Shown here: piece by piece, positions 1 through 64,000 of the stretch
Layout of the letters: each line of letters starts with the position of its first letter
Position numbering within the stretch: position 1 is the stretch's first letter
From: Bryoerythrophyllum caledonicum
Taxonomy: Eukaryota; Streptophyta; Bryopsida; Pottiales; Pottiaceae
Assembly (NCBI GenBank): GCA_963971425.1
Contig: OZ020515.1
Coordinates: forward strand, 5,534,291-5,598,290
Direction: 5' to 3'
Length of the DNA stretch: 64,000 nt
Position numbers and translations under genes: made by a program
The notes under the pieces: model-generated
Told to the model about the DNA's origin: nothing
The model's database searches: none
The model's input: only the letters and a program-made list of their open reading frames with translations

Positions 1-1155
1 TAGTCAATGTTGCAAGTACCTATGTGGCGCCTATGCTTGAGTTTGAAGAATGTATCAACCACATTCTCCTCCCCAAGTATGGATTTAATTCCATCAGCTA
101 GTTCCTTTTCGCTTTTTGTTTTGTTAAGGTTTTTTGCAATAAGAATTAGACAGTTCTTTTTTGCAATCTCATCGTCATCCATCTTCTGGGTTGCAAAGAT
201 CGGCACAAATATCTCATTGTTAAATGAGACTTTGTAGTCTTTTACTTTGGCCGCTTGCTCTGGTGAGGGAGTTTTGATCCATGCAAACTCTGAGAATCCC
301 TTCTTTTCTACCCCCGTTACTTTGACGTCATGCCCCTTTACAAAGCTATCAATCACAATTTTGGCATGCAAATCATATGGTTCTCTATTAACTAAGTTGG
401 GACCAGATATTTTCACTAATAGGAGGTGAGAGAAAGCTAAGACATCGTATGACTTGCATATCTTCCGTTTGTGTGGGATTCCTTCATTCAGGATGAGAAT
501 GAAGGGCCTCAATCCCTGTAGCAATCCTTTCCCATCTATTTCTGGGTTTTTTAAATGTAGCTTAATAATACCATTCCAATTATCAGACTGATAGTAGCAA
601 AAGATGGCTATTGGCTCACCAATGCGGGTGCCAATAGGGATTCTCATCTCTTTGAATCTTGACTTTACCATTTCTATCACAACGTCTTTTGTCCAAACTT
701 GATCACCAAGCTCAAAGTGGATTGACACTTGGTAGTCTAGGGCAAAACCATCGTCATCTACCTCAACCTTACTTGGAAGTTCGGTGAGATTATAGTGGTT
801 CCCCATTTTCCCATCGACTCTTTTAGAGGCCCATTCCTCTTGGAGGACATATGGAAAGGAAGGGATGGCTTCCACGCTTTCAACTGCCTCTTTTGAGGTT
901 AAGCCAATTTTTACCAATTCCTCCAGGGGGATAATGGGTGCTTTGGGGCTTCCTTCTTTTCTTTGCAAGTATATTCATTGTGTGAAAGCCTAACCAATAT
1001 TTGGTGTGAGGCAAACTTGTTGCCTTCACATTTTTTTGGGTGGCACTTGCAATAGCTAGGGCATTTTGATTTTCATTCACATCATATGCATTTTCTTCAA
1101 CAACATCAACAAACAATCTTTTGGACGGGGTGGCCGCAGCTTGGAGTTGAGGCAT
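1..1155 (-). pseudogene. decayed retroelement-like ORF with RRM-like C-terminal segment (runs off window)
   Basis: On the minus strand an open frame of about 315 codons runs from near position 960 down to position 1 and leaves the window. It has no internal stop and reads like real protein. Its last part, near 60-200, has the look of an RRM fold: a hydrophobic strand LILIAKNL, then an acidic helix. The N-terminal part (about 960-1155) continues in another frame, so a frameshift lies at the A/G-rich tract near 955-965. Long unannotated ORFs with RRM-like ends occur as ORF1 of plant LINEs, which is my best guess, but there is no reverse transcriptase in the window. Alternative: an unknown plant gene. 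That the frame is coding is fairly sure; identity is uncertain. Confidence 0.5.
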
Positions 1156-2507
1156 GGTGGCATGTTAGAAACAAGGGTGTCACTAGAAGAAGTATAGAGT
1201 TTTTCTTTAGTATTACCCCTTATCATCTTGTCTTTAGCTTCTCCCCCCAACATGCATTGGGGGCTTGTTGAAGCTAAAGTGGTCAAGAAGGGGTGAAGGG
1301 TTCTAATGTTAATGACATACAAACAATTAGCTAGGCTACTATTTTCAAGAAGACTTAGGCAAAGCAAGTTGGTGTGATGACATTCACGGACTTTTGCACA
1401 TACACACACATGAGAGGTGCCATAAACAAAGTCACCTCTCCTAGCAGAAAAATTAAGTATTAACGTTTTTGTGCATGTCAATGGGTTTGCATAATAAACC
1501 CGATGATAGCAAAGGATAACAAAATGAGGGGAGAGTGATATAGTGCTGTAACCTGGTTGAAGGGTCCCACCTTGGGTGCGGTGGTGTTGAGTCTGACTCT
1601 CGTAGCTCCTCCTTGCTGGTTTGGTTTCTTGATCTCGTGGTCTCCCCTTACTAGTCTTGATTACTTCTTGTACCGTTGGGTTGGATGGGGGGCTTTGGGC
1701 CTGGCTACTGCTTGGGCTAGACGTGTTGCTCGTCATTGCAAGTTTGGGGTCGTCTAGGGTTGGCCTCTCTTCCCGTCGGTCTGGGGCGTCTTCACTTCTC
1801 GGTCTCGGTTTGATCTTGCTCTTCGTCAGGGCTTCTACAAAGTGTGCCCCTCTTTGTGACTGGGCGGCCTCTTGGTTCAATTGTTTGCTCTCTCCACTTC
1901 GTGCGTGCAGTTGGCTAGTTCTTCTCCTTGGCTGGCGGGGCTTGCTCCTTCGCAAGTACAGGTTCTTGTTTCTCCTCTTCTTGCTGGTTTGGCGAGAGTC
2001 GGTGGCCTTCTTGAGTGGGTTCTCGCTTGGGTTGGTCATGTTAATCGTGCTCTGGCTTGAATTCGTCCCTCCCCGATTAGCAGGGTATCGCTGTGGGGTT
2101 TCAATTCTGCAAACTGGGCTCCGTTTCTTTTCTTCGGGCTTAGTGTTGGGATCCTGCGGTGATCTTCTTGGCCTTCTCCTGTTAGGATTTCTACTGGCAT
2201 ATGTTCGCGTACCTGTACAACAAGAGAGTTGGTAAGTATGGGAGCAAGGGTTAGCAAATCTATAATGAGCAAGCACGAGGGTTTCGATGGAGAGAGGTCG
2301 GGTGATGCTGTCTTTTGGGTGGGGTGATGCGTGCGGGCGGGGGCTCGTTTGTGTCGGTTGTACTGCCTCCCAGTTTCTGTTTGTGCGTCGTCGTTGATTG
2401 TGCGTGCGTCGTCTTCGTTGCTTGTGTGTCGTCGTTGTTGATCTGGGCGTTGGGTTCGGTGCATGCCCTAGCAGGTACCGCGCTTGGTATCTGATGCTTG
2501 TCTCCAA
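1156..2507 (-). other. possible 5' part of the same element; basic, Pro/Ser/Gln/Arg-rich frame
   Basis: The minus strand stays open for 476 codons (1077-2507). The part from about 1560 to 2060 gives a basic, low-complexity peptide rich in S, P, Q, K and R, as often found at the N-terminus of LINE ORF1 proteins. A possible intron with donor near 1555 and acceptor near 1270 would join it to the downstream ORF. The segment is G/T-rich on the plus strand, and such composition alone makes long open frames. I cannot show that it is coding. Confidence 0.25.
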
Positions 2508-4016
2508 TGGTGTCTGATGCTGGGTCTTGAGTCTTTTTTCTTGTCTTGGTTGGTGGTGGCTACTCCTAGGGCTGGACGCTAGATCTGGTGCTGCTCTCGG
2601 TCCGTCTCTGTATGCATGATCTGGTCGTTGAGTCTGTTGTTGTTTGTATTCCGCTTCTGTGTGCTTGGTGTGGGCGTTGGGTCTTGCTGTCGGTTGTACG
2701 TCTCTGTGTGGATGGCTGATTGGTCCTCTTGTGTTGTGCAGGTGCTACGTAGTCTGTGTATATAGAGTATTGTCCACGATTTGGAGTTAGCGAACATAAA
2801 ATCCAACAATGTAGCAGAAAGTAGAAATTGAGAGAGAAGGCTAGAAGGTGCTTTACAGATGTGTGGGGCGCTTGGTGGCGTCAGCGGCGGCGCTCTCTCC
2901 AACTGGCCTCTTTGTAAGTAGTCCTCCTCGCTTGTTGTAAGAGCGCAACTTTGTTTCCACAGGGCAGAGCGTAGTTGTCTGCACAGTGTGTCAAAGTGAA
3001 AGGGTTTGGGAGTGGGGTGGGAGCGTACTATACACCTTGTGGTATATGGATGTTTGGTGGATGTGGTTGTATTTGATGGACGCCTTCGTTATAGGATTTG
3101 TGGCCGTTTAGAGTTTTTGTCATCAGAATGTTGTTTGGTTACAGCTAGGCAGTTGCAATGATTGGGGTGGCCGTTTGAATCTTGTCTTTGTATAGATTGG
3201 TCTTTTTTGGGATTGTTGAGGTGGCTAGGGTTGTTTTGCAGTAGAGGTTGGCATTATTTTCTTGCAGGTTGTATGCTAGTCCTGTCATGAGCTGTTAGTG
3301 GTATACAAAAAGGAAAGAAAGAGGATGACGATGAGGTGAGGATGCTTACTTGAGTATGAACATAGCTTAGCTTCGCATGATATGCTGTGGTCTTGATTTC
3401 GTGCAGGTGTTGGTGTGTACGGGGCTGCCTGAGTTGTTGACTATATGTTGCTTGTGCTCGAGGTCTTGAGTACAGTGTATGTGTCCTTGCTCCCTTCTCT
3501 TGAGGTTGTAGCAGCTTGTTTATAGTGCTCGCTGATGTTTGGCACATGTGATGTTGTCATTTCGGGTTTTTGTTGTCTTCTCCTAACCAACTATGACGAA
3601 CGCATGTAAATCTGTTGAGAGGGGGTGGGGGGGTGAGAATTAAGATTGTAGTTAGAATGCTTACATTAGTTGAGGTTGTCGCCGTGTTGTTGCTGACGTA
3701 GTCCTTTTGTTGTTGTTGTTGCAAGTGTGGTGCAGCTGGTATTGTGCAGGCGTATCTTTGTTGTTTTGTTGGCGCGGGCACTTTGTATCTTCTAAGCGGG
3801 GATGCTGCTACTTCAGCTCGGCGTAGGTTCTGTAGTTCTTTGCAGTTTTGTTGTAGTCATCTCTCCTCCTCGGTACTGGATTGCTGCTGTGGCTAGGTGG
3901 TCTTTGTGTGTGACTTTATTGTGTCTGTGGTTTCGAACAGGCAGTTGTGCCTCTTTGTGTCTGCGAGGTTAGCGGGTGGTTCTACTACTACCACTTTTCC
4001 TGCTGTGTCTAATTCT
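2508..4016. other. no gene seen; G/T-skewed DNA
   Basis: This stretch is T- and G-rich on the plus strand, with repeated short words such as TTGTTGTTG and GTGTGG. Open frames on the minus strand are short and of biased composition. I see no domain, splice-bounded exon or RNA gene here. Confidence 0.4.
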
Positions 4017-4250
4017 AACTTGCAATTCTTCAAATGAAATGTTACGAGATGCATTTCACAATATGGGTCTAACTTGCATTCTCTAAGAAGGAACATTGTA
4101 CGTTGTATTTTGTAAGAGGCTAACTTATCTAACTTGCATTCTCTAAGAAGGAACATTGTATGTTGTGTTTTGTAAGAGGCTAACTTATCTAACTTGCATT
4201 CTCTAAGAAGGAACATTGTATGCTGCGTTTTACAAGAGAATAACTTATCT
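4017..4250. repeat. 60-bp tandem repeat, 3 copies plus one degenerate copy
   Basis: Units start with AACTTGCATT at 4071, 4131 and 4191 and are exactly 60 bp long. Copies 1 and 2 are nearly identical; copy 3 differs at a few sites in its second half. A degenerate 54-bp copy precedes them at 4017-4070. As 60 is a multiple of three, the minus-strand frame over it (3893-4336) shows a 20-residue repeat, but nothing else in that frame suggests a protein. Confidence 0.9.
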
Positions 4251-5267
4251 GGTTTTGTTGTATGTCGTGCTTGTTGATGCGGTCTTGTATCTTGGCGGCT
4301 AATTCTAGTCTTGCATAGATAGTAGTTCGTCTTCATGGTAGTGCTGGAGTCCTAGTTGAGGAGGGGGTTTGGTGTGTGGTATTTATGTGGTTTCTTGGTA
4401 ACCTAGATCTGGATCTGATTGATTGAGAGATGATATGGGGTTGCAACCTCTAGATCTAGATCTGGGCCAACATAGAGCCCCGCCGCAGATCTACTCTCCC
4501 AAACTAGTACTAGATTGTTGCATCCTCATACATACTTTGTGTCAATAGATCTAAGATTTGCAATCCCTCTCAACACTCTACACACCATCAGCATACCTTT
4601 CAACGACAAAGAAGTGCACACATGGATTTACAATGAGCCCAACAACCCTCATTGTTGTGTACATTCTATCTGTGCCTAACACCAAGAAGACCCCTCCTCA
4701 CCAAGTTTTTCGGAGCTACTCCTCTCTCATCTCACTCGGTGGACAAAAAACCGCCACACACCATAACATAGCTTCAAAGAGATTAACATTTAACTTCCCC
4801 AAATCCTGAACTGAATTGCTATCAAACTGCTGTAAAGTCCAGCTTCCGCTTGTAGCACATCTGAAAAGCAGCAATCACTCCCTGATCTAAAGGCTGAACA
4901 ATGGAAGTGGATTATTCCCTCTACCGAGAAAACTTTACATATATGTACAATATAGACATCCGGAGTACATTAGTATGCGAAGAGGGTATATCACCATGAA
5001 CAAAGGCCGGTGGACTCAAAGAGCTTTTAGTGTTTGTATGGGTGACAATGATACTTCCTCACATTCTCTCCTCCTATGACTACTCACTTACTTGGATGGT
5101 TGTGGTTTCACTAAAAATTTCCTTAGGGGGAATAGGACCTAGGTCCTAAGGACTAGCGCAACTTTTAAGTTTTATGGTAAGTAGGTGGCCTACTTGTCTA
5201 CCATCCGAGCTGACAAGTCTTTCCTTTACCTCGGAACGGCTAATAGAATATTATCTAATTGATCCAC
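4251..5267. other. no gene seen
   Basis: AT/C-rich DNA with only short, composition-driven open frames. There is a small self-complementary stretch GACCTAGGTC near 5145. A single copy of the word ATAGACATCCG at 4952 matches the array just downstream. Confidence 0.35.
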
Positions 5268-5590
5268 ATAGACATCCGCACAAGGGATCTCCAACGCTAC
5301 TCCTTTCCTTCAAAGAACAAAGTCCTTCTAGCACCCAATAGACATCCACACAAAGGGTATGTTAGAGCTCCTTCCTTCTCTCAAGGTAACCCGAGTTGTT
5401 AGAGTAGTTCCTAATTTTAGCCGCATAGACATTCGCACAAGGCATCAAACCAGATTCTACTCAATCCTTAATCCATCGACTTGGGTTAAGTCATCACCAA
5501 TAGACATCCACACAAAGGGGAGGACTGAAACTAGACTTGACGCTAAGGTCATTTAGTGCTCCTATGAATCAACCATCCGACCAAAGGTGG
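5268..5590. repeat. degenerate 70-87-bp repeat array headed by ATAGACATCC
   Basis: The word ATAGACATCCRCACAARGG recurs at 5268, 5338, 5425 (ATAGACATTCG) and 5500, with a weak further copy near 5570. Spacing is 70, 87 and 75 bp. The DNA between the words is only loosely similar and rich in CTCCTTCC. This looks like an old tandem repeat of the kind found in LTRs or untranslated leaders. I cannot assign it to an element. Confidence 0.6.
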
Positions 5591-5599
5591 GATGCCTCC

Positions 5600-6863
5600 A
5601 GGGCCCGAGATCCGTCTTCACAACCGGCTATATACTGCCACCGATAGGTCACACAAGACATACCAAGACTCCTTCCTCACCCGTCACTCCCCCCCTCTTC
5701 TTCCTTTAAACATTTGTTGTCTCACATGTTATTCCTATCCTCCCTTAACAAGCTCTATGTGATAGAACAAGGAAACAACAATAAAAATTCAATTCAGATT
5801 CACGCCTCTCTAACACCCTCGTTGTCTTACCCATGATTCCCACCCTATCTAATTACTCAAAATGATAGGGCAAGGAAACAACAAAGCAACAGTTAGAATG
5901 AACTGAGGAGCGGACTACTTGAAATGGTATAAAATACACACAGCAAGCAGTCCAGAGAGGGGCCAAGAGCCGACTCCTTTATACTGCTTGGAAACACACA
6001 CAAAGGCCAAAAGTAAACGATACCCTTCAACCAAAAATGGCGACATTAACTAACTTTGGCGGCACTGGCCGCCATCCCACTAACTCCATGCACCAAGTCA
6101 AAAGGCATCTAATCACACAAATTCCAAGGCAGAACCAAGTCAAATCCAAGTTCAAACCGGGGCCTAGTCTGAGAATGAACAATGACCTTCAAAACAAGAT
6201 TCCATGCCTTTCTGGGTCAACTCCTCGAGTCTTCTCTTCTCTTCCTTCTTCCTCCGCTTCTTGGAGCTTCGGCTTGAAGTCGAGTTGGACGCGGCCATTG
6301 CGAGCAAAACTAGAAGTGATAACAAATCTACACACAAAGTGGACGCCAATCAGGGCGCGGATGATCAAAGTAGGGTCTCCCTTGAGGTCAAAGTGGCATC
6401 CGGGCCGCCCATAGTAAGCGGTACGGACGTTGAGCTCCAATTGGGCTCGGACCGAGCCGAAAGACTGGCACTTGGTTCGGAATCCCGATGATGATATCCT
6501 GCTCGGATGTGCGTCCGGACTTGGCCTGCGTTCGGACTTGGCCTCAGTCCGCACCGGAAGGTGTAAGTAAGCGGAACTCTTACTCGTGGTCTTCCTAAGA
6601 TGATGCATACTCTACAAAAGGGCCGTTGTTGGTGTTGAGTGAACGGCGTCTCCGCGCAGAAGCTAGTGAGGATGGATCGTGGATAAAGGCTCCATTGTAA
6701 TGCCCGTGCTTCTCTTTCAACTGCTTTGCACCTACATGGTGATCTTCAAGGGAGATTGGCATGCGGAAATTTCCAAGTTTGGGGTCTGTGATGGGAGGTC
6801 CGGGCCAACAAGGTCGACCACGTCGTTCCCGCCACGATGATCTTGGTCACCCGAGCCTTGTTC
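5600..6863. other. no gene supported
   Basis: Short overlapping frames occur on both strands near 6040-6610, a sign of GC-richer sequence rather than coding. No conserved motif, no exon with clear splice borders and no terminal repeats are visible. Confidence 0.3.
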
Positions 6864-7927
6864 CTACTGATTGATTTCCGAGCCGGAATCTGCATCCTTG
6901 TCCAAGCTCTTGGATTCCTCCCCGACCTTGGGTAGGATGTGGGTGAGGTTGCCTACCAACACTCTCATATTAGCATAGGTCACTTCAACCTTAATGGTCT
7001 GCTCCATCATGAAGGCAATCACCCTCTTGCTTGAAATATGGTCATCCCTCTCCAATCTGGCATCGAACATCTTGGCCTTCATCACCACCTCCGGTGGTAA
7101 GTGCAATGCCTCTTCCACCTGAAGTAATGCTTTCGCCGAGGCGTTAGCCTGGAGAAGAACCTCCTTGTAACTCCTCTCTGCCTCCAATGCTCGGCTCTTC
7201 ATCATTGCCATATCGATGGTGAGCCGGTTGACCTTGTGCTCCATGATACGGAGGTCACTAGGCCCTCCAATCTTCTCCTTGATCGCGGCGACTAGTTCCT
7301 GACAAGGTGGGTTGCCTACCAGATTGCTCACATGTCCTAGGGTCCTGTCCACGTCGTCCACATATACACGAAGAGCTTCTATTAACTCTGATGCACGGTA
7401 AGTCTTACCTTCGGACTAAGGTGGTCTAATTACTGTTGCGCGGACAGCAGCTCGAGTCCGGGTAGACGGTGCTTCCCCTTGCCTCTGCCGTTGACGCTTG
7501 GGAGGTGGTGGTGGTGCTGCTTCTTTTTAATCGGATGAGCTGCTTCCCCCTCGGATCCTAGCTTGGGTTCCGACTCCGTCCCCTCAAATTTCTTCATCAC
7601 AAGCTGGGTCCAATGCGCCATTGCCTCTTCAGGAGTAGTCTCCTTGAAGTGGTGATATAGGTGGATCAGGAAGAGACATATTGGCAAGCGTTTGGCAATG
7701 TTGACGCCCTTCTTTAACATAATCACCACATCCTTTATAATAATTGCCCAGTTCACCATCATTTTTCCAAGATAGAAACCATACAAGGTGTTAGCAAGGG
7801 TGATTGTGAATTAGGTAGGTTTTTTGGGGTACAAGATTAGTACAAGGAATGCAAAGACTCATTTGACTCGGGAATCGAGACACTCCTGTAATGCATAACC
7901 ATTCTTGGCGTCCTTGGTGTTGAAGCC
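6864..7927 (-). pseudogene. 3' part of a decayed mobile-type ORF; the site where the large transposon inserted
   Basis: Reading the minus strand from 7927 downward gives a continuous protein-like frame starting GFNTKDAKNGYALQECL, then a hydrophobic stretch, a conserved-looking block, a His/Lys-rich linker (7430-7786) and a coiled-coil-like block ending at 6864. It is broken by an in-frame TGA near 7860, a TAA near 7815 and a frameshift near 7420. The 5' continuation of this frame lies 22 kb away at 30057-30240, and the two join when the transposon is removed. I do not recognise the family; its style is that of unclassified plant transposon ORFs. Confidence 0.65.
7910..7927 (+). repeat. left copy of the 18-bp target-site duplication
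   Basis: GTCCTTGGTGTTGAAGCC here matches GTCGTTGGTGTTGAAGCG at 30057-30074, at the other end of the large element, with two mismatches. Both copies lie in the same codons of the interrupted minus-strand ORF. Eighteen bases is long for a MULE, whose duplications are usually 8-11 bp. Confidence 0.7.
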
Positions 7928-7933
7928 AGGAAT

Positions 7934-7969
7934 GCTAGAATGTGAGCAGTGAGCAGTGAGCAGTGAGGA
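7934..7969 (+). repeat. left terminal inverted repeat: GCTAGAAT plus four heptads
   Basis: GCTAGAAT is followed by GTGAGCA three times and GTGAGGA once. The right end at 30007-30056, read on the minus strand, starts with the same GCTAGAAT and carries six heptads of the form RYGAGCN. Similar heptads form the ends of the nested element, so the 7-mer is the family's terminal signal. Confidence 0.8.
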
Positions 7970-8125
7970 ATCATTAGTTCAGTAACCTACTACCACGTAA
8001 TCTTGTAAATATGTTTTTTTCAAAGTGATTGAGAAACCTATGGCCGTCTCTAAAATAATGTTTTTAATTGGAATAATGGGGTGTATTGTCGTCATATACA
8101 TTTGTTTTTTGCAAAACTTTGGTGA

Positions 8126-8490
8126 CTAGAAACGGATGATTTTGTCAAATGGATGAATGTAAATGAATATTGATGAGAGTGGATGAATGATTCTATCCAT
8201 ATAATCAGGGTTTAGGATAATTACTTTCACAAAACGGATTTGAAATTGAAGGTTGCTCAAGTAACATTCAAAATGGGAGTGGAAAACATAAAACTTGGAA
8301 GGATAAATTAGGGACCTTGGTGCCAAGGTGCCCTTTGAGGCGGGCTGAAGTTCTTGCCATATACTGCGAAAGAAATCACTACTACTCACACCTTGCAAGT
8401 TCATCCACGAATTGCTAAAATGGTTTTAACAAAGGAAACACCTTAAATAAATAAATGCTTGAGCTCCGTTTAATTGCATCGAATGACATG
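8126..8490 (-). other. 3' flank of the methyltransferase-like gene
   Basis: An open minus frame (8126-8404) exists but has no homologue in the nested copy that I can see. It contains a palindrome (8311-8333) like those in the tandem array near the other end of the element. I read it as 3' untranslated or subterminal DNA. Confidence 0.3.
8311..8333. repeat. single GC-rich palindrome near the left end
   Basis: GGGACCTTGG followed by TGCCAAGGTGCCC is an imperfect palindrome centred on GGTGCC. It is nearly the same as the core repeated at 28.4-28.9 kb near the right end. So the two ends of the element share a palindrome as well as the terminal heptads. Confidence 0.65.
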
Positions 8491-8879
8491 TCAAGACTCT
8501 AGAGAGGTATTCCTACTTGTAATACAATCGGTTGAGGTTGAACTCTCACGGGCACTGTTACCGCTATCGCTTGTACTTGCCTCCTCTACCTCGAAGTCTA
8601 AGTACATCTTGACATTCTTGTTAAACCTTGGAGATTTAGGCTTACGCACAGGTGTTTCAAGGCATGCTAGTTCCCTAGCAACAGGCTCTATGTAACAAGG
8701 TAGGGATAATACCGAGCTTGGAGGAGACGGGAAGAAATTCAGTAACCTGCCACACAAGGAATCACACTATTAATTAGCTAAATAATATGGCAGAGTGCAT
8801 TGAAGTGAAATATACAAAGTGAAGGTAATTACTTTGCTACATTTGCATGTAAAGAATTTTGAAATAGGCTTAGACTTAC

Positions 8880-9440
8880 GTACACATCCTATTTTTGGGG
8901 ATTTTTTTTGTGGCCTCTTGTTAGGTATAACTGGAGAAGATTGGTGCTTCCTTTTACGCTGCATTGAATCTTCTGTTGTTGGGGCATTAAGGGGTTTTAG
9001 AAGCCCTTCATAAATTTCGACATCAGCCTCCAACGCTACAAGGTGGCGGCCAGTTCTTTGACATGCATAAATAGAAGCTCCTGCATGACAAAATCTCAGC
9101 ATTAGTGATCAAGAAGTAAGTAGAGTATGGAAAGAAAGTAGAACGTTAGGTCGGGAGTACCGGTGGATGCATTGCAATCAAGAACAACATCCCCAGGTTT
9201 GGAGAAGCTCTCAACGAGCATCTGAAGCAAGACCTGGCTTTTCTCCCGGGCTCCTCTCCAAAGCCTATCCTCAGTTTTCGAGGCCGTATTCTCGTCTATC
9301 AAATTGTGGAGGACTTCTTCATTGACGAGGTTTGTCTCAAGTGCACTAAGGGTCCGATTCTTATCAATGGAGAACTTGGAGTCCACCATGTTCTCTTTGA
9401 AAGACTCTTTGATGTAGAGGAGTATCAAGAACCGTTTTGT
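8880..9440 (-). CDS. exons 11-12 of the same gene: methyltransferase-like domain, motif I part
   Basis: Exon 11 (9440-9161) ends SKPGDVVLDCNASTG and joins in phase to exon 12 (9080-8880), GASIYACQRTGRHLVALEAD. Together this is the cofactor-binding end of an amino-methyltransferase: PGDxVLDxFxGxGT, then an AxxxGRxxxGIExD helix-strand. The usual FAGSGT is NASTGA. A basic stretch (KRKHQSS, KRPQKK) follows. The nested element has the same two exons, with the same intron position, at 24.6-24.85 kb. Confidence 0.72.
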
Positions 9441-9513
9441 CTAAAAAAAACCAACAGATTAAGATGTAAGGTAAGTAGGAAAACAATCGAGTGAATTCTG
9501 AAAGTTTCTAATA

Positions 9514-10520
9514 CAGAAGACCAGCATGACAAGAGGAAGGCGCCCAGCATCAAGACGTAGAATACCAGCAAGACTTTACCACTTAGAGAAGACCAGCATC
9601 ATCAAGACAAAGACGACCAACTTTATCAAGAAGACGACCAACATCAACAAGATGTAATTAACATGACACCACGAGCACCATGAACATGAAGATGAATACC
9701 ATGACATGACAAGCATGACAAGGGAAAGACGACCAGCATCACCATGAGGATCAAAGACAGAAAGAGAAGACCAGCATAACAAGAAGAAGACGACCTAAAC
9801 CTACACAGGGTGGAGATTACAAGTTAAAAAGATTGGCCCTGGAGGCACCTCGGCGCCGAGGCCCCAATTTTCCTTAGACTCTGAACTTGTTGTACTACTC
9901 CTAATGTAATTAACATGACACCACGAGCACCATGAGCACGAAGATGAACACCATGACATGACCAGCATGACAAGGGAAAGAGGACCAGCGTCATCATTAG
10001 GATCAAAGACAACAAGAGAAGACCAGCATGACATGAGGAAGACGACCTAAACCTACACAGGGTGGAGATTACAAGTTATAAAAAATGGTCCTGGAGGCAC
10101 CTCGGCGCCGAGGCCCCAATTTTCCTTACTCTAAACTTGTTGTACTACTCCAAATGTAATTAACATGAGACGAAGAGCACCCCGAACACGAAGATGAACA
10201 CGATGACATGACCAGCATGACAAGGGGAAGACGACCAGCATCACCATGAGGATCAAAGACAGCAAGAGAAGACCAGCATGACAAGAGGAAGACGACCTCA
10301 ACCTACACAGAGGGTGGAGATTACAAGTTAAAAAAAATGACCCTCGGAGGCACCAAGGCGAGACCATGAAGACAAGAGGAAGACGACCAGAATCATCAAC
10401 ACGCTCATGAACACCAAGCGAAAACCGGCATGACCAGAGAAAGACGACCAGGATCATCAACATTATGTGAAGTCGAGAAAGACTAGACCAGCAAGGAAAA
10501 TCGAACAACGTTAAAGGCAT
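9514..10520. repeat. satellite array inside intron 10, palindrome-cored units
   Basis: Imperfect units of about 200-250 bp repeat words such as GACCAGCATGACAAG, GAAGACGACC and CTCCAAATGTAATTAACATG. Each complete unit carries GGCACCTCGGCGCCGAGGCC, whose core CCTCGGCGCCGAGG is a perfect palindrome (near 9848 and 10098; a broken one near 10350). The array fills the intron that splits the methyltransferase-like domain. The minus-strand ORFs over it are repeat artefacts. Confidence 0.85.
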
Positions 10521-10604
10521 ATAACTAATGTGGAAAGTGAGTAATCAACATGGTAATCAGAAAAGGTGCGTATACAAAAAAATATAGCTAAGTGTGAAAC
10601 TTAC

Positions 10605-10949
10605 AGTGCTTTGATGTTTCTTTGCAGACGCAAGGGGCATCTTGTTTATCGCCCACCAATCTCGATAAGAGACAAAACCATACGCCTCCGCAAAGGCATC
10701 AGTAGATAGACGGACCGCTTGATCTGCGGGATGAAATAGGAGGATAGCACCATCATCTTGAAGAGACTCTCTTGCCAATTCAAAAATGCCTTCCGCCCAC
10801 TCATCGTCAGATTCATTCCAAGAAGGGATACCGCTGCCATGTAACAACTCTCGCACGGGGAGTCCGTCAGGCATATCAGCAATCATGAGGTCGATGTAAG
10901 CTTCCCTTCTGATGACACCGCCAAGACGTCTTTGAACTCCACGACCGGC
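10605..10949 (-). CDS. exon 10 of the same gene: methyltransferase-like domain, motif IV part
   Basis: A 115-codon exon bounded by CTATAG and GTAAGT, in phase. It reads AYIDLMIADMPDG, then WAEGIFELARESLQDDGAI and a strand LLFHPAD. This is the layout of motif IV and the next helix-strand in N4/N6 amino-methyltransferases (DPPY, then arrLkpgG), but the catalytic DPPY is replaced by DMPD. Motif I comes later, in exons 11-12, so the order is IV then I, as in beta-class enzymes. Confidence 0.65.
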
Positions 10950-11045
10950 CTATAGAAAACATAAAAATGGTGAGAGGACATTGAACAATCAGCAACAAAG
11001 AAACATAACGGTGATAATATATTTGAGGATGGGAAATATATTTAC

Positions 11046-11705
11046 CTTCTGTGCAAATGTCCGAAGTTCATGAAGTTCAGGAGGGAGTTGGTGATTGACC
11101 TCCATAAACTTGAGCATGGCAGGGATAGAGGTACAAATGGTCAACAACTCCGGCATAATGCCATGAGTGTTTGTTCTGAGATTCGTGACAGAAAATATCT
11201 CTGTAGACACAGACTAAATCTCCAGAGGGCAATATGAAAGATTACTGACTGTCATAGCCTCAGCACCACTCTGAAGGGGGGCCACAACAATCGGAGGAGA
11301 AGAGACGCCCTTACCTTTGTCTTTCGAACTGCTGCCGTCATTAGTCTTTGTGTCCTTAGTTTTTTTTGTTTCCTTGGTAGGCTTGGATGTTGGTGTCTTC
11401 GTCGTTTTCTTGTTGGCGCTGTCAAATAATACCAATAAAGGCTCTTCAGCCTCAGCAGCGTCAAGGCTTTCTTCATCAACCTCAGTAACATGACCTGTGT
11501 GCATGGCTTTCTCATCCTCCTCACTTACAGGGCAAAACTTCTTAGAACACTCAATGTACCATGGGCAAGATGCACGTTCTGCTAGAGAAAATGCACGTTC
11601 CTGGCCGGGAGTGAACATATACCCTTTCAAATTCTTCTCATGCCAAGCTCCAAACAACTTTGGCATTGACCGCTTATCAATGCCTTTCTTCTGAAGAAGC
11701 TCTTT
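11046..11705 (-). CDS. exon 9 of the same gene: conserved block plus Lys/Thr-rich linker
   Basis: A 220-codon exon between acceptor TTTTCAG and donor GTAAAT. It has a folded-looking first part (MPKLFGAW, CPWYIECSKKFCP), then a charged linker of KKTTKTPTSKPTKETKK type, then a helical end. An in-frame TAG at 11214-11216 interrupts it; the frame goes on after it to the donor, so it is probably a nonsense change from CAG. Confidence 0.65.
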
Positions 11706-11850
11706 CTGAAAATATCTATTATGATCACTATAGTGTTAGACCAACATTTACAGCTAATATACAAGACTATGTCAAGCAAATAATTGATTGGTAAGGATAA
11801 AATCTATACGGGAAAGCAGAATGTAGGATTAGTAATGAAGTACCGAATAC

Positions 11851-12997
11851 AAGTCGTTGCATTGCCTTGTGAGCTCCTTCTTGGCCCGAAAATGCTAAAA
11901 TCCTTGAATACCCCCCTTGGTTGCGAAAGAGGAAGTAATATGCATGGTCCCAGACTATAATGCGATGTTTCTCAATATAATCCTCAATATTGTCCAAGTC
12001 GTTTGCCTCCCAATTAATCGTGAGCTTCTCAGAAGCAATTGTATTGTTGACTGCTTCATTTGCAGCAAAATCCAACTACAATAACCAACAGCTAGAGTTA
12101 GAACCTTGAAGAAACAGTAATATGTCTTGTTCAATTGATGAAACATATGATAAGAAATAGAAAATAAGAAAGCATACAAGAAATTTAAAATCTAACGTGA
12201 ATATTTGAATGCAAATTACCTCAGCCCAAAATACCGCTTTGTGTAACCAAGAGTCAAGTTTCTCATCAGTAACACTAGGAGGTGGAAATTTCAATGCAGC
12301 TCTATTCATCTCGCTCGAGTTCCACCAGTCGAGCCAGTGAACCTTGTATTTTGGTTGGACAATTGACGCAGACATCTTCTGCAACTTCTCAAGAGACATT
12401 TTAGGCTTCTCCAGTTGACTGTAGTGAGTATTAATCTGTGAGCCTCCAAAATAATTAAGTCAATATGTTAACTAAATTAGATGCAAAAATGAATGAACTA
12501 TTGGGTCCACTTACGGCTTCAAGAAACATTGGACCGTTTGCTGGTCTGGCCACTGAAGTCATTTTATCAGATTCACTTCTATAAGATTTCACTTTTGCCA
12601 GAGATGCATCATTCATGGCCTTAGTGATACCGGCGGATGTTTGATTAGACTCCTCTGTGCGCTCCATATACAGACGTCCTACTTCGTCACTAGCAGCTGC
12701 AATCTCTTGCTGAAGTAGGTTGAGGTTAGAATAAAAATTTTAAAATGAAAGAAAACAAGTTCATTGATGATAGGGGGTTGAATTAAGAAATTGACAACAC
12801 TTACTCGATTGAGGAATCTGATAAAAACATCAGAGGTCAATGGATACCAGGCGTAGGGCCTAGGTCTATTCTCACATAATTTAAATTCTTCCTCAGTTAA
12901 CAAGTCCTTGAACTCAGTCAGATTGAACATCCCATAAGTCTTCACTCGGTGGAGTCTATGGACTAAGTTTGTTTTGACGTGGGCGTTTTCTCTGGAC
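11851..12997 (-). CDS. exons 5-8 of the same gene: middle region of unknown fold
   Basis: Four exons (12997-12805, 12709-12515, 12435-12220, 12075-11851) of 193, 195, 216 and 225 bp join in phase. They encode helical, Trp-rich protein (WLDWWN, YAWYPL, DHAYYFLF) with no cysteine cluster. I do not recognise a domain. All introns are short (about 95-145 bp), unlike the repeat-filled introns near either end of the gene. Confidence 0.7.
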
Positions 12998-13101
12998 CTA
13001 ATGAAGAAAAGCCAATATTGCAAATAAGTACATAATCATCACTGTAAAACAAATTAAGAGAACCTCAGCAATAGATTGAAAAATTCCAAAAAACAACTTA
13101 C

Positions 13102-13727
13102 TTTTTAATGTCATTCATGGCGTTGATGAGGACTCCAGTACTTCCGTCAGAAGATAGCAAAATAGAATCAACCGAGAAATGCCAATCAAAATCCTCACGA
13201 TGCAATCGAGATATATACCCTGTCCAAGCTTGGTGGCGATGATTCCCATCCCAAATGAAGAACATTTTCTCAGATAGATCTCCCCAATGCTTGTTACTTT
13301 TCAGCTCTTCCTCAAACGCATCATTTGCTAGAACCCAATGATGGTCCCAAGTACTCTTAATCTCATTAGAAACATGACGAGAAGTTCCTTTGTCATCTGT
13401 GATCGAAACGTAAAATACCCTATCACCTTCACGATATCCATGAACAAAATCTGACTCCAAATGCTTGATGTCTGACAACAGAAGAGGCCAAACTTTGGGT
13501 AAAGGTATCATGCGACAAAGAGGGATCTTCAGTCGAGATAAAGAGTGGGGCTTGAAACGAAGAAGTTGAATGATGGAATTAGAATCCAACCTCTCCTTCA
13601 ACTTAATGGCATCTTCGGCGCGGTCAATGGAGAGCTTATCATCAATAACGCGACCCTCCAACTCGTTGACAGTAGGCGAGGATGGCTTATCACCATCTAC
13701 AGGTTCATCCATATCCGGATCGCTTCT
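13102..13727 (-). CDS. exon 4 of the same gene: ParB/sulfiredoxin-like domain
   Basis: This 208-codon exon starts after acceptor TTGACAG and ends at donor GTAAGT in phase 2. An acidic Pro/Ser-rich part is followed by a domain whose end reads FFIWDGNHRHQAW. DGNHR with a following small or aromatic residue is the signature of the ParB-like nuclease/CTPase fold (DGxHRxxA), which in phages and plasmids is often fused to adenine or cytosine methylases. The upstream strands are diverged, so the call rests on this motif and on the linked methyltransferase. A structure search would decide it. Confidence 0.55.
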
Positions 13728-13769
13728 CTGTCAATTCAATGCATAAAATTCAAGACGCCAATGATATAT

Positions 13770-16260
13770 CAGCACCATCAACACATGGATGAACACCATA
13801 AGAAGACCAGCAGTTGAACACGAAGACCAGCAAGAGAAGACCATAACAATTCAGGCGACCAACACTTAAGAATGGGTGGACATAAAATGACATCACTATC
13901 ACCATGAACACAAGGATAATAACCAAGACAACCAACAGTCCAGCATGACAAGGAAAAGACGACCAACATCAGCAAAAGGATGAAAACCAGCGAGAGCAGT
14001 TCGCATGACAAGAGGAAGACGACCAGAATTTCCAATGCGAGGAAGACCAGCAAGACAAGATGAGCATGACACGAGGAAGACTTCTTGCGCCATACCACGA
14101 GCATGACCCGAGAATACAAGTAAACCTAAAGGCGCAAAGACTCACCACTCTCCGTGGGCCTTCACTCTTGCCTCCGTGTGAACTTGCAACCTAGAGCAGA
14201 GAAAAGTAACCATTAGAAACTCTACAATAGCACCATGAAAAGCAGGACCTTCAACACGATAAAGACATGAATGTGAAGACCAGCACGACTGCACGTTCAC
14301 AAGAGAACGACCAGTGGCACCAGCATGACGACACCATCATGTCAAAACGAGCATGATCGGAAAGCATGACAATGAAAAGAGCATGACATCACCAGCATGA
14401 CAACGGGAAGACGACTAGCATCATCATGAGCATCAAAGACAGCAAGAGAAGACCAGCATGACAAGAAGTCGACCAGCATCATAATGAGGATCAAAGTCAG
14501 CAAGAGAAGACCAGCATGACAAGAAGAAGACGACCTAAACCTACACACAGGTTGGAGACTACAAGTTAAAAAAATGGACCCTGGAGGCACCTCAGTGCCG
14601 AGGCCCCAATTTTCCATAGACTCTGAATTTGTTGTACTACTCCAAATGTAATTAACATGACACCACGAGCACCATGAGCACGAAGATGTTCACCATGACA
14701 TGACTAGCATGACAAGGAAAAGACGACCAACACCTTTAAAGATGGTGGAGACTACAAGTTTAAAAAAAGGACCCTGGAGGCACCTCGGTGCCAAGGCCCC
14801 TATTATCCTTAGACTCTAAACTTGTTGTACTACTCCAAATGTAATTAACATGAGACGAAGAGCACCATGAGCACGAAGATGAACACCATGACATGACCAG
14901 CATGACAAGGGGAAGATAACCAGCATCACCATGATGATCAAAGACAGCTAGAGAAGACCAGCATGACAAGAAGAAGACGACCTAAACCTACACACAGGTT
15001 GGAGATTACAAGTTAAAAAAATGGACCCTGGAGGCACCTCGGTGCCGAGGCGGTGAGGCCCCTATTTTCCATAGACTCTGAACTTCTTGTTCTACTCCAA
15101 ATGTAATTAACATGACACCACAAGCACCATGAGCACAAAGATGAACACCATGACATGACCAACATGACAAGGGAAAGACGACCAGCACCTTTAAAGATGG
15201 TGGAGACTACAAGTAAAAAAAATGGACCTTGGAGGCACCTATGTGCCGAGGCCCCTATTTTCCATAGACTCTGAACTTGTTGTACTACTCCAAATGTAAT
15301 TAACATGACACCACAAGCACCATGAGCACGAAGATGAATACCATGACATGACTAGCATGACAAGGGAAAGACGACCAACACCTTTAAAGATAGTGGAGAC
15401 TACAAGTTTAAAAAAATGGACCTTAGAGGCACCAATGTGCCGAGGCCCCTATTTTCCTTAGACTCTGAACTTGTTGTACTACTCCTAATGTAATTATCAT
15501 GACACCACGCGCACCATGAGCACGAAGATGAACACCATGACATGACCAGCATGTCAAGGGAAAGACGACCAGCATCATCATGAGCATGAAAGACAGCAAG
15601 AGAAGACCAGCATGACAAGAAGACGACCTAAACCTACAGAGGTTGGAGACTACAAGTTCAAAAAATTGGCCCTGGAGGCACCTTGGTGCGGAGGCCCCTA
15701 TTTTCCTAAGACTCTGAACTTGTTGTTCTACTCCAAATGCAATTAATATGAGACGAAGAGCACCATGAACACGAGGATAGTCACAATGAAGAGCGATATA
15801 TCAAGATAATGACAAACTGCTAGACAAGACCAGTCAAGCATGAGGAAGACGACTAGCATCACGAAAACAAGATTACATGATGCAGAAAAGGAGAAAAGTG
15901 GCACCTGGGTATCGACCGCACCACTCTCGCCTCCTTCTGGTCTTGCAACCTGTCAGAGAAGATCTCATCAGTACCTGAACACGAGTACTCAAAGACGAGG
16001 ATGACGAGCAACACCATCTCTTTCCAACAGCCCATCGATCACAAGTTAAAATAATGATGTAAGGATGTTCCTTGGTGCCGAGGCCCTAATCTGTTTTTAA
16101 TTGTGAATTGGCAGTACTCAAGGTCAAGAAAACTGTAGATAAAGATACGAGCACGATCCACACAAGGGACAAGGGGAAGACCGGACCTACGCTAGAGATG
16201 GAAGACTAGCATCATCAACACGGGGATAGAGAACTACAGAATATGACGAGGAAGACGACC
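13770..16260. repeat. larger satellite array of the same family in introns 1-3
   Basis: The same unit as at 9.5-10.5 kb, about ten copies, in varying truncation. Palindrome cores near 14584, 14776, 15031, 15233, 15426 and 15676 read GGCACCTCGGTGCCGAGGCC or close variants, followed by CCCTATTTTCC. Two small exons (14146-14190 and 15905-15949) sit inside the array. Unit similarity is higher within 14.5-15.7 kb than to the 9.5-kb array, which points to local amplification. Confidence 0.85.
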
Positions 16261-16521
16261 AGCACACAAACCGCGCAAGACGAGATGAAGAGAACAGTCC
16301 AAATCAACAAAACGAAGAAGAACGGCGAGAAGAGACCTCCATGACTCGACCTTCGCGCGGTAGGTGGGCAGCAAAAAATTTCGAGTACCGGCGAAGAAGA
16401 AGGTCGACCAAGGTGAGTGCGGGCAGATACCTTCCACCGTCTACAGAGGATGATAACTAGCCAGAGGACCAGGTGTAGGTTAGACACTGTAATAGGGTTT
16501 AGCAATTTCGGAACAAATTAC

Positions 16522-16957
16522 CTCCACAGCTGGTTCGAAAAGGTGGAGATTGAGAACTCCAGCTTCCCGCTCTGATTGTAATTTTTGAGATTCTAACACT
16601 ATCTGCAAAATTTCCCGATTACTCGATGTTTTCAGCAAATCGTCGCCTTCTCCATCGATCTCACATTGAGATAATAGAACCTCCCCTTCAGAAAACTATT
16701 TCGGTGAGTCTCTTCCACCACCCTCATATCCTAACTCATTCTCAACTCATGTGTCTTGAATAAGTGCCTCATCGAATGCAGCACTCAACGAAGTGCCCTT
16801 TGAATCCAACCTTCTAACCTTTGATTTCCTCGTCATCCTAGAATACTCTAGCTGTCTCGGTGTTGAGAATCTAAGCCCACGTTTCCTACGACTCTTCTTT
16901 GGCTCCTCCTACATCTCTTTCGATCTGAGACACTACATCCATGGCTCCAAAAAAACA
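16522..16957 (-). CDS. exon 1 of the ParB-like/methyltransferase gene: basic, NLS-like N-terminus
   Basis: The frame reads KKSRRKRGL, then FSTPRQLEYSRMTRKSKV, then an acidic helical part ending FEPAVE before donor GTAATT. The basic part suggests a nuclear signal and DNA contact. The nested copy has a clearly related exon at 21.4-21.7 kb (KKKKKRKRGL, then KQLRKARMARRKAQ). Three in-frame stops (TAG, TGA, TAG) break it; each fits a C-to-T change in CAG or CGA. The true start codon is not certain, because a TAG lies just upstream of the basic part. Confidence 0.6.
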
Positions 16958-17444
16958 CAGCCTTCACTATAATAGTTGTACATTTTGCAACCCTTCCAGT
17001 TCACTAACCCAGTCCACTAATTGGTTCTCCCATTCATGCTACACTTGTTCTCTATAATTCATGAATAGGCGTCCCCAATGTTTACAAAACATCAATGCAA
17101 GCCGCCATTTTAACCCTAGCTTACTCGGATTCCGCATCTCAAATTCCCATATTTATCAAATTAATAGACAAAATCCAAATATGTAACTGACAGCCGCCAA
17201 ATGAATGGCACGATTTACTTGCCTTCATTAAATTTCGACCATATCGTCAGACCGCCAAGAATCAGCCGCATTTCAAATCTTAGTTTGCCTATATTGCTTA
17301 AACGACCTAAACCTCACGGTTATGAGTTTTGTTAATATCTAATCAACCATGCTAGTCACTAGCCTTTCCTATTTAACTAAATCATTTGGTAGAAGATCTC
17401 AGTTACACTGTCTTTCCAAAGAACTTCTTGCTTCAAATCGCATC
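16958..17444. promoter_or_regulatory. divergent promoter region between the two transposon genes
   Basis: About 490 bp separate the first recognised codons of the minus-strand methyltransferase-like gene from the ATG of the plus-strand transposase. The stretch is AT/C-rich with no open frame. Both genes point outward, so they must start here and could share control. I see no certain TATA box or other site. Confidence 0.45.
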
Positions 17445-18898
17445 ATGGCAATGGCTAGCCTTCGTGGTCTAAATGGCACGTTACCCCTTTGTCTTCCACT
17501 CGATGCTGATGGAGTTGTCTAGGTCTTGGAGTCGATGGTCAGTCACCATTTCAATCTCGTTAGAGAGTCTGTCTAGATAGAACAAGAAGTTAATGATGCC
17601 AAGGGAATCCATGTTGTTGCAACTGTTTTACAAAGAAAACAGGTTAAGGATTCCGAGCTTACCTGGAGACTCCCGGTTGGGAAGTTTAGAGTGTTTGGTG
17701 ATCCCGTTCTGACCTCTCTCCGTACTCCTGAATCAGAAAAATCCACAATCAATTCTGTCTTCGCTTCTCATGTGAAGTTGGAGTCCTCCAATCCTGAAAC
17801 GGTCATTCTCAGTGAGTCTTCCAATGATGAGATCCTCCCTAGAGCACGACCTCAGTACTCCTTCCTCTCACCAATTATAGAAACAGTGCTAGAGATACCT
17901 GAAAGTGGTTCTCAGTCCATTTTGAGCCATCCTTCCCAGAATTCAAGATCTCCTCTACCGCCTAAAGTTGATACTTCCTCTATTTTAGACTGCCTCAAGC
18001 AATTACAAAGTAGGCCTAGGGAAAAGAATGATCTAAAGTTCCTAAATCTAGATACACTTTGTTACGAGAAGGTCAAGTATCTCCCAGAAAATTTCAATGG
18101 TGACGTCTTGTTTGAGTTCCCCCCGCTTAGTAGTTCTGCTTCTCCATCTATAGCTCGCCAAATGGAAGGCATAGACAAACGATACGATGGACATGTGTGG
18201 ACAAAAACTTTCACCATTAACATTGTCAATGATTTTGGTCTCACCTTCAGGTGTTCTAGCTGTGTTGGCCATCTCCAATGCATGAACAACGCTTGCCCTC
18301 GGATGCGACGGACTGGCTCCAGAAACGAAACGAAACGAAGTGGGAAGGAATTTCCCAACATGTCATTCCAATAGAAAACGAGGCACCTCCAAATTCTACG
18401 CTAGCATGCCGGATCTGTAAGTCCCATCCATCTTCTCTTGACACATGTCCTTGCCGGATGTATTATGTTGTCAATACGAATGGACTAGCTAGAGCATGTA
18501 TTCATGTGGGAACCCATCAACATCCGGGTGCTAAAGGCACATGCCGAGAATCTATTGAAAGAGCCACAGAGTTAGTAGGAAACGAAGTGCTTAGAACTCC
18601 TACGGCAAAGAATTCTGCCATTGCTCTAGCTGCTAGTAAAGAGTTTCTTTCGTCTGAAATCTTTGCACTTGACCGAGAGGGCACCCCAGAACCGCTCCGA
18701 GGTGACTCTCTTGACAAGGTTATAGAAAGGTTTAGGATACTCAGTTCACCTAATATCAGAAATGCTATCTCGACCATGCGACGGACTGCTAATGGAGGAC
18801 CTCCTGACAACATCATAAAGTTAAAGTTGAAAAGTCCGTACGCGTACATCCAAGATAGCGTCTTCCCAGGGCAAGGCAAGGAGACAACAACAAGACCG

Positions 18899-18939
18899 TG
18901 TGAGCGGTTGGAGAGCGTTCATCGTGAGCGGTGAGCGAA
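18899..18939 (+). repeat. left inverted repeat of the nested element
   Basis: Contains GTGAGCG at 18900, 18924 and 18931. It matches the minus strand of 26062-26105 except for about six substitutions and one short gap. The match extends a few bases outward as GACCRTG. Confidence 0.8.
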
Positions 18940-19056
18940 GATTAGATACCTAAAATTAGGATTTTTCAAAATTTGCACAATTTTTTTTAAAAATTTGGAT
19001 ACTGATCTGATAAGTTTTAGGATTTCTAGATGTCTAAATTTGGAATATTCTATGAA

Positions 19057-19175
19057 CCTATCACCGTGGATTATTTTTAAGCTGCCCCCTTATGATGGTT
19101 ATTGGTGATTTCAACTCATTGTAATTTTAAAGATAAACAATAAAATCTTGGAAATTGGGGTCCTATTACCGTGGA
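19057..19175. promoter_or_regulatory. subterminal motif CCTATYACCGTGGA, two copies
   Basis: CCTATCACCGTGGA (19057-19070) and CCTATTACCGTGGA (19162-19175) lie 160-275 bp inside the left end of the nested element. The reverse form recurs three times near its right end and once near the right end of the outer element. Transposase binding sites are often short subterminal repeats in inverted order; this is a candidate, not shown. Confidence 0.5.
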
Positions 19176-19476
19176 ACTAGTGCCAAACTTCTGTTTCTGA
19201 CGATTGTAAATATTAGCCTTTTTAGATCCTAAATTACTCTCTTGGGTTAAAAAAACCAGGGATTGGTCTAAAATTTGGAATAAATAAAGGAACAGAGCGA
19301 TTTGCATCATCACATTTGTGGAGTGGAATGAACACTGAATATGTAGCTTCATAATCCAAAAAACATACAAACAGTGATAGAAATTAGAATTAGAAAACAA
19401 CAGAACAATATTGCCTAGGCTTATAATACGTAGGTCTGTAGAAACTTAATGAGTAACTTATTATCTACCTTAAGTT

Positions 19477-20990
19477 TCAAACATGCTTATGGGAAAGAAT
19501 CGCTCGTACTACGAGCATGAGTTTGTTGAAGCTAAGTGTTGGAGCATGGACAAATAAGCCCTCCATCTCGTCAAGCTTGCACACGATTGCATAAACAAAG
19601 TATAGATGCTTGCAATTAACCCAAGACCAACCAGATCGGTTGGCCTTTGCCTGCATTGTAACAAAGTCCAAGCATGTGCAAGCCGGAAATGAACTAAGCG
19701 TAAGAATGTAGTGCTCCAAGGCATGGGTAGTTGAGGAGTTAACTTCCAAATCGACAATGCAGCCAAATCCTGAGAAGGGTACCATTGTGCGCTTCTAAAT
19801 TTTTGCCTTGAGAATGACGCCAGACCCCCATCACTGAAGTTGTGCAGCGGCTGGACCGGCGAAACGACGCTTCATCGTTTTAGTAAAGCGGGACGTAGGA
19901 TGTTTGTCAGCGTCCTCTGGGATTGGGTACGTAGCAAGGTCAATACCATCAATTATGGTTGCATGAAAGTGTCCGCGGGGAGACACTTCTCGTTCCTGAG
20001 GAAGTTGGAAACCGGCGCGCTCAAGGGCAATGATATCCGACCGCTTCAGGTTGGTGCCCCTTTTAATAGGTGAGATTTGGGGAATACTATCCGGGCAAGT
20101 AAGAACCTACTTTTTGGAAGAGCCCAACACACAACGATGAATGCCGTCAGGGCAGAAATAAAACTCATGTCGCTGGTTTCTACCAGTGTGGTAGTTCGTC
20201 CAAATCCCTCTACATGTGGGACATGCAGTGGCCTTATTCTTCTGTATGATCTTCATTGTGCACTGCTTCTTTGAGATGGCCTGGAGAGCCTAACACGCTA
20301 CACTGGTGCGATGTTTAGGTACTCGGGTGATATGCCATTCCGAAACATCACAATCAGATTCCTCTACCCCCGTAACATGTGTGGGTCGACTACCACGGAC
20401 ATGAAGGTTGTCCATAAGTTCTGGACCAAGAGAATCATCGCTGCCAATAACAAGGTCAATATCTACATCCCGGTCTCCATCCTCATCAACCTCTTCAAGG
20501 ACTTCACAAGTCTTTTGGGCCTTGGCCGACCTGGTATCCACTCGGGGACGGGAGAAATTCATCTTCTCTGGGCGGTGCGAGTCAAACTTTGATCCTAGGG
20601 GTAGATTAAGCTTGCGCTTGGTTGATCCAAAAACTTCTTCACCAGCGAAATGCGGAGGGCGTGTAAGGATGTTTGTTGAGTTTTGGAATTTCTCCATTGT
20701 TGCCTTAATTTTTATTTTGTTGTATTTTTTTGGGGTCTCTAGACTCTTGGACTCTCCTCAATCTCAGTTCGTTCTTACTTGGACCAGTTCCTCCACGTTC
20801 ACTCTTCAGGAACAAAATATAGTGAGTAACCTGCATGAATGCCCTGACATAATCAACCAAAGTTGCCTAAAAGAGGTCGTTGCCCTTGTTCCCGGACGCT
20901 TGGAGCCACTTGTTGTGCATTGTCTCTGCAAGGTTGCACCTTGGCATGCTTGCCCGCTCGTCGTCTGGAAGATTCTAGAAACATGAATCG
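19477..20990 (-). pseudogene. C-terminal half of a second MULE transposase
   Basis: Minus-strand blocks match the outer transposase in the same order: CNLAETMHNKWLQ (about 20.94 kb), EEVFGSTKRKLNLP (about 20.64 kb), a linker, a Cys block CPTC...FYFC (about 20.2-20.1 kb) and a SWIM finger CTC...NCKHLYFVY near 19.63 kb. Frames change between blocks and stops occur, so it is dead. The N-terminal and catalytic parts are absent: the plus-strand gene of the same element begins at 21.4 kb, so an internal deletion removed them. Confidence 0.8.
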
Positions 20991-22649
20991 ATTACACAAA
21001 CATCCAATCAAGAAAAGTTTTATCCCGGAATGTACTTAAAGTGAATTAAGAAACAAGGTAATGTAAGGGGCTCACCAAGGTCATAGCTCCACCCCACTGA
21101 AGGTCATATCCTCTTAATGGTCATTCAAATTGGCGGTGTATGACAATATCCAATCTACAACAACAATTTTATGGCGTCCCATATCCCATTATTATTGTGT
21201 GAGGCATGTTTTGACAATTGTGCTTATATGGGCTTTGAGTTACTGTCTTCTATAAATTTACAAACTTTTAGTGGATATGCTTTGATTAGAAAGAAAACAA
21301 CACTTAATGGATACCATCAACCAATATTCAATTAGTCTTAGTGGATGGGATACCTTTGCAGTCATTGAATTAGATCATTCTATTGTCTTGTGGAATTCTC
21401 GCTGAGTAAATTAGATATATTGCAGATGCTCAAAGAAGTTGTCGCCTCCACAAGTGCTCATTTAGTTGAGGAAAAAAAGAAGAAGAAGAGGAAACGCGGA
21501 CTCTTCTTCTCAAGTAGCAAGCAGTTGAGGAAGGCAAGGATGGCAAGACGTAAGGCTCAGATTGTAGAGGATGATTTAGGAGATACTCCGTGTGTCCTAT
21601 CCTTTGAAATCGGTGCAAGTTTAAGTTTGCCAAATAAGGAGAGGTTGGTGGATTGCCAACAATTCAAATGGACAATGACATGCAAGACGAGGAGGATGAC
21701 GAGGGCAATCATCACTGTGGGCATTTGGTATGTGATCTCAATAATACTTCAATATTTTTTATTTGATAGACGTCATTTCAACATGTTGTTGGTCAAAAAC
21801 GACATCATATCTTGTTAAAATACGACATTTTTCATATAGAATATTGTAGCTGACAATTGCACCTTTTGACATTGAAGGGTTATAGAATGATAAGGCCCAT
21901 ATATTCATTTTATAGTTCATTGAACTATCAACAACAATTTGATGACTAAATGATATTCTAATGCGTTACACAGGTAAAACCAAAGCAATTGATATGATTT
22001 AACGATCATATGCTTGTAATTTCTATTTGACTATCACCAATGTGTACAATTATACCGGAACGAGGATCTAAATGTGCAACTGAAATGTACCAGTAACGAG
22101 GATCTAAATGAGTTAATCACGACATCTATATGGATAAGATGAAGACTGTACGGTACATCTACATCGATGTGATTTTGATCTGAATCAAGATGTGCAACTT
22201 AATTTGATACTTTTGAAAATTTGCAAATATGAAGATTTGAAATCCTAAATCCCTCCCATTTTCATTGGATCTTGAGCTTAGTTTAGTCTCTTTCACATAT
22301 GAGAATTGCTATGCAGGAGGAGCAGCCATCGATTGCGTGTCGTGAGGAAGAGATTTACGACGGAGATTGTGACGACATGAACTTGAGCGCGTTGAATGAC
22401 GAGGAGGACGGAGGCAAACATGATGCTGAGGACGACACTCAAGCTCCCGACTCGACAGCTGCAGGTGAGTATCCCAAGATCTCTCCATTCTGACTTTGTC
22501 ACAGGTGAGCTTAACCCCTGAGAACCCTAGCGTCGGAAGCAACCTTTGTCTGTCCCTGCCGAACCTCTAGTTTCTGCGATAGACGCCAGGGATCACGAGT
22601 CGGAGTATACATTTAGGGTTTGAAGAAACAAAACTCGCAATAGTCTAGA

Positions 22650-23080
22650 CAAAGCTGTGCCGGCAAGGGTTACGAGCGCGAGTGAATGGTGTGCGGAAAC
22701 TGGCCGTGTAGGGGGCTGCCGGTGCTGGCGAGGGTCTTGACCACGTAATTCTTGGTTTGTTGAAACTGGCCGTGGATGGGCCGCCGGTGCCGGCGAGGGT
22801 CTCAACCTTCACGGAATGATATGCAAAATGCGCAGAGGAGGGGGTCGCCGGTGCCGGCCAGGGTCTCAACCTACATAGTATGATGTGCAAAATTTCCATT
22901 GGAAGGGGTCGCCGGTGCCGGCCAGGGTCTCAACCTACTCAGAATGATGTGTAGGTTTTGTAGTGGAGGGGGTCGTCAGTGCCGGCAAGGGTCTCACCGA
23001 TAAAGAATGATGTACAAAATTTGTAGTCGAAGGGGTCGCCGGTGCCGACCAGGGTCTCAATCATACAGAATAGCAGACAT
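22650..23080. repeat. about 64-bp tandem array with core GCCGGTGCCGGC, 7 units
   Basis: Units start GGGTCGCCGGTGCCGGC followed by CAGGGTCTCAACC, at about 22651, 22712, 22778, 22842, 22907, 22970 and 23034. The core is a palindrome with arms GCCGG/CCGGC around TG. The array lies in an intron of the second methyltransferase-like copy, in the same relative place as the outer copy's satellite, but its sequence is different. Confidence 0.85.
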
Positions 23081-23329
23081 TGCGGCCCGGGGACTGGTGC
23101 GCGCGTACCAAAATGAGAGTATCAAGCAGGTAATTAAGTCTAGATGGACAAGAGAGGTCCTGAAATCACCGAGTACATCTCAGATTTTGGTCTTTTGCAG
23201 GTTTTTTGGTAACGACTTCAACTGTGATGTTATCAATGGTGGCATACAATGGTACAAAGGCCTGAGTTAAGGGAGGCTTGTGGTGCGCATCCTTCTCTTA
23301 ACAGCGTGGTACTTCTGGTATGAGGATGG

Positions 23330-23830
23330 TGAAGCACGCTCTTGAGAATTTGATGCCATTTCTAAAATGGTATGGCACATCAGAAATGGAGCTCGGATGA
23401 AAGAGTTGTGTCTGAATGAAGTTTCGTGTAAGCACTTTCAAAGGGCAGCCGGAGCCGGCGGGGGTCTAGAACATGTTCTTGAGAGTTTGATGCCATTTCT
23501 AAAATGATATGGCACATTAAAAATGGAGCTCGGATGAGAGAGTTGTGTATGAATGAAGTTTTGTGTAAGCACTCCCAAAGGGGTCGCCGGTGCCGGCGGG
23601 GGCCTAGAGCACGCTCTTGAGAATTTGATGCCATTTCTAAAATGGTATGGCACATTAAAAATGGAGCTTGGATGAGAGAGTTGTGTGTGAATGAAGTTTT
23701 GTATAAGCACTTCCAAAGGGCAGCCGGTGCCGGCGGGGGTCTAAAACACGCTCTTGAGAATTTGATGCCATTTCTAAAATGGTGTAGCACATTAGAAATG
23801 AAGTTAAGACGAGAAAGTTATGCATGAATG
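23330..23830. repeat. about 136-bp tandem array with the same palindrome core, 4 units
   Basis: Units begin CACGCTCTTGAGAATTTGATG at about 23336, 23471 (CATGTTC), 23611 and 23747, so the period is 135-140 bp. Each carries CAGCCGGTGCCGGCGGGGG or a close form. Degenerate copies run on to about 24.3 kb, partly with the palindrome lost (for example near 24035). The core links this array to the 64-bp one, although the rest of the unit differs. Confidence 0.85.
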
Positions 23831-25791
23831 AAGTTCTTTCTTGACATACTTCATCCGCGCATAAAACACTGCTCCAAGCTCAATGTTTGACATTCCATAC
23901 CATTTTAGAAAGCTCTTCATAAGCTCTATAGCATGGTTGAATTTAAATAGACTTATCATTCACTACCAAGGGGTTGTCATTTATCACTCCCCTTTTAAAT
24001 GTGCCTTGGAGTTTCTTGTAGGCACTCCCAAAGGGCTGCCGGTGCCAAAAGACCCCTAGAGCAAGCTTTTTATACTTTTATTCCATTTCTAAAATGATAT
24101 GGCCCATAAGAAATGGAGCTTGGATGAGAAAGTTATGCATAAATATAGTTTCTTGTTGACATGCTTCATCCGCGCATAAAATAGTGTTCCAAGCTCAATT
24201 TTTAACGTGCCACACTGTATAAGAAAGTGCGTCACAAACTCTATAGCGGGATTTAATAAGAATTGACTTACCAATCACTACCATCGGGGTGTTGTTAATG
24301 GCACCTCTTTTGAAATGCGATGGAGTTTCTTATGAGAATAACGAGGTGCCTGAAATGACTCAGGAGAAACTATGGATGTTTTCTACCTCGGTGATGGAGT
24401 CTCATATCAAGAAAAAGTTTCTTGAATGATGGAACTCACCCCCTTCTCTTTGTATTCAATTGAAATTTCCTTATCTATTCATGTTGATCCGGAACTAGCC
24501 AAGGTTGGGATTAATCTAAAAGAAGACGACATTTTGTTCAACCATATATCATTTGAGTCTCAAGCCATGAACGGTACAGTACCATGGAAAGAAACTCGTG
24601 AAAAGGATGAAGGGTTTATGTAGATGTTTGTTGAAGCCTTCACAAATCCAGGCTCAGTTATTTGGATGCCACTACTGGTACAGGTCCAACTCTCACTTGC
24701 TATAATTGACATTTTTCTAAACTAATTCGGAGTTTAATTTTTTCTGAATCTTGCCATGTTTTGACTGGGTTCAGGAGCTACTATTCAAGTAGGAAGCAAG
24801 CTACATCGGCATGTTATTGGCTTTGAATCTGATCCACTTAATTTTTTAGCCCTTCTTAGTCATCTTTGACAAGTGTCACCAAGTTCATCAATTCCACCTA
24901 AATCGATTGATGCCTTTGATGAAGATGAGGTTCCGATTCGCCGCGTGGCAAAAAAGAACCGTTTAAGTAAGTAAGTTCATAATTTCAGTGTTTTTGCCGT
25001 CTTGATATTTCAATTCTTTTACAAAGTATAATTACTTAACTATTTAGTTGTTTGGCAGATTGATGGACTCCGCCTATTCTCCACCAAAGTAATTTACGCT
25101 TCCATCTGCAGAGACTATTGCTCGTGTCAATGCTTCATTGCATTCTCCGCCATTCGTTCATAGACATCGTAGTTTCAACCGTGACGTTTATCAATTTCTG
25201 GGTGTTGAGGCACTAGAAGGTAGTGAAAGTTATTCTACATAGATTTTCTATTATTTTTGTGGTCATTTATGCAGCCTTAGTTTGTTAGTACTGTTCTACT
25301 ATCTTATTCATATATTTCGTACTTTGTTCTTTGGCATCATACACGGTATTGTGATTCCCAAGCCACTATTGCTCTATGGCAAATGATACAATTCACACGT
25401 TTAACTTTCATAAAATCTTGTTTAGAGGCAATTTTTTAAAAATTTGTTTTGTATGTGATACCACATACAGAGGATGGAGTTGTAAGAAGAAATTAAATGC
25501 AAAGAACTAAAAAACAACATCAATTGACACAACTAGAACATAAATATTTACATTCTTGTCCACCTATAGTATAGGATGGTGATGCCTAACAACAGAAGCA
25601 TGGGATGGTGGAGAAGACCCCAATCAATATCAGTTTGAAAGACTTTTATTATCTCCTACACATAAATGCCGGTAATAGCGGCCCTATTATAGTTTCCATC
25701 TTCAAAACATATAAATATGCAGATGTTCTATATCATTTAAGAAGGCATTGCTAATAATGAACTTCCTCACCATCTCACAATTTTGAATTTT

Positions 25792-25955
25792 TCCACGGTA
25801 ATGGGCATCTCTTATCACTTTTGTTATTGTACTTAACTACCTTCAGCTTTTCAATTGCATTTGTACGACATTAATTCCACGGCAATAGGATATATACTTC
25901 AACTAACAATATCTATTTTTCTTGTATATTGTAAATTTCCTACCACGGTTATAGG
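25792..25955. promoter_or_regulatory. subterminal motif TCCACGGTWATAGG, three copies
   Basis: TCCACGGTAATGG (25792), TCCACGGCAATAGG (25876) and ACCACGGTTATAGG (25942) lie 150-310 bp inside the right end of the nested element. They are the reverse complement of the two copies near its left end, so the motif points the same way relative to each end. Confidence 0.5.
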
Positions 25956-26061
25956 ATCACGAGACAAAAATTTGTTATTGTACTTAAGAAAGATCCACGA
26001 CTTTCCGTCCTCAAAGTTAACAAAACCAAAAAAAAACTAAAAAAATAGAAGGAACTTTTCT

Positions 26062-26105
26062 GCTCACCGCTCACCGCTCACGCCGACGCTCACCGACCGC
26101 TCACA
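26062..26105 (-). repeat. right inverted repeat of the nested element
   Basis: On the minus strand this reads TGTGAGCGGTCGGTGAGCGT and continues with three further heptads (GTGAGCG, GTGAGCG, GTGAGCA). The outer transposase frame resumes directly after it. Confidence 0.8.
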
Positions 26106-28381
26106 TGGTCAAGTTCTTGGGCAAGGAGAAGGTGTACCTGTTCAAGATATCTGAAGAAGGACCGGGCAGTGGTGTCGACCTCGTCAAACGTATGCAACCC
26201 GGAGGACACCTTCAGAACTCCTGGATCATGTTTGATCACGTCAAGCGTGTCAAGGGCTGGACCACAATTGCCTGCCACGTTTACGACACCAAATATTGTT
26301 GCGTGATGACCATTGCCGTCTGTGACATGCATAGCAAAGACGCTGAATTGCAGAAACAGATGTGGATGTCCATGAACAGCGTCGTGGCACGTCACGGCAT
26401 CCTAAAACCTAACTTCAAAGGATTCATGGCGGACAGCGCCCAGGCAAACTGGAATGTTGTTTGCATTGTTTATGGAACCGGTGACCCCAGCGTGAAGATG
26501 GCTGACAAAGAGAGGTCTTGTCTACTTCATTGCGTTACGTCCCTGAATAGACACACAAATAAATTTATCCGGCCTGAATTCTGAAATCAGCATGTTAGAC
26601 TTTGTAGACAATACAAAGATGCCAAGACATCTGAAGAGGCAGAAGAATTGTACCTTGGCATCAAAGGTTGGTGGTTGTCATCTCGTGCAGCTTCTGAAGA
26701 AATGATAAGGGAACTCGATGATTGGCTCAGTTTCTCGCACTTCCGCTATCGCCAATGGGGTGGCTTCATGAACATGGTACACTTCTAAATCCCAAACCCT
26801 AAATTTTACTTGTCGATTTTTGAGATCATAGCCCTATCTGCCGTTTAGGTTTGCTTGAGAATCCGTAAATCCTAACCTCAAACCCTATTACATGAACTAT
26901 AGAAACTGGATATGGAGCAGTTGGCAGAAATGCCGTCTTGCAACATTGCGGAAACCGTGCACAACAAGTGGCTACAGATGTCCGGCAACAGGAGCACTTG
27001 CCTGTACGTTGCCACAACCGACGACATGATGCGAGCAATGATGCAGTCCACGAACTATTGGGCCTTCTTACAGGGTCACGCTTTCGGCACTGGGCCCCAC
27101 CTTGATGAGCTCCGGCTACAAGCTGCGAGACGATCAAATGACCCGGTCAAAATTGCTACAGCTATCAGCAAGCTCCCCGGGGCGGAGATGTTCACCACCA
27201 GAGTTTCCCACCTCGAAGGTGAAGAGGTTTTTGGTTCAAGTAAGCGGAAGCTTGATCTTCCACCTGGTTCTGAAGAGGACTCCCATCGTCACGACAAAGT
27301 CAATTTCTCCCACCTCCGTGTTCAGACCCGTTCAACACGAGCCCGCACTGAAGCTGGAACATCAACTGTCGAGAGTACTCCCACTGAAGATAGGCCATCC
27401 AATTTTCTTCATGCCACCTCAGTCTTGGAGAGCGAATGCAATCCAAAGCAATGGCACATAGCACGTTGCAGGAAGGTCGGCAAGAAATGCCACGGCATTC
27501 AATCAAGGCACAAGAAGTGTGTGGCTCTTGTCGTCAAAGATAAGAAGAAGGGTACTCCAGCACCAACTTACATCGGCCGCATGACCAAGTATGGGACAAG
27601 GGCCATGATAAATTTCGACTTTTGGTTCTGTGTTGATGACATTACGAGATGCGTTTACGGCAGCAAGTGTAGCTGGATTTGGGATTGGCCCCCACTTCCA
27701 TCTGTTTGGCCCGTTGCCCGGGGCACTAATCTCACGAAGGGTGAGATATTATTACTGGAAGAGGTCGGCTTTCAACTATAGACGAAGGATTTTGACATGT
27801 CACCTCGACGTCTCTTCCAAGCCTCTCCCACAGCAGCGGTTATAGATATTATCAGTCCAAGTCCCTCCAATGGTGGAGCCCATCCTACCAAGCGATATGG
27901 GAGGACTATCAAGCGGTACGAAGGGGCTCCAACTGTAGACCATGGTAACAAGTGGGAATCAGCCCAAAACGTTAAGGGCACTGTGAAGAATGTGATGCCA
28001 ATTCCATATCCCGGATATGGAACAGTCATTGCGCTCCAATCAGGTATTGTTCCGGACGACAAGACATATCTGATTTCTCTTTCCGACTTTCCCTCCTGCA
28101 CGTGTGATTATTTTGTTAGCATGAGCAGTGGTGTACTTGGCAAGCGCAAAGCATGGACAAACTGCAAGCATTTGTATTATGTGTATCGATACCTTTGCAT
28201 GGCAAACTGTGTAGACGACAAGTTCATACACGCTCCAAATCTCAGCTTCGATGAAATACAGTTGTTGCTTCGCAATAGCAATCTCTAAGATTGTAGGCTC
28301 ACAGTAGTACGGACATATTACTTCATTGTTTCTAATATATGTTTAGGATTTTACATTTTCTGTTTGGGATATCTTTTGTCC

Positions 28382-28925
28382 AAGGTTGGAATGACTTATT
28401 GGCAGTAAAGAAATGCATTTACAAGAACGAACAGAGCTCCATATCTGAACTTTGGCGCCAAGGTGCCCATAATCTCTCAATTGCTATCTTGTAAAGTTCA
28501 CAACTTTTTTTTTTTTTCAAAGGTTGGAATGACTGATTGGCAGTCAAGAAACGCAACTACAAGAACGAACAGTGCTCCATATGGGCACTTTGGCGCCAAG
28601 GTGCCCATAATCTCTCAATTGCTATCTTATAAAGTTCACAACTTTTTTTTTTTTCGAAGGTTGGAATGACTGATTGGCAGTCAAGAAACGCAAATACCAC
28701 CACGATCAGCGCTCCATATGGGCACTTTGGCGCCAAGGTGCCCATAATCTCTCAATTGCTATCTTGTAAAGTTCACTATTTTTATTTTTTTTTAAGGTTG
28801 GAATGACTGATTGGCAGTCAAGAAACGCAAATACCACCACGATCAGCGCTCCATATGGGCACTTTGGCGCCAAGGTGCCCATAATCTCTCAATTGCTATC
28901 TTGTAAAGTTTACTTTCTTTTGGGC
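28382..28925. repeat. 137-bp tandem array near the right end, 4 units, palindrome-cored
   Basis: Units start AAGGTTGGAATGACT at 28382, 28520, 28657 and 28794 (periods 138, 137 and 137). Each carries a long T-run and the core ACTTTGGCGCCAAGGTGCCC, the right part of an imperfect 24-bp palindrome starting with GGGC and centred on GGCGCC. Units 2 to 4 are nearly identical, so amplification is recent. The array lies just downstream of the transposase stop codon. Confidence 0.9.
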
Positions 28926-29232
28926 AAAGTGAGTATCGTATACCACTAATTCGTATTGTGATACAATACAAGTATTGTACCTATGTATGTTCTAATGGTA
29001 GGCAATAAACCATAATGGTTGTTTTAGCAACATCCTTTGTCTTCTGTATATGTCTATCCACTTTTTACTTGAACATGCATTGAGGCCATTTTAGCATGCA
29101 GATATGGTACATTCACACTTTGTCTTGGGATTCCATTTTATTTAGAATCATGGATGAATAATCGTTTTGTTTAGTCATTTTCTAACCTACGTGAATGAGG
29201 TGATTCTGAATTCTGCTTCCTTGCAATTGTAG

Positions 29233-29580
29233 ATGGCATACCCCCCAACTAAATACGACATTGAGAGCTACTTGGTGGATGCCCGATCATATGGTGTTGC
29301 CCCAGAACTGTCAGGCCATGTTGCGAAGTTATCCAAGAGATTCAAGACTCTAGTGAAGTATAATCAAGATGGGACTGTTCGTTGGACTTATGGCACACGC
29401 AAAGCTTATAAAGGCATTGCATACTTCATTGGCTTCAAGTGGAGTCCAGACTCCACTTTCATAGATTGTAGTGGTACATATTATTGGCGTCTTTGCAAGA
29501 TGTCGGATGTGGAGTTGGCGATTTTGTTCACGATGAGGCTGGCATCACTACACTGTAGGTGGTGTTATCTAAAGTACTAA
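29233..29580 (+). CDS. unknown 115-residue ORF near the right end of the large element
   Basis: Open frame starting ATGGCATAC directly after a good acceptor-like GCAATTGTAG, so it may be an exon rather than a whole gene. It reads like folded protein, with motifs RSYGVAPELSGHV, LSKRFKTL, RWTYGTRKAYKG and FIGFKWSP. It has no stops, unlike the transposase upstream. I do not recognise it. It lies inside the large element between the tandem array and the right end; the nested copy has no room for a counterpart. It could be a downstream exon of the transposase transcript or a third gene. Confidence 0.5.
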   Translation: MAYPPTKYDIESYLVDARSYGVAPELSGHVAKLSKRFKTLVKYNQDGTVRWTYGTRKAYKGIAYFIGFKWSPDSTFIDCSGTYYWRLCKMSDVELAILFTMRLASLHCRWCYLKY

Positions 29581-29910
29581 CTATTTTAAATGTCGTTGCT
29601 ACAATATACAATTGTGTACTTCATCATCATATTAAAAAAATTGAGTGAATTTGATAGGGTCCATTTGAATGATGCACGTCCGTGCACCCTGTTCAATCCT
29701 AAACTTGTTCATCCACGAAATTTGTTCATCTATCACTCTATACATCCATAAAAAAATTCATCCATTATAATCACCTATTTCTAAATTGGAGAGAGCAGTT
29801 TCAGCAATAAAGAAGGTGCAAAATCTAAACCTTATATTTGAGCAATGACCGGAAGTTCATTCCAGTAGGAGGCCATGTACAACTTTAATGTCATTGAAGA
29901 CATTTTGAAG

Positions 29911-29924
29911 TCCACGGTTATAGG
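29911..29924. promoter_or_regulatory. subterminal motif TCCACGGTTATAGG at the right end of the large element
   Basis: Same word as near the ends of the nested element, about 135 bp inside the right border. At the left border only a weak match, ACCACGTAATC (7992), is present. Confidence 0.45.
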
Positions 29925-30006
29925 TTTAAAAAGTTACTATTAATAGTTTAAAAGGCATATTATTTAGGGAATATACTCAGAATCAGCATATTCTGTACTA
30001 AAAAAA

Positions 30007-30056
30007 GGCTCACTGCTCATGGCTCATTGCTCACCGCTCACCGCTCGCATTCTAGC
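30007..30056 (-). repeat. right terminal inverted repeat of the large element: six heptads plus GCTAGAAT
   Basis: Read on the minus strand: GCTAGAAT, then GCGAGCG, GTGAGCG, GTGAGCA, ATGAGCC, ATGAGCA and GTGAGCC. It mirrors the left end at 7934-7969. The target duplication follows at 30057. Confidence 0.8.
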
Positions 30057-30240
30057 GTCGTTGGTGTTGAAGCGTTCTTTAGCGTATTCCTCGTTCTTTA
30101 GACTTGTCCAACCTGCTCTTTGCTTTGGAAGTCCATACACCTCCTGCCACCTTCCTATGGTCCACCTATCCAGGCAAGCGCGGATGCTATCTCCCTCTGG
30201 TTTAGGTAACGGGTCATGTCATATCTCCTGCACGAATGAC
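30057..30240 (-). pseudogene. 5' part of the mobile-type ORF split by the large transposon
   Basis: Minus-strand frame ending KNEEYAKERFNTND at the transposon border. The FNT(K/N)D codons are the target duplication, and the frame goes on at 7927 as FNTKDAKNGYALQ. Upstream it reads PKPEGDSIRACLDRW and WQEVYGLPKQRAGW. It is lost at a TGA near 30220; an exon border may lie there. Family not recognised. Confidence 0.65.
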
Positions 30241-30420
30241 TCCACACAAAAGCCCCAATAGAATCAAGAGGAGATAGACAATCCATGCTATCCGTAGGAG
30301 ATCCTACTTGAACTCGGTGAGTTTAGAAGGATCCTTAGGAATTATAGGAGAGATCTCCTTCACCATGGAGGTTGTTGTATGTGAGGAGGGTCCGGTCTCC
30401 ATTTGGACGTTGTCGTGATC

Positions 30421-30514
30421 TCCTTCCTTGCCGCGGTCCAGCTCTCCTTCCTTGTCGCGGTCCAGCTCTCCTTCCTTGCCGCGGTCCAGCTCTCCTTCCG
30501 AGCCGCGGTCCTAG
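30421..30514. repeat. 24-bp tandem repeat, 4 copies
   Basis: TCCTTCCTTGCCGCGGTCCA plus GCTC, at 30421, 30445, 30469 and 30493; the last copy is truncated and changed. It contains CCGCGG. Simple minisatellite with no visible coding role. Confidence 0.9.
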
Positions 30515-30599
30515 CGTTTGGCCTTGGGCTCGGTCTTAAAGTTTGGGCCTTGGGGCTCGGGCCTTGGGCTCCAAGTGCAAATTCTACCCATAAAGATTA

Positions 30600-32122
30600 T
30601 TCTTATTTTGTTTAAGGTTTTTAACTAAGTCGTGATTTTGCTTTCTCTTATCTTAACTAAGAATCAACATAAGTTTAGTACTAACTCTCAAACTTAACTA
30701 TATAGTCCAAGTTTAACACTAATAAGAAACTAACTGAAAAAATTTGAAAATTTGTGGTACGACAGAAGGTTAGTGATAAATTGATCCTAAGTTGTTGTGA
30801 CTATTTGGAATCAACGGAAATATAGGTGTACGCTACGCACAGAGCTCAAAACCTCCAAAAAGCGACTACAACTAGGCCCTTCAAGCAAGTCTAAGTAGAA
30901 AGCTCAAAATGTGAGATTGCACATTTGTTGACTTACCTTGGACTTGCGTCATCAAGGTGCCAATCCAGTGCCACAAATACCAATTGCATCTGCTTCAATG
31001 AAGAGCTACAAACAACACCAACAACACAATTTAACTTGATTGTATGTACACAATTCCTTAAAGCAGAAGAAGTCAATTGGCAACTACAACTTACCGTCAA
31101 CCTCTCTTTGAAAATCAAGGTCTCTGAAGTTCAAAAGTAATATTTAAGGATCAAAACATCAAGAAAGGTGCTCTCTCCACTACAAAAATACTAAAATCCA
31201 ATCCAAAATGACACGATTAAATCTATCATTTTTGCGTAAATTAATAAAAGAAATATAAATAATAGAGCAAAATGTAGTATAATAACTCGCAAAACATTTT
31301 CAACAAGTCTTTTCGACTCAGGTGGTTTTGATGTTTGGTACTTTGAGAGACATGTCTTTTGGAAATTTGGAATCTATCTGACAATGCAAAAAGTTCCGAG
31401 TTTGAAAAAGAAATATCCGAGAGGACTATTTCATGTAAATTTTATTAAATGCACACCATGTTATTGTAATAACCATTGCAAACTGTTATAGCAAAACAAC
31501 GAGCTCTCTATGCATGCCATCAACAAAACTTCAACAACAAATTCAAAAAGCTCTCAGATAGCTACTCCAACAATTGCAAAACCTCCATTATCAAGGAGAA
31601 AAAGAGACTTCAAAATCTAAGCAACCAACTATAAGAAAGAAGATTCCAACATTATAACAAACCGACGCGTGTCTACAAACATGCAAGAAAATGTCCAAAA
31701 CACATTGAAAAAAATGCACAAGATCGAGTCCATGGCAAGAGCCAAACCAAAAGGGATGACTACAAAAAGTGAAAATGGAAGGCAAATTTATGATTTGGGC
31801 TCCATATACACATAAGAAAATTATTTGCATTACAAGTATACTTAGTACCTTATCATAGATTTGGATTAGCTCTAAAGATCAACTCTAACGTTGCACTAAC
31901 ACAAATTTCTTCTTCTACAATGAATGCTTATAGAAGCTATGACCTTTTACATTACTATCCATAATACGCAAGAACATGGATTTTCCTACTCCAATGCCAA
32001 TACATACCACACCTTTCATTGGTGCACTTCACAAACTCCTACTTTTTGATAATAAACTCTATTCTCAAAGTAACAAATTTCTATATGGATTTGAGAGAAA
32101 CAAAGACCATCATATCTACAAA
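30600..32122. other. no gene seen; AT-rich 3' flank of the TNL gene
   Basis: AT-rich DNA with short frames only. It lies downstream of the TNL stop codon and may hold its 3' untranslated region. A small extra exon cannot be excluded: a good donor sequence (GTATGT) occurs at 32182, 60 bp before the stop used here. Confidence 0.35.
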
Positions 32123-35100
32123 CTATGCGTCTTGGCAGTAAAATTCCCAAGGATAGGAATTAAGTTCTTCCCTTGAACATACCTTCTCAAAGGAGACTGG
32201 CCAATAGTCAACTCCAGAACCATCAAATGAAACCTTAATCAAAGCTCTAAGATCCCAAAATGCATTTGGTGGCGTGGTGAGGTTTCGGCACCCAGATAAA
32301 TCCAAAAGTTCCAACGAGCTCAACGAAGCAAATGACTCCGGCAAGCCTTCAATTCCACATTCCTTCAAGTCAAGTAACCTCAAAGTTTCAAGGCCCCCAA
32401 ATGAATCTGGTAGCTTCTTCAAATTTGAACATCCCTTCATATCCAAACTCTCCAATGACCTCAAACTTCCAAAGGACTCCGGCAAGCCTTCAATTCCTAA
32501 GTCCCTGAGGAATAGGGTCCTCAAAGTTCCAAGGGCTCCAAATGAATGTGGTAGCCTCTTCACATTTGAACATCCATCCATATCCAAACTCTCCAATGAC
32601 CTCCAATAACCAAAGGACTCTGGCAAGCCATCAATTCCTGAGTTCTTCAACCTTAGGATCCTCAAAGCTCCAAGGGTTACAAATGAATCTACTAGATTCT
32701 TCAAATTTGAACATCCCTTCATATTCAAACTCTCCAATGAGCTCAAACTTCCAAAGCACTCCGGCAAGCCTTCAATTCCTGAGTTCTTCACACCTAGGAT
32801 CCTCAAAGCTCCAAGGGCTCCAAATGAATGTGGTAGCCTCTTCACATTTGAACATCCTCTCATATTCAAACTCTCCAATGACCTCAAATTTCCAAAGGAC
32901 TCCGGCAAGCCTTCAATTCCTGAGTTCCTGAGGAATAGGGTCCTCAAAGTTCCAAGGGCTCCAAATGAATGTGGTAGCTTCCTCACATTTGCACATCCCT
33001 CCATATCCAAACTCTTCAATGAGCTCAAACTTCCAAAGGACTTTGGCAAGCCTTCAATTCCTGAGTTCCTAAGGAATAGGGTCGTCAAAGTTCCAAGGGC
33101 TCCAAATGAATGTGGTAGCTTCTTCACATTTGCACATCCCTCCATGTCCAAACTCTCCAATGAGCTCAAACTTCCAAAGGACTTCGGCAAGCCTTCAATT
33201 CCTGAGTTCTTGAGGAATAGGGTCCTCAAAGTACCAAGGGCTACAAATGAATGTGGTAGCTTCTTCACATTTGCACATCCCTCCATATCCAAACTCTTCA
33301 ATGAGCTCAAACTTCCAAAGGACTCCGGCAAGCCTTCAATTCCTGAGTTCCTGAGGAATAGGGTCCTCAAAGTTCCAAGGGCTCCAAATGAATGTGGTAG
33401 CTTCTTTACATTTGCACATCCCTCCATATCCAAACTCTCCAATGAGCTCAAACTTCCAAACGACTTCGGCAAGCCTTCAATTCCTGAGTTCCTGAGGAAT
33501 AGGGTCCTCAAAGTTCCAAGGGCTCCAAATGAATGTGGTAGCTTCTTCACATTTGTACATCCCTCCATATCCAAACTCTCCAATGAGCTCAAATTTCCAA
33601 AGGACTCCGGCAAGCCTTCAATTCCTGAGTCCCTGAGGAATAGGGTCCTCAAAGTTCCAAGGGCTCCAAATGAATGTGGTAGCTTCTTCACATTTGCACA
33701 TCCCTCCATATCCAAACTCTCCAATGAGCTCAAACTTCCAAAGGACTTCGGCAAGCCTTCAATTCCTGAGTTCTTGAAACATAGGGTCCTCAAAGTTCCA
33801 AGGGCTCCAAATGAATGTGGTAGCTTCTTCACATTTGCACATCCCTCCATATCCAAACTCTTCAATGAGCTCAAATTTCCAAAGGACTCCGGCAAGCCTT
33901 CAATTCCTGAGTCCCTGAGGAATAGGGTCCTCAAAGTTCCAAGGGCTCCAAATGAATGTGGTAGCTTCTTCACATTTGCACATCCCTCCATGTCCAAACT
34001 CTCCAATGAGCTCAAACTTCCAAAGGACTTCGGCAAGCCTTCAATTCCTGAGTTCTTGAGGAATAGGGTCCTCAAAGTTCCAAGGGCTCCAAATGAATGT
34101 GGTAGCTTCTTCACATTTGCACATCCCTCCATATCCAAACTCTTCAATGAGCTCAAACTTCCAAAGGACTTCGGCAAGCCTTCAATTCCTGAGTTCATAA
34201 GGCTTAGGGTCGTCAACATTCCAAGGGCTCCAAATGAATCTGGTAGCTTCTTCACATTTGAACATCCTTTCATATCCAAACTCTCCAAGGAGCTCAAACT
34301 TCCAAAGGACTCCGGTAAGCCTTCGATTCTTGAGTTCTTTAGACCTAGGATCCTCAAAGTTCCAAGCGCTCCAAATGAATCTGGTAGATTCTTCACATTT
34401 GAACATCCCTTCAAATCCAAACCCTCCAATGACCTCAAACTTCCAAAGGACTTCGGCAAGCCTTCAATTCCTGAGTTCTTGAGACCTAGGATCCTCAAAG
34501 TTCCAAGGACTCCTAATGAAACTGGTAGCTTCTTCAAATTTGAACATCCCTTCATATCCAAACTCTCCAATGAGCTCAAACTTCTGAAGCACTCCGGCAA
34601 GCCTTCAATTCCAGAGTTCTTGAGACCTAGGATCCTCAAAGTTCCAAGGACTCCAAATGAATCTGGTAGCTTCTTCAAATTTGAACATCCCTCCATATCC
34701 AATCTCTCCAATGAGCTCAAACTTCCAAAGGACTCCGGCAGGCCTTCAATTCCTGAGTTCATAAGGCTTAGGGTCGTCAACGTCCCAAGGTCTCCAAATG
34801 AATGTGGTAGCTTGATCAGATTAAAACATCCCTCCATATCCAAACTCTCCAATGAGCTCAAATTTCCAAAGGACTCCGGCAAGCCTTCAATTCCTGAGTC
34901 CCTGAGAAATAGGGTCCTCAAAGTTCCTAGGTCTCCAAATGAATGTGGTAACTTCATCACATTTGAACATCCCTTCATATTCAAACTCTCTAAGGACCTC
35001 AAACTTCCAAAGGAATCCGACAAGCCTTCAATTCCTGAGTTTGTAAGGCTTAGGGTCGTCAGCATTCCAAGGTCTCCAAATGAATGTGGTAGCTTCTTCA

Positions 35101-38100
35101 CATTTGAACATCCTTCCATATCCAAACTCTCCAAGGAGCTCAAACTTCCAAAGGACTCCGGCAAGCCTTCAATTCCTGAGTCCCTGAGAAATAGGGTCCT
35201 CAAAGTTCCAAGGGCACCAAATGAATGTGGTAGCTTCTTCACATTTGAACATCCCTCCATATCCAAACTCTCCAATGAGCTCAAACTTCCAAAGGACTCC
35301 GGCAAGTCTTCAATTCCTGAGTTCATAAGGTTTAGGGTCGTCAACATTCCAAGGGCTTCAAATGAATCTGGGAGCTTCTTCAGATTTGAACATCCTTTCA
35401 TATCCAAACTCTCCAATGAGCTCAAATTTCCAAAGGACTCCGGCAAGCCTTCAATTCCTGAGTTCTTCAGACCTAGGGTCCTCAAAGTTCCAAGGGCTCC
35501 AAATGAATCTGGGAGCTTCTTCAGATTTGAACATCCCTCCATATCCAAACTCTCCAACGAGCTCAAATTTCCAAAGGACCCCGGCAAGCCATCAATTCCA
35601 GAGTTCTTCAGACCTAGGATCCTCAAAGCTCCAAGGGCTCCAAATGAATTCGGTAGCAAACATAACTGTTTAGTCCAACTCAAATTCAATATTGCCAACT
35701 TGCTCGCATTTCCAATGGACTCACACAAAGCCCGACAATTACAATCTTCTAAATCCAAGATCACCAACTCACTATTCTTAGGGATTGGAAGCAAACTTGC
35801 TATTGTAGTTCCTGAATATTGTTTCCAAGAAATCCACTTCAAGTTACTTGGAAGGGACAATTTTGTCATTGTAGTAAACAAATAACTCATTATGCGCAAC
35901 TCTTTCAAACCAGATAAATCAAGTCCAATTGAAGGATTTTCCATCCACTCGTTTGAAGCCTCAATGATGACCAAGGTCTGCAAGAACTTGGGCAAATTCT
36001 GCACATTCAAACATACTACAATCAAATGGAAATAGAGCTTTAGAAACAATTGCAATGAAGAGAAACCCCACGAACACTATTTTATCAATACATGCATGTG
36101 ATGGATTAACATAACAACTGAAAGTACTATAATCATGGTATGGATTAAGTACACACCAATCAATCATGAAGCCATAATCAATAAGCAATATTAAAATAAA
36201 TTTCTGCTATCTAAGAGAGTAAATCTCCTTAACTACATTCACAACTGAGTAGAACAAATTCCATCCTTACAATCTAAGGTTCAAATACAAATGTATCTTA
36301 ACAATGATTAACATACCTCACTATTCCTTAACAACTTTGAAGAATCCGGTTCCCATAGGCGTCTTGTCACTCCCTCTCTTGCTTCTTCCTTCTTGACAAT
36401 TGCACGTCCCATGTCCCGCAAGTGGTCATGCATGCTAAAACATCCATTTTGATCCACTTCCACCAATGCCTTTTCCACAAGGCTTCGAACTCCTAGTGGG
36501 GCAAACAACCCTTGAGACTTCCAAACTTCAATGGCCAAATCTTTTGGCTCCCCAAGTAGAGCACAAGCAATATCCAAAAACATCTCTTTATGTTGTGCTT
36601 GTAAAGCATCATAGCTTATCCGAAGGCACTCAAAAATCATCCCCTCATCCACAATAGAGCCACATTCAAGTTTCATCAACACATCTTTCCATATATCCAT
36701 GTCCTCCTCCTCTTTCAAAAGAGCTCCACAAACTTTTAGAACCAATGGAACTCCACCACATCCTTTGGTGATACATGACACCAATTCTTCAAGCTCTTGG
36801 TCAATTTGGACGTTACTCCCACATGCATAAGAAGTAAATAGTCCTCTAGAATCCTTATAGTCCAGCCGTTGGACATCATGGACATACACCTCACTAGTCA
36901 CATCAAATGACTTTGCATTCTCAAATAGACGCTTATTACGAGATGTGATGATGCACATGCTTCCACCTGATAACATCTTGTGGGATACCAAGAATTCCAT
37001 TCCAACTTTCTCAGAGACATCATCCAACACCACAAGGAACTTCTTCATGCATAATCTCTCCTCAAGAACAACTTTACCCCTTGATTTGTCTTCAATTCCA
37101 CTTAATTCACTCCTACACAAGTCCTTCAAAATGCGGCTTTGCACATTCGCTTCGCCACCTAGCATCACCTTGTCTGTCACATCTTCAACAAAAGTACTTG
37201 CTGCAAACCTTGAACTCATACGATTAAATAACTCCCTTGCTAGGGTTGACTTCCCGATTCCACCCACTCCCCATAGCCCCAACACCAAAACGTTCTTCTT
37301 TTCCTCAAGTCTCTGAATGATCTCTTGTGCTACTATATCAACCCCAATGACATGTTCTCCAACATACAATGGAAGTGGCTTATTGGCCCATTCAAATATC
37401 CTTCCCACAATTCCATTCACGACATCTTTCTCCAACCTGCAAATCAAAATCATCATATCAAATCCATAGTGAAATATCAAATGGGCGCATTGAATCCCAC
37501 CTCATCCTTTAAACACTTCTCACCTTTTATCTCCTTCATTATACTCCCAACCATTCAATTTTGAGGCTCTCTCCAAATCCTTCCTCCATTGTTCAATGAG
37601 AGTCGCATCGTGTCTTTCCTTCAACTTTGCATATCCACTTGCCAACCGACCTTTCTCCGGAAACCGCACTTCGCAAGGCTCAATTTTGTAGAACACCGGA
37701 AGAACTTTCACACCAGGAGTCTCCAAAATGACATGTAGTTCTCTCAAACACCACTCCGATTGCGCATAATCCTCCGAAAAGATGACAACTACAATTGGTG
37801 TTGTCTTTATGGCATGCTCAATACATGTCCAAGAGTCTTCACCCTTATCAATGGATACACAATCAAGAAACGGCCGCAACCCAGCATACTCCAAGCCATC
37901 ATATAAATACCCCACAAAGCCGGTCTTTGTGTCGGGGCCCCGATGACTAATGAAAACATCATAGTTCTCAAATACTTCTCAAGACAACAAAAGATTGAAG
38001 ATTAGTTTCAATGTCACACCAATTCAACTTCAACACTCACATGTCTAAGATGACTTCAAGGCATTGATACCAAGAGGTTAGGCCTAGTTTCCAAAATAAA

Positions 38101-38451
38101 TAAGTAAATTGGCCCTACACATCTTTGTATCTATAATTAGCTCAAGGAGATAAAAATGGCAGCTAAAAAGGATGGGACTACCCTTCTTCACTTTCAAAGG
38201 CAACTAAGACTAGCTCTACATTAAATTCAAAGACTATGATATCTCTCCATACCTAAATAGGATTCTTATCCTTTCACCAAGCTACTCAATCAATACAAAA
38301 GGTATTGAGTGAGGAAAGCGTAGTACAATAAACCTAAAAATTGGTATCCTATTGAAACCCAAAGTGATAATACAAGAAAAATGGAAAGTTCAACAATTCC
38401 CATACCTTCTCTTGTACAAAACATTTGCGAGGGCCTAACATCACTCGCCAT
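32123..38451 (-). CDS. TIR-NBS-LRR immune receptor, 4 coding exons, apparently intact
   Basis: Exons 38451-38406, 37977-37524, 37436-36317 and 35998-32123, all GT-AG and in phase, give about 1,831 residues. TIR (about 19-160): YDVFISHRGPDTK and SEWCLREL, with the glutamate used by plant TIR NADases. NB-ARC: P-loop GVGGIGKST (223-231), kinase-2 FLVVLDD (300-306), RNBS-B CIITSR, GVPL (395-398), RNBS-D KEMFLDIACALL and MHD (502-504). LRR: an N-terminal part, then 24 units of 47 residues (658-1785), then a short tail. No stops or frameshifts. Role of the family: intracellular pathogen recognition, with TIR-made nucleotide signals triggering defence. The start is MASDVRPSQM, the first ATG after an acceptor at 38481. 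If the donor at 32182 is used, the C-terminus would differ. A broken paralogue lies at 61.2-63.1 kb. Confidence 0.92.
32264..35647 (-). repeat. 141-bp tandem repeat, 24 copies, encoding double LRRs
   Basis: Each 141-bp unit encodes 47 residues, that is two leucine-rich repeats: one of type LGTLRTLFLRDSGIEGLP and one of type LSSLESLDMEGCSNVKKLP. Units 11 to 20 are almost identical; the outer units, above all 1, 22, 23 and 24, are more diverged. The antisense strand is open for 913 codons over the array, a by-product of the codon pattern. Confidence 0.95.
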
Positions 38452-40148
38452 GGCTGCCGTCACACCAAGACTAGCGTTGCACTGCAATCAATAAGAAAAT
38501 AGAAATAAATAGACAATATTGACAAGAAATCAAACAATCCTATGATTATCCAACCCCACCTAAACCATGCACTTCATTCTAGATGGAAATCATCATTTGA
38601 GACATGAGCTACTATTGTCAAGAGAATTCAAACATGGTCAAAAATAGGAATGGACATGTGATAAAAACTCAAAGAATTGGCTTACCCTTTTCTACACTAC
38701 TTTTGGCACCAAGCCAATCCCGTTTGCAATGACAACTACTTCAAAGAGCATGAGCACATTTCTCTTCCAATGCCATGCTTGTCTGACACACCAACGTTGT
38801 CTTCATGATTTTTAGAATGAGAACAAACTCATAAAACTTGGAGGCAATAAATGCAACAACCACCATCCAAGAACCTGGAAGCAACCCAAACTTTAAGAAT
38901 CTAATTCTCATGATAATCTCAAATTCGATTGGATATGCAAAATAATGAAGTTCAAATATTTAATTTGGCAACACTAGTAACAAAAATAGTAACGAGAATA
39001 TCACCATATACATAGTTCTACGACACACATTTGATAATGACAAGAATTATGTTATTTCAACCCCCATATAAGAGAAAGAACACACTTCTAAAAGCTAATC
39101 TACAAATAGGCCTACAAAAGCTTGAAAAGACTTCATGAAACCCTAACCTAGACCATATTCTTGACCACATAAACCAGTAAATATTGATACCAAAGTCATC
39201 ACCCACATGACATCAAGCATGTCAACAAGTGCCTCAAAAACCTCACCATTGCTTAGAGAACACACCAAGTAAAAAAGAAGATAAGTGGAGTAAAGAGTAG
39301 GGTGTCACTTCTAAATTGTCCTCATAATAAAGACTTGGACAATTGGTGTTTAATGCCATAGTTTCCTTTGACCATTTCACACCGCCAACATTGCAATATT
39401 GCCAAATCTAGTGTAAATTATACGAAAGAAAGAGAAATCCATCAGTGTAGCCGTTCATTGTTGGATCTTGAGCTAGATGAATAAATCACATGCTCACTAG
39501 AGATGCAACACATTTAAAACAATTGTACAAGAGTTCCAAAATTTGCCAATGCACATTCTAAATTTTTTTGTGAGCTCAATTAATAATCAAATCAGAACCC
39601 AAACAATCAATAAGAAGGTTGATACCACATTTTGCTGAAGAATGAATGAAATAATGAAAGTAAAAGTATCCAATTTTAAAGTCATGAAAAAGCATCATTT
39701 CTTTTACCTTGCTGGACTCTATGTAAAAATGGGATTCAAATTGTCTTCTACACTTAAGACAAGATCCACCTTTGACAATCTCAAAGTAAACTATCTTATT
39801 TATTTGTAGTAAAAATCTAAACGTCCATAGAAGCTTCCAGCCGCAAATTGCACTTGTAAAAGCATAACGCCTTTCCTTTTTCTTTTTTTTTAGAAGTTCA
39901 CATATTCCCATGTGCCACTGCTATGCTAGATATCTAATAAACAATCAGATATTTAAAGAGAAACAAGAATTAACTGACAAGCATCCATCCAAAAGACTTT
40001 TGAAAGCTACAAAGGATGTGGACACAAAAAATCATCACTACATTCAAGAGCTCAAGCAAAAAAACCTCACCATCATCAAAAGAGAAACACCGAAAACCTA
40101 GATCGGAAGATATCCAGGATAAATAGTTACGGTGTTTGTAGGACATAC
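38452..40148. other. upstream region or first intron of the TNL gene; no other gene seen
   Basis: AT-rich. A good acceptor, TTGATTGCAG, precedes the TNL start exon at 38481, so a non-coding 5' exon must lie upstream. Nothing else in the stretch looks like an exon or an RNA gene. Confidence 0.45.
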
Positions 40149-42360
40149 CATGTTTGCCAACCCTGCATCTGCAACCACAACAAAGAAGATCAGTATACGA
40201 ATCACAATCTCCATAAGAGAAAAAGTCACAGCAACTCCCTCCTCACCAATACGATTCCTACCATTGTCATGCAACAGAGAGCAAACCCACTAGATGATAA
40301 GTTCTGCAATCTAAACCTCCAAACAAGCATCCATGTAAACTTCACCCAGCATCCCAACTTCACAACATGAATACGGTCAAACACCCAATCCATGAATTCA
40401 ACAAGGAACTCGCACAGCATAGCATATCAAACTCTTACAAAACACCAACTCAAGAACACGAGATATGACTTACAATCTAGTGATAGTGCGGAAAAGTCAT
40501 CATTCACATGTTTCTGCACCTCGCATGGCAAAAGGAAAACCAATCTGCTATTTCCACATCTCACATGAGAGGCAGATACAAACAAACACTTCCAAAACTG
40601 ACTGACAAGCAAAGCCTATCTAAAAAGCTTTCACAACCCCGCACATGAGAAGCCCAAACCCTAACCATCTCAATTTGTGAAACAGGAGAACGAACATACG
40701 AACATCATCACCGACACTCAACAGACAACCTCAGCATCGCCAAAACAGCAACACCGACAAACTGAAAAGAAGATAACTGGAGTAATGGTTAGGGACGTAC
40801 CACACTCGCCAGTTGCTCCACTTCTGCAACCACAACAACAGATATCAGTGCAGAAACCACGATCTGAACGAAAAGAAAGACCAAAGAAACTCCCTCTTCA
40901 CCGACAGACCATTGCACCTAAAATCCATCTCAAAAAAAAAAGCTAGAAAACCCACCAAACATACCCTACCATGAAAACCCTAGAACAAAGCATCCACGTC
41001 CACTTCACCAGGCCATCCATCAATCCAACGAGGAACAATTCATACCATAACTACACTCACACGAAAGCTTAAGAAGAAGCTGACCATGGTACCGACAAGT
41101 CACGGTCGACGACTCACCTGAAGTTTCTGGAAGAAGCGAAGTTGTGGCAGTTCAAGTGAGAGGATAGCGATGTGCGAGAGAAGGTGAGGGACGCAGAAGG
41201 CGGAGCTGCAACCTCAGGAAAGACGATGTTCTGTGATGGAAAGTGACCGAGTGTGCAAATAGTTCGAATGAAGCATACTTGAGACTACGTACTGCACAAA
41301 AACAACCGTACGAGTGGTTTAGATGATGTTCAACGTAGTCTATGAATTTAGTGGATTATGCAAGGCAACGTCTAGCTCAGAGGTACACTTGGGTTTTGTC
41401 GGTCACCAGGCTTGACCGGCTCTAGAGGACGTCGGTTCGTAGTCTCCAGTGACCGTGGGTGCATTAATGTTATGTGTCCAGTAAAAGCAAGAAGGAATAC
41501 TGAAGGTCCACTTGAAAGAAGTGACTCACAATCTAGTGATTTACAATCTAGTGATATCTAGTGACTACACCTTGCATGGCAGAAGGAAAACCAGTTTGTT
41601 GTTTCCACATCTCACATGAGAAGAAGATACAAACAAGCACTTCCAAAACCAACTGACCAGCAAAGCGTCCGAGAGCCTATCCAAAAAGCTTTCATAACTC
41701 CACACATGAGAAGCCCAAACCCTAACCATCTCAATTTGTGAAACAGGAGAACGAACATACGAACATCATCACCGACGTGTAAGCAAACTCAACCAGACAA
41801 ACTCAGCGTCGCCAAAACAGCAACACCGACAAACTGAAAAGAAGACAACTGGAGTAATGGTTAGGGACGTACCACACTCGCCAGTTGCTCCACTTCTGCA
41901 ACCACAACAACAGATATCAGTGCAGAAATCACGATCTGAACGAAAAGAAAGACCAAAGAAACTCCCTCTTCACCGACACAGACCGTTGCACCTAAAATCC
42001 ATCTCAAAAAAAAAGCTAGAAAACCCACCAAACATACCCTACCATGAAAACCCAGGAACAAACCATCCACGTCCACTTCACCAGGCCATCCATCAATCCA
42101 ACCAGAGACAACCCAAACCACAAGTTACTACACACAACCCAAACCACAAGTTACTACACACAACCCAAACCACAAGTTACTACACTCACACGAAAGCTTA
42201 AGAAGAAGCTGACAATGGTACCGACAAGCCACGGTCGACGACTCACCTGAAGTTTCTGGAAGAAGCGAAGCTATGGCAGTTCAAGTGAGAGGATGGCGAT
42301 CTGCGAGAGAAGACGGAGCTGCAACCGCAAGAAAGACGATGTTCTGTGAAGGAAAGTGAA
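40149..42360 (-). promoter_or_regulatory. putative 5' leader exons of the TNL transcript, locally duplicated
   Basis: Minus-strand small exons follow the same strong acceptor, TTGTTGTGGTTGCAG: 40168-40149 (20 bp, donor GTATGT), 40823-40801 (23 bp, donor GTACGT) and 41895-41873 (23 bp). Upstream of the last two are C/T-rich stretches ending CCAGAAACTTCAG before donor GTGAGT (border 41118 and 42247), as in plant 5' untranslated exons. They have no long open frame and lie upstream of the TNL acceptor at 38481 in the same direction. Link to that gene is inference; they could also belong to an unseen non-coding transcript. Confidence 0.45.
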
Positions 42361-42650
42361 AGAGTGTGCAAATAGTTCGATGGAAGCGTACTTGAGACTG
42401 GGTACGGCACAAAAGCAACTGTACGATGGGTATAGATGATGTTCGACGTAGTCTATGAATTTCGTGGATTATGCAGGGGAAAGTCTAGGTCTGAGGTACA
42501 CTTGGGTTTGTTAGGCGCCAGGCTTGACCGGGTCTGGAGGCGTTGGCTCGCGGTCTCCGGTGACCGTGGGTGCATTATTGTCATGCGTCCAGTGAAGTCA
42601 AGAAGGAGTATTGAAGGTCCACTTCAAACCGGCAAGTCTAGTAATTTAAG
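40470..42650. repeat. direct tandem duplication of about 1.07 kb
   Basis: Copy A (about 40470-41540) and copy B (about 41541-42650) match almost throughout: for example GAAACAGGAGAACGAACATA at 40679 and 41741, and GAAGGTCCACTT at 41500 and 42613. Copy B lacks some segments and has gained a 26-bp tandem repeat. A third, shorter relative of its first part lies at about 40.05-40.47 kb. Confidence 0.9.
42108..42185. repeat. 26-bp tandem repeat, 3 copies
   Basis: Unit AACCCAAACCACAAGTTACT plus ACACAC, three nearly perfect copies, present only in copy B of the local duplication, so it arose after that duplication. Confidence 0.9.
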
Positions 42651-42994
42651 CCCCCCTAAAACCGACTGGTTTAGGAATGTGCATATATGGAGAGAGGAGA
42701 TATTTATAGTAATAATTTTTAATGATAGCCAGTAGAATTACAATTCCAACCCAAGTAATTTCATTTTTTCTGATGAAAACTGAATTAGTTTGGAATTTTC
42801 ATATTGTGGTGCCAGGTTTAGTGGGTGGCCAGCAATAGGTACCCCGTAACCAATGACCGAAAGTTAGGGTCTTGACTAATAGCAAACCTCCGTTTCAAGG
42901 TGAGTTGGTGGTAATGGGATGGAAGAGGGTTGGATATACCCCAATTTTATAGGCGTTGGCTATGGGTTTTTGTTGGTTATGAGGGGGCTTACCT
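42648..42994 (+). mobile_element. TA-target MITE, copy 1
   Basis: About 350 bp, non-coding. The family has ends AGGTAAGCC...GGCTTACCT and inner words GAGAGAGGAGATA and ATAGGCGTTGGCTATGG. Here the left end is worn (TTTAAGCCCCCC); the right end GGCTTACCT is followed by TA. No coding capacity, so it depends on a transposase elsewhere. Confidence 0.8.
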
Positions 42995-43104
42995 TATATT
43001 ACCCAAAACATGGTCAAGCTTGATGTAACCCTTAGAAGCTGAAGCTGAGTGGCTTATTTGCTCTAACACCAAATGACCTGTACTAGAATGAACTCATTCG
43101 ATTC

Positions 43105-43375
43105 GACAGGACATCCCCCACTCTCAGACTTACCGGGTGCGGGACGAGGTGGTAGGGCCAAAACCTGGCCCCTATTTTATTTTTGAATGGGGACCTAAAT
43201 TTAGCCTAAGGGGGACCTATAGACAAAATTGGGGCCATAGGCCCCAATTTAGTTTTTAAAAAAGCCAAAAAAAGCCTTTGACCCCCCCCCAAAATGGGAG
43301 GGCCAGAAAAATGAGCCCATGCAATTAAGACGAGGGCCCACCTCGGGTAAGTCCGAGCGTGGGGGATGTCTTGTC
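43105..43375. mobile_element. about 270-bp MITE with 33-bp inverted ends
   Basis: The left end GACAGGACATCCCCCACTCT continues as CAGACTTACC; the right end read in reverse is GACAAGACATCCCCCACGCT, then CGGACTTACC. Inner part: GGGGACCTA words and CCCC runs. Single copy in the window. No clear target duplication. Confidence 0.75.
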
Positions 43376-43699
43376 CGCGCCGAACTCATTGTTGTTGCAT
43401 TCAAAGTTACAAACACCACTGCATTTGTCGCTCACTTTGTGGCACTCATCGTCTTGATATGTATAACTAATAATCATCCTCCAAGAATTGCAACAATTGA
43501 AGCGGTATTAATGAAATGATTGACCAGCATTTTTTAATGCTTCTAAACAGTAGTAAAAACTCCGGCCTTCAAGAAGGTCGGCGTGAATAAAGTATCTGTT
43601 CGTTCCATTCACTATATCAATGCCCAGAAGACAAGGATAAGTGGTTGGGAACTACTTCCCTCTTTCGAGGGTAGACACTATGGAAAGTAGTAAGTGAAC

Positions 43700-43732
43700 T
43701 AAGCGTTTTTTTTTTTTTTTTTTTTTTTTCGT
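43700..43732. repeat. homopolymer T tract
   Basis: A run of more than 20 T. On the minus strand this is an A-tail-like tract; no retroelement body is visible upstream of it on that strand. Confidence 0.6.
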
Positions 43733-43866
43733 AGTTGCAATACAAAAATAAAAGCTTGAAGAAAGAAGAAGTTCAACTAAAGCTCAAAGGCTAATTGTAC
43801 CAAGTGAACTAAGCGTTTTAGATAATATAGGAATTGATGTTTGGTGATAAAGCTATTAGGAGTAAT

Positions 43867-44172
43867 TTAAGGGAGGTGTAGGAATCTAAGCGTTCTCTGC
43901 ATCATGTCTCCGACTTGGGCCGATAGCTGTTCTTCTGATAATTCCTTCGGATGTCCAAGAAGCCAACGGTTATGACCCCAATGTGTTGCGCCCTCCTTGG
44001 GTGGTATCGGGTTGGCGATTAGGCCCCATAGTTGGTCTTGATTGGGTCCTTCATAAGTTGCTTCAAAGTAACGAATTGGTCCTTCAGCCTCGGTCCTTCC
44101 GACCCATAGAAATTGGCTTAATACTCGTGCTTGACCTCGAATGAGATCTCCAATGAACCTCACTTGAGCTCT
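43867..44172 (-). CDS. partial ORF of unknown family, last exon of a lost gene
   Basis: About 100 codons of protein-like sequence (DLIRGQARVLSQFLWVGR, YFEATYEGPNQDQLWGL, HWGHNRWLLGHPKELSEEQL), ending at a TAA at 43867. The frame continues a few codons above the first ATG, so the start is not fixed. No domain recognised, and no neighbouring exon can be joined with confidence. It may be a transposon remnant or the 3' exon of a decayed gene. Confidence 0.4.
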   Translation of the reverse strand, partial: RAQVRFIGDLIRGQARVLSQFLWVGRTEAEGPIRYFEATYEGPNQDQLWGLIANPIPPKEGATHWGHNRWLLGHPKELSEEQLSAQVGDMMQRTLRFLHLP

Positions 44173-44245
44173 GTTAGTGGCACAATGCTTCTAAACACAT
44201 TATGATCGATATGCGTGGACATTGATTCCGGACGTGCTCTTTAAC

Positions 44246-44940
44246 TTAACCCCTAACGGACCGGGCCTTGTGCTTCACAAAAACCACCCCAAGACTGCCA
44301 CTTTGACATGAGATATTATTAGACTATTTAAAACATTCATTTATTATTTTCAACCGTAGGATCTTTAAGATAATTGTTAGAAGAAGACACCCTAAAAATT
44401 TGACCGTGCAGATTGCTAGATACATGCATTGAAGAGGGCAAAATTGTTTTTTTCCATTGTGCCTAGACACGGCCAATGTACTTTGACTCAAGATAATGGT
44501 ATATTTTCCAACTACACATTGCATAAGCTCAATAGATCTATGTTCTACCTTGTGTTGGGTCATTGCACGCCAAAAATCACAAGTACTGGAGGTGTTTACG
44601 AGAAGAAAAATGGAATTGCAATGACTAGGGGTATAGAAAGTGCCCTTTACTTAGGAAAGAAATTTTATTTTTTAACTAGAGAAATAATTGTTGAATCAGA
44701 AATCCGAACGGTGGATAGAATTATCATGACTAATTCTAACAAAAAAAATAAAAAATAAAATGAAATTCTTAATTTCTTTGCATTTTTAAGTGAAAACAAT
44801 GAAGGTTGCCAAGAACTTTCCTTCACTACTACCCATCTCAAAAAAGTGCAATTGTCAACTCTACAATAGCACTATTCATTTGTATAGTACCTTGCCAAGG
44901 TGCCAAAATAAACATGCTTCTTATGTTTGAAGCACTAAAA
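44246..44940. repeat. dispersed repeat, copy 1 (start TTAACCCCTAAC)
   Basis: Similar along most of its length to 53395-54045 (shared words: GTAGGATCTTTAAG, TACTTTGACTCAA, ATAATGGTATATTTT, GCACGCCAAAAATCACAAGT). Starts with TTAACCCCTAA, like the 950-bp family below. Non-coding. Confidence 0.65.
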
Positions 44941-45109
44941 CCTTTTCTCTGTAAGTCAAAAAAAAAAAAAAAATCCTCCAGAAATAACCCGTGTTTCTAT
45001 TCTCAATAAAAAAATTCAAGAAGTTATCTTCGAAAATGAATTTTAAGGAACTTGCCCAAAATTGATTTGTACCCCGCAGGTACAAATGATCTTTAGGGAT
45101 TAATCCCAC

Positions 45110-45330
45110 AAGTGAACCTTGTCATCAGATCATGGACAGTGAACTTGGAAATCTTCAATTGTGCATGTTCCAACATCCCCAGAGTTGTATTTGCCATGCA
45201 AAACAATGTGAATCATTAATTATGAGCATCATGTTTGTTGAGATTAGAGTAGAAAATGAACATGCATTTTGAACAGATGTCTCAAAATTCTACAGATGAA
45301 CGAGGGACGTACCAACTGTGATTCTCGCGT
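45110..45330. repeat. segment of a larger dispersed repeat, with 50.3-50.8 and 57.8-59.1 kb
   Basis: GTCATCAGATCATGGACAGT and nearby sequence recur at about 50460 (same strand) and at 58500 (opposite strand). The three places also share the flank near 45690-45800 / 50680-50815 / 57830-57960. Short plus-strand frames in it may be relics of an exon, but I cannot name it. Confidence 0.6.
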
Positions 45331-45336
45331 TGTGTA

Positions 45337-45680
45337 AGGTAAGCCCCCCTAATACCGACAAGTTAAGGAATGTGCATATATGGAGAGAGGAGATAATTAT
45401 ACTATTTTTTTCCAGTGATAGCCGATAGAATTACAATTCCAACCCAAGTGATTTCAAATTTTTTTAAATGAAAATTGAGTTAGTTATGAATTTTCAAAAG
45501 GTGCAACCATATTTAGTGGGTGGCTAGGAGTAGGTACCCCCATAACCAACGACCAAAAGTAAGGGTCTTGACTACTAGCAAACCTCCATTTGGAGTTGAG
45601 TTGGTGGTAATGGGGTTGGATATACCCCAATTTTATAGGCGTTGGCTATGGGTTTTTGTTGGTTATGGGGGGGCTTACTT
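45337..45680 (+). mobile_element. TA-target MITE, copy 2
   Basis: Ends AGGTAAGCC and GGCTTACTT, flanked by TA on both sides (45335 and 45681). Same interior as copy 1. Confidence 0.88.
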
Positions 45681-45930
45681 TACATCTTATCCTCAAGGTG
45701 CCTTGTAAGTGAACTTCAAATATTAGTAATGTATTTTATTTGTGCAGCTGGAGTATTATCATGTTCAAGCTGGAGTGGTATGATTGCAGGGATCTGAAAC
45801 GCTGACTGCTCAACAATAAGGTGTATTTTGATATTTTACTCCAGAAGGTTTTGTGGACTGTTCTGGGGAGTTTGAGGTTGTTAGTTGAGAGTCTCTACCT
45901 TCAAGAGGGTGAAGTAATCTCATACCACTA

Positions 45931-46298
45931 AGGTAAGCCTCCCCATAACCAACTAAAACCCATAGCCAACGCCTATAAAATTGGGGTATATCCAACCCTC
46001 TTCCATCCCATTACCACTAACTCAGCTCTAAATGGAGGTTTGCTATTAGTCAAGACCCTTACTTTTGGTCCTTGGTTATTAGGGGTACCTACTGCTGGCC
46101 ACCCACTAAACATGGCTGCACAGTTTGGAAATTCATAACTAATTCAGTTTTTCATCGAAAATTTAAAAATAAAAAATATGAAATCACTTGGGTTGGAATT
46201 GAAATTCTATTGGCTATCAGTGAAAAATAATAATATAATTATCTCCTCTCTCCATATATGCACATTCCTTAACTTGTCGGTTTTAGGGGGGCTTACCT
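45931..46298 (-). mobile_element. TA-target MITE, copy 3 (inverted)
   Basis: Ends AGGTAAGCC/GGCTTACCT with TA on both sides (45929 and 46299). Opposite orientation to copy 2 only 250 bp away, so the pair could form a long hairpin transcript. Confidence 0.9.
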
Positions 46299-46304
46299 TA
46301 ATCT

Positions 46305-48420
46305 TTGTCTTGTACGCATAGATTAGTGGTGAAATGAACCAACATTGTATTCACACTTTAGATGCATCCATTGAAACTCAAGTTCTTCTACTTCTTCAAT
46401 GAATTTCAATTTGCCTCTCAAATATGTGGGAAGTATAAAACATGGCTTACACTTACCAAATGGCCTAGTACAACATTATTAAAATGGTGCACAAGTAATT
46501 TTCAGCCAAAACTCCTGGCCACTTCTCCAGTAACTATATTTTAAAAGGTAAATGAAGAGGCTTTGTTGCTCGCCAATGTCATAGAGCTTCCAGCAATATA
46601 CATGATATTTTGGGGATATCCACAAAGATAGGAGTTTCTCCCTGTATTAGATTAGTCAACCATGTTGTTTGGTAAGATTACACAATATTGAAGGCATAGT
46701 TAATAACCCATGAAAAGCTTTGACTAAGTTTCATAAAAACAATTCAAATTGCTCAATTTGGTGCAAAGAGTGGAGAAAAGAAAAACAAAAGTTTACTTCC
46801 GTCACCAACCATAAGATCTTAATCTATACTACTAAAAATACATGGCAACATATTTTCATCTTTGACAACATAAATTGCAAGATTATAGTGTTTGAGATGA
46901 AGGAAAAAGTTTTCTTCTTCCCTACAAGCAAAGACCTTGACTTCTCTTGGTCTTAATATTTTACATCATACAAGGTCTGAATTTTATACCATCATGTTTT
47001 ATATGATGTCAATTGTTTGTACACCAATTTTTAGAGGTATCCGAGGAAAATTAAGCATGTCTAAACAAATAAAAATAAAAGAGGTTCAAAACTTGCCTAA
47101 ATTTTTAATAGATCTATTTTTGTGTACATTATATATCCAAATATTCTAACTAAATCTCATGCTTCTTCCTAGAGCACATAAAATCAAATGAGAAAGACAT
47201 CAAAATTTCTAAACGCTATGAGGAATTTAAATTAGATTTTTAGCACCTTGCCTAAAATTATGAGAAAAATTTGACTTGTCTTGGAGTGAAAGCTTTACAA
47301 TATGGTATGTAATTTTTTTTACAATCTCAAATAAAATAATGTTACTTGCTTGTATTAAAAAACTTGCATTCACCAGAGTGTTGTGATAAAAGCTTTTGGA
47401 GTTCTTTAATGTGCCCGCTCTCAACAAAAATGTTTTATGATGGCATAAATTTTTTTATAGGTTTTATGCAAATAAAATGAGATTTCCATGTAGGTCTTGT
47501 CTTCTTGCACCTTCATACAAAGTTTGAAGGATAAAATATAAAACTTGCAATCGTAGGAACATGCTGAGAAAGCCCAACTTGTGACTTTCAGTCTATACAA
47601 GTTAAAATATGCAATAATTTTGATGGTTCTTGGCCGATCTAAATCACAAGGACATGGAGTTAGTGGTGGAACAAGTAGACACTTCATTCACGCCGGCCCT
47701 CATTCCAAAAATACTAACACCAAATGTCAACATAGACCTAAATGTGGCTAACACTAAATGCAAATTCAATACTATTTGTCAATTTATTAGAGTAGAAAAT
47801 GAATTACAAAAGTACAATTGGTGTTATTAAAGAAAAGTCAGTTTGAACAATTAGTGTGCATAATCAATGGCATGATGAGGTGTAAGGTCTCTCCAACTTA
47901 ACCGCATCTTGACATTCACTCTATTTACCTCACTATTCAACACTCTAAATTTCAAGTTTACAATTAGAGTGGGCTACGTAGTGAAGTAAGTAATACTAAA
48001 TGTTAAGCCACACCTTATACCATACGCAGGGGTTAAATTTTTGCCAAATATTTAGTTTCTCTTCAAAGGGTGACTTCAACATAATGGATATCACCTAGGC
48101 AATACATGGATATTACCTAGACAAATCTCTTTTTCAAAAAAATTGGACATTCTCCATTGTGAATTCAACCCCTATCAAATCAAGGTATTTTAGAGGAACC
48201 TCTACTCCATGATGAAAAACCACCAAGAAGATGGACTTTTGAAAATATAACTGCAGAATCTTCTACAAAACTCATATGAGATGTTGTGGCAAACATTTTG
48301 TGAATTATGGCTGTAGAATTGAAAGATACTACATTCAAAGTAAAAAATATGTCCCCCGAATTAGCACTTGGTCCTTAAGGGGTTAATTATGTACAAATGT
48401 GACGTGCAAAATAGGGTCCT
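46305..48420. other. AT-rich, no gene seen
   Basis: Only short AT-rich frames. No domain, no clear exon, no terminal repeats. The word AGGGGTTAAAT near 48028 resembles the end of the 950-bp family, but no body precedes it. Confidence 0.4.
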
Positions 48421-48426
48421 TAGTTA

Positions 48427-48855
48427 GGGGCGGTTTACACTACGGACCAAGAACTCGTCCCATGCACCTCAAAAATTTGTGATTGGCTAATGTTGAAGGG
48501 TCCCCTAGATTTTGTGGCAAGAGAGGCAAAAAAGGTTCTCTCATTACTGAATGAGGAGACCATGGGCCTAAAATGCCGTTTTTTTTTTTTTTTGAGGGGC
48601 CCAACGTTACTATAGGTACAATACCCTTTTTAGGCATTCATTAAAAAAACCAGCACGCCCACTTTTTAGTACATGGTCATTCCTCCCGGTCCAAGTTTGG
48701 TTTACACTTAGTGAGAAGCCCAAGGGCTTTAAAAATTACATTTTTTTGAAGTGTGACCATGGAGGTGTGACCATGAAGTGTGACCATGAAGTGTGACCAT
48801 GAAATCAATCCATTTTCCTTGGTCATGGCTCTTGGTCTGTAGTGTAAACCGCCCC
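48427..48855 (+). mobile_element. TTA-target MITE (PIF/Harbinger type), copy 1
   Basis: Ends GGGGCGGTTTACACTACGG and, in reverse, GGGGCGGTTTACACTACAG, flanked by TTA on both sides. Three-base TTA/TAA duplications are the mark of PIF/Harbinger elements. Contains a short repeat GTGTGACCATGAA, three times, near 48760-48800. Confidence 0.88.
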
Positions 48856-48914
48856 TTAGTGTACTTCCAAGAGCTTCTTCTTTTCGGTCAGATTGTGAAC
48901 AGTGTTGTGATAAG

Positions 48915-49115
48915 CTGAGTGAGTCAAGATATTTGCAAATGGGAATATGGACTGTGGAATGTGTACATGCTCAGGAGAAGATATGGAGATGCACAGAAAC
49001 TAATTGCGGGTGCCTGCATCATATCGACGATGACAAGTGGCATGTCTGCGCCAGTGTCGCATTGGTCGGTAGCATATTCCAACACTTCAGAATGCTTATC
49101 TTGTTCCGGAAGATA
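48915..49115 (+). other. possible exon relic, Cys/His-rich
   Basis: One plus frame reads WRCTETNCGCLHHIDDDKWH and VCASVALVGSIFQH. The spacing of Cys and His looks protein-like, but the frame is short, has no good splice borders and I cannot assign a family. A 9-bp repeat CATCCAAGG occurs three times just downstream. Confidence 0.25.
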
Positions 49116-49223
49116 TCAGTTCTTGTGGTTATCCATCCAAGGCATCCAAGGCATCCAAGGCTTATGATCTGGTAGTAGGTTTGGAACTGGAAGAACAACA
49201 CTGTACTACGGATCACTTTATTT

Positions 49224-49456
49224 ACCCTGGTCGAGCGTTGCACCCAGCCACAGGTTCAGGTGGGACCATTTTTCTGGCCCTGCCCGATTAAAGGTTCCAG
49301 AGGATTTTTTTGGATTTTTTTGGATTTTTTTGTTCCTATGAAGTCCCCCAAGGAACATGTTGGGCCCCACTCCAACACAAAAAATAGGGGTAGGTTTTGT
49401 CCCTATCCTCCCAAGCCCTGCCGAGCCTGTGGCTCTGTGCAACGCTCGACAGGGGT
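49224..49456. mobile_element. about 230-bp MITE with 20-bp inverted ends
   Basis: The left end ACCCTGGTCGAGCGTTGCAC matches the reverse of the right end, ACCCCTGTCGAGCGTTGCAC. The interior holds GGATTTTTTT three times. Single copy in the window; target duplication not clear. Confidence 0.75.
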
Positions 49457-49607
49457 GAATAGTGTGTTCCCTGTACTATCCATAGCATATACATTAGATG
49501 GATAACTCCATTCCATTTTATGGTAACACATCTTTGATGCTTGGGCATGACGGTCATGAAAATGGAGCTAGTAATTCTTTGCTATGGGTAGTGTACCGTC
49601 GACACAA

Positions 49608-49973
49608 GCTAAGCCCCCCGGAAACCAACAAGTTCAGGAATGTGCATATATGAGAGAGGAGATAATTATACTATTATTTTTCAGTAATAGCCAATAGAAT
49701 TACAATTCCAACCCAAGTGATTTCATTTTATTTTTTAAAAAAAAAATCGATGAAAAACTGAATTAGTTATGAATTTTCAAACTATGCAGACATGTTTAGT
49801 GGGTGGCCAACAGTAGGTACCCCCATATCCAACGACCAAAAGTAAGGGTCTTGACTAATAGCAAACCTCCATTTGGAGCTGAGTTGGTGGTAATGGGATG
49901 GAAGTGGGTTGGATATACCCCAATTTTATAGGCGTTGGCTATGGATTTTTGTTGGTTATGGGGCGGCTTACCT
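49608..49973 (+). mobile_element. TA-target MITE, copy 4
   Basis: Left end worn (GCTAAGCCCCCC); right end GGCTTACCT followed by TA. Interior as in the other copies. Confidence 0.82.
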
Positions 49974-50306
49974 TAAATCATGGACAATCAAATACATGTG
50001 CACCACTCTCACATTAAATTTAATTCTAGAGTACGTTGAAGAGACATCAAAGGCATTACATTACAATTTTGTTTAACTAAGGATGGTCAGATGGATATAC
50101 AATGGTCAGACGTTTTCACATTGGATGGAAGAAATCAATCTTTTTTTCGAGCAAGTTTCTTAAGGCTACGTAGTATGTCTCATCAAATGATGTATCTCTC
50201 CCAAAAGTTTGGAGCCCACTACAGTATGCTTCCATGTTTCGCGCTTAGTGACTTGTTTTCCGCAAGTCATTGGACGCCCTAATGCTCCCAGAAACACAAA
50301 CACAAG

Positions 50307-50815
50307 CTGAGCAACTCATTTGCTCTACGCCAAATGACCTGCAATAGAATGAACACATTGCTATTGCATAACTACCACTACAATGGCTCACTTTACCGCA
50401 CTGATTCAGGCAAAGTTGAGGACTTGCTTTTTCACTTTATTCCTAAGAGGTGAATGTTGTCATCAGATCATGGACGGTGAACCTGGAAAACTTCAGCTGT
50501 GCATGTTCCAGCTCCATAATCCATTTAGCCAGACAATGGTTGTTGATTTACAAGTGGAAGAAGAATATACATATTTCAAATGGATGACTTAAAAATTCTA
50601 CTCACGAACAAGAGACAAAAATTGTAGCAAGTGTGATGTGTATATGTGATTCTTGCGTCGTGTACATCTTATCCTCAAGCTGCCTTGTAAGTAAACTTCA
50701 TATATCAGTAATGTATTTTATTTGTGCGACTGGTTTGCTCTCATCTTATCATGTTCAAGCTGGAGTGGTATGATTGCAGGGAAATGCTGACTGATCAACG
50801 ATGAAGATAAGGCCA
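50307..50815 (+). repeat. dispersed repeat segment, copy 2
   Basis: Matches 57.8-59.1 kb in inverted order and parts of 43.0 and 45.1-45.8 kb (words CAAATGACCTGCAATAGAATG, GTCATCAGATCATGGACGGT and CAAGCTGGAGTGGTATGATT). No clear termini. Probably a relic of a larger element or of an old segmental duplication. Confidence 0.6.
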
Positions 50816-51107
50816 TGGAATGCTGATGAGGGTTCTCATTTTCTGGGGGGCAACTTTAGTCATATGCAAGTGCATTCCTGTCAATGTTGTGTACATGTGT
50901 ACAGAGCAGGATGACTCACGCTCTCACCCCAAAAGTGTGTATTTTTATATTTTATTGCAGAAGATATTCTATTTTTGTCTCCTCCAACAGACCGTTGTGG
51001 CAGTTGCAGCACTTGAGTTGGGAGTCAAGCGTGGAGACATCTTATCCAAAGAGGAAGAGAAGGTGAACTCAAGGTAATGTACACAAACGGGCAAAAACCC
51101 TGCTTTA

Positions 51108-51717
51108 GGGGCGGTTTACACTACAGACCAAGAGCCATGACCAAGGAAAATGGATTAATTCCGTGGTCACACTTCATGGTCACACTTCCATGGTCACACT
51201 TCATAAAAATGTAATTTTTAAAGCCCTTGGGCCTCTCACTAAGTGTAAACCGAACTTGGACCGGGAGGAATGACCATGTAGTAGAAAGTGGGCGTGTTGA
51301 TTTTTTTAATGAATGCCTAGGAAAGGCAGCTTTGACTAAAGACAAGGAAAAGAAACAAGCCAAAAAGACAAAAGGGTGGCCGCCATTGTATCTACAGTAA
51401 TGTTGGGCCCCCTCAAAAAATTTAAATAATAATAAAAATAAAAATTTTAAAATAATAAAACGGCATTTCAGGCCCATGGTCTCCTCGTTCAGCAATGAGA
51501 GAACCCTTTTTGCCTCTCTCACCGCAAAATCCGGGGGATCCTTCAACATTATCCACTAGGCCTATTCCTAGGCCTTTTCAGGACCTCAAATTCTTTGGCC
51601 ACTTTTCTTTTTTCCTCGTAGTGTAAACCCAAGTCATCGCGGGACGAGTTGATGGAGCCAATCACAGATTTTAGAGGTGCATGGGACAAGTTCTTGGTCC
51701 CTAGTGTAAACCGCTCC
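51108..51717 (-). mobile_element. TTA-target MITE (PIF/Harbinger type), copy 2, longer form
   Basis: Ends GGGGCGGTTTACACTACAG and GTGTAAACCGCTCC, flanked by TTA. Inverted relative to copy 1 and about 180 bp longer, mainly from extra sequence in the middle and near the right end. Confidence 0.85.
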
Positions 51718-51931
51718 TTAGGGTTATTCTCAGTTCTTTGTGTTACGCTTGCAATAATTGGATATATATTTAGTAACGATATTCTTTGTAGAACAATATA
51801 CGGAAAAGTTTATTTTTAACTATGGAACTTAAGTTTTAAGTATTTAGCAGCTTTTGATATTGTGATCAAGGATAATATCTCGTGAGAAAACAATATTTCA
51901 AGAAAATTCTAGCATAAAGATAATTACCGTA

Positions 51932-52886
51932 GCCCTTAACACCTAGAGGCCAAAGAGTCCCCTGGGGAACTCTTGAAGGCATGGGCAAGTTCCTGCTGTG
52001 TCAAATTTTAATACTCTTCTTTGAAATTTCTATTGTAGATGGACATTATAAAAGCTTCGTGCAAGTGCAATTTTTTCCCAAATCCGACATTTATTGAAAA
52101 AGTTATAGGATTTTGAGTTTCAAACGGGGGGAGCAGGCACGTTGGGTAACTCCAAAAACTTTTGCTAGAACACTTTATCAAATGTGAGATTCTCAATTCT
52201 AGCAAGTAATATTATTTCCTTGCATACTGTCAAAAAAACATTTCTTGTCTTCACTGAAAAATAGCACATTAACCCAAGTCAAACATTTTCACTCGTTGTC
52301 ACACATTGTTGGGTAAGGTACGAAAAAAAACTTCTTACTTTCCACATAAAACTAAGAGATCTTCATGTTTTTTACATTTTGTTATTTCTACTACAAGGTA
52401 TGGTGTAAGCCTTCTTATTGACCGTTTGGAATCTCATTCTAAAACATATTTTGTTCACAAACAAATATAATGTGATTTGGCAATTTTTGAACCTCCACTA
52501 CTTGCACAATTGTTTTGAATATGCTATACCCCTTTTTTACCTTCAAAAATTGGTGTACAAGGAACTAACATCATGATTAATCTGATGGTGATGTATTTAG
52601 ACCTTGTGTAGTGCAAAAATTTGACACCAAATGAAGTCAAAGTCTGTTGATCCACTCAACCCAAGGAAGAAAATGAGTCTTTTTTTCTAATTCTACTATC
52701 CTTTTTTAATGTGTGCGGTCAAAGTTTATGAAATTTGCTGTGGACGTTACTCTACAAAGCTTTATTGAAATCCTATGGTTAGTTGTAGAAATAATAGTTT
52801 ATGTTTTCCTCCTTACTCATTGCACTACAAAGAGTAGTTTTGAAGTGTGTTTGTTGTGAAAATGACTTGAGCCTTTAGGGGTTAAA
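51932..52886 (+). mobile_element. 950-bp non-coding element family, copy 1
   Basis: Matches 59710-60656 along its length. The left end is worn (CCCTTAACACCTAGAGG); the right end is TTTAGGGGTTAAA. No long open frame, so non-autonomous. Confidence 0.75.
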
Positions 52887-53394
52887 CATCAGTTAGGGAA
52901 TTTTATATACATGCAGGTGTTTTATACTCTATAGAATACAAGAAAAATGTAATAAATTTTAGCAAGACTTATACCTTTGGATTGCCAATTCTTCAACTAA
53001 TTTCTTTCATTTGGAGGTCATTTCAATATCTGAACCTTATCATGTTCAAATATGACACCATACATGTAGAATATTGGGGCCACCAGTGACACCTTCTGAC
53101 ATTTAAGGGTTAAGTTTTGCATTCTAGGCATTTAAAAAAGAATGGTAAATCTTGTCAAAACCACTAGCACAAATATAGAGTTTATTAGAAGAGTACCACA
53201 CCAAACAGAGTATTTGTGAAAACGTCACATGGTATATGAAAATGTCATAAATGATGTAGTCACATATAATTTAATGTCATCTTCAGAATCGCGGCCATTG
53301 TGTATGATGGTGGCTAAAGAGGAATATCCTAGTACCATATACATGACAATTATTCACATCACCCAATTGGGTTGGAGACATGGATAGGGCTAAT

Positions 53395-54045
53395 AGATAA
53401 CCCCTAAAGGACTTTCACCAAAATCACCCTAAATTGCCTCTCTAAGATGTTACGTTGCAATATTAATTGGAACTACTTGTTACTTTTTCAATTGTAGGAT
53501 CTTTAAGTTGACTACTACAAGAAGGCACTTAAATAACTTTGTAGACTTTGAGTGCACGGATTTTGAAGATTGTAATTTGATTTTTTTTCTTCCTTGAACG
53601 GGCAAGGTCAGCGTACTTTGACTCAAAATAATGGCATATTTTTCTACTACACATTGCATGAGTTTTATAGATTTATATTCTACCTTTTGTTAAGTCATTG
53701 TACACCAAAAATCACAAGTAATGGAGGTATGTAGGATAAGAAAAATGGACTTGCAATGATTAGGGTTATAGAAAGTACCTATTCACTCAAAAAAGAAATT
53801 ATAATTTCAAAATGAAAATAGAATTGTTGGATCTAAAATCCATTGATTGATAGAATCAGTATACATTCGTCTACGGGGAGGATTTTTTTTTAAAATCCTT
53901 AATTTCCATGCAGTTTTAAGTAAATATATTGAAGACCTTTCTTTTACTGCTACCCACTTAAACAATTGCAGTGTTAAGATCTACTATTCAAGTTCTATTG
54001 TGGTATTATTCACTACTGTAATACTTTGTCTGGCATGCCTGCCCT
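53395..54045. repeat. dispersed repeat, copy 2 of the 44.2-44.9-kb type
   Basis: Starts TAACCCCTAAAGG and follows the 44246-44940 sequence with many small differences. It abuts copy 2 of the 950-bp family directly at its right side. Confidence 0.6.
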
Positions 54046-54790
54046 CCTTAATCCCTAAATTTTCAAGAAGGTTCAGGCAAGTTACTGTGGTGTTATTTTA
54101 TAATAGATTTCTTTGAAATCATTAATGTAGATGGACATTAGTAAAAGCTTTGTGTGAGTCAAATTTTTTCCTAAATCCCGACATTTCATGAAAAAGTTAT
54201 AGGGTTTTGAAGTTCAAATGGGGAGAGCAGGCAAGTCGGGCAACTCCAAAAACTTTTGCTAGGACAGTCTATTAAATGTGAGAATTTCTATTCATGCTAA
54301 TAATATTATTTCCTTTCATATTGTAAAAAAAAATCTCTTGTCTTTAGTAGAATAAGGCATATAAATCCAAGTCAAACATTTTCACACATTATTGCACATT
54401 GTCGGGCAAGGTACCAAAAACAATCCTTCTTTTTCACATAAAACTCATATTTTTTACTTTTTATTTTCTCCGCAACATTATCTGGTGTAAACCTTTTATT
54501 GACCATTCGGATTCTCATTCTAAAACATACTAAGTTCACAAAAAATTATAACGCAAACTAACAATTTTTGATCCTCCACTCCTTCCACAATTTTTTGAAT
54601 ATGCTACATCATTTTTCTACCTCTAAAAATTGAAGTACAAGCAGCTAATATCATGCTTAACATGATGGTAATGGATTTAGACCTTATGTAGTGCAAAATT
54701 TGACACCAAGTGAAGTCAAAGTCTGTTGATCCTTTAAACGGAGGGAAGAAAATGGACCATTTTCACTACTTCAAACATCTACTACTATAA
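54046..54790 (+). mobile_element. 950-bp family, copy 2, left part
   Basis: Starts CCTTAATCCCTAAATTTTC and follows the family to CTTCAAACATCTACTAC, where it is cut. The missing right part is at 57090-57275, so copy 2 was split by an insertion of about 2.3 kb. Confidence 0.7.
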
Positions 54791-54799
54791 CAGGCGACA

Positions 54800-55420
54800 G
54801 TCCGTCTGTCCGCCGCTCCTCGTGTACCAACAGACCAAGAAGACCAACACCAGCACACCAAGAAGAACAACAAGACGATTGGAGTAGAAGGGCTAATAAG
54901 ACGTTATTTCAACAAAACGATTGGAGTGGAAGGGCACAATCAGAGTGGAAGGGCACGATCGGAGTGGTTTAGAGTGGCTTACGATAGGAGACGGTGATTA
55001 AGGGTATGCCGGATGAGATTCTGAATCAGAGAACCTCACACAACACTGTTCTCTCATGGCTCCGGGTAATTCCTCATTCTAACTTCCAGAGTTTCACTCT
55101 TGGTCTCACAAAATGCTTCAGAATTTCGTGTGGCGCGGCTTGAGCATGGTGGCTGAGGTTTTTGTCATTGAGGTTGTTTAGCTTCGTGAATGGCAATCGC
55201 CGTAGCCAGTAAGAAATCCGCAGCGCCTGCGCAACAGGCAGGCTTAAATGCAATCAAAGAGAAGAGATGAATACTAGATCCGGAGAGGAGGCGATGAGTG
55301 TCGCGCCATGGACGTGAGCGGGAAAAATGGAGGATCAGAGCGCGGCATTGCAAATCGAGAGCTGCATCTTTGAGTCGGTGCCGAAAGCTTTGGGCGTCCG
55401 CTTTGCTTACGCTGTAGGGT
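54800..55420. promoter_or_regulatory. CpG-rich, promoter-like stretch
   Basis: Clearly richer in CG than its surroundings (words GTCCGCCGCTCC, CGCGGCTTGAGC, GTCGCGCCATGGACGTGAGC). Ends in a plus-strand ATG at 55327 opening 87 codons, and a further exon-like piece with donor GTATTG occurs near 55660. This may be a captured gene promoter and first exons. No product recognised. Confidence 0.3.
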
Positions 55421-56549
55421 TTCATAGCCTTTTAATTCCGGATCTTTCAGTTTTCTGTTCGTTAAGTGCTTCTACATTTTGGGTCATTCTGCATGCCAGA
55501 ATTATTGCTGGCCCAAAAAAATGTCACTTTTATCATGGGAGTTCAGTCTGTAATAGTCTGAGATGGTATTGTAAGAGTTGTAATCTCTGAGATGGTATTG
55601 TGAGAGTTGGAGATGTGATGTCTAAGTTGTTTGCTATGGGAGCAGTGAAGACGAATACAGGCACGAAAGAAGGACATTCTGTGGGAGCATTTCTTCAAGG
55701 TATTGCTCCTTTTCTTTGTAGGGTTTTGGGTTTTTTTTATTGTCTTTCAATTAATCTTTGATGTGCCTGGAATTGAAGACTGTACTCTTGTTTTTTTGGT
55801 CGTGGTTTTTTGGTCGATGGTATGATGTTAGGGTTTTGAGAGAGGAGGAGCGATGGCTGATTGCGTGTTGAATGTGATGATTATGTTGGTGGAGACTGTT
55901 TGAAGGAGAGAGAATTGTTTGCTCGGGAGCCGGACATATAATCAGAAGCGGACTGAGAATTTCGCTTCTGGAGGCGGTGACATGTAAGGTTTGATTTGTA
56001 ACGAGAGGTTTTTGTAAGGTAAGAAATTGTGTTGTGTTTTTTTTTTGTCATGGTTTTTGCATTTGAAGGAGTCTCTGAAGAGATTGTGACGAGTTCCTGG
56101 ACCGTAGTTTTTTGGATTGCTGAGTTCTGTGTTGTGGGATTTTGTTTAGGCTCTCCCTCTTGCAACTAACTTACCGGAAACACACAACACCTTCCAGACG
56201 TTGCTTAGGAGCCGGTGAGATGGATGGTATGATGTTAGGGTTTTGAGAGAGAAGGAGGAGCGATGGCTGATTGCGCGTTGAATGTGACGATTGTGTTTGT
56301 GTTCTATTGGCTATCACTGAAACATAATAGTATAATTATCTCCTCTCTCCATGTATTAACATTCCTTAACTAGGTCAATAGAAGAGCTCGAAATTCTTCT
56401 CCTCCAAGTCAGTCAAAAGTAGTTTTAGCCGGACTCTTTGAAAGGAATCAACCACCTTTCTCCACACTGAGTTTAGATGTTGGGAATGATGTAGAGCCAA
56501 TGTTAATTACTTAATGAAAAGTGGAAATATCTTATTCATTGGCATTCAG

Positions 56550-56771
56550 GTTGGAGTTTATGGCGAGCATGGAGGTGATCCATCGTCAGTGGAATTCTTT
56601 GCTTCAATTGGTCTGGAGTACATCTCATGCTCTCCATTCAGGTACAGTTTCTCATCACTTCTTTCTAAGTGATTCCAGCTGTGATGGTTAATGATTTTAC
56701 TAAGGAATGATGCTACTTGCAGGGTGCCCATAGCTCGCTTGGCACCTGGTCAAGCAGCAACAAAGAAGTGA
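56550..56771 (+). pseudogene. ppdK: C-terminal exons of pyruvate, phosphate dikinase (gene fragment)
   Basis: Two exons, 56550-56641 and 56723-56771, joined by a GT-AG intron, encode [34 protein letters not shown] and then a TGA. This is the end of PPDK, the enzyme that interconverts pyruvate and phosphoenolpyruvate; the cysteine in SCSPF is the catalytic acid of the family. Only about 46 of some 870-900 residues are present and no other PPDK exon lies upstream, so it is a fragment, perhaps captured by a mobile element. The exons themselves are undamaged and the stop is at the natural place. Confidence 0.85.
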
Positions 56772-57089
56772 TTGACTCTGGACCGATGATATTTGGCGAC
56801 ATCATGAGTTACCGTAGCTTGAAATTAGTGTACATTTTCATGTGGAAGTGCTGTGTATGTGAATAGTAGTCAGGGCAAAATATCTGTTTATATATCTATT
56901 TACTTAGCTTGCCATTTTTTCTAGCATGTACACTTGAATTCATGGTGTGAATACGAGTAGTGGATCATTTAAGGTAAACCTCCCCATCTACATGAAAATT
57001 CATTCATGTGTCATTCATGTGCAGACACTGAGCTGAGCACTAATAAAAAACCGTCCCCGGTGGGAACGACGGGTACCAAAACTTGTCAT

Positions 57090-57275
57090 AATATTACAAT
57101 CCATGCGGTCAAATTTTATGAATTTTTTACCATTAGTTACTTAATAAGTCTTAATTGAAATCCTATAGTTAAAACTAGAAGTAAAAGTTTTTTGTTTTGT
57201 CCTTACTCATTGCACTAAAACGAGCAGTTTTGAAGTGTTGCTAGTGTGAAATTGTCAAAGAAATTTAGGGGTTAA
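57090..57275 (+). mobile_element. 950-bp family, copy 2, right part
   Basis: From TATTACAATCCATGCGGTC to TTTAGGGGTTAAG; matches the last 180 bp of the intact copy at 59.7-60.66 kb. Confidence 0.7.
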
Positions 57276-57829
57276 GAAATCGCTTTGAGCATCACAACTT
57301 TTTGGTGAAATGTTGAATTTAGAAAGAAATTGAACTCCAACAAATCTTTTATTGATGTCCATCTCCATCTATTAAAAAATCAAAGAAGACTCTTATAAAT
57401 TGACACCATAAGAACCTGCCCAAACCTTCAAAGGCCTCCCATGGAAACTTTTGGGAATTTCGGGGTTATGTGTGATGATTCTTGAATCATAAAATATAAA
57501 ACCCTAATTTTGAATGTGGAATATTTGCAAGACCAACAAGCAAATAGAAATAAAACATGGTAGCACTAAACTCAATACTTCCAACAAATTCAGGGGTAAG
57601 TTTGAATCCATTGACTCCCGACTAGCGACCTCAAACTGCCAGAACGGTCGGTTGGAAAAGACAAAATCTCAAAACCTTCAGCAATAAAGTATGAAAATAA
57701 ACCTTTTTCGGGTGAGAGTACACAACATTGACAAGAATGCACTCGCACATGACTAAAGTCGCCGAGCAGAAAATGGGTACTCTCATCAGCATTCCATGGC
57801 CTTATCTTCATTGTTGATCAGTCAACATT

Positions 57830-59098
57830 ATGGATCCTTGGAATCATACCACTCCAGCTTGAACATGATAAGATGAGAACAAACGAGTTGCACAAATAAA
57901 ATACATTACTAATGTATGTATTTATTTATTTACAAGGCAGCTTGACAATAAATGTTACATTACGCGAGAATCACATAAATAAATCACAGTTGATACGTTT
58001 TTATTCTCTTGTTCATCTGTAGAATTTTTGACACATCTGCCCATAATATATACGCCTCTACTCTGTTTCAACAAGCATGGTGCTTGTAATCAATGGTCCA
58101 CATCAGGGCTTTTTTGTTTTGGCCACTTAGAACCAAATGGCCAAAAAATTCCAAAAGGAATATTCCCCCCGAATTGGATATATTGTGATTTTATATCGCC
58201 AAATTGCATTGATGGCCGTTTCCATATCGCCATTTTGCTACTAGTGATCAGCAGGGATTCCATCATGTACAAATCTATGTTTATGGAGATGGATTCTCCA
58301 AAACAGATATTTATGGAGAAAAATTGGTTTTGTATGGTACTAGGAGAAACTTTATATCTCCACATGTGTGGTCTCCAAAACATTTGTATTGCCACTCTGG
58401 CCATAACCGTGAAACGAAAAAAAACAAGAAAAAAACCCTGGTCCACATTGTTTTTGGAGTTGGAACATGCACAGTTGAAGTTTTCCAGGTTCACCATCCA
58501 TGATCTGATGACAATGTTCATCATTCAAGAGAAGTAAAAAAGCAAGTCCTCATCTTTGCCTGAATCAAATGCACATGCTGATTGATCATAACTTGTTTGG
58601 AAGCATTCAAAAATAATGATAATTCATTTCACTAATTCATAAGCTGCAATTCCTGCTGTTTATGGAGGATAAATATAAGCTATACCTCCCAAGGACATGA
58701 GTGCGGTTGAGTGAGCTGTTGGAGAGTTTGTTATGCGATAGCAATGTGTTCATTCTCCTACAGGTCATTTGGTGTTGAGCAGATGAGCCACTTTGCCTGT
58801 GTCCATGTGAATGGGAGCATTAGGGCCTCCAACAAGTTTGGAATGGAAATGACTTGTGGGAAATGAGTCACAAACCACAAAACATGGAAGCATTATGGGC
58901 TCCAAACTTTTCGGAGAGATACGACATTTGAGAGACAAACTAGGCAGCCTTTCGAAAATTGCTCAAAACAAAGATTGATTTCTTCCATCCAATGTGAGAA
59001 CTTCTGACCATTGTATATCCATCTGACCATCTTTATTTAAACAATGACATAACGCTGTTGTAACATTACAATGAACCAAAGTAATTTGAGTTTCTACA
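57830..59098 (-). repeat. dispersed repeat segment, copy 3 (inverted), interrupted by a MITE
   Basis: Inverted match to 50.0-50.8 kb: CACCATCCATGATCTGATGA (58492), AATCATACCACTCCAGCTTG (57842) and others. The 335-bp element at 58104-58438 interrupts it. Confidence 0.6.
58104..58438. mobile_element. 335-bp Mutator-type MITE with a perfect 10-bp target duplication
   Basis: TGGTCCACAT occurs at 58094-58103 and again at 58439-58448, directly beside the element. The ends are imperfect inverted repeats: GGGCTTTTTTGTTTT on the left and GGGTTTTTTTCTTGTTTT in reverse on the right. The 10-bp duplication fits the Mutator superfamily. The open frame across it (169 codons) is accidental. Confidence 0.72.
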
Positions 59099-59101
59099 CT
59101 A

Positions 59102-59456
59102 AGGTAAGCCCCCCTAAAACCGACAAGTTAAGGAATGAGCATATATGGAGAGAGGAGATATTTATACTATTATTTTTCAGTGATAGCCAATAGAATTACA
59201 ATTCCAACCCAAGTGATTTCATATTTTTTTTGATGAAAACTGAATTAGTTATGAATTTTCAAACTGTGCAACCATGTTTAGTGGGTGGCCCACATTAGGT
59301 ACCCCCCATAATCAACGACCAGAAGTAAGGGTCTTGACTAATAGCAAACCTCCATTTGGAACTGAGTTGGTGGTAATGGGATGGAAGAGGGTTGGATATA
59401 CTCCAGTTTTATAGGCGTTGACTCTGGGTTTTTGTTGGTTATGGGGAGGCTTACCT
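59102..59456 (+). mobile_element. TA-target MITE, copy 5, complete
   Basis: AGGTAAGCC...GGCTTACCT with TA on both sides (59100 and 59457). The best-preserved copy. Fragments of the same family lie at 56300-56385 and 56970-56985. Confidence 0.9.
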
Positions 59457-59709
59457 TAAATACACTTATGTCTCCTTCAAGACTTGATATCTACTTATAG
59501 AAAATGCTTCAAGACTGTTATATGGACTCCATATATGATTTTCAAAAAATGAATAGATGCCGATTTTATCTGTGTTCACTGTGTTAGTGTTTGAACATTT
59601 AGGGGCAAATTGGTGTATTTCATTGCACCTTGCACTTGGAGATGATTTCAACATTTTTTTAATTGGATATTACATTCTGAAATAGAAATTTGCATTTTTA
59701 GTTTCGGTG

Positions 59710-60656
59710 TTTAACCCCTAAATTTCCAAGAGTCCCCTTGGGGGACTCTAGAAGGTTTGGGCAGGTTCCTATGGTGTCATTTGATAGCAGTTTTCTTTGA
59801 AATTTTTAATGTAGATGGACATTAGTAAAAGCTTTGTGTGAGTCCAATTTTTCCTAAATTGAACATTTAATGAAAAACTTATAGGGTTTTGAAGTTCAAA
59901 TGGGGAGAGCGGGCATGTCGCGCAACTCCAAAAACTTTTACTAGGACACTCTATTGAATGTGAGATTTTCAATTCTAGCTAATAATATCATTTCCTTTCA
60001 TATTGTCAAAAAATCTCTTGTCCTTAGTGAAAAAAAACATATAAATCCAAGTCAAACATTTTCACACATTATCGCACATTGTCGAGCAAGGTACCAAAAA
60101 ATACTTCTTCTTTTTCACATAAAACTTTGAGATCATCATATTTTTTACTTTTTATTTTCTCCGCAGCATTATGTGGTGTAAACCTTCTTATCGACCATTC
60201 GTTTTCTCATTCTAAAACATACTAAGTTCACAAAAAATTATAACGCAAATTGACAATTTTTGAACCTCCTCTCCTTGCACAATTTTTTGAATATGCTACA
60301 CCCTTTCTCTACCTCTAAACATTGGAGTTCAAGGAACTCATTCCATGCTTAACATGATGGAAATGAATTTAGACCTTGTGTAGTGCAAAAATTTGACACC
60401 AAGGGAAGTCAAAGTCTGTTGATCCACTAAATGTTGGAAGGAGAATGGACCTTTTCTTTACTTCAAACACTATAGTATTACAATCCGTGCGGTCAAACGA
60501 TATGATTTTTTTAATGTAAATTTCCTAATAAGTCTTGATTGAGATGGTTAAAACTAGAAGGAATTTTTTTTTTGTTTTGTCCTTACTCATTGCACTAAAA
60601 CAAGCAGTTTTGAAGTGTTTTTGGTGTGAAGTTGTCAAAGAAGTTTAGGGGTTAAA
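59710..60656 (+). mobile_element. 950-bp family, copy 3, complete with perfect 13-bp inverted ends
   Basis: Starts TTTAACCCCTAAA and ends TTTAGGGGTTAAA, a perfect inverted repeat. No coding capacity. Superfamily not clear from the ends; the flanks show no obvious target duplication. Confidence 0.85.
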
Positions 60657-61164
60657 GATTAAAATAAGGCAATGTGGCATGTATGTATGAGCCAAAGAAT
60701 TCATGGCTATTCAAAATATGTATTCGCGTTTTCTTCAAAAAATCAAAATAATTTCATATTTTCACCAAAAAGTCTATGATTTTTGTGACATAAAGAAGAC
60801 ATGTGATATCATCTCTAAAAAAAATGAAATGAAAAATTTCCACTTATATTTAATGAAAAATTAGAGCACACAATAGAATGGAAATTGGGATTGATGCCAT
60901 GGTCATAGGCTCCATTGTTCTAGAATTAAATATGATAGCATACATATAGAATATTGTGGCCACCAGTAGGTCCTTCTCACGTTTAAGGGTTAAATGATAT
61001 GCCTAGAATTGTGGACCTTACTTTGTTTGCACAGAAACACTGACGCCGGTTGTGACAAAGCACCTAAACATATTCGAGCATGGCCACCGCGCCAAGAGGC
61101 ATGCAGAGAATTTAGTTGATGGGAAGCTTCTTTGGAAGAGACAGTGAAGCCATAGGATCTAACC

Positions 61165-63122
61165 AACATCTCATTGTGCGCAACTCTTTCAAACCAGATA
61201 AATTAATTTGAATTGGAGATTATCCATCTTATCATTGAAAGACTCCAAAGTGATGACCAAAGTTTGCAAGAACTTAGGCAAAATTTGCACATTCAAACAT
61301 ACTTCAATCAAATACAAGTAGAGCTTCAAAAAGCATCTGCAATGAAGAAAAATCCCACGTACACAACAAAATCCATATGTGCCTATGAGGGATTTAATAT
61401 AATATGATTGAAAGTTTAATAATCATGGTACAGGTAACAGATCATTAAGTCCATATTTACTAATTATCAATTTATAATCAATAGATAACATCAATAAAAT
61501 TGTCTATTTATCTAAACATTCATGTATCAAGAACTACATTCATGATTGAGTAGAACAGATTCTATCCTTATTATCAGAGGTTGATATACAAATGGACCTT
61601 AACATTGATTAACATACCTCATTACTCCTCAACAATTTTGAAGATTTGGGTTCCCATAGGCATCTAGTGACTACCTCTCGTGCTTCTTCCTTTTTAACAA
61701 TTGCACGTTCCATGTCCTGCAAGTGGTCATGCATGCTAAAATATCCATTTTCACCCACTACCACCATTGCCTTTTCTACAAGGCTACAAATACCTAATGC
61801 GGCAAACAACCCTTGAGACCTCCAAACTTCAATGGCCAAATCTTTTGACTCCTCAAGTAGAGCACATGCAATGTCAAAAAACATCTCCCTTTTGTTGTGC
61901 TTGAAGAGCATCATAGCTTATCCAAAGGCACTCAAAGATCATCTTCTCATCCACTGTACACCCACACTCAAGTCTCTTCACCACATCTTTCTATGTATCC
62001 AAGGCCTCTTCATCCTTCAAAAGAACTCTACAAACTTTTAGAACCAATGGAATTCCACGCATCCTTTAGAGATATTTGACACTAGTTTATCAAATTTCTG
62101 GTCATGCTTCCTTTTGATAACATTTGCGAGATAATAAAAACTCCATTTCAACTTTCTCACAAACATCATCCAACACCATAAGGATCTTCTTCTTGCGTAG
62201 TTTCTCCTATTTGATTTGTCCCATTGATTTGTCTTCAATTCTGCTTTATTCATTCTTACTCAAGTCCTTCAAAATGCAGCTTTGAACTTTTTCTGTGCCA
62301 CCTTGCATCACCGTGTCTGTCACATCTTCAGCAAAAGTAATTGCTGCAAACCTTGAATTCAAACGTTTATATAACTACCTTGCTAGAGTTGACTTCCCGA
62401 TTCCGCCCATTCCCCATAGCCCAAAATCAAAACACTCTTCTCTTGGTCAAGTCTTTGAATGGTCTCTTGTGCTACTATATCAACCCCAATGACATGTTCT
62501 CCAACATCCAATGGAAGTGGATTATTGGCCCATTCAAATATCCTTCCCACAATTCCATTTACAACATCTTTTACCAACCTACAAATCAAAAACATCATAT
62601 GAAATCCACATTGAAATATCAAATCGGCGTATTGTATTCTCCCTCATCTTAAAAACACTTCCTACCTTTTATTGCCTATTTCATAATTCCAACCATCCAA
62701 CACTGAGGCTCTCTCCAAATCCTTCGTCCATTGATCAATGAAGGTTGCATTGTGTCTTTCCTTCAACTTTGCATATCCACTTGACAATCGACCTTTTTCC
62801 GGAAGCCACACTTCCCAAGGCTCAATCTTGCAGAACATTGAAAGAACTTTCACACCACGAGTCTCCAATATGACATGTAGTTCTCTTAGACACTACTCCA
62901 ATTGGGCATAATTCTTTGAAAAGATGACAACTACAATTGGTGTTGTCTTGATGGCATGCTCAATGCATGTCCAAGAGTCTTGACCCTTATCAATGGATAC
63001 ACATTCAAGAAACAATTGCAACCCAACACACTCCAAGCCATCATATAGAAATCCCACAAAGCTAGTCTTTGTGTTGGGGCCTCGATGACTAATGAAAACA
63101 TCATAGTTCTCAAATAAGTCTT
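61165..63122 (-). pseudogene. broken TIR-NBS-LRR paralogue
   Basis: Same direction and exon plan as the intact gene: TIR exon 63122-62666, NBS exon 62578-61618 and an LRR-exon start near 61290-61165. Lesions: TAG in the TIR after NYAQLE, in place of the conserved Trp of EWCL; a frameshift just before the P-loop; stops in the NBS; and a deletion that takes out RNBS-B and its surroundings (exon 961 bp against 1,120 bp). RNBS-D and MHD remain (SMHDHLQDM). At the LRR-exon acceptor the AG has become AA. No LRR units follow; homology ends near 61165. Confidence 0.88.
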
Positions 63123-63387
63123 CTAAAGACAACAAAAGATTGAAGAGAAGTTTCAGTGTGACATCAATTCAACTTCAACAATCACATGTCTAGAATGACT
63201 TCAAGGCATTGATATCAAGAGATTTTTCCTCTATTCCAAATCAAATAAGCAAAATCAGCTCTAATCATCTTTTGGTATCTATTGGTATTATTAGTTCAAA
63301 GAGAAAAAAAAGGCGGCTCAAAATTTTGGAACTACCCTTCTTCACTTTCAAAGGCAACTGAGACTAGTTCTATATTAAGTTTAGAGA

Positions 63388-63700
63388 CTACTGCCTTGGT
63401 GTAGTGGTTTGGATCATGCCACACCGGTGAGGTGGTTGTGAGTTCAAGTCCTATTGCCGGCGTGGTGCCTACCACCATAGTCCACCCAATTATGGTTGGG
63501 AGTCTCAAGACCTTGTTGTATGGGCACCCACAAAGCCCTCGGGAGAGATGACATGTTGGTTGTCTCTAAGGCAATTAGTGTAGGGAAGCACTTAAACACG
63601 CAATTAAGCAATTATGCATTTAGCCAAGTGCACTGGTTGTTGGTAGAAAGCCGCAAGTTATTTGCTCACAACTTTTTAAAAAATCAAAATTTGGCAAAAG
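63388..63700 (+). mobile_element. tRNA-derived SINE
   Basis: Starts ACTGCCTTGGTGTAGTGG; pol III A box TGGTGTAGTGG (63397-63407) and B box AGTTCAAGTCC (63441-63451), 33 bp apart, as in tRNA genes. It does not fold into an intact tRNA, and a non-tRNA body follows. The 3' border is unclear (T-rich from about 63710). It sits exactly where similarity to intron 1 of the intact TNL gene stops. Confidence 0.7.
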
Positions 63701-63710
63701 TTTAGTATGT

Positions 63711-64000
63711 TTTTTGTCAAATTTTTTTGGTGTTTGTCTTCTCATACATTGGCATCTTCATGTTCATATCAGTAATATATTTTTTACATTCGCTACCTTT
63801 TTTTAGAAAATATATGATTTCTACTCTAATTTGCAAATCCTGCTACAAAATTATGGTCATGTGCCCAAAGAGATTATAAATGTGTTATGAGTTATTATAG
63901 GATTTTAGAGTATTGCACTACAAATACAATGTGTAAGAGATACAAAAATATATATGCAAATTCCTAAGACAGTGTAAAGTACCTCACTGTATTTTATAAT
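63711..64000. other. AT-rich, no gene seen
   Basis: Only AT-rich sequence with no open frame of note. The rest of TNL intron 1 and the paralogue's start exon do not appear before the window ends. Confidence 0.4.

Follow-up and report, generated by a model that had tools for sequence, protein, structure and literature searches.

A land-plant MULE-type transposon with a ParB-like/methyltransferase-like gene opposite its transposase gene

Results

The window, by which we mean the whole 64-kb stretch of DNA analysed, contained an element of 22,137 bp (7927..30063) that is well supported as a large land-plant DNA transposon of the MULE/IS256 type. It carried two divergent genes, one for a transposase and one for a protein with a ParB-like region and a methyltransferase-like domain. 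Because a related, more decayed element nested within it kept remnants of the same pair, the pairing of the two genes probably characterizes a whole lineage. We tentatively hypothesize that the accessory protein is an element-encoded, sequence-specific DNA-binding protein that would act as a VANC-like anti-silencer on the arrays of its own element. The present copy is defective, its transposase gene being dead and its second gene probably broken.

Boundaries and insertion site

The outer element was flanked by a perfect 10-bp target-site duplication (GTGTTGAAGC; 7917..7926 and 30064..30073) and had inverted ends with GTGAGC-type heptads. The left terminal inverted repeat (7927..7967, plus strand) contained GTGAGCA heptads, with a tandem array at 7942-7967, and was identical to the right end at 27 of 34 positions. 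The right repeat (30007..30063, minus strand) contained heptads as well. The nested element had 34-nt ends with 28 of 34 positions identical and its own perfect 10-bp duplication (GGCAAGGAGA; 18875..18884 and 26120..26129). Inverted repeats and duplications were thus those of MULEs, for which a table in PMC6446971 gives a duplication range of 8-11 bp.

The sequence-only reading had described an insertion of about 22 kb that has inverted ends and contains two genes in divergent orientation. This was borne out by the duplication, the end identity and the gene models, although its boundaries (7928..30056) had to be moved to those given above. Its 18-bp direct flanking repeat (17 of 18 positions matching) contained the true 10-bp duplication and a further 8 bp matching at seven positions, the right-hand copy of which is part of the terminal repeat. 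A target duplication of 18 bp was rejected in favour of 10 bp since only then did the pattern CA-N15-GAGC[AG]G have equal spacing at each of the four element ends; it occurred nowhere else on either strand of the 64 kb. After removal of the element and one copy of the duplication, the flanks formed a single open frame over the joint (...NEEYAKERFNTKDAKNGYALQECLDSRVK*). The element therefore split an outside ORF, as had been claimed, with an empty-site joint of 7926 to 30074 instead of 7927 to 30057. The NB-ARC and winged-helix (Roq1-type) domains of a resistance gene pointed to a land-plant host.

Transposase gene

The outer transposase gene lay on the plus strand in an N-terminal part (17451..18884), a catalytic DDE/RNase H part (26120..26776) and a C-terminal exon with a SWIM-like CxC...CxH motif (26903..28288). 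GCM-type zinc domains and SWIM fingers are common in MULEs. A structure model of the relative P0026 had the IS256-related DDE fold of MULE transposases. The gene is dead: it was interrupted by the inner insertion, changed frame near 18.3 kb and contained in-frame stops at 17520, 17574, 26582 (26582-26584) and 27779 (27779-27781), as judged by eye against the relatives P0026, which reads through the N-terminal part in one frame, and P0001. The transposase type proposed earlier was supported by this fold, and the proposed SWIM finger by a SWIM-like motif; no Pfam MULE model reached its cut-off. In an alignment of 44 of the 120 listed relatives, picked by length (544-855 aa) and coverage and leaving out some listed relatives of that size, a single sequence matched Transposase_mut (E 0.034).

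The search of genome contigs yielded an uninterrupted transposase relative on a 4.1-kb contig (L004) with the intron before the C-terminal exon at the same position. The contig was assigned to a cyanobacterial bin and is probably plant contamination of it. No relatives of either gene were confirmed in viral contigs.

A nested element with remnants of the same gene pair

The inner element (18885..26119; 7,235 bp), which the sequence-only reading had missed, sat within the outer transposase gene. Its nested position and perfect duplication indicate that it inserted later than the outer element, and it was probably moved in trans. The C-terminal exon of its transposase was recognizable at 19486..21007 on the minus strand (tblastn; P0023, E 5e-154; P0058, 7e-95; P0013, 2e-79). 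With the product of the outer second gene as the tblastn query, a methyltransferase-like remnant, decayed and shifting frames, was found on the plus strand at 24459..25236 (24459-24866, E 1.3e-4; 25048-25236, E 0.03), and residues 318-384 of the query also matched at 24274-24471 (E 0.007). The match was weak, yet it was collinear with the outer gene, and its 37.4 bits were reached by none of 60 shuffled queries (best 28.5 bits). An intron in motif I occupied the same place as in the outer gene. The ParB-like exon was absent from the match.

These remnants bear on the question of whether the second gene belongs to the element at all. It could be a host gene in its own right, or else a third mobile unit, that the element enclosed by chance, and a host gene for a methyltransferase of prokaryotic type has been reported in rotifers (PMC8885841). 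Since the inner element has remnants of the same pair within its own ends and target-site duplication, we consider such an enclosure very unlikely.

Structure of the second gene

The second gene was modelled on the minus strand from 13712 to 8491 (8491..13712) in 11 exons, not the 13 proposed earlier, with 1070 codons. Every modelled exon had one frame without an internal stop. Exon 1 (13102..13712) encoded the ParB-like region; the methyltransferase domain was divided between exon 8 (10605..10949), with the motif IV position, and exon 9 (9161..9440), with motif I (VLDCNASTG). In the gene model, exon 10 (8833..9080) contained the end of this domain and a basic tail. The junction into the last exon (8491..8766) is doubtful; this exon accounts for the weak match to 25048-25236 of the inner element. 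A 36-nt stretch at 11214..11249 is more likely a nonsense codon within a single exon than an intron, because its length is a multiple of three and it ends in an in-frame TAG. An intact gene was withdrawn as a reading, an intron of 36 nt being too short and in phase; the gene is nearly open, with one probable nonsense codon. A search with the full-length protein gave no hit at E<=0.001 among 7988 scored candidates, probably since the database relatives are single exons.

The methyltransferase-like domain

Pfam PF01555 (N6_N4_Mtase) matched residues 737-921 of the second-gene product with 35 bits (cut-off 26.7), and a phage methylase matched it with an E-value of 8e-7. Two NCBIfam methyltransferase models stayed far under their cut-offs (21 vs 244 bits and 18.5 vs 830 bits). 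At least 200 phage methylase records had a match, of which 20 were listed and three fetched. In the alignment to these three, motif IV preceded motif I, which is the order of beta-class amino-methyltransferases. The split amino-methyltransferase noticed from the sequence was supported as a domain. The catalytic motif was altered: in place of [DNS]PP[YFW] the second gene read ADMPDG, in which the Asp is retained. Catalysis by this domain is therefore doubtful, although with the Asp kept some activity may persist.

An active methyltransferase had been the first choice and was demoted owing to this motif. As a self-marking enzyme, the protein would bind the element and deposit 6mA or 4mC, thereby protecting or activating it. 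The domain is present over its whole length, and binding and epigenetic modification of their own transposon have been proposed for the algal relatives (PMC12477816). However, motif IV of the three phage relatives reads DPDY, DLPY and DPPY, that of six phage ParB-methylase fusions is DPPY throughout, motif I of the second gene lacks the FxGxG pattern, and a rotifer N4C-methyltransferase was reported to be inactive once the Ser and Tyr of SPPY were replaced (PMC8885841). We regard self-marking as unlikely.

The ParB-like region

The DGNHR motif described earlier as ParB-like was conserved. The search with exon 1 identified 13 relatives among 99 candidates, 43-67% conserved and with DGNHR kept (in 11 of the 12 aligned sequences that reach this position); one of them, P0122, continues into exon 2 as modelled. 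A ParB fold of this region is suggested only. No Pfam ParB model matched any of the 14 family members at E<=1. The profile comparison (hhalign), an HHpred-type check that the sequence-only reading had proposed, gave a probability of 0.1% against the ParB N-domains of 10 phage proteins, nine taken from 40 listed rows of 137 records and one found separately. It was no better than with shuffled profiles, which scored as high in 28 of 40 cases for the whole domain and in 39 of 40 for the trimmed domain. The structure model of exon 1 had a mean pLDDT of 54, and all fold matches were of low probability; the VIA-align list for this exon held at least one row, and two matches to solved structures were judged to be chance. 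Exon 1 had no relatives in the genome contigs, and a phage ParB query found none in the viral contigs.

This conservation also speaks to a captured passenger, a gene carried along as in Pack-MULEs that plays no part in the element. Gene capture by MULEs has been reported (PMC6446971), and both the probable nonsense codon and the altered catalytic motif would fit a passenger. Against it stand the ParB-like exon with its DGNHR motif kept in 13 relatives, the second, diverged element with remnants of the same pair, and the report of the same gene type in other algal transposon superfamilies (PMC12477816). A passenger is therefore quite unlikely.

Palindromes and tandem arrays

Both elements contained palindrome-bearing arrays in their non-coding parts. 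In the outer element, the palindrome CCTTGGTGCCAAGG lay in the left subterminal region (8315..8328). Further palindromes were present in a 252-bp tandem array in intron 8 (9652..10354; at 9848 and 10100) and in tandem arrays upstream of the second gene, between both genes (14391..16083; at 14783, 15037, 15681 and 16070). Four more were contained in a tandem array of 137-bp units that follows the transposase gene on its 3' side (28374..28910). The inner arrays (22718..23734), with 64-bp and 137-bp units, contained GCCGGTGCCGGC palindromes at eight places. All 14 strand matches to GCCGGTGCCGGC, against 0.03 expected, fell in these arrays; the patterns were picked after the repeats had been seen, and the repeats make the counts non-independent. 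In the eight outer array units, conservation of the palindrome (0.914) was no better than that of the remaining sequence (0.906), and some of the units had lost it. Other pairs of palindrome sites were just 59-77% identical over 22 bp. L004 had no such palindrome in the 0.6 kb downstream of its transposase relative.

The palindromes might instead serve transposition itself. As a helper, the protein would nick or bridge element DNA, like a ParB-type clamp or nickase, and gather arrays and ends for synapsis. Palindromes occur close to both ends and also in the middle of the element, and a ParB-methylase fusion from Bacillus cereus was reported to nick DNA (PMC5512222). However, the ends have heptads of their own, and the nearest palindromes lie 0.4 kb and 1.2 kb inside, which leaves this role rather improbable.

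Discussion

In the anti-silencing reading that we prefer, the transposase would recognise the heptad ends, and the accessory protein the palindromes, which each element has multiplied as arrays within an intron, in the region separating the genes and close to the ends. Loaded at these palindromes, the protein may keep the element open to transcription and to the transposase, as VANC does on VANDAL elements. The methyltransferase-like domain may contact DNA or sense a cofactor, either in place of methylating or in addition to it. The earlier interpretation of the gene as cargo that marks element DNA, counters host silencing or helps to gather the ends was thereby supported in part. A more far-reaching version, which we think unlikely, is a land-plant MULE lineage with its own parS-like self-recognition, in which a ParB-type clamp fused to a catalytically altered amino-methyltransferase would load at arrayed palindromes, protein and sites changing together (outer element, CCTTGGYGCCAAGG; inner element, GCCGGYGCCGGC). 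This would be anti-silencing independent of VANC, built from prokaryotic partition and modification parts.

The closest parallels by layout are the ParB-methyltransferase accessory genes reported from transposons of brown, green and red algae (PMC12477816). Ectocarpus, Bostrychia and green algae are among the sources of these relatives. The algal accessory protein described there (1104 aa) has ParB-like and N4/N6 methyltransferase domains, a pair like the one found here. As in that class, the second gene lies opposite the transposase gene inside one element, with the ParB fold here only suggested. The algal case involves a Sola1 transposase in a brown alga, whereas ours is a MULE/IS256-like transposase in a land plant, and the two are likened by description, not by sequence. 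The gene had been put forward as the best candidate for a new system; with similar genes already reported, it widens a barely studied class of transposon accessory genes and does not found one. Our paper searches brought up no ParB-methyltransferase accessory gene for a MULE or a land plant.

Among MULEs, VANDAL21 of Arabidopsis also has an extra gene, VANC, and short motifs that are tandemly multiplied in introns and in upstream regions (PMC5735166). By description, the systems differ in that binding and hypomethylation were shown for VANC, whereas here the domains are ParB-like and methyltransferase-like, the motifs palindromic and the function predicted. A second gene is likewise described for MuDR (mudrB) and Mutyl (mutB) in PMC6446971, in the text of which the word 'methyltransferase' does not occur.

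Phage ParB-DNA methyltransferase fusions share the order of an N-terminal ParB-type region and a C-terminal methyltransferase. That such fusions occur in phages, as the sequence-only reading had stated, was evident from the annotations and DPPY motif of seven fetched proteins (motif IV being DPPY in six of six); by Pfam, one combined ParB_N with Methyltransf_23, and N6_N4 ParB fusions are named in PMC12704722. The fetched fusions have 405-444 aa, in contrast to the 1070 aa, multiple exons and altered motif found here, and the ParB-like region is too diverged for a significant match. Dinoflagellate and charophyte retrotransposons also encode DNA methyltransferases, which unlike the present domain are C5-cytosine enzymes (PMC5890265). 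A 6mA survey (PMC12695648) dealt with MT-A70 enzymes and yielded nothing on the ParB-methyltransferase type.

Plants rely on DNA methylation to silence transposons. To our knowledge, the molecular detail of how transposons escape silencing is known for few systems, such as VANC. If our reading is true, transposons would encode a second class of sequence-specific protein for counter-silencing, one that is widespread but has hardly been studied, and its pairing with palindrome arrays would allow testing in vitro. Proteins built from ParB and methyltransferase parts would then be shared among several superfamilies, MULE and Sola included, in hosts ranging from algae to land plants.

Element ends and target site

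Direct reading of the window sequence placed the outer MULE-type element at 7927–30063, flanked by a perfect 10-bp target duplication (GTGTTGAAGC, 7917–7926 and 30064–30073). The 18-bp direct repeat described in the sequence-only reading contains this duplication and a further 8 bp, of which 7 agree between the copies and whose right-hand copy falls within the terminal repeat. This right-hand copy (30056–30063) forms the outer tip of the right terminal repeat, and its resemblance to the left-hand 8 bp (7909–7916, before the left duplication) may be due either to chance or to a target preference. When the flanks were joined without the element, the reading frame was continuous across the insertion point, so the earlier claim of a split outside open reading frame stood. 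The terminal repeats of the outer element were identical at 27 of 34 positions. With the duplication taken as 10 bp, the pattern CA-N15-GAGC[AG]G was common to both ends of the outer element and both ends of a second element nested within it, and in the 64 kb it occurred at these four places alone.

Beyond the element, a resistance-type gene on the minus strand (32123–37501) encoded NB-ARC and Roq1-type winged-helix domains (36311–37501) and a 1317-aa leucine-rich repeat (LRR) frame (32123–36076) with many near-identical repeats of about 23–24 aa. A 1091-aa open frame antisense to this array (32610–35885, plus strand) is probably a by-product of the repeat.

Second gene and its methyltransferase-like domain

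The accessory gene divergent to the outer transposase was modelled with 11 exons (13712 to 8491), rather than the 13 proposed earlier. Each modelled exon had one frame without internal stops, and the other two frames had 1–26. The junction of exons 1 and 2 was confirmed by P0122, a database relative of the ParB-like exon 1, whose sequence continues through its own intron into exon 2 as modelled here; the last splice junction is uncertain. A 36-nt in-phase stretch ending in TAG (11214–11249) probably represents a nonsense codon, and therefore the outer copy, too, may be broken. A ParB fold of the product is suggested.

The METHYLTRANSFERASE domain scored 35 bits against PF01555 (cut-off 26.7), in agreement with matches to the phage family PHROG 498 (E = 1.2e-6), CcrM (1.5e-4) and a Thermus phage methylase (residues 711–927, 8e-7), which upheld the amino-methyltransferase assignment of the sequence-only reading. 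Two NCBIfam models also matched the product, with scores far under their cut-offs. The motifs are arranged as in the beta class. The gene has ADMPDG at the motif IV position and VLDCNASTG as motif I; motif IV reads DPDY, DLPY and DPPY in three phage relatives, and six phage ParB-methylase fusions have DPPY and a Gly-rich motif I. Because of these differences, and since substituting Ser and Tyr of SPPY abolished the activity of a rotifer N4C enzyme (available text of PMC8885841), methyltransferase activity of the product seems doubtful.

ParB-methyltransferase fusions have been reported in phages (PMC12704722); in the available text of that article neither 'plant' nor 'transpos' occurs. Our literature searches, covering open papers and mostly listings, found no such gene in a MULE or a land plant.

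A nested element with an apparently shared layout

The inner element (18885–26119) lay within the outer transposase gene and had its own perfect duplication (GGCAAGGAGA); its two ends matched each other at 28 of 34 nucleotides. Since it is nested and perfectly duplicated its target, we infer that its insertion postdates that of the outer element and that it was probably mobilised in trans. Its minus strand contained a transposase remnant, most similar to P0023, a database transposase relative (E = 5e-154), and its plus strand a weak second-gene remnant. The latter comprised three collinear matches, at 24274–24471 (residues 318–384, E = 0.007), 24459–24866 (residues 822–927, E = 1.3e-4) and 25048–25236 (residues 983–1047, E = 0.03); none of 60 shuffled queries reached 37.4 bits (best 28.5). 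The two gene copies agreed in the position of the intron within motif I. The inner copy was decayed, and a search with 133 database proteins did not find the ParB-like exon in the inner element. Both elements appear to share a head-to-head gene layout, in opposite orientation. The apparent linkage of the two genes is drawn from a single window, from the outer element and from the remnants in the inner one.

The 4.1-kb contig L004, assigned to a Synechococcales bin, carried an uninterrupted relative of the outer transposase, free of stops and in two exons; the contig is probably a eukaryotic contaminant in a bacterial genome record. In the 3' flank of this transposase (L004:3533–4101), TGATACC-like words were seen by eye to recur and could represent the motif of another element family.

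Palindromes and a possible function

With up to two mismatches, CCTTGGYGCCAAGG gave 21 strand matches at 12 places, against 0.55 expected and at most 4 in any shuffle, although these patterns were picked only after the repeats had been seen and the counts are not independent, since units of one array are mutual copies. All 12 fell inside the outer element; one was part of transposase sequence (26653) and the other 11 were non-coding. Outer palindromes were present close to the left end, within intron 8, in the intergenic region and within a 137-bp array downstream of the transposase. With up to one mismatch, GCCGGYGCCGGC occurred at eight places (14 strand matches), all within inner-element arrays, and shared the core GGYGCC with CCTTGGYGCCAAGG. 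Two distinct inner tandem arrays (22778–23835; 64-bp and 137-bp units) both contained the GCCGGTGCCGGC palindrome. The left and right subterminal sites agreed at 86% over 22 bp and at 28% in their flanks, other site pairs at 59–77%. In an alignment of eight units from the outer array, palindrome columns were not better conserved than the rest (0.914 vs 0.906).

The palindromes may be bound by the second-gene protein. According to the available text of PMC5735166, VANC target motifs accumulate as tandem repeats in VANDAL21 introns and upstream regions, and VANC binding lowers methylation. We infer binding, anti-silencing and a role of the methyltransferase-like domain; by analogy with VANC, the second-gene protein would bind specifically to the element that encodes it and keep that element open.
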